Shown: positions 1-64,000 of the stretch, piece by piece
Position numbering within the stretch: position 1 is the stretch's first letter
How the letters are laid out: each line of letters opens with the position of its first letter
NCBI GenBank assembly: GCA_905160935.1
Contig: CAJHZI010000695.1
Location: 62,001 to 126,000, forward strand
Reading direction: 5' to 3'
DNA: 64,000 nt
DNA from: Enchytraeus crypticus
Taxonomy: Eukaryota > Annelida > Clitellata > Enchytraeida > Enchytraeidae
Translations under genes and position numbers: made by a program
Notes under the pieces: generated by a model
Told to the model about the DNA's origin: nothing
What the model saw: the letters and a program-made list of their open reading frames with translations, nothing else
Databases searched by the model: none

Positions 1-950
1 GTAGACTACACAATGTAAGAGTAGGTCACTAATCCTTTCACGAACCCTTATATATCTCGGTACCATATTTATTTCAAATTTTCAAGATTTTAATGAAATT
101 TGCACAAATTAAGAAAAACTTAATTGGCAGAATATCAATAAATGTTATAGCAGAGGCATATCCTATCTGATCAAAGTGAAAGACTTCAAATATAGAAAGC
201 TTGGTCTACGGTATAATAAATGGACATGTTCAGCTATGATTTACAAGAAAAACAAGTGACCAGACATTAGATATACGAGGTTAGCTTATTGCGAGGTTAG
301 CTCGCAATTGCCGTCCAACCAGCAAATAATCGCTACATATGTAAACTGTGTCAATGAAATTACACCCTAGAAAGGATTTATGGAATTATATTCACGATAT
401 ATACAGATCTATGGCAGCTACTTTATGCAGATATTAACAAAATAAATACTATAAAATTTTGCAGAAACTCTCTCTGGATTGCATTTGAAATAGTCAAACA
501 GGATACTGTACATTAAGCATATCCAGGTGCAGCAATTATCAAGATGATATCCGGCACTTTTAGCTTCATATTCAAACACCAGCTTCTAAACGATACTTCA
601 AGACAACACTAAGCACAAGCTATACAAACAGAATCCTAAGCTTACTATATAAACACTGACAACCGTTGATGATATAGTTAGTTTCCACTTAGAAGCAGCT
701 TCTTAATGGAATAAATCAACCTACTAGGGTTATTAACTTCTGCCCAACGCGTGCCCAACATCATTAGCGAATGACACGGGCGTAAAACAGATGAATGTGA
801 AATACTTCTAAGAAATGTACAAGTTTCAACTGCATAACATAATTCAATTACGACGTCAAAAGCTTCCTAGTTGATCGAGAGACGAAACTATAGGCGATGC
901 ACGCAGCATAAATACACGTGTACGGCCTCAAGTTAGAGTCGACTTTCACG
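1..950. other. AT-rich flank without recognised features
   Basis: Downstream of WDFY3. No splice-consistent coding frame, no RNA gene and no repeat copy that I could identify. Confidence 0.5.
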
Positions 951-954
951 TAAT

Positions 955-1150
955 AAAGTAAACACGCATTATAGTGAATAATCAACTATGTTGATATCTA
1001 TCACTTTTAAAACCACATGTTTAATCCGTTAGGCAATTTAGACCATTTTCCGCATAGTTATTTTCCGTAGTCCAGTGAATGTCCGAGAATTTACTCTCAG
1101 ATCAGCGCGGCTGGAATTCGAACCCAGAGGATTCAAATCACCTCAGTCAG
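955..1150 (-). repeat. SINE family B, decayed
   Basis: Antisense copy: acgcattatagtgaat ... actctcagatcagcgcgg, with B box as ggaattcgaaccc. Confidence 0.7.
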
Positions 1151-1479
1151 GAATCAGTAATGCAGTCTAATAGAGCTGAAGAAGTGTAACAGAGCCTTTA
1201 ATAGAATTGAGCACATCAGCAATCAAACTATGGGGTTAACTACGAAACTCTATATTAGAAACACAAAATCAAAGATGCACAAGATACACACATTTTTTTA
1301 TAGAAAGCTGTGCTCCTAAAATTGTGGTGTTATTAAAAATTCATGTAAATCATTTGCGTGTAGATTAATACACATCACATAAGCATAGGAATTACGGGAC
1401 TGATCCCCAGGCCTAATACCTTCGCATCAAAGGTTTGCTATGAGACGTAACCAGAGACAATTTATGACCCAGCGTCTAT

Positions 1480-1668
1480 AATTCACAAGTTGCGCCTAAA
1501 CCTCCTTTTCTTTAAATCCCTTTACTTTGGACTGATTATCTGGATTTTTGAATTTGCACCGTTTTTGGACCTTCTTTTTGCTCGCCGGCTTGATTTTGTC
1601 TCAATAGTGCTCGATGTTGTCATTGATGACAGTAACACTCTAATTGTTGTTATTATTGTTGTTATTAA
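1480..1668 (+). repeat. Interspersed repeat E
   Basis: 190-bp unit (gcgcctaaacctcctttt ... gctcgatgttgtcattga) ending in (GTT)n. Also at 20548-20700 (antisense), 50018-50212 and, partial, 56690-56750. No coding or tRNA features seen. Confidence 0.7.
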
Positions 1669-1669
1669 G

Positions 1670-2345
1670 TTTAAAAAATTATAAATCACAAGATAAACTA
1701 TACATCCTGTAGTCAGGCCGTAAGGTCTACAATTGATCACTGTGCTACACTACATACAAATAATATTCTACGTAGATATAGTGTGCACGATAGATACTAG
1801 GCATTTAATCTAGACAGCCTCAGTTATACAGTACTTCTGCTAACAACAACAACAACAACATCAACAACAGAGGACTTTGTATCTACCGAGTGTTATAGAA
1901 ATTGAAACTCTTGTCTCATAGCAACTCACTTTCCTTAGTAAACATTGCAAAGGAAGAAAAAGATACTAAATTATAAAATAGATAATTAAACTATCGCTAA
2001 TCAATCAATTACGCAGTGATTAGGAATGAATGAATCAATATGTTAATCGATATATATGTCAATAGAGAGCGAATAGCAGAGTAGTCTAAATAACTAAGCC
2101 AGATTACTAGCTACATGTAAGCCGTTCTGCATCAAAATTACTGATTAATTTTACGAAAAATGATTCGTATATCAATTTATCAAAGATTAGTAACTCATTA
2201 AACAGTCAACCATTAGACAGACATTTCAATAAAGAGTAATGGAACCATTAAATAATATATTACAAGAGAATCAATCAATGTTTTGAGTAATGATGAGAAA
2301 ATAATTACTTGTCTACAGTTTACTGAAACATTTCATCAAGTAGTC
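1670..2345. other. AT-rich stretch without recognised genes
   Basis: Only short AT-rich runs, an (AAC)n tract at 1843-1870 and a repeat-C core at 2351. Confidence 0.5.
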
Positions 2346-2959
2346 GTAATAATAATAAAGGTTTAACGTCCGTTTCCTCATAGAAAGATGATGTCAGGGA
2401 CGGCAATAGTTTATAATTAATAGTGTTCTGACATCCAGAGGCACGCAGTTCAAGTTTCTGGATCAGTCTGTGACTACCAGCGCCTTCAGGCAGCGAAACA
2501 GACGTCAAAGTCTTATCTATCTGTCAAATATTTACAAAAAAACTCGCAGTATGATTTGAAACACAACCAAAAAGAGCTTCATGCCATCTTGAACGACGAG
2601 GATAAACCACAACGCTAATGAAATATAAATACAAAACTAGAAGTAAACAAATCTGCTTGGAAACAAGGTATAAAAGCGCTTTATATCATCTTGAATGATC
2701 AAAATAACGTCCATACGACCAGTAAGCAGCATTACGACATATTAGATAATCTACAAGAACACGAAACATCTCTTTACCTACAATGGTAACACAGACTTGT
2801 AACACAGTACCACCACCTAACATGAGCACACCTACATCTACATGTTAGATCCACATCTAATTCACTGACACAGCCAAGAAACATCGTCAGATAATGTGCT
2901 ATACTATAACTAAACAACCCTTTAGCTTTAAATACCTTAAACATGTAAACATATTTCTC

Positions 2960-3200
2960 GTGTTGTGTCCGGGACACAGAAAAATACACCAGCCGTTAAC
3001 TGCATGTGTCGTAAGAGGCGACAAAGCAAGAACTGAGGCAGGCAACGGGAAATCACCTAAGAAGCCATATTTTTCTTAATAGATATATAAGGTATGGATC
3101 AGGCGTAGCATTTTGTGAAGGGATTAACTTTTTGATCTATGGAGTGCTCTTGATTCAGCGAGAAAGCAGACTTTGAGTATGAATATGTACCTTGAACCTG
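2960..3200 (+). repeat. Interspersed repeat F
   Basis: About 240 bp (cgtaagaggcgacaaagc ... ggatcaggcgtagcatt). Related copies at 45010-45255 and 18785-18960 (partial). In the WDFY3 3' flank. Confidence 0.65.
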
Positions 3201-3507
3201 CCGCTTAGAGAGATATTGAAACAACTCGAGAAATATTCAGTTTAATTATCATAGAGAATTTAGATCACAATTTCTATTATTAGCTCGCTCAATTTACTCC
3301 CAAACAGCTGGCTCAAAGCACAAACTTATTCTAACAGTTCATTAAGGGTGACTCAGGCAAGTAATGGTAAAATAGATGGTGCACAAAGATACGCTAGCTT
3401 GATAGCACACAACATCAACTTGAACAGCCACCTGACTACTCCATTCGATTACAACACGTCTAACTCCGCTTTATCACCTGCCGAGGATGATATGAGAGAC
3501 AAGCCGC

Positions 3508-3513
3508 TTTAAT
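3508..3513 (-). promoter_or_regulatory. Candidate polyadenylation signal of WDFY3
   Basis: ATTAAA on the minus strand about 105 bp after the stop codon. It is the nearest recognised hexamer, but the region is AT-rich, so chance is possible. No downstream AATAAA closer than several hundred bases was seen. Confidence 0.3.
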
Positions 3514-3617
3514 CATTAATACCATAGACTGTACAACACAATAAATACAATACAATAAAATACAATACAATAGAATACAATACAAAGCAATCAAACGCAG
3601 AGAGCGGCTGCAGATCA

Positions 3618-3726
3618 TCATGTTTTTACTTCCTTGGATTTGTTCAATGTCTGATAACAAGTGTGACACACTCTAACAGGCTTAACAATCCTCAGTCTTC
3701 TTATCTCAGTCTCATAGCTGCTGCAC
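3618..3726 (-). CDS. WDFY3: WDFY3 exon 48 (last): end of FYVE finger and stop, residues 3560-3595
   Basis: Acceptor ttgaacag. Joined to exon 47 it gives KCSSYETEIRRLRIVKPV followed by RVCHTCYQTL, supplying ligands Cys 3561, 3580 and 3583. The stop TGA is at 3618-3620. It has no long ATG-initiated frame and lies about 1.36 kb beyond exon 47, past the 30-bp array. Confidence 0.95.
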
Positions 3727-6700
3727 CTGTTCAATCAATTAATCAATCAATCAATAAACCAACAAATCAATAAATAAATCAATCCATCGATCGGTCAATC
3801 AATCAACCAACCAATCAATCAATCAATCAGTCAATCAACCAACCAACCAGTAAATCAATCAATCAACCAACCAATCAGTCAGTCAACAATCAATCAATAA
3901 ACCAACTATTCAAACAATCAATCGATCAATCAATCGAAAAAGAAAAAAGTAAATCTATCTATATGTTAACATGTGAATCATAAATTCAATCAATAAAATG
4001 CCAAAGAGGCCATGAAATCGACGTTAAAGATAGATTCTAATCTTCTTTGCCTTCAGTAATTTTCCATTAATATAAAGTTCAATTGATGCATCGTAGCTTG
4101 AATCACTAATTATATACTAACATAACAATCAAATAAGAGATTTGATTACATTACACGATTAGATTTAAAATTTTATTGCAATCACTAAATTTATTAAATC
4201 TACAAACAACGCGTAAATTCGTACAATACACGGCTCAGGAGAAGACTATACACGAAACCAGTAACATTCAACTTCAATTTCTTTCATTTTATTATTTACT
4301 TCATTTTGTCATTTCTTTTTCCAGGAAACTCGTCCCCGCAGTGCCAAACCATACTTCATGAGGTCATAAATAAAACATATTATTTTCCACCCAAATTGGC
4401 GATAAATAATGTGACTGAGCACCTAAACTCCAGAAACAGCAACCAGATTTTCTACTCCCGGCTGAAGTTAAACAGGGATTCAATGCAATATGATGATTAT
4501 GATGACGATGATTAGTGATAAATAATAAATTAAATGTCTGGAGGTGCAGACACTTTGAGCCGATAAATGCTCCATCTTAATAAAGCCAGTCAACAAGAGC
4601 TTCTATACTCGTTAAATACCAGCTGAAAGTTACTCATTGAGCTATCTGCCACTCATTGCTCTCTCATTGATCTATCTGTTACTCGTTGCTCTCTCATTGA
4701 TTGAGCTATCTGTTACTCGTTGCTCTCTCATTGAGCTATCTGTTACTCGTTGCTCTCTCATTGAGCTATCTGTTACTCGTTGCTCTCTCATTGAGCTATC
4801 TGTTACTCGTTGCTCTCTCATTGAGCTATCTGTTACTCATTGCTCTCTCATTGAGCCATCTGTTACTCGTTGCTCTCTCATTGAGCTATCTGTTACTCAT
4901 TGCTCTCTCATTGAGCTATCTGTTACTCGTTGCTCTCTCATTGAGCTATCTGTTACTCATTGCTCTCTCATTGAGCCATCTGTTACTCATTACTCTCTCA
5001 TTGAGCTATCTGTTACTCGTTGCTCGATCTCAATGTGGCGGATAAACTGTAAGCTAGTGGACGAGTAAAATGAGCAGGAGTACTTGGAGCAGAAGAGCTG
5101 GCCACAGTTCCTGCAGTGATGTCTCCTCTCATAGACTGAGAACCTGACCGCACAGGCCACGCAGCTGTCGCCTCCCTCGTCCTTCACCCAGTGGTCAGCC
5201 GCTGATCTACCCGGTACATCGGCCACGCTCCAGCTGTACACCCGTCCCTTAGCGTCACCTACATACACCGTCTTGTGGTCCCTGAGTCAGTCAATCAATC
5301 AATCACTCAATCAATCAATCACACTCCTGTTGTACACTAAAGATCGTTACGAGGGTGACAGGCTAAAACTCAAAACTCATTTATCTCCCTTAGCGTCCTC
5401 TGACGTACACCGTCTTGTGGTCTGTATCAATCAATCAATCAATAAATCAATCAGTAAATCAAGCAATCAATCAATCATCAACAAATTCATCATTCAATCA
5501 CCAAGCTACAGCAATTATTGCTATAAATAGCACCTAAATAGATCATCTATATATCTTAAATAGTGTATAGTAAACATAAAAAACCACAACGTTTATGTCT
5601 GTTCATTCTCTAAAGGGTCTCGTTAGGATTAGAACCTTTAACCTGCTGTTCATAAAACAAGAGGCAGAGAAGAAGATTTTCCAGTGATTTCAAAAAGCAA
5701 AGAAAATAGTAACAAATAACTTTAATACGTGCTAAACAAATGAGGAACAATATATGAACAAATATCATCCAATTTAACCTACTCGAGGTCTCTATTTATG
5801 GTACAGGTTAGTATCATTAACTAGAGACCATAGTACTAAAATGGTACATACTTGGAAATACCGAGAGCAGTTATAGCGGCAGGCTCTTTGTTGTCTTTAC
5901 GCTCGAAAGCTGTATGCATCGTTAGCTTGCTTCTAAACACGAGCTGTTTCTGCCAGTGAAATCCCTCCCTCAGGCCGCCCTTCTTACGTACCCCCACAGC
6001 GCCCACCTCAGGGGCGGATACGGGCTGGGGAGAGGGGGCCGAGCCGCTCGAGCTCTCCTCCCCGACCACGTCCACCGGGGTGAGAGACCCGGGGCCTGAA
6101 CTCTGCCCCGCCCTGACCCCCCCGGCTTCTTTAACCTCCGCATCGGTGATGATACAGAAATCATTAGCCGGGGAACCGTTTTGAGTCTTAGCCCTGTATC
6201 CCTCATAGCGATCTTGGGCGTGCTCTTCTTGTCCTACGTCAAAGGAAGAATTGAGGTCCTCCTCCATCTGGAATATAGTGCTGTCCAGTTTCACACGCCT
6301 CGGACTCGCTTCACTCTCATCCCATAGGTCATCGCCTGTGCCTGGATTTGATTTACGATCTTCATCCAGCCACGCTCTAAATCCTGCGTAGCCAATCCCG
6401 TCGCCGCTCTCAACTGATGACCCCGTCTTACACGTCAGCTCCTCCAGTCTGTTGACCAATAGCGTTTTACTATCCAGCACTCCGCTTCCTGATTGGTTGA
6501 TTGGAATCGACGAAGAGATGGCAGAGGATTTTGTCAGATCTTCCTGCGACTGATTTGATTTTGGCTGAGCGCATTCATTCGGCACCTCCACATATTCCAA
6601 GCTCCACATTCTAACCACCCCGTCACTATTCCCGGTTATAATAACATTATTGATGTCCCACTCCTTCAGCTGGGTCATGGTAACGCAGAGTATCTGCTGG

Positions 6701-9700
6701 TTTCTGCCCGTGGCAGTGTTAACGCTTGCTATCTCAGTGCCATTGATGGTCCACAGGTAAAGATAGGTCCCAGCACAGGTCGCTATATCTCCGGTCAGCT
6801 CATTGATATGCACGGCAGCCACAGGCGCGGGGTGGTCGCGCAGCTGCCTCACGAACACTAGCTCATTGAGGTCCCAGATAATGCACGTCCTATCCCGTGA
6901 CCCGCTCACGATGATGTTGTAGCTGGACGAGGCTGTGAGAAAGGTAACGGCCTCTGTGTGACCGAATAGCGACCTCCTCAGCGTCAGTCTGTTCTTCTCA
7001 CCCCTTCCCCTACCAACCCTCCACACGTTGACCACGGTGCTAGTACCCGCAGTGACCAGGGTCTTATCGTTAGGACACACCGCACACAACACGTCGCCAT
7101 ACGACCACTGCTCAAACACAGACGTCGCCTTCTCAGAGTCGTAATTCCCCACGCGGATACTCATGTCGGGAAATCCCCAGGCGAGGTATTTACTGTATCC
7201 AGGCGGAATAAGTGTTTTGTTTTGCTCGACGGCCAGCATGGCGCGGTCGTTGTGGATGATCTGCCCCACGGAGTTCTTGAGTTCTTTGACGGGCTGCATG
7301 GAAGGTCGGAGGTTGTCGAGGTTGTAGAACAACAGGCGGTCACTCGACGACGTTACGAACGAACCCATGGGAACAATGGGTGCCGAGCGAATAGAAAGCT
7401 TCTTCTGCGGGTGAGGCTTCTTGAACAGCTGCAGCAACATAGTCGTAATAAATTATATTAGACTAGCATAAAACTATGCCAATAAAATATTGGCACCAGA
7501 TTAGATTTTAACCAAATTAGCTTTTAGCCTAGGATTAGTATTAAAAGCATTTGAACATTTGCCAAAGTTGAGTAGATACATAACTTTTTCTTTTATATAA
7601 ATTTTCATTTTCCGGCTTTCCTACTGACATTAATTGCTTGAGAGAAAGCAGCATATTCAGTATAGAAAACACTGCAGAGTTGATCAAGGATGATCATTAC
7701 ACTGAAATGTCAGATTAATCTAACAGAAATTATATTATTAGAACAGTAATTTCATCGTTTATAATAACGCTAGAAGTGTTACAATGGTAGGTAGAAATAA
7801 ATTCATACTAATCATTTGCTTTTCATTTTTAGTAAATATTGCTGTTTAGTTGAAGCAAACCATGTGGCTATAGATAAGCCACATACAATAATAATTTTAC
7901 ATGATTTTATAAATAAGCAGAATTAACTAGTATTCACTGATTCCAGAGGCAGAACTATGGTAATATCATCAAGTATAATAAAATATCTCTCTTAGTGCAC
8001 TGCCTACTGGCAGGTCCATGGTACATAATGCCTCCACTCTTCTCTGTCTTCCGCCTTCCTCTTCATTTCCACATATGAGTGGGTCTTTAAATCATCTAAC
8101 ATACCTAATCTCGGCCTGCCCCTGCCTCTTTTTCCTTTCATTCTACCTTCTATGACCTCTTTTAATAGACCTTCCCCCCTTAGAATGTGTCCATCTCTTC
8201 TTCCTATTTCTTAATACACTTATCAACTGTCTATCTGTGCCAACTCTCTCCACGACTTCCTCATTTGCAACCTTTTGAGTCCAGCTAATCCTCTCCATTC
8301 TTCTCCAAATCCACATTTCCAATGCCTCCAGTTTCCTAATATCTTCCTTCTTAAGGTCCATGTTTCACATCCATATAATAGCGTGGTCCAAACCAAAGTT
8401 TTCACTATCTTTATCTTTGTGTCTTTCTTTAGACTTTTTGTTAATAGTTCTTTTCTACTACCAAAGGCGCTTTTGCTTGTGCAATCCTACTGCATATTTC
8501 TGTCTCACATTTCCCATCATCGGTTATATTATGACCCAAATATTTGAAACTCCTTACCTGTTTCAATCTCGTACCATTTATTGTGATAGTAACTTCACCT
8601 TTATTATTGGACACTCTCATAACCTTAGTCTTTGTTACAATAATCTTCATGCCATATCTTAAAGCCGTGTCATTCAGCCTATCCATTATCTTCTGCAATC
8701 CAATCTCGCTGCCTGCTACCATGCCTTGGTCATCTGCAAATCGTACATCTTGTAACAAATTTCCTCCTACTTTTATTCCTTCTTCAAATTCTTCCATGGC
8801 TTCCTCCATCATTGCCTCAGTGTAAATGTTAAACAGCAGCGACGAAATGCTACAACCTTGTCTTACTCCACGTCCTATTTCATCTTCTTCTGAGTATTCT
8901 TGTTGGATTTTGATTACTGCTCTTTGATTCATGTACAAGTTCAAAATTAGTCTTCTATCTCTCCAGTCAATTCCTATTCTTTTTAAGATATTCATCATCG
9001 TTATCCAATCAATTCTGTCAAAGGCCTTCTCGAAGTCTACAAAGCATACAAAAACGTCATTACCATATTCTAAGCTTCTTTCGCAAAGAACCCGCATTAC
9101 TCCTATTGCTTCTCTTGTGCCGCGTCCTTTCCTAAAACCAAATTGTGTCTTGCTCAGTATCATCTCTGCTTTCGACTGAATGTGATTATTTACTATCTTT
9201 AATAAGATCTTCGAGGCATGAGGTATTAAGCTGATTGTTCTGTAATCCGAACACTCCACAGCATTGGCTTTTTTGGGAATTGGAATCATCACTGACTTGG
9301 TAAAGTCGTCTGGCCAAATACCTGTACTGTACACTTCCATACATACTTCCATTAACTTTTTGAGTGTTTCTCCTTCCAACATTTTCAAGAATTCTGCTGG
9401 GATTTCATCTATTCCGGCTGCCTTTCCCTTCTTCATACTAATTAATTGCAGAATAAATTTTCTCCTTCATTAAATTGGGGCCCCTTTTATCGTCTTCTAT
9501 GATATTCTCTTCTTCTATTTTAAAATCCTCTTGAACTGGTTTCCCAGCCTTATCATACAATTCCTCTACATATTCTCTCCATCTTTCTTTTACTTCTTCC
9601 AGCTCTGTCTTCAATTCCCCATCTTTACCCATTATACTAATGTTCTTTGCATCTCCTTTCTTTTTCTTATCGGTTCTTGTTAATATCCTGACTTCCTGGT

Positions 9701-12700
9701 ACAATAGATCCGACCTCCCTCTTCTATCATATTCTGCTAAATCATCACACTTTTCACTCCACCAATGATCTTTTGCTTTGTCTGTAACTCTTCTAAGTTC
9801 ACTGTTTAAGCTTCTATTTTTCCTTCGGCCATGACTGGTGTCAATACTTTTCCATTTCCTCCTTTCATCCATTTTGTCTAGCATCTCGCTTGTGATCCAA
9901 GGTTTTTAGCTGCATTTGCTTTAAGAAAGCCACAAACATTTTTTGCACCTATTTTAATATCTTCCTTTAGCTGACACCATCTTTCATTTACTCCTGTTCT
10001 TTCGTAGTCCTTCATTTCCTTAACTTTTCTTTCCACTGCTTCCTGAAACTGACTTCTTTTCTCATTCAATCCGTTCAAATTCCATCTCCTACTGCTTTTC
10101 TTCTTAAGTATTTAAGCATTAAAATAATATTAATTATTATAATTATAATAGAATTAATAACTATTGACTCTAACAAAAGACTGCAACTAAAAATATGATT
10201 ATGCCTCAATAATTATAATTCAATATTAAATTAGAATAAGAATAATAAAGGTTTAACGTCCGTTTCCTCATACAAGGATGATTTCAGGGACATTAGCTAC
10301 AATACTATAGTATTGTTAACAACATTGTAAGGAGTCTCGAATCAGCAAAACCAACATAACTACCTCATGAAGTGGTTTGGAAGTCTTTACCTGTTTAGGA
10401 ATCTGTCCAAAGTTGTTGATGAAGCCGATGGTGGCCGTTCTCTTGAGCGGATCATCAATGGCGTAGATGTCGACGTTACCCTCGTAGAACAGATGATGGA
10501 AGACATTCACCGCCTCCACTGCCGGGGGTCCCTGCTGCTTGTAGCCAAAGATCAGATCGATCCACTCGTGCAACCTGGAGCTGACGTAGTCGCACTCGAG
10601 CGCCTCCCTGTGGGCCCTGATGAACTCCCTCGCCTCGCCCTTACCCCAGGGAGGTAGCACGACGTCACCTAGACAAACCCCGCTCTGCTTCGTGCCTAGC
10701 TCAAAGTGATTAGAGTTGTCAAGAAACTCCGGGAGATAGAAAAACTCCGGGATGAGTTCCTTCACGTCCGCCATGTTGTGCTTGGAGGCGGAAGTCCAAG
10801 CGTCCTTGATGCTGTGGAACATTCTGTCGGCCAGGTCGAAGTGTCCGCCCTGGAGCTTGAGGAAGGTCTGGGTGAACGGTTCCATGCGGATGAGATACGA
10901 GGCGACGATCATAGCGGAGGAGTAGTGCGTGCCGTAGTGGTACGGTGGGGTTTCCCCGGTGGGGTCGTCCCAATCCTGATACCTCTTCTTGAACTGCTTC
11001 AGTCGATCAGGAGTTTGGGCGCCCATAGGAGCGCTCAGATCTCTAAACGTCGCCGGATCGTTGAGGTCAAGCTCTTCGGAGTCATAGTCCGCGACAGTCC
11101 ACGGAAAGACCGGATACTGCATGAGATCATTGTAGGATCTACCTGCCAGTGTGTTCAGACACATCAAATACTCAAAGTTTGTTATCTCACCCCTCTCCCA
11201 CCTCTGCGTCACAGATTTCTCGCCGATGAGGCTGCTAATTAGGCCGGTTCCTGGCTCGACCTTTGCCCCCTGACGTTGACCTGACACAGATTCCTGAGCG
11301 CTGTCCGTCAGCTCCTTCGCCAGCGACTGAATTCTCGCGTAAACCTTATTGCGAACCTTACGAGGAAACGCGAGGAGGAAATTTCGTCCGTCCGCGGAGA
11401 AAATCTCGACCGCGATTGGCTGAAGCAGGTACCGCCTCTTGTGGATTTCTCGAATGTCGTCGAAGGCCATCTTGAAGCACATTCTCTTATGGGTGGGGCC
11501 CTTGGTGGTGCGGGGAATGATGGGGTCGTGGAGATGGGGGGGCAGACAGCTGATGTCAGCTATCTCTTTGCTCCTCAGCAGTGTGAACCCGTCAACTATA
11601 TAGAAGTGATCCCTCACAAACAACAGCAGTCCTTCAACAGTGTCCAGTCCTTGGATACGTGCACAGCGAAACATGTGAGTTATCTACAACAACATCCATA
11701 ACAACACCTAGCAATTCCATTGTGTCGTGTGTCCTTGAATTCATCATGACATAACGTAAGCAACAGGTCTATTCGTATCGCGATCCTAGTTAAACTGGGA
11801 TTTAAGGAATGATGATGATGATGACATAACGTTAGCACTAGAGCAGCTACAAACCATCTCTCCCTCCTCGAGTAGCTTGAGTATGGTCTGGTTATCAGGC
11901 TGCTGCTCAGGTGTGGTCACCACAGCCTGTGACTCAGCGTCTGTCTCTGAGGCCACGCCCATCGGCTCAGCGTCGAGCTCTGCCACGTCATCATCCAGGT
12001 TCTCCTCACGAGTCTGTTTGGGCAAGTGCTGCAGCAGCGTGGGCGTGCCTAAACACAGAGAAATTATAGGTGTGGGCGTGCCTAAACGCAGTAATTATAG
12101 GTGCTGCAGCAGTGTGGGTGTGCCTAAACACAGAGATTATAGGTGCTGCAGCAGTAATTAACAGAGCAATTAGACACAGTAATTTAGACACAGTAATTAT
12201 AGGTGTGGGCATGCCTAAACACAGAGATATTATAGGTGTGGGCGTGCCTAAACACAGTAATTATAGGTGCTGCAGCAATGTGGGTGTGCCAAAACACAGA
12301 GATTATAGGTGTGGGCGTGTCTAGACACAGTAATTATAGGTGTGGGCGTGCCTAAACACAGTAATTATAGGTGTGGACGTGCCAAAACATAGTAATTGTA
12401 GGTGTGGGCGTGCCTAAACACAGTAATTATAGGTGTGGGCGTGCCAAAACACAGTAATTATAGGTGTGGGCGTGCCAAAACATAGTAATTATAGGTGTGG
12501 GCGTGCCTAAACACAGTAATTATAGGTGTAGGTGTGCCAAAACATAGTAATTATAGGTGTGGGCGTGCCAAAACATAGTAATTATAGGTGTGGGAGTGCC
12601 TAAACACAGAGACATCACTGCACTACAGTAACTAATTAATTATGTATTTGCTTTAGTTAATGCACTAGTTAATTACGCCTTTATGAATGTCTAAATAGAG

Positions 12701-15283
12701 TAGGGGTAACGTCATGAAGATTTAAATGTCAAATCCTGAGGTGAATGGAACCCTTGTGGGTTCGAATCCCGGCCGCGCTGATCTGAGAGTAAAATCTCGG
12801 ACATTCACTGGACTGGTTATACGGAAAATGGCCTAAATTGCCTAAAGGATTAAACATGTGGTATTAAAAGTGACAGATATCAACATAGTTGATTATTCAC
12901 TATAATGCGTGTTTACTTTACTTTGCCTCAAAAAATGCACATGTACTAAATTAATAATGGAAACCAAATTTTCAAAAAATTTTCTGCATTCACGAGTAAT
13001 GACGTCAGATTTAACTTTGACGTCATTAATGACGTCAGATTTAACTTACCCTCTGCCATATCGGGTGTGTTGTTTCCACTGAATGTCACGTCATTAGTGA
13101 CGTCAGATTTAACTTACCCTCTGCCACATCGGTTGTGTTGTTTCCACTAAATATTTCGTCACTAATGACGTCATATTTAACTTACCCTCTGCCATATCGG
13201 TTGTGTTGTTTCCACTGAACGCCTCGCTCAGCGCCTCGTCGATTCCTCTCTCCTGAGAGTCCACAGTCGCTGCTCCAGTGGCTGGAGGATTAGCGGAGTC
13301 ACTGAAGTCGTCCTGGAGCAGACTGAGAGTGCTGTGGGACAGGAAGTACTTCCGGCTGTCCAAGCTCTGAGCCGTGCGGTACTTGAGCTCACTCTGCTCC
13401 AGGTCTGGTCTGTAGGGGTAGTGGTCGTAAAAGTCTGGGTTCCTCCGCAGCTTCTTACGCATTCTGTACGGTCCTGTGAGCAGTCAGTCAGCCAATCAAT
13501 CAATAGATCTATCAATCAGTCAATCAGTTAATCAATCAATCAAGCTATCTATCAATCAATCAATCTGTCACTTAATCAATCAATTAATCAATCAATCAGT
13601 CAATCAATCTATATTATCAATCAATCAATCAAACATCAATCAATCGATCAATCAACCGATCAATCAGTTAATCAATCAGACAATCAATTAATCAATCAAT
13701 CAATCTCTACCAACAATCAATCATTAGCTCATTTATTTAATCAATCAGACAGTCAATAAATCGATCAACCAGTCAGTTGGTCAATTAATACTTGAATCAT
13801 TCATTTATTCATTCATCAATAAATCAGTTAATTAATCAATCAATCAATGTTCATCATCATTTTCCCTAGAATCCCAGGTTAACCAGTGTAGGGATACGAA
13901 TAGATTGTCTCCAGTCCTCTCTGTCCCACACCATATCATCAGTCAATCCCCTATTTTTCATGTTCTTTTTAATTACCGCATCCCACGTCAATTGTGGTCT
14001 ACCTCTCTCTAATTTTTCACTCCATCCTTTCTAGTTTTATCACACATCTCAACTTCTAGAATCATCTCTCCACTCCTGTACTCACTTAATTGCATACATT
14101 ATATGAAAAAATCTTTGAAGGTTTCCAACGAAGAATTTTTAGAAACTTACTGGCCTATTCTGAACATAATAATAGAAAATACTATGATTTTCAACAACAA
14201 CAACAACAACAACAAACCCTCAGTGACGTCCATCATCCACTTGTCAAGCTCAGAGGCCACATCGGGTCCCCACAACCCTCTCTCTCTCATAACAACAACA
14301 ACAACAACAACAAACCCTCAGTCACGTCCATTATCCACTTGTCTAGCTCAGAGGCCACATCGGGTCCCCACAACCCTCTCTCTCTCTTATAACAACAACA
14401 ACAACAACAACAACAAACCCTCAGTCACGTCCATCATCCACTTGTCTAGCTCAGAGGCAACATCGGGTCCCCACAACCCTCTCTCTCTCATCAACTCTGA
14501 CTCGATCTGCTGCCAGTCCTCCATCAAATACTGAGTCATGTGCTTCTGACTCTAAATAAATAAATCAATCAATCAATCAATCCTCCATCAAATACTGAGT
14601 CATGTGCTTCTGACTCAGTCAATTAGTCCATCAATCAATTCATCAGTAAGTCATTACAAATAAATCAATCAAACGAACAGTAAATTAATCAAACTATCAA
14701 TCAATCAACAAAATCATTCAATCAGTTATATTTGGAGCTCAATGCCTTATTACTACGTTCTTACTCTTAGAAAAAGTCATAAAATGCTGACATAAGAAAG
14801 GGGTCAATGAGGATTTGAACTGGATCAAACATTGTACACTACACTGTACACAACACTGACACACACATGACATCATAAAATGAAAATAAGAAGAGAGCTA
14901 AAGAAAGTCAGTGTACGATTATAAAACAAGAGAAAGAGAGACAGAGAAAGAGAAAGAGAGAGAGAGAGAGAGAGAAGTGAGGGAGAGGAAGATACAAAGA
15001 GTGCGAGTGAGATATTGAAAGAAAGAGAAAAAAACAGAAAGAAAACATAGAGCGAGAGAGAGAGTGAGAGTGAGAGAGAGAGAGAGAGATGGAGATGGAG
15101 AGAGAGAGGGAGAGAGAAAGAGAAAGAGAAACTGATAGAAATATAGAAGAGACAAAAGCGAGAAAGCAAGAGAACCTGTAGAGACTGTTTAGACTGGACC
15201 ACCACCAAGTCTCTTACAATAGAGGCGTGCATCATCGTCGAGTTGTACCACTCCTAGAGTCGTCATACACATAAAACACATAG

Positions 15284-15318
<35 letters not shown>

Positions 15319-15400
15319 CCATCAGCATCATCATCATCATCATCTCATCATCATCATCATCATCATCATCATCACCATCAGCATCATCATCATCATCATC

Positions 15401-15467
<67 letters not shown>

Positions 15468-18400
15468 AGAGTTGTACCACTCCTGATTACGCTATACACA
15501 AAAATAATATACAGACTGGGGCAAAAAAAAAATATCCCCTAGCAAGATCTCAATAACTTTATGAAAATTCAAAATATCTCTATGAAATTTACGGAGCTTC
15601 TAGGGGAGGAATTTCTGCGTACATCCTGCAAATTTGATGAAAATCTATTGATCAGGAAAAATATTACAGCGTTTCTACGAAAAAAGTGCAAAATCAGTTT
15701 TAACAAGGCTTTTTTTACTAAAAGTCTTAATAACTTGAACAAAACTCAAAATAGTTTTACAAAATTTTCGTAGCTTCCAGAGGAGGAATTTCTGCACACA
15801 TCCTGCAAATTTGGTGAAAATATATTCAGAAGTAACAAAAATACAGAGTTTCTTCGAAAAAAATGTTAAAATCAATTTTAACAAGGCTTTTTTAAACAAA
15901 AGTACCGGACATTTTCTTCAAAATTTAGGAATAATTTTAACATAAGAGTTTTAACACAACGAATTTTAAACATCGTTTATTGGAGTAGCTAGCAAGGTAG
16001 TGCAGGCTTAAACTCCATCACTTACGTAAACGACCCCTTTCAGGGTCGTTATTTTCTTTAAAAGGACCGACTGACATTTCGAAAAGCCTTGTTAAAATTG
16101 ATTCTAGCACTTTTCTCGTAGAAATGCTGTAATTTCGTAACTAATGAAAATATTTTCGTCAAATTTGAAGGATATTTGCAGAAATTCCTCCCCTAGAAGC
16201 TCCGTAATTTTCGTAGAGATATTTTGAGTTTTCTTAAAGTTATTGAGATTTCGCTAGGGGGTTATTATTTTTTGCCCCAGTCTGTATACAGTTAAAAATT
16301 CTAATAAACTCTAAATACAAACAGATGAATATTATTCTTCATGCTAACAGACTCTCATAATATCATAAATTACAAAACTTGCTCAGCTCTGTCGTCGTTT
16401 TCTTTCAGCTATGCATAAACACAGCTTTAAAAATATCAAGTGCATATCGAATTCATAGTCAGATAAACTAATCACAGTGAAATTCATTTATTGCAGTGAA
16501 ATTACTTAGATCTTATTATATTAGGAAAAAGAGATAGAGGCAGGCCGAGATTAGGTATGTTAGATGAATTAAAGAACCACTCACATATGGACATGAAGAG
16601 GAAAGCGCAAGAGAAGAGTGGAGGCGATATATACAATGGACCTGCCAGTAGGCAGGGCACTAAGAGATATTACTAGTTTATTGAGTGATCAGAGCCGGTT
16701 CGTTACCTGCATTGAGACGTAGCAGACTTTGACAGGAGCCTCCTTCTTGACCTTTCTGCTGGCAAACCTCATCACACCCTGTCCCATCTTCTGCAGCTTC
16801 TATATCACCAGCAAAAATCATCTCGTCACCCAGCACAAATCATCGTCTTAATCATCTCATATCTGGGCACAAATCATCGTCTTAATCATCTCATAACTCA
16901 GCACAAATCATCGTCTTAATCATCTCATAACTCGGCACAAATCATCGTCTTAATCATATCATAACTCGGCACAAATCATCGTCTTAATCATCTCATAACT
17001 CGGCACAAATCATCTTTAAAGGACGTTAAACAGTCAGTAGAGAGCGTGACGTACAGTGTGGAGCTGTGACTGGAGCTTATCCTGCTGGTTGTACAGACCC
17101 TTACACTCGTTCTCATAGTAAGTAGACCACACTCGAGCTGCCGCCTCCTGTATCTGTCCTCTATAATCAATCAATCAATCAATCAATCAATTAATTAATT
17201 AATCAATTAATTAATTAATCAATTAATTAATTAATTAGTTCTCATAGTAAGTCGACCACACTCGAGCTGCCGCCTCCTGTATCTGTCCTCTACAATCAAT
17301 CAATTAATCAATTAATTAATTAGTTTTTACCATAATTAAAAAACGCACCATTCAGTCAGTCAATCGATAACTTTCACTAACCATAATAAACAAATCATGC
17401 TCAACCTAAGTATTGTCTTCCAAATTCCGTCCCATATATTAATCAATTAATCAATCAATCAACCATTCAATCAATCTATCAATCAAGCAATCTATGACAA
17501 AATAATAAAAGGATCAATCACACTCATTGGATGGCTATATGAACCAATCAAAAAGAAGGCTAGTCAGTTCAACATTTAAACTATTAATTAGCAACATCAT
17601 ATACTTCTGTTGACATAATTTTTAAGAAGAAATTCACCAACAATTCATTTACTATTTCTCTCAAACATTCAATTAATTTCTAGACAAATCGTACATTAAT
17701 CTAGAATTCCTGTGAAAACAACGCAACTTACCTGACTTACCTCAAATGGATTTGAGCGAATAAGGATAAGTTAATTTTTTTAACGAATAATAGAACAAAT
17801 CTTTCATTGGTCAGTTAAGATGTACTATTTTCAACAGCTACATATACAGATAGTTGAGGCAAGTCTTACTTAATGTCCAGCAGATCTGGCGTAACATGCT
17901 TCTTGTCTTTAGCAGAATCACCAGAACTAAGTACAATCTTAAATATGTCCTCTATCACCTAAACAAACAGTACAATAGTACACAATTATCAAGTACCAGA
18001 ACTAAGTACAATCTTAAATATGTCCTCTATCACCTAAACAAACAGTACAATAGTACACAATTATCAAGTACCAGAACTAAGTACAATCTTAAATATGTCC
18101 TCTATCACCTAAACAAACAGTACAATAGTACACAATTATCAAGTACCAGAACTAAGTACAATCTTAAATATGTCCTCTATCACCTAAACAAACAGTACAA
18201 TAGTACACAATTATCAAGTACCAGAACTAAGTACAATCTTAAATATGTCCTCTATCACCTAAACAAACAGTACAATAGTACACAATTATCAAGTACCAGA
18301 ACTAAGTACAATCTTAAATATGTCCTCTATCACCTAAACAAACAGTACAATAGTACAAAATCATTAAGTATTAAACAGTACTTAAATGTTTTATCAGACT

Positions 18401-21400
18401 TCCTTAGATTGCTCCGAAACTTCACATTTAGACGTTGCTAAGGCATATTCACTAGCCTTAGAGTTCAGACCAACTAGTTAATCTTTCTCTTTTGTTTAAC
18501 TGCACTGTTTCATATACGTAATATTTCGCTTGGCTCATGACTATTCCACAACAGCCAACAACATCTTAACATCAATTTCTGGAATTTATTTCCTCTAACA
18601 GCAAATTATCAATACAACCCAGTTAAATCAAAAGTATCAAATGCTTAATACCTGCAGCCAAACAGAACTCGTTCAATACGAGTCCAATGTAACTCATATG
18701 ACGTCCCTGACATCATCCTTGTATGAGGAAACGGACGTTAAGCCTTTATTACTATATTATCATTATTATTATTATTATATGTAGTGCTCTTCTCCCCGTA
18801 TTTGAAAAATTGACCAACCGGTGACTGTACGTGTCGTAGAGGGCGACTAAAGCACTAAGATCCACACCAACGTCAGAAAGGGCATTCGGTTGGTGAGCGC
18901 CTAGGCTCCAAAAATTGTATCAAAAATTTAAACGAGTGGAAAAGTCTCGAATGGGGGATTGACTGATGATATGAAGTAGGGCAAAGAGGATTTGAGACAG
19001 TCAATTCGTATCCCGACCCAGTGTTAAACTGGGATTAAAGGGAAGATGATGATGATTATATGTAGTGCTCTATGTGGGAGAGACATTGCAGGCGAGTGGA
19101 CAAAACCGGTACAAACTGGTTTCTTGCAGACAAACAGCTCCTCCCACACTCTCCTAGCAGCAGGCACGAGCAGCTGCAGCCCCTCCTCACTGACAGCAGC
19201 TGTAGGCCCAGCAGAGAGAGACCGGTCCACCAGGGAGCTGGATGACTCTGCCTCACTGTCACTACTAGGCTCTGTGTCCACGTGCCATGTCGTTCTGCGC
19301 AAGCTCGGTGGATTACTATCAATCAATAAATCAATCTATCAATTAATCAATCAATCAATTAATTAATCAATCAATCAATCAATAAATCAATCTGTCAATC
19401 AATCAATATTGCAATCAAAGAAACGATCAATCAGTCAATCAATTAATCTATCAATCAATTAATCACTCAATCAATATAGCAATCAATGACCGATCAATCA
19501 ATCAACCAATATATATATCATCTATCTAACTATCGATCTCTCTGTCTATTAGTAGGGTCATTGTTGGTTAGCTGTAGAAGAGACAGAGTAGGTGACTTTA
19601 TGGTAAGTAGATCGATAGGGGATCAAGGGGCAGGTTCAAACCCAGTGTTCTACCCGTCACTAGCATGCTGTCGAGCACGAAACTGACGAAACTTCCTCAT
19701 CCAGGGATGATGTCAGGGACGTCATGACTACATACTGTATATTAGTAGAGCTATTGTCTGTTAGCTGGAGCAGACAGTAATGACTACATACTGTATATTA
19801 GTAGAGCTATTGTCTGTTAGCTGGAGCAGACAGTAGCAGAGAGAGCCTATGAACTCCTGGTCGTAGTTGCCTGGGCCGAGGATTAGGCTTCTGTTAGAGA
19901 TGAGCCGGTGCAGAGTGTTGAGAATGTTCGTCTGATCGAGGGCAGAGTTAATGGGACGAGACAACAGGTAGAGTATTGTGCGATTTAGTGATTTGTAGAT
20001 TCCATCCAGCGATAAACCCGATGCTGTGATCAATCAATCAATCAATAAGGCAGTAAATCACTCAGTCAATCAATCAATCAATAAATGAATGAATGAATCA
20101 ATCAATCAAGACAGCAAATCACTCAATCAATCAATCAGACAGGAAATAACTCAATCAATCAGTCAATCAATCAAATATTGAGTAAATCACTCAATCAATC
20201 AGTCAATCAATAAATCAGACAGTAAATCACTCAATCAATCATTCAATCAGTCACTCTACCAATCGATATATTTATCAGTAAGGACTTCGATCATAATCAT
20301 AAGGATTTTAATCACAATCAGTTTAGATATTCTACAAATGCAGACAGGTTGCGGTTGATAGTAATACATCGAATAAAATATAAGTTTAGTTCAGAGAAAA
20401 GTTGACAACAGTTTAACATCTAGAACCTGATTATTTTAGTTTTAGTAGAAGCAGTGCAGACCTTTTCTCTTGGACTGAGAGATAAGTAGACTCGTGAACT
20501 CAAACACTTCGTTAGGGTCACGTGTGTACGTACCTGGAACAAGTAATGAGATAACAACAATTAGAGTGCTACAGTCATCAATGACAACATCGAGCATTAT
20601 TGAGACAAAATCAAGCCGGCGAGCAAAAAGAAGGTCCAAAAACGGTGCAAATCCCAAATCCAGAAAATTAGTCCAAAGTAATGAGATAACTCTAGCAAGT
20701 ATTGGCAAAAAATATCCTATCACAACTATTATAAGTTCGTGCATTGCAAACCCTAAAAATGCTATTATAATTATCATGTTTACCTTGGCGGAGTATTTTC
20801 ACTTTTAACTGTAGCTTACGTTTTAAGTGTTTCCACTTAGATAACGGCTGCTATGCCTAAAATAGGCAAATAAATAATAAAACTGTGGTTCAAATCCTGG
20901 GTTCGCCCGTCACTGACATCGCCTTCGAGTGAGGAAACTGACGTTAGCCTTAGCCATACCAGCATTTTAACTATAAAAATATAAATTACAAATTAAACTA
21001 CAGGAAGATTTAATTATTCGCCAGATGACAGCACTCACCCTGCCAGAGTTTATCCACCACTCTACCGGCCACGTAGAACACGTTATTAGCCATCTGTGTG
21101 TAACTACTGCCCGTAGACACAGCCAGAGCTCCCTGATCTCCTATCAGCACGTCCGCAGCCAGCAGCTGGTCCATGACAATATTCAGCATCTCTGTCTGAA
21201 ACAGTCTGCGCTCATGTCTTGTAGAGTGCTCGGGCGAGACCTGAAGAAATCAATCAATCAATTCGTCAATCAATCGATCAATCAAAATAATTAAAATATT
21301 TAATCCACTAACCAAAAGCTGATAAAGCTAAGGTTAACGTCAGTTTCCTCAATCGAAAGCGATGTCAGTGACAGACGAGCCCAAGGATTTGAATCCCGCA

Positions 21401-24400
21401 CACACTGATCCGAGATCGAGTATCTTACCGACATCGCCACTGGCTCCAGCCAGTGATTAACCAACCACTTCATCAGTCAGTCAATCAATGCGTTTATCAG
21501 TCAGCCATCAACATAATCAATCAATTAATTGATATGTAACTAATTAAAAAATATATATATAGAAACTTTCTTCAGGCAATAAACTTTTCAAACAATATAA
21601 TATGTCTACTTCAAAGTTTATTGATAATGCCTTTATCAGGAGGCGTGGCCCTACTGAACTGAGCTAAAGATAGATCAATCAATCACACAGACCTCTAGTA
21701 CTACGTCTATAACAGGAGGCGTGGTTCTACAGAACTGAGCTAAATATAGATCAATCAATCACACACACCTCTAGTACTACGTCTATGACAGGAGGCGTGG
21801 CTCTACTCGACTGAGCTAAATATAGATCAATCACATACACCTCTAGTACTACGTCTATAACAGGAGGCGTGGCTCTATTCGACTGAGCTAAATATAGATC
21901 AATCAATCACACACACCTCTAGTACTACGTCTATAACAGGAGGCGTGGTTCTACTAGATTGAGGCAATGATAGGCTGTCCACTACAATCCTCCGCAGGAA
22001 GTCCATCACAAATCTCTTAGCAGGGTGTGTCGAAAGCGAGCCTGCACAATCAATAACAATAACAAGGTTTAACGTCCGTTTCCTCATCCAGGGATGATGT
22101 CAGGGACGTCAATCAAACACACACCTCCAGGACTATAGAATTATTAATTATATATATATTGTAAATATTAGCCTAGGCTCAAAAATTGCTAAAAAAACTT
22201 AAACGAATGGAAAATAGTCTATTCATATCATGACCCTGGTTAAACTGGGATTTAAGGGAGGATTATGATGATGATTGTAAATAATATTTTAAAAAGCTAA
22301 AGCTAAGGTTAACGTCAGTTTCCTCACTCGAAAGCGATGTCAGTGACGGGAGAGCCCAGGATTTGAACCTCGCACCTACTGATCCGGGGTCGAGTATCTT
22401 AACGACTTCGCCACTGGCTCCAGCTATTATTGACATATTAACTAATTTCTACCGACTGATTTTCAATTAGAAAGTTAAGTTAAACAAAATTTATTCAGTA
22501 TCCCATACATCAATGCCTTAATCAATCAGTCCGTCAATTTATTTACACACAGTATTTATGCTTGACAGTAGTTGTTTCAATGTTCTGCTTGTGTCAGAGT
22601 TTCTCAGGCTGTAATTTAATATTTAACGTCAATTTAGCAATTAATGCATCGTTACTAGAGTCAAGAAGTGCTTCTTAGCTGATGTTAAGCACATTAAGGC
22701 TCAATACTTATCACTGCTCAGGACTGTTTCAGTCCTATAGCGTCCAAGATCTCATGAATGTGCGAAATAGGCATCTACCAAAGCTTTATTGATTGATACA
22801 ACTGTCGTCATTGATTTTTTTATTAAATAAAATCCTTTTTCTATTGAGATTGCTATAACTGAAGGAGTTACAGATCAAATAGAAGTAGATAGTCTAAATA
22901 CTTACTAGTGACTTTTTCATTGTATTCAATCAAGACCATCTGATCAGCGGAGGCAAAGGGCTGTAAGCAAATTAATAACAACACAGAATTGTGCAATTAA
23001 AAACACTTGCATTAATTAAAAGCATAAATTTGTACAATGAAAAGCAAATGTACTAATTTAAAGCACAAACTGTACAATAAAAAGCACATGCACCAATTAA
23101 AAGCACACATTTGTACAATTAAAAGCACATGTAGGTAAATGTGCATATAATTTCTGTATATCATTGTTGATTTACATCTGTCACTCTTTCCAACAGATTA
23201 CAAAAAAATAATAATTAAACACTCTTCAACGAGCAACAACAACAACAGAGTGTTCTCGTCAAGTGACTCGCAAACAGTCATTAAATGTCTCTCTATTCAT
23301 GTAATTAAATGTCTCTCTATTCATGTAATTAAATGTCTCTCTATTCATGTAATTAAATGTCTCTCTATTCATGTAATTAAATGTCTCTCTATTCAAGTAA
23401 TTAAATATTGGATACTAACTCACTTTCTTCACATAACATTTGTATGTGCAAGCAGATGTTAAATCTTCAAAGTAATTTATTTAGGCTAACCGAGCATCAT
23501 TCTCAATAATATAAAGCTGGTAAAGCCAATGTTAACGTCAGTTTCCTCACACGAAAGCGACGTCAGTGACGGGCGAGCCCAGGATTTGAACCCTGCACAT
23601 ACTGATCCACAGTCGAATATCTTACCGACATCGCCACTGGCTCCAGCTACTGGCAATGTCGTGCTAATACACGTGTATAATTCACGTAATTACATATATA
23701 TTGCACACGTTACATGTATATTGCACACGTTACATGTATATTGCACACGTTACATGTATATTGCACACGTTACATGTATATTACACACGTTACATGTATA
23801 TTGCACACGTTACATGTATATTGCACACGTTACATGTATATTGCACACGTTACATGTATATTACACACGTTACATGTATATTACACACGTTACATGTATA
23901 TTACACACGTTACATGTATATTACACACGTTACATGTATATTACACACGTTACATGTATATTACACACGTTACATGTATATTACACACGTTACATGTATA
24001 TTACACACGTTACATGTATATTACACACGCTACATGTATATTACACACGTTACATGTATATTACACACGCTACATGTATATTCCACACGTTACATGTATA
24101 TTCCACACGTTACATGTATATTACACACGTTACATGTATATTACACACGTTACATGTATATTGCACACGTTACATGTATATTGCACACGTTACATGTATA
24201 TTACACGACATATTGACACAAGCAATATATATGTATAGTTTGAATAGAATTTACTAAACTTTTGCTAATAATATTTGGTATGTCCCATGTGTTACACTCA
24301 CCCTGAAATCCTCCTGTGGTGACGTCAGCTCGGAGTTGGACTCGGATGGAATCCTGTAGGGGAAGACAGTGGATGCTAGGGCGGCCAGGAACTCTCCGGA

Positions 24401-24556
24401 CATGGAGAGAGGAACAAAGTCCTGCTGGTTGTGGTAGAGGAAGAGGAGGAACTGCATGACTGTGACTGGATAGTCCTTCACCCACGAGTCCTCCTGCCTG
24501 TCCGTCACAGGCTGCTCAACCAGGCAACAGATAACAGTCGCTAACATGTTACACTA

Positions 24557-24588
<32 letters not shown>

Positions 24589-27500
24589 TAGGCCTAATAA
24601 TAATAATGATATTAATAATAATAATAATAATAATTATTATTATTAGAATAGTCGATGTCAAACTATAATACTAACATCGCTTAACATGTAACACTAAATA
24701 GGCCTAATAATAATGGTTATAATATCAGGTGGCCATTGAAACCATGGGCCCCATGAATCCCGATGGAGCTGACTTCATTAATGGCACAGGAAGGCTTATT
24801 GCAGAGCGAACCGGCGATAAACGAGAGACCTATCTTCTTTGGCAAAGGCTTTCCATGACTTAGCAAAGATTTAATGCAGTCTGCTTCAGCAGCTTTTAAG
24901 CAGCTAGATGACCATTTACCACACAGCAATACGCTAGATGACCTCTAAACGCGGGTGGTTAGCGTCGCTCAGCAGATGCCTATAACCCTAAACAATAGTA
25001 ACAGTAGCATCAGCTAAAACTCTGAATTAATAGCAAATATAGCATTGATTTTGGGTAAAGAGGATTGTTTTCTCAGGGAGTGACGCCCCTGCTCAGTAAA
25101 TGCTAGTCGAAGCTGAGGAAGGCATAGGGGCCCAACTCGTCATAAGCAAAATCTCAAGAAAATGGTATATAACAACAAAAATAAGCAATGCTAGATGATT
25201 TAAAGAAACACTCATATGTAGACAAAAACGGAAGGCAGAGATGAGTGAAGGCATTATATACCATGGACCTGCCAGTAGGCATTGTACTAAGAGAGATCTA
25301 ATAAAGATGAAGCCACGCCTACCATATTGAGCGTAGCTCGGACCATGCCCAGCAGTACAATGGCGGCCTCCAGACACAGGTCCAGCTTGCCTGTGAGCTT
25401 AGAGAGGGGCGTGGCCTTACCCTCAGCCACGCCAAATACATACAGCCATACAGTGTCCAGGTCCAGCTGTGCAGTCAATCAAGCACAGCAAAGCCGTCAA
25501 TCATTTGTTGAATCAAAGCAAAGCTGTCAATCATTTGTTCAATCACAGCAAAGCTGTCAATCATTTGTTCAATCACAGCAAAGCTGTCAATCATTTGTTC
25601 TTTATAAAGTGGTTCAAAGCTGTCAATCTAGCACAGAAAAGCTGTAAATCAAGCACGGCATAGCCGTCAATCAATCGTTAAAGCACATCAAAGCTGTCAA
25701 TCATTCACAGCATAAAAGTCAAAGAATCAGATTTTTTTAAAATATATACAATACAGTTTTTAATTTGATTTGAAAATAGACCAGAAATCAATGGAAAAAA
25801 GCATGAGTTATATTTTTATTCGAGATATTTTATAAAATAGATTTTTGAAGCAGAAAGCAGAGAAATCAAGCGAATGATATCACGACACAACAACAACGTA
25901 CATAGTTCAATCACAAAACGACGACTAAAGATAGAACCGCAGACCTGTGGGCTAGCAGGCAACTCCTTAACGGGCTGACCCAACAGCATGGCCATGAGCA
26001 GGAAATAGAGCTGCGGCACCCTCGTGTGATGAGAGAGTAACCACTGTAGAGATATGAACCCGGGCAGCGAGCAGACCTCAGCGTTGATCTCTCTACGCAA
26101 CGGCTGCTTCAGGCTGTTTGATCCTACGTTGAAACCTTAGCAACAACAACAACAGCGTCGCTCAGCACAACATCGAGCTGAAACCTTAACAACAACAACG
26201 TCGTTCAGCACAAACATCGAGCAGAAACATTAACAACAACAACGTCGTTCAGCACAACATCGTTCAGCACAACATCGAGCTGAACTGTACTGTAGAGATT
26301 TATAGCATTTTCTCACAGATTCGCGCCAATCAAGGAAACATGTATTAAGAATTCCAACAGCAACCAAAAATTACATGAAAAACGGCATTTCTTCAAAGTT
26401 AAATTATGACAGAGAATCAAGCAATCCGGACTGTAAGGAGAATAGAGTTACTTCTCACTTAGATCTACAATTTCACACCTACCTAGCAGCACACCTACCT
26501 AGCAGAACACCTACCTAGCAGCACACCTACCTAGCAGCACACCTATCTAGCTGTACACCTAGCTGATCACCTACCTAGCAGCACTCCAATCTAGCAGCAC
26601 ACCTATCTAGCAGCACACCTACCTAACAGCACACCTACCTAACAGCACACCTATCTAACAGCACACCTATCTAGCAGCACACCTACCTAACAGCACACCT
26701 ATCTATCAGCACACCTATCTAGCAGCACACCTATCTAGCTGTACACCTAGCTGATCACCTACCTAGCAGCACTCCAATCTAGCAGCAAATCTTCCTAGCA
26801 GCACACCTATCTAGCAGCACACCTACCTAGAAGCACATCTATCTAGCAGCACACCTATCTAGCTGTACACCTAGCTGATCACCTACCTAGCAGCACTCCT
26901 ATCTAGCAGCAAACCTTCCTAGCAGCACACCTATCTAGCAGCACACCTATCTAGCAGCGCACCTACCTAGAAGCACATCTATCTAGCAGCACACCTATCT
27001 AGCAGCACACCTACGTAGCTGTACACCTATCTAGCAGCACACCTACCTAGCAGAACACCTATCTAGCAGCACACCTACCTAGCAGCACACCTATCTAGCA
27101 GCACACCTACCTAGCAGCACACCTATCTAGCAGCACACCTACCTAGCTGTACACCTATCTAGCTGTACACCTATCAACTGGTACACACGCATCAATTGAT
27201 CCACCTATCTAGCTGATCACCTACCTAGCAGCACACCGACTCTATTCTGCAGTATAGGCTCGGTCTCACTGAGCCAGCCTCCCCCAGTGCTGGGACCCCC
27301 CTCACGGAACCTCTGAAGGGCCTGAGGACTCTGCAGCAGCCTGACGAGCAGACAGGCAGCCAGCACCACCGTGGTCTCGTGCAGGTGACGCTGTAGGAAC
27401 AGCAGCAGCCAATCAAAGCCCAGCACTCGCTGCAGCTCCTCCGAGAAACTGTCACATATACATCCCGTGAAACAGTGAAACAAGAGTTAAATGAATACTT

Positions 27501-30500
27501 ACAACATAATAAACTTAAGAAACTATTTAACAATAATAATAGTTTTGTTTGTTTTCATTGATTCTATTTGCATTTTGTTTACATTTTTACGTGCAATGTT
27601 CAATAACAGTATGTTGTTTGAACCAGTGGCGAAATAAAGGGATATAAATGTATAATTAATTACATATCTAATTATTTATCTGTAACAGCAAAATTACTAA
27701 AACACTCCAGTTAAAATGTTACACTAAATTATTAAGTGGAATGCATAGGATAATTACTTAATTTAAAGTAACAGTGGTAGTGTTTCATAAATATTTTATA
27801 AATATATAAATATATAAAACACCCGTTCTTTGACAGAGAAAAACAGTTATAATGCATTAGTACATATATCCTACCAGTGATAATGGACTAAACTGCGTCA
27901 GCAGCACAATCATAAAGTAAGAGATCTAGTGGAATAGTGCCTGGAACACTCACTGAGTACTAGAGTTGGACTCGAGGGACGTGGAGGAAGTGGAGCAGAG
28001 CCGAAGGAACATCTCTAGGAAGACGTTCCGCAGCTTAACGCTGAACATGTCGCCCCCGCTCATGTCAAACATATCCCCGCCGTTGATGGGCGTGTGCTTG
28101 CCCATGAGGTGTGGCGACGGGCTGTCAATCAACAGTCTCTCGTTCACTGAACCACCAGGTACCAGCGACGCCATGAACTGTCCCACCCTGTTCAATAAAT
28201 CAATTAATCAATCAATCAATCAATGCTATGAACCGTCCCACCTAAATAAATCAATCAATTAATTAATCAATAGACTAATCAGTAAATCAATCAATTAATC
28301 AATAAACCGCTCAAACAATCGCTACAGCAATCACTAAATCAATCTATCAACCCATCAATAAATAGTAACGCTAATTACAGCTCTGTCACTTTGCAAGCAT
28401 AACTTTAAAAGCAGCGTCATATTTATAATTTTTAAATAAAACAACTTTTTCATACATAGGATATTTTTATACATTGATTTCTTGGTAGGCGTATGAGATA
28501 CTGGTAGAATGTCCCCCTTAGGAATGAAATGAACGTACTTGAGCAGTACTTAGGTTATTGTAGTTACATACTTGAGCAGTACTTGGGTTATTGTAGTTAC
28601 ATACTTGAGCAGTACTTGGGTTATTGTAGTTACATACTTGAGCAGTACTTGGGTTACTGTAGTTACATACTTGAGCAGTACTTGGGTTATTGTAGTTACA
28701 TACTTGAGCAGTGAAGGGGTGTGAGAGGCTCCCTTCAGCAGCACTGCAATGATGGACGTGACGGCGAATAGAGTAGATCTACTGACAGAGCAGTCGTTCA
28801 GTACACCCAACAGTCTGCTCACTACTCCCAACTCATGCATCATCCTCTCATTGTTCTTCTGTTCCCTGTTAACAGTTCAATAAGCCATCACTTAGCACCC
28901 AACAGTCTGCTAACTACATCCAACTCATGCATCATCCTCTCATTGTTCTTCTGTTCCCTGTTAACGGTTCAATAAGCCATCACTTAGCTGTATGTCTAAT
29001 AGTGATACTATTAGACAGACACTTAGTCATACTCAGTGACACTATTAGACGTACACTTACTATTAGACGTACACTTATACAGACTCAGTGACAATATTAG
29101 AGAGACACTTATGTAGACTTAGTGATACCATTAGACAGACGCTTACGCAGACTCAATGACACTATTAGACACTTACACAGACTCAGTGATACTATTAGCC
29201 ATACACTTACGCAGAGACTCAGTGATACTATTAGACAGACACTTACGCAGACTCGGTGATACTATTAGACATACACTTACACAGACTCAGTGATACTATT
29301 AGACAGACATTTACAAAGACTCAGTGATACTATTAGACTTACGCAGACTCGGTGAGAAGTTCAAAAAAATGCTCATAGAGCGAGCGCTGCAGATCTAACG
29401 GTGCCTCGTGCCAAATCTGTAACAACAGCAATTCAATGAAATACAATAGCACTAGAGAATAACAAAAAACTGAAGAATAAACAGAAAGTTCGACTGGATT
29501 GACTGAGGCGTCAAAGTTTGATGCTGTATTGATTAGCAATCAATACAGCATCGCCAGTAGCTGGAGCCGGTGGCGATGTCGGTAAGATATTCAACCGCGG
29601 ATCAGTATGTGCGGGGTTCAAATCCTGGGCTCGCCCGTCACTGACATCACTTTCGAGCGAGGAAACTGACGTTAACATTAGCTTTAAAAGCTGGTAAAGC
29701 TAAGGTTAACGTCAGTTTCCTCACTCGAAAGCGAGGGCGAGCCCAGGATTTGAACCCGCACCATCAGATACGCGGTCGAGTATCTTACCGACTTCGCCGA
29801 CTTTACCAGCCATACCAGTAAGAGCTCTGGTATGTGTCGCGAATTCAGTGAAGTAGGTCGATAGTTTGTTAAGATGTCACATTTATAGAGTCAGATTATA
29901 CACTGTTAGAGACAAGGAAATAAATGTTTTGCAGCTTCTCATACAGCACATTGAGAACACATAAGCTTCATTGGAAGCTTCTCTGTCGCAGTTCATCCAA
30001 TTCTTATAAAACAATGTCAATGGTTATAAATAGATCATTTTCTCTGACTGCTTATCGATGTCTGAATAATTAACTAGTTAGTTTTAGTGGTTCCGAGATA
30101 TGTCAGGTCAACTGATTGATTGATTGATTAATTGATTGATATCTGAACCTCTTGATCACATAGAAGACTCTCGAATGCTGCTCTATGAGGTATATACGTG
30201 CTCTCTCTACCACTATCCAGTGTTCCTACCAGTGAGAATTGATTGATTGATATCTGTACCTCTAGATCACATTGAATGATTGATATCTGTACCTCTAGAT
30301 CACATTGATGGATTGATATATGTACCTCTAGATCACATTGATTGATTGATATCAATACCTCTAGATCACATTGATTGATTGATATCTGTACCTCTAGATC
30401 ACATAGAAGACTCTCGAAGGCGGTTCTATGGGGTATAGAAGTGCTCTCTCTACCACTGTCCAGTGTTCCTACCAGTGAGAATGTGAGGTGAAGTATATGA

Positions 30501-30896
30501 CTGTTCAACAGGTGACGCTTCTTCTTAAACAACATCGCCAGCATCTACAAAGTTATAACATCGATCAGTCTATTCATTGGTCAATCAATTATTATGTCTA
30601 GTATTTATTAGCATCTACCACGTTATAACATCGATCAGTCAATTAAACAATTCATTGGTCAAACAATTATTATATCTATAATTTATTTTCTATAAAAATA
30701 ACTATCCACTAGTCACTATATAGCTTGTAGTACTAAAGGTTAAAGAAAATGTTTTTTCCACGATCAGCGGCTAATCACCACACAGACACTTAGCAGCAGG
30801 ATGATAAATAGAGCTGCTATTATATTATTATTTTAATTATTTATACTATTATTGTTATTTTATATATCAATGGGGACCGGACAATAAATATATAAT

Positions 30897-30927
<31 letters not shown>

Positions 30928-33900
30928 ATTTATAATTATTTTATATATCAATGAGGAGAGGAGAGATGGCACACCTGGTAGCCCTTGGTCCTGTCCATCT
31001 CCCTGGTGGCGCTGGGCGTGCTCCTCACTATGCACACCAGAGCCTTCACTGCAGCGTACAATCCCTCCACGTCTGTCGCCATGGCAACCAGGCCCAGCAG
31101 CGCCGAAGTCCCGCCCACATTCATGACGACCCTGGCGACGGGCTTAGGACAGAACGTCCTCACACCTGATGCGTTAAAACACCTTTATAACGTGTGTGCT
31201 TTGTCATTTAAAGCTGACACCTGATTTGTTAAAACACCTTTATAACGTGGCGCTTTGTCATTTATAGCTGACACATGATGTGTTAAAACACCTTTATAAC
31301 GTACGAGCTTTGTCCTTTAAACCCGTAACTTAGTTACCTAGAAACAATAATTTCACCCTAAGATTCTGTATTCTTGCATCTGTAAGTTACAACTTTCAGT
31401 CTTTGTGACTGTAACTCGAGTGTGTCAAGTCGTGTTGAAGAGAAACGTTGTGCTTCTGAAAATTGGTATTAAATACACCACATACCTCAAAAAATAACAA
31501 CAACAGCAACATCACTAATAACAACAGCAATTATATAGGGCTACTGCCGCAAATGACAACATCGAGTACTGAAAAAATAAAACTAAGCCACAACAATTCA
31601 TTTTGAAACAGTAACAATTACTTGGTAGTAAACAGCATAACAAGTTGAACATAGCAATGCGCACTTACCATGTCGAAGTACTAAACAATGCAGTAATTGC
31701 AATTATTCATCTATTAATTTATTCAAAAATTCACCATCACGCGTACACTGATAGAGACAGTCCAGTGAACTACACTGCTGCCACTATAACTTATCATCCA
31801 AGATGATAATATTTAGCATCTCAATTCAAATGCCTAACTTAGAAAATACATAGATAAACTCGTCATCCTATGCATGGTGTACAGAGTCATTCTGATTTTC
31901 GTGAAAATAAATCAAAAAAGAAATCTAAATAAGCTACAATATAAAGCTACGGCAGACAAGCGCTTACCCAGATAACCCATGAGAATGGCGCCGAAAGTTC
32001 TAGCGGGGCCGCTCAGGTGCCCCGCTGAGTTGTGCAGAATACGAATGGGCGTGGCGTTCTCGTGCGCGGACATGCCCAACTGCTTGGCCACGTTCCTCGC
32101 GTCCAGTTTGTTGTAGACTTTACGAACCTTGGCGATAGTCATGAGCGACAGGGCGTGTGCGTGTATGCCAAACATCACCTTCTCCTCACCTACCACAGAG
32201 GAGCTGATTGTCTCTGATGTAGAGTCTGTGTGCCAATCAGTCAATCAATCAATCAATCAGTTAATCAATCAATCGATCACTCAATCGATCACTCAATCAC
32301 TCATCACCTTCTCCTCGCCTACCACAGAGGAGCTGATTGTCTCTGACGTAGAGTCTATGTGCCAATCAGTCAATCAATCAGTCAATCAAACAGTCAATCG
32401 ATCAATCAATCAATACATCGATCAATCAATCAATCAGGCAATCAATCAATCAATCAAATAATCAATAAATAAGTAAAATCTATCTATCAAACAATCTGTT
32501 AGCTAATCAATCAATCAATGAATAAATCACAAAATTAGATTGTCAACAGCAAACTACAGTAAACTGAAAAGCGAATATCTCTTAGTAGAACGTAACTTTT
32601 TATATTTATTGCAAAAAGATGAATATACAACTTCGTTAATAAACAAGAAGCATACAGAAAACTCATAAATCTGGAATATTTATATATATTTTTAGAGAAA
32701 TCAATCAATCAATAAGAAATGTATGATATCAGACCGCCTGTAGGGGCCTGCAGACAGCCCACATAGTTGGGCCCCAGCCTGTAGATAAACTGCACAACGC
32801 TCTGACTGACTGCGTCCTCTATAAGGTGACAGGGGCCCTGTCGCCATAGCAACTGAGAAGTTCTGCGCTGTGCAGGCGGCGTGCCAATATAGGCGAACAC
32901 AGAGATGAGAGAATTAGAGGCTAGTGAGGCCTGGCCGCTGTTTACATAGGGCGAGATATAGTGCAGCTGTAAACAGTAAATATATAAACATATGAACACG
33001 TGAGCTACAAACATGTGAGCTAAAGACAAAGTATATACACAGAGATGAGAGAATTAGAGGCTAGGGAGACCTGGCCGCTGTTTACATAGGGCGAGATATA
33101 GTGCAGCTGTACACAGTACACATATAAACATATGAACTATAAACAAAGTATAAACACAGAGATGTGAGAGTTAGAGGCTAGCGAGGCCTGGCCGCTGTTT
33201 ACATAGGGCGAGATATAGTGCAGCTGTAAACAGTAAACACAAAAAAACACAAACATAAACTGCGTGTGCCATAAGAGGCGACTAAGCCCGAAATGAGAGA
33301 GGCAATGAAGAGAAGCTTCATAAATCCTCTCATGTTAAAACTGCGTCAGATTATATAGAGGAGTGATCTTCATCTCAATGAATGGATCAACAAGCTGAAT
33401 GCTGCAGTAGTCTACAACAAGCAAGAAAACTATGACTTTGATCCAATAACCTCAACAGAAATAATGTAAAATAATAAATATAGAAATCTAAAGTAAATAA
33501 TAGTAATATAAATTGAAACAGTAAAACTATAAAGTAATAAAGTCACATAAGTGAAATAATACAATAATTAAATAAAATAAAGTGAAATAATAAGTAATAA
33601 AGTAATATAAAGTGAAATAATAAAGTAATATAAAGTGAAATAATAAAGTAATATAAAGTGAAATAATAAAGTAATATAAAGTGAAATAATAAAGTAATAT
33701 AAAGTGAAATAATAAAGTTACATAAAGTGAAATAATAAATTAATATGAATGAAATAATAAATTAATAAAGAAACCTTCTGTGTATCGACGAGAGTGCCGT
33801 CTATGTGTATACTGACGCTGCTGTTCTTGAGTATTCCAGCTTTGTGCACCACTATCGTCAGGTGATGCCACTGACCCTCCTGGGTCAACTCTGGGCACCA

Positions 33901-36882
33901 AAAGTGAACCACGTTATCACTCTTCACCGGGTCATGATCTCCATCGGTGCCTGGTGTCATCATGAACACAGCAATACAGTGCAGTTCTCTCTTAGTTTTC
34001 TCTCTCTCTCCAGCCTCTCGTTTTCTCTTTCCGTACTGACTAATGGCAGGTCCACGGTATATGAACCTTCCAACAAATTCTCTCCTAATCCAAATTCGCT
34101 CGCCCATCACGGACATCGCTTTCGAGTGAGGAAACTGACGTTAACATTAGCTTTAGCAGCTTTTTTCTCCTAAGCTTTTCTTCCAAAGGCTTTCATCTTT
34201 GCGTACAATTCAGTTATTAAATTATCCCCTGTCACGTCTGCGTCTAACTCTTGTTCAAGCATTCTTCTTTCCATCACATATTTCAGAAACCCATCTCGAC
34301 ATATACGAGAAACAAGAACTACAATACAGAGCAAAGAGCAAAACAGAGAGAGGAAACAATAGCAAAAGTATAACGTCAGATTCGGCATCACAAGGATTCA
34401 TAAACGTTTGGAAAGGGATTTGATCTTACAGCCTTCTACTTCTCAGGCAAGCGCGTTACACATTCGGTCAATCAACCATGGAATCACTGGCCAATCGCCA
34501 CTGTCTGGAGCCACTGGCGGTGTCGAACGCGGATCTGTAGGTGCGGGGTTCAAATCCTGGGCTCGCCAGTCACTGACATCGCTTTCGATTGAGGAAACTG
34601 ACGTTAACCTAAGCTTTACCAGCTTTAGCTTTACCTTTAACCAATCAATGAAAGAGAGAGGTTCTTACCAGTGCTGGGTAGACACTGCTCGAGTGATGAT
34701 ATATAGAGAGAGCGGTCCTTGGCTGAGAGAAAGACGCTGAGACAGACGTGGCTCTCCTCCCTGCCCTGCAGACCCCTCACTATCGTCAGCAGTCTGACAG
34801 GGTGGGCGTCCACCGTGGGTGAACAGAACTTATCCACACAGATCCACGTCGAGTACGTGAGTCCTGAGGTGGGTGGAAACATTCTCTCTCCTATGTACAA
34901 TCAATGATTATAACAAATCATAGAGCTCAGTACAATCAATGATTATAACAAATCATAGACCTGAGTACAATCAATGATTATAACAAATCATAGACCTGAG
35001 TACAATCAATGATTATAACAAATCATAGACCTGAGTACAATCAATGATTATAATAAATCATAGACCTGAGTACAGTCAATGATTATAACAAATCATAGAG
35101 CTCAGTACAATCAATGATTATAACAAATCATAGATTATTGGTTAGACATACATGATCATTGGTTAGACATGCAGTACTCCCGACACACAGACAGACAGCA
35201 AGATAAAGCAAGACTAAGCAATACCTACAGCGACACTAAGAGACTCACCTGTACCCATACCGCTGACGACCCCCACATCGGTGCCGCCGATCATACCGGC
35301 GCTGACGACAGAGGGCGCCGCTGGGCTCTGAGGGGCAATGCTCGGCAGGTAGAGACACCCAAACCCCTCTGAGCTCATGTCGAACTCTATGAACGACGGC
35401 GTGATCGACGCTCCGTGCAGTCTTACGTCACGCGGTGTTGTCATGGAAACCAGACATTTCACCCTAGTCAGTGGAACGGGCTGTCCCGCCAGGGTTTTTC
35501 CATTTTCCGTCGCTGTCTTGGTTTCTCCAGCAGGTACAGAAGAGCTAGTGTTATTGTCGCTGGTGGAGGTGCTAGAGAGTGGAATGGATGGAAGAATAGA
35601 TGGAATCACTTGAGAGATAGTTGGAGGCTTGACTGTGTTCTCTATCAGAGTGGTGTTGTCAGAGTACAGAGGCGAGCCTAGCCTCAGGAAGTCTCTGTTG
35701 ATCAATCAATCATGCAATAAATCAGTCAAAACTAGCCAAATGTCTTCTTAGCCTGCTGATAGGCTCTTGAAAGTCATTTTAATTAATTCATTAACAGAAA
35801 ATATTTACACGTTATATATGTTAATTGATGCTTGATATTACAACTGAAATTGATGCGCTGCTAATTAGTGTTTAATAATAATAATAAGTAATAAAGGTTT
35901 AACGTCCGTTTCCTCATAAAAGGATGATGTCAGGGACGTCCCCGTATTACTCAATCAATTAACTAATTAGCCAATTAATCAATCTAATCATCTCAATTAA
36001 TCAATCAACTAACTGAATGATAGACTTATTCAACTAGTCCACTTCTGTGCGGCTGAATAATTAAATGAGCAAAGAGTTGATTTGATAGATCTGACTGATA
36101 GATCTGACTGATTGGTTGATTTGATTGATAGATCTGACTGATGGATAGATCTAACTGATTGATTGAATTGACTGATTGATTGAATTGACTGATTGATTGA
36201 TCTGACTGATTGGTTGATTTGGCTGACTGATAGATCTGACGGATTGAAGATTTGACTGATTGACAGATTAGACTGATTGATTGATTTAACTGACAGATCA
36301 GACTGATAGGTTGTGCTGGTAGCTCTACCTGAGATCTTTGGGAGCGAGTGACTGGGCGGCGAGCCTCTCAAAGATGTACTGTAGGGGGGAGTGGAGCGGG
36401 TGCTGCTCGTCACAGAGAGAGAGGTTAGAGTGGGCGAGCAGCTCATGAGTCAACCCTGCCTCACACATCACCTGCTGGTTCCTCTCTGACCTCACCAGCG
36501 ACTTGATCACCTCACACACGTGGTACTGTAGGTCCAAGGCTTGCTATAGCACAACACAACACAATCCTGCTACTCTTCTTACATTTGAGACATCCGTAAC
36601 CTCAGCCAATTTCTTGCACTAAATCTCTTATTTTACAAACAAATACTTTAACGAACGGTACAACAAATATTACAGTAAAACTTTGTAGCATATCATATGT
36701 TTATAAGCTGAATATTGTTTGCACATATAAGCAATTTGACTACGCATATGTTCGCTGAGGTTTTGCAATAAACTGACAAACTGTTACCACAGTTACCACA
36801 ACTGTTACTTTTACAAGTATATTTAACAGAATTGATCAAGTATTCTCAAATACGCTATAAATGGCAGCTTCGTTCTCATATG

Positions 36883-36945
<63 letters not shown>

Positions 36946-37054
36946 TAATCATCATCATCTTCCCTTGAATCCCAGTTTAACTAGGGTCGGGATACGAACA
37001 GACTGTCTCAAATCCTCTCTGTCCTAAATCATATCATACCATCAGTCACTTCCC

Positions 37055-37127
<73 letters not shown>

Positions 37128-39223
37128 GTACAATGCCAGTCAGATGAAATTAAGGATAAATTAAAACAAAGAAATAATAAAATCAACTATAAGCTAAAAA
37201 CAGGCAACTAACGTAGGAGTTCAAGTAGAAGAAGATAAGCAGACAAACCTGAGGATTCTCCTCACAGTGAATGGCGGGAACAAGATGCAACAGAGACACC
37301 ACGGCGCCCGAATGCACTATCAGCGGCTCAGGCGTGCTGGGCGAGAGATTGAGGGATAGAGATCCTGTGCTTCCTCTACGTCCTCCACTGGCTGCAGGCT
37401 GTGAGACAGCAGGAGCCGAGGCTGGATGTGCTGAGGGGTCAACAGCTGCTGAGAATCTCTTGAGGCTTGGGGAGTTGTTGCCAGGTAGACCAGCCGAGCT
37501 CGTTTGGCTTACCCTGAACACAACAATCAATCAATCAATCAATAAGAATTTAACGTCCAGTTCCTCGCCATAAGGCCATGTCAGGGACGTCTCTTGCGGA
37601 CTCCACACACACAAGCGCCAAAGAACCACACGATGACGACTGAGTACACAGAGACCACAAGAGAAACGTCTACATATCTACTCTTCTTACTTTCTTGCTG
37701 TCATGCATTTAGCAACCTATCTTCAAGTGATTAACAGAAGTCATACTTCAAACTGCACAGGGCTAATTTTAGTTTTATTTGCCTTAGCGCATGCCGCACT
37801 CGTTCAACAGTCTTTGAGCAGCTTTCAATTTTAAATAAAGGATATGAGAGAATCAATACACTATTATTACTACATTATACAGTATGGAGGAACATGATAG
37901 GATATGAAATAATATCCATACTATATTAGACAGCATAGAGGAAGATGATAGAATCAAACAGGGATTTGTTATTTATCATCCTATACCCATAGGATGATAA
38001 ATACCAGAAGCCACTGAGAAGAAAATTAATACAAGAAGCTATTGAGTATAGTATACGAAATACGAACCTACCCCATTAGCACTAGACACTAGGATGTGAA
38101 ATCAATCAAATGTTAGCATCGTTTTTCCACAAGTCTACTATTGCAGATAAAAAAAGAAAATCATTCTAGAATTAATGTAAAAGAAGCAATCATTTATAAA
38201 AGGTACCTGTCGAAGTTGTCTAGAGCCATATCATAGAGGTATCTGAGTAGTAGAGTAGCAGACAATAGAGTCTGCGGTAGATCTTTAGCTCTAAGTACAA
38301 ATAAAGTACAAATCATAACATAGAGATATAAGTAGTACAGTGGTAGATCTTTAGCCCTAAGTACAAATAAAGTACAAATAAAGTACAAATAAAGTACAAA
38401 TAAAGTACACATGATTCACTCAAATGATTTAATCAAATATAAACAAATATCACAAAGATTTCTTACACTATAATCCACAGGATATCATTCACATTTACCA
38501 CAGATAAATCTATTGGTAGATTATAAATCTATTGGTAGATTATAAATCTATTGGTAGATTATAAATCTACTTATTAGTTCAATGATAAATTAATTAACTG
38601 ATTTTATGAAGGAATGACGAACAGATTGCTTAATTGATTGATATACTGATTGATTGACTGATTGACTGACAGATTGAGTGACTGATTGATTAATTGATTG
38701 ATTGATTAACTGACTTATTGCCTGACTGATTAAAAGATATAAAAGATAGATTAATTGACTGATTGTTTGGCTGATTGATTGATAATTGATTGATTATTTG
38801 CATACACGGTATTTTCTGAGATATTTCTGAAGAGATCTTGGAATGGAGATTCTTCGCTGGGTTTAAGCTGCCCGACACTCGCAGACTCTACGTTAGCATT
38901 GTTGTTGAAGCATCCCAGCAGCCTAACAGCCTCTGTCAGGCTACTGAACCTAACCTGATGGGCAATCATCCAGTCAGCATTAGCTACTCTAATCACTAAT
39001 TAACTATTTGTTGCTATAGTAATTGACGTAAAAGAGATATTTTCATAAAATCAGAAACCGTTGATGCGACAATATCTTACATACAAAAGATCATATATGT
39101 ACTTAGTAGCCGCATAGTATTCCCGTGATACTTAAAAGGAGCTGAAACAGGACAGTAAAGTCATAAAAAGAGTGAGAGAGAGAGAGCGAGAGAGAGAGAG
39201 AGAGAGAGAGGGGTCATAGAGAT

Positions 39224-39261
<38 letters not shown>

Positions 39262-41372
39262 CAAGAGTCCAGTGCTCATGTGGTCGGCTCTTCAAAACTT
39301 TCACAGATGGAAATTTATTATTAATAATAATAACAACCTCAGAAAATGTCAAAAGCAGTGATGCATGATAAACCATTCATAGGCCCAAGATGATATCCAT
39401 CATATATACACAAATGATGCATTGGCAGGTTCATCTCATGGCTAAGACTGGTTAATTGATTGATTGATTGAATGATAGATTGATTAATAGACTGATTGAC
39501 TGCTTCAGTAGAGAAGACTCGAGCGTTGGCAGGTTCATATCTCATGGCTATGATTGCATGATTGATTGATTGATTGATTGATTGAAGTACCTCAGTAGAG
39601 AAGACTCTAGCATTGGCTGGTTCATATCTCATGGCTATGATTGCATGATTGATTGATTGATTGAAGTACCTCAGTAGAGAAGACTCTAGCATTGGCTGGT
39701 TCATATCTCATGGCTATGATTGCATGATTGATTGATTGATTGAAGTACCTCAGTAGAGAAGACTCGAGCATTGGCTGGTTCATATCTCATGGCTATGGTC
39801 ACTGCACTGAACATCAACTTTACCAGATCAATGACACTCCTCCTATCAACTAAAATCAATCAAATTAGTCATTTAGAAAATCAAACAGGCCAACACATGC
39901 TTAATTACACTCACCATATTGACTGGACTATACCAATTAATCAATCACTCAATCATCCATCTATCATGAACTCGTCCTCTCGACTAAAATCAACCATTCA
40001 TTCAATTTATCTGTCTTTATCTCGTCACATAGTCATTAATCCAGTCAAGACAATTTGATTAATAAATCAATCAATCAATAAGAATTTAACGGCCGGTTCC
40101 TCGCCATAAGGCAATATCAGAGACGTCTCTAGCAGACTCCACACAAACAGGAGCCAAAGCACCACACGATGATGACTGAGCACACAGAGACCACAAGAGA
40201 CAGCGAGATCAAAACAGTGCAGTCCAAGATCCAATGCAAGCGGGTTAATTAAGTTAATTGATTGATTAACACATTCGAAGGGGAGAAGGTCTATTAAAAG
40301 AGGTCATAGAAGGAAAAGAGGCAGGGGCAGGCCGAGATTAGGTATGCTAAATGATTTAAAGACCCACTCATATGTGGAAATGAAGAGGAAGGCGGAAGAG
40401 AGAGAAGAGTGGAGGCGTTATATTCCATGGACCTGCCAGTAGGCAGTGCACTAAGAGAGAGAGAGAGAGATTGATTACCTTTATCCCAGGGGGACTTAGG
40501 TGGGCAGGCGAGAGCGCCCTCCATCGACACGAGGACAGACATGACGTAGACAAACCCTCCGACCTTACGAAACACCGTCCTGCTCCTGTGGCTCTCCTTG
40601 AGTACTTGTAGCAGAGCCTGAGCACAAACAAAACTGAGGAATAACTCATCAACACGCAACACAAAGTATTCAAAAACATTTTCTCAATATATTTCATTAA
40701 GGATTAATTAGTTTAATTTAGTAATGTAATTTAATTGAATGAATGAATTAATTAATTGTTTAATTTAGTAATTAATTAATTCATTCATTCAATTAAATGA
40801 ATGAAGAACAAGATTAAACGGGTCAAACAACTAAACCTATTCTAACATCAAATTTTCTGCCAACAGCCACCATAGCAGTAGAACGAAATAGTAAAAGACA
40901 GGTCGATACAGATAAATCGTCACTCTCTCTCATAGTGCACAGCCTACTTGCAAATTCATGGTATATAACGCCTCCACTCTTCTCTGTCTTCTGCTTTCCT
41001 CTTCATTTCCACATATGAGTGGGTCTTTAAATCATCAAACATACCTAATCTTGCCCCTGTCTCTTTCTCCTTCCATTCTACCTTCTATGACCTCTTTTAT
41101 TAGTCCTTCCCCCTTAGAATGTGTCCTATCCAACTCTTCTTCCTATTTCTTAATACATTTATCAACTGTCTATCTGTGCCAACTCTCTCCACAACTTCCT
41201 CATTTGTAACCTTTTGAGTCCAGCTAATCCTCTCCATTCTTCTCCAAATCCACATTTCCAACGCCTCCAGTTTCCTAATATCTTCCTTCCTTAAGGTCCC
41301 TGTTTCACATCCATACAATAGCGTGGCCAAATCCAAAATGTTCAAAGATAAATGGTATATGGATTTAAAGAC

Positions 41373-41411
<39 letters not shown>

Positions 41412-44400
41412 AACAGTTAGGACGTGTTGTTTGAGCTGTATAGCAGAAGGAGGCGTGGTGTGCATGAGACCAAGTAAGGTGCCCATATCATCGTCTCCCC
41501 CTGTGTTCAGTATGAGCTGTTGAACAATGCTGAGAGCCTGCGCCCTGCATACAACCCGTGGCACCATGTTGTGAGCACAGCGTGCTCCCCCACTCTCTCT
41601 AAACACATCTACACAAAAAGACAATGCTGCAAGCTGGACCATCTTCAACAATGGACCATCTGGACCATCTTCAACATTGGACCATCTGAACCATCTTCAA
41701 CAATGGATCATCTGGACCATCTTTAACAATGGACCATCTGGACCATCTTCAACAACGGACCATCTGGACCATCTTCAACAATGGACCATCTGGACCATCT
41801 TCAACAATGGACCATCTAGACCATCTTCAATAATGGACCATCTTCAACAATGGACCATCTGGACCATCTTCAACAATGGACCATCTGGACCATCTTCAAC
41901 AAAACAGAAACCAAGACAGGAAACTATGTAACACACACGGTGTGTGTGTAACTATACGAAAAAATACAAAATAAAATCTTCTCTCTCTTTCTCTCTCTGA
42001 CGCTGACTTTCTCTCACTGCCTGGAGCCAGTGGCGATGTCGGTAAGGTATTCGACCGCGGATCAGTATGTGTGGAGTTCAAATCCTGGGCTCGCCCGTCA
42101 CTGACATCGCTTTCGAGTGCGGAAAATGACGTTAACATTGGCTTTACCAGCGTTATAAGTAATAAAACATTTAATTTAGCTTCATATTTATTAAGTTATA
42201 CAACAGTGTTCTGCTATATATGCATAAACTTAAAATGCCTATTATAAATGCACTTAAAATAAATAGAAATAAATCTTAGTAATTCTAAATTTATTCTTAG
42301 TAATTCTATTAAATAAAAATCTATAATAATTAATAATCTATAATAATTAATAGTCTATAATAATTAATAGTCTATAATAATTAATAATCTATAATAATTA
42401 ATAGTCTATAATAATTAATAATCTATAATAATTAATAATCTATAATAATTAATAATCCATAATAATTAATAATCTATAATAATTAATAATCTATAATAAT
42501 TAATAATCTATAATAATTAATAATCTATAATAATACATGATTTATTTAAAAACATGTATTTAGCAAGTTTCAGAAGATCATGAGAAGGCACGATGTCAAA
42601 CTTGAGATTAAACAATCAATCAATCAATAAAGATTTAACGTCCGGTTCCTCGCCTTAAGGCAATGCCAGGGACGTATCTCGCAGACTCTACACAAACAGC
42701 GCAAGATTAAACTAAGAATTCTCCACTCCTGCGTGATACCAGTAGTCCAGTACTATGGGTGTGAGTCGTGGAAATTAACAAAGACAACGAAATTGAATGC
42801 CACCGAAAACAAATGGCAAAGGGGAATACTAAGAATATCGAATCAGCTACAAAGAGCATGTAACAAATGAGGTCGTTAGGTGAGGGACAAAATATAGTCA
42901 GTGAAGATTGAAATGGACTGAACAGCAACTCTTAAGAAACACAACAGAACTCACTAAACAGATCTCACTATATTGAAAAGTTTGACGTCAATTTGTGGTG
43001 TTTAAATAAGATAACTTTTTGCTAAATATAAACAATGTCCACAATGAGGAGCATTTTCTCAAGGTTTAACAGTACATAGTGCTGAATATCCAAACAAAAA
43101 GCCATGAACAGATATCGATCAATCATTTAACGTCCAGTTTATCTACAGAATGAGATGTCAGGGACGTCTCAAGCAGACCACACAATTACAGACATTATCA
43201 GACTGCCTCGTGGTACCAGCACAGGTGAGAAATGTTCTACAAGGAAAGCAAGGGAAAACTATTAAAAAACAAGAGGACATACTGGCGTTGTTGTTGTTGT
43301 TGTTAAGCAACAGAGCTACCGTATCCATGACAAGTGAGCCCATTGTTTGCTCTAACTCTGGTATAGATTCCTCCACATCTGTCATATCAAACAATACAAT
43401 ACGATACAAGACAATACAATACAATACAATACAATACACATGACAAGTGAGCCCATTGTTTGCTCTAATTCTGGTATAGATTCCTCCACATCTGTCATAT
43501 CAAACAATACAATACAATACATGACAATACAATACAATACAATACAAAAACAATACACTTGACAAGTGAGCCCATTGTTTGCTCCAGCTCTGGTATAGAT
43601 TCCTCCACATCTGTCATATCAACAATTCAATACAATACAATACAACACAATACTGTACAATACATTATACCACTATAAAATACAATAAAATTATAATTAA
43701 CTCTATGGTAAGTGTGTTTATATACATTGAACAGTGCTCCAGGGCCCAATGCTAAGCCTGCTCATTGGAATGCTCTTTTAACAGCATTATGTAGCAGCCC
43801 TGTTGATTAGATGGCTCTTTTAGAAGTGCTATGTAATAACCCTGCTCATTGGATGGCTCGTTTAACAGCATTATGTAACAGCCCTGTTCATTAGATGGCT
43901 CTTTTAGAAGTGCTACGTAATAACCCTGTTCATTGGACGGCTCCTTTATCAGTGCTATGTACTAACCCTACTCATTGGACGGCTCTTTTATCAGTGCTCT
44001 GTACTAACCCTGCTCATTGGTTGGCTCTTTTATCAATGCTCTGTACTAACCCTGCTCATTGGTTGGCTCTTTTATCACTGCTATGTACTAACCCTGCTCA
44101 TTGGAAGGCAGTTTTATCAACGCTATGTACTAACCCTGTTCATTGGTCATTGGATGGCTCTTTTATCAGTGCTATGTACTAACCCTGCTCATTGGACGGC
44201 TCTTTTAGCAGCGCTGCGTATCTATGGAGACACGTGACCATGACCTCAAGTAGCCCAACCTCTCTATACACATCCTTGTAGATGCTGTGATGTTGTAGTA
44301 TTCTCTGCAGCGTGCGCATGCACAGAATGCAGCATCTCAGATCACTGAGCAACAACAACAACACAAAGCTAATAGATCACTGAGCAACAACAACAACAAC

Positions 44401-47400
44401 ACAAAGCTAATAGATCACTAAGCAACAACAACAACAACACAAAGCTAATAGATCACTGAGCAACAACAACAACACAAAGCTAATAGATCACTGAGCAACA
44501 ACAACAACAACACAAAGCTAATAGATCACTGAGCAACAACAACAACAACACAAAGCTAATAGATCACTGAGCAACAACAACAACACAAAGCTAATAGATC
44601 ACTGAGCAACAATAACAACACAAAGCTAATTACTGTAGCATGCACAGTAGGTTACACCATAGCTATCAGTATATTTATCATGTGGATAGCTATCAATTTT
44701 AATACCATATATATAACAGTATGTAACTATACGCTACTTAACAAACCCAACAGATATTATAATACACTACTTAGCACAGCCAGAAATTAAATTTATGCAA
44801 ATAATATATTGACTCAACAAAACATATTAATTTTTAAACAGTTACACCAAAAGAGCTAATCAAGACAAAATCATAAGATTACCAGTTTCTGATTGTTGAA
44901 GATTGCAGGACTTCAGTTTGATTTTAGTTAAGAAGAACATGAAACAAGAGTTATCAATAATGTCTATCAATAATCAATAGTAATAATTAATCAATAATGC
45001 ATACCAATGCGTGTTGGGTCCAGGTCACTGAATAATAGACCAACCGTAAACTGCCAGTGTCATAAAAGGCGACTGAGCAATAACTAAGGATGACAAATGG
45101 GAAACCACCTCAGAAGCCACATTATTCTCAATCTATAGGCTACATAAGTTATGGATAAGGCATAGCCTTTGTGAAGAGATTAACTCAATAATCCATTGAG
45201 TGCTCTTTATGTAGCTTGACAGCAGAATGCGAGCAGGAATATGTACCTAGGTCTCGCCACTTGACAGAGAACGCTCTAGACAGAGAGAGGCTAATAATAA
45301 TTAATATAGATTAGTTGCGGTAATTAGGTAGAAGAAGTTACTTGTTTGTTTTGATGAGAATACTGAGACTGATTAGCTCCTTGCAGGGAACAAAGTTCAG
45401 GTTGAACACTATGAACTCTATCATCTCAAAAAACTTCACCTGAAACAACAATTAACCATCGACTATGACAACATATAGCACTACCAACTTACAGTCTTAA
45501 GCTTGGAAATTAGTTGGAAAATAATCTGGAAAAAAAATGTAAACAATTATTTCAAGTAAACAGCATATGCAATACGAAATAGCTTGTAACTTACAGCTGA
45601 CTAAAGACTAAAAATTGTTAACAATATACATAAATAGATAGTGTAAAGTAAGGGAAGTAATTTCAAGTCAATAATACTATTACTTTGCAATAATTATAAT
45701 AATCATAATAATAATAATAAGGTTTGACGTCCGTTTCCTCATACATGGATGATGCAGGTACGTCCATGTAGCTGGTATTAATACACTTTCACTACATTAC
45801 CATACAGGATCTTCAGACAATATAGCATCTGAGGTGGTTTTCTGTTGCATCCTCAGATCTAGCTAAGAATAAGCAAAACTAGCACAAAACAAAAAACAAG
45901 CACAACAAGACACAATTACAATTACAAATGAATGCAGCACTGACACAAATACAGCGCAGTCAATACGACACAAATGCTCCTTGCACAGTTAAACACTGAC
46001 ACAAATACAGCAGTCAATACGACACAAATACTCCTAGCACAGTCAAATACTGACGCATATACAGCACAGTCAATACAACACAAATACTCCTAGCACAGTC
46101 AATATGACGCAAAGCACAGGCACAAAATATGAACAAAACAGGCACAAGGCACCTGAATGTCGGTGTGCTTCAGATGGATCTTCTCAGCAAACTGTGAGAG
46201 CGTGTTCTGTGGCTCTAGGATGAAGTAGTTGCAGCCGTCCTGATGGTAGATGCTGCTGAACACGTCCAGTATCGTAGTGCAGAGCTGATTGGACGTCGCC
46301 TTGAGGAAGACTGTCTGGAGCACCTGGAACGCTTGCAGGTTCCTCACGCTTAGTCCTGTCAATCAGTGTCAATCAGAGTTATCAATGAGTGTCAATGAGT
46401 GTCAATCAGCGTCAGTGAGTGTCAGTGAGCGTCAATTAGTGTCAATGAGTGTCAATCAGCGTCAATTAGCGTCAAGTCAATGAGTGTCAATGAGTATCAA
46501 TCAGCGTCAATGAGTGTCAATGAGTGTCAATCAGCGTCAATTATTGTCAATGCGTGTCAATCAGTGTCAATCAGTGTCAGTGAATGTCAATGAGTGTCAA
46601 TCAGTGTCAGTGAGTGTCAATAAGTGTCAATGAGTGCCAATGAGTGTCAATCAGCGTCAATTAGCGTCAAGTCAATGAGTGTCAATGAGTATCAATCAGC
46701 GTCAATGAGTGTCAATGAGTGTCAATGAGTGTCAATCAGCGTCAATTATTGTCAATGCGTGTCAATCAGTGTCAATCAGCATAAATCAGTGTCAATGAGT
46801 GTCAATCAGCATCAATCAATGTCAATCAGTTATCTCACTGATAAACAATTTAAACTTCAAGTTAACTTGCTGCACGTTTTACATCCTTACACATTAAAAT
46901 CATTCCAGTGCATTCTTTAAAGCCCTACTTCTTATTACAGATTCATTGCTAGATTGTTATTTATTAATCTTCATGACTAATTAAAACCCTCAGGAGGTCA
47001 GAGCGAGCGAGGCACAGACCTTTACAAGAAGGTTGTGGAATGGTGAAGCCAGGCATCTGGAACAGTGTGCCTGTCTTACCACTGGGCTTGAGCTCAATGA
47101 AGCCACAAGTGCACAGTGAACCAACCAACAAGACGAGGTTCCTTAGAGCCTGCACTGCTTCCTCCGTATCGTTCTTCTCCATCCTTCAGCCAATCAAAAG
47201 TATCAATCAAAAATATATACCAACAATCAATATAAATGTTTAAATATTTATAGGTCACCAGCAATCAATATAAATATTTATTAATTTGTAGGTCAACAGC
47301 AACTAATAATAACCATATTACGCTAAATAGTATCACTGACAAAAGAAACAAAGTTTGTCAAGTAATTAGAATTTATTAAGCCAACAAGATGATAGAAACG

Positions 47401-50400
47401 AATGGAGGCATGTTGCCGCCCTTATGTTCTGTACAAAAAGCAAGGAACTGATGATGGTGAAACCAACAAGAAATCAATTAAAACAACAAAAAACTGAATG
47501 AATATAATAGCTGAACGAATAACTAACAAAACACCTTTGTTATACTTTAATACTCTAAATAAAACGATTTAATTCACGAGGATGGACGACTCACTTGAGA
47601 AGGAAGTCTGAGAGGAAGAGATAACCGTTGCAAGAGCGGAAGTCATCGAGGAGTGTCTGAGAGACATCACTGGAGTCCTTGAGGAAACAGAACACCGTTA
47701 CAAACATCTCCACCAGTTCTATAGGAGACAACTCATGAACTCGCTGCATGTTGTCTATAGACACTGAGATACAGCCCTTACCTGTAACATTAAACACATG
47801 TCCACCAGTTCTATAGGAGACATTAAACACATGTCCACCAGTTCTACAGGAGACATTAAACACATGTCCACCAGTTCTATAGGAACATTAAACACATCTC
47901 CACCTGTTCTATACAACCCTTACCTGTAACATTAAACACAGGTCACTGGCAAAATTGACAGGGTTGGAATTCGACACCTCTAGCTGACCAAACAAGTGCG
48001 CAAACAATTTCATTATCCAAATAGTATAAACACACATAGCAGAATCTTAAATTTCACCAAACTTCAGCAAAATGACATCTTTAATATGTAATCCAAATGA
48101 TGCAACACGTTTTCTATATTTTCTTAAAGAAATCTTCTCTGGAAAACGAATTAAACGAAAACGTCACAGTTCACTTTGTCGAGTACTGAAGATATTTAAA
48201 CAACGAATCAAAAAACACGCATTATAGTGAAATGATCAACTATGTTGATATCTATCACTTTTTTAATACCACATGTTTAATCGTTAAGCAATTTAGTCCA
48301 TTTTCCGTATAGCCAGTCCAGTGAATGTCCAAGATTTTACTCTCAGATCAGCGCAGTTGGGTTTCAAACCCGCGAGGGTTCAATTCACCTCAAGATCTGT
48401 CATTTAAAACTTCATGACGTTACCCCTACGCTATTAAGACTTTCACTATTAGCACAACAACAACAACAAAAACAACAACGATGGAACTTACTGTGTATGT
48501 ATTGAACAACAACAGCGACAGAGCTTACTGTGTATGTATTGAACAACAACAACAACGAGAGAGCTTACTGTGTATGTACTGGACGACATTGGGCGTGAGA
48601 CCGTGCCTGGAGATGGTGACGAGCACTTCAGCGGAGCTCTTGCGCCACGGCACGTTGTGAGGAGGGCACCAGCTCGTGATGGCACTGAACAGCAGCGTGA
48701 GGTCGTCCTTACGAGCCAGCTCCTCCGCAGGTGAGGAATGGCTGCAGAGCCTCACCAACACCTACCAACCAATCATACCATCCGGTACAATAACTACAAC
48801 CAATCATATCAAACAATACAATAACTATGACCAATCATATCAACCAACACAATAACTACAGCCAATCATATCAACAGATACATCATCTACAGCCAATCAT
48901 ATCAACAGATACATCACCTACAACCAACAATATCAACAAATACATCATCTACAACCAATCATATTAACCGCTACATCATCTACGACCAATCATATCAAGT
49001 GATACAACAACTACAACCGATCATGTCAACAGATACATCATCTACAATCAATCATATCAACCGATACATCATCTACGACCAATCATATCAACAGATACAT
49101 CATCTACAACCAATCATATCAACAGATACATTATCTACAACCAATCATATCAACCGATACATCATCTACAATCAATCATATCAACCGATACATCATCTAC
49201 GACCAATCATATCAACAGATACATCATCTACAACCAATCATATCAACCGATACAACACCTACAACCAATCATATCAACAGACACATCATCTACAGACAAT
49301 CCTATCAACAGATACACTACCTACAATCAATCATACCATCAGACACACCACCTACTACCAATCACATCAACAGAAAAACACCAGCAACCAATCACATCAA
49401 CAGATACATTATCTACAAACAATCATATCAACCTATACAGCAACTACAATCAATGTTAACGTCAGTTTCCTTACTCAAAAGCGATGTCAGAGATGGGCGA
49501 GCCCAGGATTTGAACCCTGCACATACCGATCCGAGGTTGAATACCCTACTGACATCGCCACTGGCTCCAGTCGGAGAGTAGTAGAGAGTAACAAAATATA
49601 GTAGCTTTAATTTCCCTTCATAGCACCAGTCTTAAACCCTAAGCACTTAGATGAAAATAAAACGACTTCAAAACTGTTATATATTTTTATCTTTATAAAT
49701 ATAGAATTTAAGTAATCGCCTAAAATTTTAATATTCCAATAGAGAAGTTTGCATTTATCTAGTGACCTTCTCTTGCGGTACAAACCCACCTTTAGATTAT
49801 TAGACACTGATTGACATGCTTATTTGCAGTAGCCAGTGGCATCTGATCAGTTTAATATCAGATGTCAGATATTTAACTGATATTAAACTGATCAGATATT
49901 TAACTGATATTAGTATGTGCCGGTTCAAATCCTGTGCTCACATGTCACCATTATCACATTTGAAAGATGAAACAGGCATCAACATGGGCCTTAAGTAATT
50001 TTTCCATCTCTCATTTCCATCCAGTGACCATGAGTTACGACCTGCGCCTAAACCTCCTTTCCTTTAATTCCCTTTACTTTGGACTGATTTTCAGGATTTT
50101 GGAATTTACACCGTTTTTGGACCTTCCTTTTGCTTGCCAGCCTGATTTTGTCTCAATAGTGCTCGATGTTGTCATTGATGGCTGTAGCACTCTAATTGCT
50201 GTTGTTGTTTTTTAAAAAACTTGATTGATTGATAGAAACTCCATGATCAACCTGAACGAACACTTTCTGCAGCAGCACCCTCCTCTCCCTGGGGGTAAAC
50301 TCACACCCCGCCTCCAGACTGTCGGCGTCCTTGACCTCTGGCAGGTCAAAGAACAGGTACAAGCACTTGACAAGAGTGGAGGGCATTGCTGCCACGGTCA

Positions 50401-53193: not shown

Positions 53194-53255
53194 TGCTATG
53201 GCTGCATTTATAGGTATATCTAATATATATATATAATATATATATATATATATCT

Positions 53256-54129
<874 letters not shown>

Positions 54130-54539
54130 TTTAATTAACTTAGATAGCCTGCCTTCTCCTAACCACTATCGCTATGTCAGCCCCACCAACCATATCAGGT
54201 ATGAAAGTTTGATAAAATAATAGATATAAGGGGTCCATTTCATAGCAGTACATTTCTCAAATCATTAATTAATCATAAAAACTATATAACGTTTGCACAG
54301 CAAACGTTAAAAACTACCAACTAACATAACATAACCTAACATTACAGAGTCAGGAAGCAATTATATGCTTGTATAAGACTCATCAGACTCTTAACTAATA
54401 CCAATTAATATTGATAACACCTCATAGTGCAATATAAAATGTCTAATTTCACCTATCTGTGCATCGTAAAATACTTAATTAGTCATACTTTATAAATCAA
54501 ATCATACAAACTTCATGTCAACATATCAAATTTATACAT

Positions 54540-55255
54540 ATGTATCACACTGAAAATGCAATTAGCATCTAATTTACATGTTCCTATGTTTATCATATTT
54601 GTTTTTAAAAGCATTCACTAATTCTGCTTCTACAACTTCGCTTGGCAAACTATTCCAAGCATTTATAACTCTCTGACTAAAGAAAAATTTCCTTAAATCT
54701 AGTCTATTTCTAAATTTACTAAGTTTATAAATATGTCCCCTAGTGTTTCTGTTGTTTGATAAATTAAACCAAATACTATGGTTAACTTTGCTGAAGCCTT
54801 TGAGTATTTTAAAAACTTCTATTAAATCTCCTCTAGTTCTTCTTTCACTTAAAGAGGTTAATCCTACGAATTTTAATCTATTCTCATAACTAAGTTTTTG
54901 ACAGTCAAATACCAGCCTTGTTGCTCTGGCTTGTACCCTTTCTAATTTGTCGATATCTTTCTTAAGATATGGGCACCAAGCCTGAACGCAGTATTCAAGT
55001 TTGGGCCGTACAAGAGCCTTATATAGCCTTACCACAATATCTTTATTTCTACATGTAATTGTTCTTTTAATCATTCTTAATACACAATTAGCACTATTTA
55101 CAACTTTATTACAATTTTCACTAAATTTAAAAGAGCTATCCACAAAGACTCCTAAATCTCTCTCACTGTTTGTGGATTTTAATTTTATATTGTTCAACTG
55201 AGAATAGGTATTTAAAGCGAAGGAAAGATTTGAATAAATATGCAAATAATGACAA
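54540..55255 (-). mobile_element. CR1/jockey-type LINE, 3' part of ORF2
   Basis: A 223-codon open frame (54574-55245) with RDLGVFVDSSFKFSENC, VRLYKALVRPKLEYCVQAW, LERVQARATRLV and FFSQRVINAWNSLP. This is the C-terminal thumb region of a CR1-like reverse transcriptase, truncated at the 5' end but uninterrupted, suggesting a fairly recent insertion. It lies between the candidate promoter and WDFY3 exon 1. Confidence 0.88.
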
Positions 55256-55379
55256 TGAATTATTTTGCGTATAAATAGTTGTCTCGATGGCGTACCAAAT
55301 TAGGCAGATATTATAATATCTAATTAGTATATTTAGTTCAATGCACTCCCACCACAAAATGTAAACAACTTATTATAGA

Positions 55380-55520
55380 GTGTCGCCATCTTTAATGTAT
55401 GTCTGCGCATGCGCATGCGGTTGGAGTATTGTGGTCCATAGGCTGACGGTCGGCGGCGTCATCCTGCGCTATATTGGCGGAAACGGCGGCCGACCTCTAC
55501 GTTTCATCCGCGACGACTCG
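55380..55520 (-). promoter_or_regulatory. Candidate CpG-rich WDFY3 promoter
   Basis: An isolated GC- and CpG-rich patch in an AT-rich region, 2.2 kb upstream of the start codon. On the minus strand it carries, in order, a CCAAT-like box (ccgccaatat), CpG-rich sequence, a doubled NRF1-type palindrome (gcatgcgcatgcgc at about 55407-55420) and a YY1-type AAGATGGCGAC at about 55384-55394, which in many animal promoters lies just past the start site in the transcribed direction. That orientation fits WDFY3. A non-coding first exon is implied but its donor was not resolved. Confidence 0.6.
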
Positions 55521-55559
55521 CAGATGAGAACTGCCTGATAGGCGTCGTATACAATCCTC

Positions 55560-56150
55560 CATGCCTAACAAGTGAAACTGCTGCTACTATTGGAGTGCGG
55601 CAATATAAGTTTGACAATTGCAATTTCTTTTAAATTGAAAGTCTTACTTTAATTCTTTGCTTGCCTTAAGTTTTGAGGTTGCAGTTAATATGCCCTTAAG
55701 ATTAGAGGTTGTAGTTAATACGCCCTATAGGGCCTATATGCCTATTTCGATTCTTTTTGCTATTTTCCTCCGTTTCGTAGTTTTAACTATTTCACTACAT
55801 TAGATGAAGTCTGGTTACTCTACTGAATTGTAAGCTCAATTTAATAGTTAATATACTAATTACAGAATATTAAGCATTTAATCTTAAAAAGGGTGCTATT
55901 TACACTGAGGAATTCATATGAGACATAACATTCGCGTAAGTTCAATCTTCTATTTATTACAATTTAAATTTCTATCTCCGCAGAATCCATGTAGGGCCTA
56001 CGTACCTTCAGTTCTTTAAGATGTTGAATGATATTGTTTGAGAAAGAGCAAATAAATGTAATTTTATTTGAAGTTGAAAGTAGGCTACGTACGTGCGTGT
56101 TGCCGTGGGCGTCGGCCTGTATAAGCTCAGTAGTTCTAGTTATCTTTATA
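55560..56150. other. Upstream of the candidate promoter, nothing recognised
   Basis: AT-rich unique sequence between the GC-rich patch and the first SINE B. Confidence 0.5.
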
Positions 56151-56152
56151 CA

Positions 56153-56386
56153 GAATGTCTCAATAGCTTAGGGGTAATGTCATGAAGTTTTTAATGACAG
56201 ATCCTGAGGTGAATTGAACTCTCGTGGGTTCAAATCCCAGCCGCTCTGATCTGAGAGTAAAATCTCGGACATTCACTTAACTGGTTATACGGAATTGGAC
56301 TAAATTGCCTAACGGTTTAAACATGTGGGTATTTAAAGTGATAGATATCAACATAGTTGATCATTTCACTATAATGCGTGTTTACA
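56153..56386 (+). repeat. SINE family B
   Basis: B box gggttcaaatccc and the same body as the copy at 56831, in tandem orientation 450 bp away. Confidence 0.8.
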
Positions 56387-56830
56387 TATATATACTCAGC
56401 TGTCAAGATGTAGTTTCATTCTTTTGGATGGAACTACATCTTTTATCATGCAATGGATAGTAAATCATTCTTTACACTATTTTTATTCATTTTCTTTATG
56501 TTTACATATTAAATGAACTTGGGTCTCAAATTTTTGCACCAGTAGGCGAATGAGAAAATAAACCAAAGCCATCTTGAAAAACTACGTAGCTTACATAGGT
56601 TAAACAAGTAAGATAATAATGAATTCTCTACTTCACTCCTAAGCTGATACAGTACGAATAATTATAAGAGCTACGAATAAAATTTTCTCGCTGGCTTTGC
56701 ATCGATTCCATAGTACTCGATGTTGTCATTGACGACAATAGCGTCCTAATCTTCGCAGCTTTTAGGGCCTATATCTGCTTAATTTCTTTTTAATTTATGC
56801 ATTTGTAACATATTTTTAAATAGAAAATAC

Positions 56831-57077
56831 TATGAATGTCTCAATAGCGCAATGGTTAAGGGTGTAGATAACGTCATTAAGTTTTAAATGACAGACCCAG
56901 AGGTGAATCGAACTCTCGTGGGTTCGATTCCCAGCCGCGCTGATCTGAGAGTAAAATCTCGGACATTCACTGGACTGGCTACACGGAAAAAGGACTAAAT
57001 TGCCTAACGGATATAACATGTGGTATTACAAGTTATAGATATCAACATAGTTGATCATTTCACTATAATGTGTGTTA
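56831..57077 (+). repeat. SINE family B, best copy
   Basis: Head with box A-like tagcgcaatggttaaggg and intact B box gggttcgattccc, followed by the family body and a (TTA)n tail. Not a functional tRNA, because the cloverleaf 3' half does not close. Confidence 0.82.
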
Positions 57078-57202
57078 TTATTATTATTATTATTATTTAG
57101 TGGTGAAGTTGAGATGTTTAAGGGAGTCTATATTCACACAGGTTTACTTTTAGAACAAAGGTTCAAAAGTTACACAGACTTTAAACGTTATAAACACGCG
57201 GG

Positions 57203-57208
57203 TTTAAT
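57203..57208 (-). promoter_or_regulatory. Candidate polyadenylation signal of the unrecognised gene
   Basis: ATTAAA on the minus strand about 150 bp after the stop at 57356. Weak evidence in AT-rich sequence. Confidence 0.25.
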
Positions 57209-57355
57209 TAAAGGGTACCTAGGTTTAAAAGTTAAACAGTTTAGACAAGCTAAACAGGTTTAGTTAAACAGGTCTAAACATATTTAAAAGTTAAGCAGGT
57301 TTAAAAGTTAGAAAGGCTTAAAATAGTTATACAGAGGTTTAAATTTGAAATAGGC

Positions 57356-57415
57356 CTAATGGCAAACAGGATCTAGAACAAATCTGTCTTTTAGTGTCTC
57401 TATCATGACCTTCAT
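57356..57415 (-). CDS. Unrecognised gene, last coding exon
   Basis: Acceptor tcttttctgcag. Frame MKVMIETLKDRFVLDPVCH then TAG at 57356. It joins in phase to the exon at 60723-60807. I do not recognise the protein. The reconstructed C-terminus is helical and looks soluble. Confidence 0.72.
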   Translation of the reverse strand: MKVMIETLKDRFVLDPVCH

Positions 57416-58984
57416 CTGCAGAAAAGACAATCAAACAATCGATACATATAATAACAAATCAATCAATCGATTAGGAGATAAATAGTTCAATTATTCTGTA
57501 AATTGAGCAGTGCAATTCTTTTAATTAAATAATTACTGTAATCAATCATATTAACTGATATCTATTAAATCTTCATCTAAATATGAAGCATACAAAACGA
57601 TTTTTAAAATAAGTACTTTATGCTGCTACATTTGAGAAATATCCTGTCAAATCCGTGCATAAAAGTTTATACAGATATACTAGACTTTACTTGTATTTTT
57701 TATGTTTGACACTTTTGAGCCATACTGGAAAATAAAATAAAGAAACCGATAAGTTTTAGTTGAGTTTTTCTCCATGAGACTGGTACTTAGGTTGTATTGT
57801 GTTTAACGTCAAGGTTCAGAAGCACACGGCTTCTCTTCAAGACTGCTCGACACACCCGAGCTACCGTCATAAATATTAAGAAAATTTAACACTGAGCTAA
57901 GTATGGCAATGAAAATATGAAATGAGCATTGAAGAAATGCTTAGAAACATTGACAGTAGCGGCTAAATAGTCACTTATTTTGACAGAATTATTTGCATCA
58001 TCGCAGGCTCTTGTTTTGAGTCGCTTTTTATTCTTTGATGTTTTACTATATTTTATTAGTTTCTTAGGAATATGTTTAGCGTTAGGGTAAAGGGTAGGGG
58101 CTAGGGATAATTTAAAAAGTTACATAAAAATTACAAATTCCTGCGTTGATGTAAACAAGAGCCCGCGACGATGAAATAATGTTGTCCAAATAAGTGACCA
58201 TCTAACAGCAAGGAACATTGACTTATCAGCAAGCATTGAAAGGTAGGTTTTAGTGTGTTTAACGTCAAGGTTCAGAAGCACAAGACTTCTCTTCAAGACG
58301 ACTCGACACACTCGAGCTACCCTCACAAAGATTAACCCATTAGCGCCCAATGTTCCCATTTGAGAACAACAACAATTTATGTTGTGGTGCCCTGTGTCGA
58401 ATTACAATTAGTAATCTATGATATCCAGGTGCAATAATAATGACATGGGCATGGTTTACTGACCAGCTCCCTTTTATTCAGCCACTTCCGGTTTTGTGGC
58501 TTTTGGTCAAAAGTAATGAATTTCTACCTATCCAGCAGCCAAACTTTAATCTGATCTTATCCGAAGTAAGAATCATTTATGAAAAATCTGAAACAGCAAT
58601 TTTCTTTAGAAATGTTGTCGTATTATATATTATAAATATTGGTTATAAATATATATAATTACCTACAAAAATCTAGGTTGAACTTGAATGTTTCCATTTG
58701 GGAACATTGGGCACAAGCACTGCTGTAACACAAGGATGTTATAAACACAGAAGAGTCTTGCCAGACATCTTCGAAGCCGATCATCGGCAATGTTTTGAGC
58801 ATGTATCGCAATCGTATAAACAGAGACGCACCGAAATTCGTTTCTGCTTGAATTAGTGGGTGTTAGCTTCTGATCTACAGCGAATACCAGCACAACGTAA
58901 TGGAAGAATGGTACTATACAAGGGTTTGAGAATCAAGGTTACTTGTAGGGCGTCAAGTACTGATTTCGTTGCTAAAGTTAGTGA

Positions 58985-59730
58985 AAAATTAATCAAGCCA
59001 GGAAGTGTTCTTTGACAACTTCTTCACCTCATATGACCTACTTGTGTCACTCCTATACATTAACATGAAAGCAACCTGTAGGTCAGGGAGCCTATACTGA
59101 AGATGCGCCCTTTGCTTGACACAGAGCTCTTGAAAAAAGAAGATGGTCGATTTTTGGTTTCAAGTGTAACAAGTCTGAGATGGCCGTCAAGTGGCATAAT
59201 GATCAATGCGTTACTGTGGCGACCAACTCTGACAATGTGGAACCATTGGGTAAAGCGAAAAGATGCAGCTCTGCAAGAAAGGCGACTTTTGAAATGCCAC
59301 AGCCAAAAGTCGAAACTCCCATATAGGTGGAGTGGGCTTCCTGGACAGATTTCTCTCAGTCTACTGACCGATCTTCCGTTCCAATAAGTATTGGCGGTCA
59401 CTCTTCGTCAACAATATCGACTTTATGGCAGCAGCTGCTTGGCGCCTTCATGTCACTGTGGGTGGGCAGCGCCATCAGATCTCCTTCAGAAGACATGTTG
59501 TTTGTATGCTGCTGCACGAAGCAGGAACAGCCGCTGGGGCACCAACTGGCCCGTATTCTAAACCAAAGATTGAAGTCCGTACTGAAGGCTTTCAGCATCA
59601 CCTGCATGTAGTTCCAACAGGAAAACAGTCCAGATGCAGACTCTGTGGCACGAATGCCAGACTGCAGTGCGACAACTATCACCTTCCGATGCATCTGTAT
59701 TGCGTACGCGACTATCGTGAACAACCGTAG
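58985..59730 (+). pseudogene. piggyBac transposase remnant
   Basis: Translated in shifting frames it shows FFDNFFTSYDLLVSL-like and MAVKWHNDQCVTVATN-like stretches, then the C-terminal Cys-rich finger SRCRLCGTNARLQCDN and LPMHLYCVRDY. At least two frameshifts, and the N-terminal half is missing or unrecognisable. Not functional. Confidence 0.85.
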
Positions 59731-59807
59731 GGCCAACATGTCGATCTGGTTAGTGGCATTGTACAAGTGCATTGTATACCTGCATCTGGATGCAGGTATA
59801 CAATACC

Positions 59808-59935
59808 GGCTGGCGTCAGTGGCTAAGTCGGTAAGATACTCGACCACGGATCAGTATGTATGGGGTTCAAATCCTGGGCTCTCCCGTCAATGACATCACT
59901 TTCGAGTGAGGAAACTGACGTTAATCTTAGCTTTT
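59808..59935 (+). repeat. SINE family A, inserted in piggyBac
   Basis: Copy nested in the piggyBac element, so younger than it. Confidence 0.8.
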
Positions 59936-60014
59936 TACTTTATCTAATCTACCCTGACCATTTTTTTGATCACCGGACTGGCTTTCGTTTAGGACCTTAC
60001 TTCTCCTCAGCACA

Positions 60015-60240
60015 TTTCTTTTGCAGATTGGTCTGGGTGAACCGATCTGTAGTGATGTGTGCTGATGGGGACGTCCCTGACATCATCCTTGGATGAGGAA
60101 ACGGACGTTAAACCTTTATTATTGTTATTATCTGATAAGAATTGAGTAATTTACATGTTTTCAAAATTCAACAGACACTTTACAGCGATAATTGCATGAA
60201 TTGCATGCACTAAAGTTTTATAGTTGATGCTTATGTTTTG
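60015..60240 (-). repeat. Interspersed repeat C, long copy
   Basis: Core cctttattattgtta with ggaaacggacgttaa and a 100-bp extension shared only with 62100-62320 (opposite orientation). Short copies of the core occur at 2351, 10243, 18698, 22058, 35886, 45718, 61077 and 63120. Confidence 0.72.
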
Positions 60241-60722
60241 GATTGCGTATGTGCCCAATGTTCGCATTTGGGAACAGGCCCCCATTTGTAGGGTTAAAAA
60301 TGAAAATGAAAAATTATTATTTTTTATCATCAGTTGGACTATTTGAGACCAATTTATGAATTACAGCTTGGAAAAATGGTCTGAAATATTTTTAGCATTA
60401 ATAGGTTAATGTAACAGTAAGTTACTGATAAGCCAGTTACCCACACGAAGCATCTGTATGCGTACATTAAAAGGAATATTTAAACAAACGTTTAAACATT
60501 TTCTCAGAAAGAAAAGAAAATGGTATTTTCTTAATATCAAGATTTTTAAACATCCAATGCTTAGGCTATGGCCTATTAGGATAATTATGCATTTTAAAAT
60601 CTAGACAGTCAGCTAAGATCGCATACGCTGTAAAGTATAATTTATTGTCGACAATTGACTGATTGACTGGTTGATTAATTGATTGATTAAATAGATTAAT
60701 TGGTTACTATGGAGGAAGGTAC

Positions 60723-60807
60723 CTGAACGAGTAGACGCTGCTGCACTGTTAATACAGACTCCATCAACTCAACCGACGTCGAGTACTTATCCAGAATAGG
60801 CAATTCT
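60723..60807 (-). CDS. Unrecognised gene, internal exon
   Basis: Acceptor ttattttag, donor gtacct. Only one of the three frames is open: ELPILDKYSTSVELMES then VLTVQQRLLVQ, likely an amphipathic helix or coiled coil. Phase (one base at the start, none at the end) fits both neighbouring exons. It lies between a piggyBac element and several repeat copies. Confidence 0.75.
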
Positions 60808-61309
60808 CTAAAATAAAACGTTTTATTTTATTTATTTATTTATTTTATTTAACTTAAAGAGTCACAGAGTTTTGGTTTGTACAGAATTCAATCACAAATC
60901 ACTACAAAGGCATATAGGAGAAAATCCCCTAAGTTCGGTGCTCTCCCCCCCACTTTCAACCACTGTATATATAAATATAGAGGGGTTAGAATCAACCCCC
61001 CATTCAGTCCCCCCAATTATCCCCCTTGATTTCAGGCCCAAGTCTCATCCCTGTTTTCAAATGTTATTCTACAACATTTGACGTCCCTGACATCATCCTT
61101 GGATGAGGAAACGCACGTCAAACCTTTATTGTTATTATGATATCTTTCCAATTTTTTATTCGCAGAGCTTCTGGTATGATATTCAGTCAGGATTGATGAT
61201 GCATGGTTCAATAGTACTAACATAAGTAGCGCTGTTAACTTACAGTTTAGTTAACACTAAAACGTAGATCTTTTGTCAATGAAATCTAACAGATGTTAAG
61301 AAAACGATA

Positions 61310-61405
61310 GGTAGGTTGTAGTGTGTTTAACGTCAAGGTTCAGAAGCACAAGGCTTCTCTCCAAGATCAAGTCGACTCGACACACCCGAGCTACCGTCAC
61401 AAAGA
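61310..61405 (+). repeat. Interspersed repeat D
   Basis: 95-bp unit (gtttaacgtcaaggttca ... gagctaccgtcacaaag). Other copies: 57770-57875, 58235-58335, 61490-61588; a diverged one at 31375-31480. Confidence 0.72.
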
Positions 61406-61489
61406 TTATGTTAACAGTTAGATCATTTTTAACTTGCAGATGCAAGAAGATCCAATAGATCGAATTTTGTAAGCAAAACCATCTGATAG

Positions 61490-61588
61490 AGTAGGTAGAT
61501 TGTAGTGTGTTTAATGTCAAGGTACAGAAGCACAAGGCTTCTCTTCAATACGACTCGACACATTCGAGCTACCGTCACAAAGATTAAT
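61490..61588 (+). repeat. Interspersed repeat D (empty piggyBac site)
   Basis: Copy whose 3' flank continues aaagattaat then gtaacagtaagttac, the sequence that is interrupted by piggyBac in the copy at 58235. Confidence 0.72.
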
Positions 61589-61810
61589 ATAGGTAACAGT
61601 AAGTTACTACAGCCATCGCTAATCATTTAGTAAGGTTTCATCTGCTAAGTAGAAAGCATACATTTTTTTAAAAGATTCACAGCAACAAGAAAATGGTGTT
61701 TTATGCGTGAATTTATATTTTTCTTAATTCCCTTCCTGTAATTGTTTAAACCATAATTGTTTCTACAATTTGACAGTTAATTTCTCTTAAATATAATTTA
61801 ATAAGCACAC

Positions 61811-61887
61811 CTCTGATATATGACCCGAGGTAATTTCTCTGTGTGTTGCTTCTTTAGCACTTGTTCGTGTCGAAACACACTGACTAG
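61811..61887 (-). CDS. Unrecognised gene, internal exon
   Basis: Acceptor tacgttcaag, donor gtgtgc. Encodes LVSVFRHEQVLKKQHTEKL then PRVIYQ. The two-base remainder joins the next exon as Arg and keeps the frame open to the stop. The acceptor is not strong, so the start could shift. Confidence 0.6.
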
Positions 61888-62099
61888 CTTGAACGTAAGA
61901 TAACAGGACGTCACCATTATCAGGCCTATCCTACAACAACAACAACAACAACAATACTGTTAGGTGCTCATGTTACTGCACCATGACAACATCGTGCGCT
62001 ATGCTGAATGTATTGGTTCACGTCAACATCGAGCACTACGCAATCAAAACCTATAGTCAAACTGCTGAACAGTTATATGGCGAGAAATAATAATAATAA

Positions 62100-62320
62100 A
62101 GGTTTAAAGCTACTTTAGTGCATGCAATTCATGCAATTATCGCTGTAAAGTGTCTGTTGAATTTTGAAAACATGTAGATTACTCAATTCTTATCAGATAA
62201 TAACAATAATAAAGGTTTAACGTCCGTTTCCTCATCCAGGGATGATGTCAAGGACGTCCCCACAGCACACATCACTACAGATCTATTCACCAAGACCAAT
62301 CTGCAAAAGAAATGTGCTGA
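62100..62320 (+). repeat. Interspersed repeat C, long copy, inverted relative to 60015-60240
   Basis: Near-identical to the previous feature in reverse complement over about 200 bp. Confidence 0.75.
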
Positions 62321-62957
62321 GGACAACAACTGAAAAGAAATGTGCTGAGGACAACAACTGAAAAGAAATGTGCTGAGGACAAATGGTAAGATACTGCCCC
62401 GATATATGGCGAGAATCCAAAATCCTAAAAGCCAGTCCATGGAACCTGAAGGAAGGGTAGTAGAGAAAGTGAGGCTTGTGAGTTGTTCTTTGTTCATTAC
62501 ATGTAATTGTGAATGGATGGAAAAGAAAATTACGACAAAATGACGTCACAATTTAGACTCTTCATAGAACTTCCTGTCTCGTCGAATAGTGGTAGGTACA
62601 AATTACAAAGCATCCTTATCTAGTACACACTGTCTTGATATAAGAAATTAAAATATTAAACATAACAAGATATTATATGATATGAGGATACCCTTTGACA
62701 TATCACGAACCAGTCTCAACCAGGCTAAACCAGCCTAAACCAGTTGAAACGAGAATAGCCATATCGAGTTAAAACTTAGGCTACGTGTATTTGCTTTACT
62801 AGTATACTATGCTATTATATCACCAAATGTGCATTGTAATTATAGTTCGTATGTTCCGTTTCGTATGTTTCGTTTCGTATGTTTGTATGTTATTGAGCTA
62901 CGGTTGTCAGATTTAGGAACAAAAGGTGGTAATATTATACAGATTTAAATGATTAGA

Positions 62958-63066
62958 CGAGGTTTTTTAGATAAGGTTTTTTAGATAAGGTTTTTTAGAT
63001 AAGGTTTTTTAGATAAGGTTTTTTAGATAAGGTTTTTTAGATAAGGTTTTTTAGATAAGGTTTTAC
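62958..63066. repeat. 15-bp array (ggttttttagataag)
   Basis: Seven units ending at the donor of the 45-bp exon of the unrecognised gene. Confidence 0.92.
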
Positions 63067-63070
63067 TTAC

Positions 63071-63115
63071 ATGGATATGAGGACGATAGATAAGTAGAAG
63101 CCAGTCCAGGACGAC
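63071..63115 (-). CDS. Unrecognised gene, 45-bp internal exon
   Basis: Acceptor attattacag, donor gtaagt. In the phase required by the next exon it reads VVLDWLLLIYRPHIH. A 17-bp tandem repeat starts right at the donor. Upstream exons are probably beyond the window; a possible donor (gtaagt) at 63803 may mark another one. Confidence 0.62.
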
Positions 63116-63119
63116 CTGT

Positions 63120-63230
63120 AATAATAACAATAAAGGTTTAACGTCCGTTCCCTCATTCAAGGATGATGTCAGGGACGTCCCCTATCACATGTCACCACAA
63201 ATCGATTCACACCAAAGATCTGAAAAAAAC
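63120..63230 (+). repeat. Interspersed repeat C
   Basis: Copy with aataaaggtttaacgtcc and atgatgtcagggacgtcc, starting two bases from the acceptor of the 45-bp exon. Confidence 0.7.
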
Positions 63231-63654
63231 ATGTGCTTAAGAGAAAGAAAAAGGATCCTAAATGGTGACGGTCCGGTGATTTTAAAAAATGCATATGATA
63301 TGCATTTTGTACAACAAAGAATTTCCCTGTTTAAAGTTGTTATACCATCTCACCACTGATAGGAGAATAAAACATTGTAACTCAGTCTATGCATCAAATC
63401 TCGTGCAGCTGTAGAGAAAGCCGGTAAGAGTTGGACTCCGGAATCTTACGTTGCGGGTTCGGATCTTACTGGCGCTCATTTTTGTAAATTGTTTAGTGAC
63501 GTCTATTAGATTCTTTAAACAATAATATAAGAATAGTATATCTAATATTATCATAGTATTATAATATTTTAACAATAATAGAAGAATTATTAGGATCAGA
63601 GTCTATGCTTAGATAGACCAATATAGTCCTGCCTAGTGTATGTTTAGTCGTCAT

Positions 63655-63790
63655 CGTGAGGTGCTTTGGCGCCTGTTTGTGTAGAGTCTGCAAGAGACGT
63701 CCCCGACATTGCACTATGGCGAGTAATAGGACGCTAAATTCTTATTGATTGATTGATTGATTGTTTGATTGATTGATTGATTGATTAGTC
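63655..63790 (-). repeat. Interspersed repeat C-prime with (GATT)n tail
   Basis: Reverse copy ending aattcttattgattgatt, which confirms the microsatellite as the element tail. Confidence 0.7.
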
Positions 63791-63803
63791 TAGCTTAACT
63801 TAC

Positions 63804-63852
63804 CCATGAGAGCTGGTAAATCTACTTATTTTCAACCGGCTTCGTTTAGAGT
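63804..63852 (-). other. Possible further exon of the unrecognised gene
   Basis: Acceptor gctgctgcag and donor gtaagt bracket 49 bp, but its only open frame does not match the phase that the next exons prefer. A shorter version starting at 63821 (IYQLSW) would be in phase but has a poor acceptor. Left unresolved. Confidence 0.3.
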
Positions 63853-63924
63853 CTGCAGCAGCTATTGTATTAACACAATAAAGTTACATTCAGTACGACA
63901 TAGGTTGTTGGCAACCCGTAACAG

Positions 63925-64000
63925 TGCATACTAGTCTGCATTATGGCTAACCGTACCTGTGCATACTAGTCTGCATTATGGCTAACCGTACCTGTGCATA
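63925..64000. repeat. 36-bp repeat at the window edge
   Basis: Two copies of gtgcatactagtctgcatta plus tggctaaccgtacct; continues beyond the window. Confidence 0.85.

Follow-up and report, generated by a model that had tools for sequence, protein, structure and literature searches.

The window, a stretch of 64,000 nucleotides, contains the WDFY3 (Alfy) gene on the minus strand at 3633..53193, as determined by spliced profile alignment together with homologues. The profile was built from 16 of the 120 homologues listed; the start codon was placed at 53193 and the last exon found at 3633-3726, and the 3' end was left undefined. The gene comprised 48 exons and 47 introns, giving 94 splice-site sides, and its spliced frame ran stop-free over 3592 codons. 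An early spliced alignment that penalized introns only lightly was dropped, as it threaded artificial minute exons through the arrays described below. The initial annotation had placed the gene at 4630..48570, a span too short, since the map reaches beyond both ends (53193 to about 3633); its statement that the innermost copy of each duplicated exon edge keeps the reading frame was borne out by the stop-free frame.

Exon edges of WDFY3 recur together with their splice sites as tandem copies in the adjacent introns. A strict ungapped test, which required a net score of at least 8 in the exon part, at least 5 in the intron part, and at least 15 in total, detected such copies at 21 of the 94 sides, namely 11 donors (exons 4, 9, 13, 24, 25, 26, 28, 33, 36, 42, and 43) and 10 acceptors (exons 5, 10, 15, 21, 22, 26, 27, 38, 39, and 44). 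When exon edges were searched against mismatched introns, none of 1466 trials was positive in the strict test. In a gapped test, whose 0.5% threshold was set on 4324 pairs of mismatched exons and introns, positives numbered 22 of 94 sides versus 0.47 expected; acceptors 41, 42, and 47 were added, the strict site at acceptor 5 was missed, and the copied exon stretch started within one base of the junction in all 22. The union of both tests gave 24 of 94 sides (11 donors and 13 acceptors). The initial annotation had counted more than 20 copied sides and regarded them as separate duplication events rather than one repeat family, and both statements agree with these counts and with the mismatched-intron control. 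Its 11 donors were identical to ours, and 23 of its 25 sites were confirmed; acceptors 9 and 23 failed both tests, their arrays including only 6 and 4 exonic bases respectively, and acceptor 27 was newly added. Judged by their sequence, these arrays are mirages, the minisatellite-like tandem duplications of exon-intron boundaries already named in amphioxus (PMC3087553, PMC3902484).

All features lie on the minus strand, and each is given here with its junction followed by its span. The donor of exon 4 (48569; 48465..48588) was present in two copies, both with GT, and the donor of exon 9 (44184; 43752..44220) as a 42-bp unit in nine copies, seven with GT. At donor 13 (39749; 39433..39797), a 79-bp unit including (TCAA)n occurred three times, twice with GT. 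Donors 24 (30392; 30127..30482) and 26 (28704; 28536..28712) each had a 33-bp unit, in five and four copies respectively, every one with GT and open in frame, and donor 25 (29343; 29000..29342) had a 34-bp unit in eight copies, five with GT. Copy number per array ranged from one to 41, the maximum being reached at donor 28 (27225; 26474..27237), where a 16-bp unit was counted 41 times by our scan and 44.6 times by TRF, with GT in 17 copies. Each copy of donor 33 (21917; 21637..21963), at 76, 148, and 224 bp, had a GT. Donor 36 (19792; 19724..19835) was a perfect 56-bp duplication in which match length equaled offset; its ends thus shared no bases, which would fit end joining of the kind described in the part of PMC5730883 drawn on here. 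Donors 42 (14419; 14192..14491) and 43 (13186; 12997..13219) each had two copies with GT, of units of about 100 bp and of 68 bp.

On the acceptor side, copies at -142 and -66 were found at exons 5 (47781; 47704..47944) and 15 (38290; 38276..38409). Two copies were present at acceptor 10 (43378; 43326..43622), with an offset of 113 bp and 53 exonic bp copied, and at acceptor 21 (32966; 32896..33239), with 70 exonic bp copied. Acceptor 22 (32213; 32169..32432) had a 129-bp unit including (TTGA)n, and acceptor 39 (17160; 17109..17322) a 129-bp offset, likewise including (TTGA)n, with 52 exonic bp copied. One extra copy of a 92-bp unit was found at acceptor 26 (28865; 28804..28988), and five extra copies of a 75-bp unit, all with AG, at acceptor 38 (17958; 17920..18370). 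Acceptor 44 (12048; 12026..12612) consisted mostly of a 31-bp array of 14 copies, nine with AG. The copy at exon 27 (28187; approximately 28187..28260) was diverged, lay at -55, and had no intact AG. As for the sides added by the gapped test, the copy of acceptor edge 41 (15230..15484) was weak and made of simple-sequence (GAT) repeats, the first 38 bp of exon 42 were copied in intron 41 (14517..14616) with the acceptor AG not intact, and roughly the first 36 bp of exon 47 had a gapped copy with (TTGA)n in intron 46 (approximately 5256..5424), which lay outside the splice-signal scan of copies.

We further compared the junctions with the rest of the gene. Tandem copies by a strict-type test at random positions were found at 401 of 1500 intron-interior positions (simple repeats unmasked), 47 of 1500 intergenic positions, and 8 of 1500 exon-interior positions. 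The junction rate of 22% therefore showed no excess over the 27% of intron interiors, and a blind circular shift of the arrays predicted 23.0 covered junctions versus 21 seen. Exons were depleted of arrays, which contained 846 of 10776 exon bases versus 2556 under the blind shift. The 50-bp edge zone showed no array enrichment over the remaining intron sequence (P 0.34), and 36-bp junction windows touched any tandem repeat 45 times versus 40.1 expected (P 0.13). Because the junction rate did not exceed the intron-interior rate, a mechanism seeking the junctions is not shown, and the preference for splice junctions as such that the initial annotation had considered finds no support, here or in NBEA (22 of 96 junctions versus 301 of 1000 intron-interior positions). 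Its expectation that array ends would coincide with exon ends fared better. Of 48 arrays in WDFY3, 34 crossed an exon edge or ended within 30 bp of one, versus 16.9 +/- 3.1 expected under a survivor null, in which arrays were re-placed within their own intron with an exon overhang of up to 80 bp (reached in 0 of 3000 simulations; interspersed repeats were masked in this test only if they occurred twice in the window). Under this null, 11.4 junction crossings were expected and 21 were seen (P 0.001). Array coverage peaked 40-150 bp from the exon edge and climbed again past 400 bp on the acceptor side; edge zones of 100, 150, and 200 bp were array-enriched (P 0.039, 0.009, and 0.0065 respectively), coverage of the 150-bp zone being 0.358 versus 0.282 by rotation.

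Four more genes of the same genome were examined. NBEA (Neurobeachin), on a different contig and labeled by homologue names, had copies at 22 of 96 sides in the strict test, a count that retains exons poorly conserved by eye (1, 22, and 26-29), and at 23 of 96 in the gapped test, 19 of these starting within one base of the junction. The other three were mapped with ab initio exons, and as dropped exons fall inside merged introns, their counts are rough. NBEA-like, labeled by reading the predicted protein and mapped with 52 exons of at least 60 bp out of 69 predicted, gave 6 of 102 sides by the strict and 3 of 102 by the gapped test, the roughest count. PRPF8, checked against solved structures and mapped with 24 of 36 predicted exons within 25 kb (11 below 60 bp and one 65-bp first exon were left out), gave 2 of 46 and 1 of 46. 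Clathrin, labeled by Pfam search and mapped over 10 kb of the gene with 13 of 18 predicted exons, those below 50 bp left out, gave 1 of 24 and 0 of 24. Two further loci, C364 and C473, entered the gene prediction and the repeat-cover table only. Array ends lay near exon edges in NBEA (30 of 48 versus 16.9 expected), NBEA-like (19 of 32 versus 11.5, P 0.003), and clathrin (6 of 7 versus 2.5, P 0.011), and without significant excess in PRPF8 (2 of 3 versus 1.2, P 0.36). Junction crossings exceeded the survivor null in NBEA (19 versus 11.8, P 0.009), with no excess in NBEA-like (8 versus 8.4), clathrin (2 versus 1.7), or PRPF8 (1 versus 0.8). Tandem repeats made up 28% of intron sequence in WDFY3, 27% in NBEA, 18% in clathrin, 17% in NBEA-like, and 3% in PRPF8; the high junction rates belonged to the two most heavily loaded genes. 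Clathrin (18%, 1 of 24 sides) and NBEA-like (17%, 6 of 102) fit poorly with a simple tracking of load. A pairing of (TCAA)n with donors and of (TTGA)n with acceptors seemed convincing in WDFY3 but lost strength with the data from the other genes: counts of introns carrying (TTGA)2 versus (TCAA)2 within the first 100 bp were 3:6 (WDFY3), 3:3 (NBEA), 3:4 (NBEA-like), 2:0 (PRPF8), and 2:1 (clathrin).

The reading we favor, with a probability of roughly 70%, is that some genes of this genome undergo heavy intronic tandem duplication, which is tolerated at junctions as splicing uses the exon-proximal copy. The mirages would be minisatellite-type tandem duplications whose unit spans the exon-intron boundary, in genes whose introns bear a very heavy duplication load. 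A first duplication, for example from end joining of staggered breaks, may start anywhere in the intron. Those reaching deep into exons would be purged by selection, and those clipping an edge would persist, since splicing presumably takes place at the exon-proximal copy and leaves the extras in the intron. Such a choice would most likely be made through exon definition, which favors the shortest exon, and arrays may afterwards lengthen via slippage or unequal exchange. Against this reading stand the array ends at exon edges beyond the survivor null in WDFY3, NBEA, NBEA-like, and clathrin, the coverage peak at 40-150 bp, the excess of junction crossings in WDFY3 and NBEA, and the poor fit of clathrin and NBEA-like to their load. 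A model without an edge effect must invoke edges shielded from both deletion and insertion.

A rival reading is a mutational mechanism that seeks exon edges, for example through breaks at co-transcriptional structures or at exon-nucleosome borders, with junction-seeded arrays then growing into the intron. The clustering of array ends in four genes, the coverage maximum at 40-150 bp, and the enriched 150-bp edge zone speak for it, but the junction itself carries no excess in the junction rate, the 50-bp zone, or the 36-bp windows, and PRPF8 and clathrin, which are probably strongly expressed, have few copies, which would argue against a transcription-driven process. We consider such a mechanism doubtful. 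The broader idea that exon edges are preferred birthplaces of tandem duplications, with arrays seeded at or beside junctions and growing into the intron, is equally tentative, as are the two consequences that come with it. If it were true, the birth of junction-anchored minisatellites would contribute in a major way to the growth of introns, and at about one-fifth of the junctions in some genes the spliceosome would select the correct site from several near-identical candidates.

That a few arrays are coding, with the exon running through several units and the protein carrying a variable repeat, is improbable: donors 24 and 26 are open in frame over four to five units in 33-bp steps, but when the exon-proximal copy is taken as the splice site, both exons follow the homologue profile without indels. 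Selection for splice-site redundancy, which the initial annotation had raised, appears very improbable, whether the spare sites would serve as a safety reserve or give rise to alternative isoforms. The open frames at donors 24 and 26 would suit it, and many duplicated sites equaled the authentic site in strength in our scan of copies. However, nearest-copy offsets were multiples of three at 7 of the 21 strict sides, as expected by chance and with no frame bias, and most copies, if used, would bring in a stop or frame shift. GT/AG was intact in 73 of 109 copies at the strict sides, or 47 of 54 without the short-unit arrays at donor 28 and acceptor 44, set against a motif identity averaging roughly 0.9, an informal comparison that gave no clear excess conservation. 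Just as little probability attaches to a Rogers-type origin, with the arrays left behind as introns arose or grew through tandem duplication of AG/GT segments. Such dinucleotides are present in the duplicated segments, and the amphioxus authors, in the parts of their papers drawn on here, propose mirage-type duplication as a route to novel globin introns (PMC3087553, PMC3902484), but each array here copies one exon's edge into that exon's own intron. An assembly artefact, suggested by the perfect or nearly perfect arrays at acceptor 38 and donor 36 and by tandem repeats being a classic assembly problem, is the least credible reading of all, as the best-matching copy differed from the exon edge at 18 of 21 strict sides (identity 82-98%; 100% at donors 25 and 36 and acceptor 38), edge copies were not common to different introns, and the pattern recurred on the NBEA contig.

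A single transcript here offers dozens of near-identical splice sites in competition, a natural experiment in which the exon-proximal copy is predicted to win. The sharp contrast of WDFY3 (21 of 94) and NBEA (22 of 96) with PRPF8 (2 of 46) makes the causes of duplication load testable within one genome.

Several known systems resemble these arrays. In the Rogers model, intron gain by duplication of AGGT segments, a tandem duplication carrying splice signals likewise arises within a gene; it yields a new intron, whereas here an intron already in place gains copies of one of its two edges. Introners, likewise repeats associated with introns, are a single element copied into many introns, whereas the edge copies here were private to their own intron by both tests (0 of 1466 mismatched trials in the strict one). 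A Drosophila study is said to have found novel intron positions arising through sliding or tandem duplication, and a human study reportedly dealt with tandem repeats that alter gene structure. Earthworm metallothionein genes also have large minisatellite arrays in an annelid intron, which the text consulted places inside intron 1 with no mention of copied splice junctions (PMC12783039); here the junctions themselves are copied.

The closest likeness is with the mirages of amphioxus, known at Adh3, troponin C, the globins BflGb6 and BflGb9, and PGBD5, which according to the excerpts available have units of 10-160 bp, affect 5' and 3' exon boundaries, keep GT/AG in many but not all copies, and are also marked by length instability, between haplotypes or somatic (PMC3087553, PMC3902484). 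In WDFY3 the repeat unit spans the exon-intron boundary (21 of 94 sides strict, 22 of 94 gapped), both boundaries are affected, nearest-copy offsets are of minisatellite size (16-142 bp across the strict sides), and GT/AG is likewise retained in many but not all copies. The mirages here are known from one haplotype. Those of amphioxus come with RT-PCR, which in its authors' account suggests that splicing is left undisturbed (PMC3087553, PMC3902484). The hosts also differ: a tree placed ours outside the cephalochordates and near the sampled spiralians, the split next to it being weakly supported (0.625). Splice-junction duplication, described only from lancelets in the literature surveyed, can, these results suggest, be pervasive in a distant animal lineage. 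The initial annotation knew of no described gene with this density; the structure itself had been, and its density may be unmatched, as the amphioxus reports, so far as drawn on here, give one or few boundaries per gene (PMC3087553, PMC3902484) versus 21-24 of 94 in WDFY3 and 22 of 96 in NBEA. What these two genes present is a known structure at an unusual density.

WDFY3 was mapped on the minus strand of the window by aligning a profile of 16 of at least 120 homologues through the introns. This spliced alignment divided the gene into 48 exons (10776 coding bases) and 47 introns (38785 bases), and the joined exons formed 3592 codons with zero stops. In a tree of 27 homologues, the host of this 524-Mb genome lay close to the sampled spiralians and apart from two lancelets, its WDFY3 being 65% identical to that of Lineus versus 60% to those of lancelets; the split beside the host was weakly supported (0.625).

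Each splice-site side (A, acceptor; D, donor) was searched, within its own intron, for an ungapped second copy of the exon edge and its splice site (net score ≥8 for the exon part, ≥5 for the intron part, ≥15 in total). Such copies were found at 21 of 94 sides, and at 0 of 1466 pairings of WDFY3 exon edges with wrong introns. A gapped test, with 4324 mismatched pairs as background, returned 22 of 94 sides versus 0.47 expected, every match beginning within 1 base of the junction; it gained 41A, 42A, and 47A and missed one or more strict sides (5A). With 24 sides positive by either test, the initial annotation's count of more than 20 duplicated junctions was upheld. Across the 21 strict sides, GT or AG was intact in 73 of 109 copies, and many duplicated splice sites scored identically to the authentic one. 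Read from the sequence, splicing at an inner copy would in most cases shift the reading frame or introduce a stop codon. At 24D and 26D every scanned copy was open in frame, and the arrays beyond exons 24 (30127-30392) and 26 (28536-28704) prolonged the open frame by 33 bp at a time; alternative donors there could therefore insert 11-residue repeats.

A preference of duplication for splice junctions as such, one of the possibilities raised initially, was not supported. Of 1500 random intron-interior positions of WDFY3, 401 passed the strict test (simple repeats left unmasked), compared with 47 of 1500 intergenic and 8 of 1500 exon-interior positions; junctions are therefore no richer in copies than introns. 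Likewise, blind sliding of all 48 tandem-repeat arrays along the gene covered a mean of 23.0 junctions versus 21 observed. Exons were little invaded, with 846 bases inside arrays versus 2556 under the blind shift. When arrays were instead re-placed inside their own introns with an exon overhang of at most 80 bp, a limit of our choosing, 21 junction crossings were seen versus 11.4 expected (P = 0.001), and limits of 20, 40, and 60 bp lowered the expectation further. Under the same null, array ends did tend to lie near exon ends, 34 of 48 arrays coming within 30 bp of an exon edge versus 16.9 expected (0 of 3000 simulations). The excess was milder when coverage was rotated within introns (0.358 versus 0.282 in the 150 bp beside exons, P = 0.009), and absent when this zone was narrowed to 50 bp (P = 0.34). 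What these tests show is a gradient near exon edges that has no peak on the splice site; it could arise from edges shielded against deletion and insertion, or from seeding at edges.

Neurobeachin (NBEA, contig C737), mapped in the same way from 16 of at least 120 homologues, gave 49 stop-free exons and was as dense as WDFY3: strict copies occupied 22 of 96 sides, 301 of 1000 random intron positions passed, and 30 of its 48 arrays came no farther than 30 bp from an edge versus 16.9 expected. On ab initio maps the feature was sparse in an NBEA-like gene (6/102), PRPF8 (2/46), and part of the clathrin heavy chain gene (1/24). WDFY3 differed from PRPF8 at P = 0.007, as did NBEA, and PRPF8 introns were poor in tandem repeat overall (3%). 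Junction duplication thus extends beyond WDFY3 yet differs strongly from gene to gene. By region, tandem-repeat cover was 4% and 0% around PRPF8 (L034, L035) versus 30% and 27% around NBEA (L010, L011).

Intron ends carried further biases. Read along the gene strand, WDFY3 introns ended in (TTGA)n microsatellites at the acceptors of exons 16, 18, 22, 27, 34, 36, 37, 39, 42, 43, 47, 48, and others. Two TTGA units occurred in the last 60 bp at 20 of 47 acceptors, where windows placed at random within those introns gave 6.4 (0 of 5000 simulations). In the reverse orientation, (TCAA)2 occurred in the last 100 bp of 0 of the 47. The TTGA:TCAA ratio in the last 100 bp was 22:0 in NBEA (48 introns), 13:0 in the NBEA-like gene (51), 3:0 in clathrin (12), and 1:1 in PRPF8 (23). 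Since UUGAU matches the branch-point consensus yUnAy, these arrays may act as repeated branch points. After donors, CTCTCT outnumbered AGAGAG 38 to 5 in the first 100 bp (46 of 47 WDFY3 introns, those >200 bp). An interspersed sequence, which we guess to be a SINE, ended in GGACGTTAAA, present 10 times exactly along the gene strand of the window, and was followed by TTATTG/TTGA-type tails; 51269 and 42643 are further sites. At 37558 and 22077 its tail directly abutted the acceptors of exons 16 and 33, where a transposon tail may thus supply the splice site. Intron 45 contained a minus-strand open frame (8444-9466), by our reading probably a LINE, whose relatives carry a reverse-transcriptase domain (PF00078); among the matches listed, one of the best had 94% identity across 69% of this frame.

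The simplest account is that short tandem duplications arise frequently in introns such as those of WDFY3 and NBEA, are purged from exons, and are tolerated at junctions since the splice site nearest the exon, as homology and frame suggest, would be the one used. The first duplication may stem from staggered breaks repaired by end joining, as reported for mouse stem cells (PMC5730883); the single perfect duplication, at 36D, shared no bases at its ends, a single case that fits end joining.

Tandem duplications spanning exon-intron boundaries have been described in amphioxus as mirages, where RT-PCR suggests undisturbed splicing and copy number varies between haplotypes (passages of PMC3087553 and PMC3902484). 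Titles and abstract openings of the best-ranked literature, mostly outside subscription journals, yielded no mirages beyond lancelets, and as far as could be seen the WDFY3 and NBEA duplications are mirages in another lineage. The phenomenon that the initial annotation held to be undescribed at this density was therefore already known, but its claim about density may stand: in those passages, the amphioxus descriptions do not approach the density seen here.
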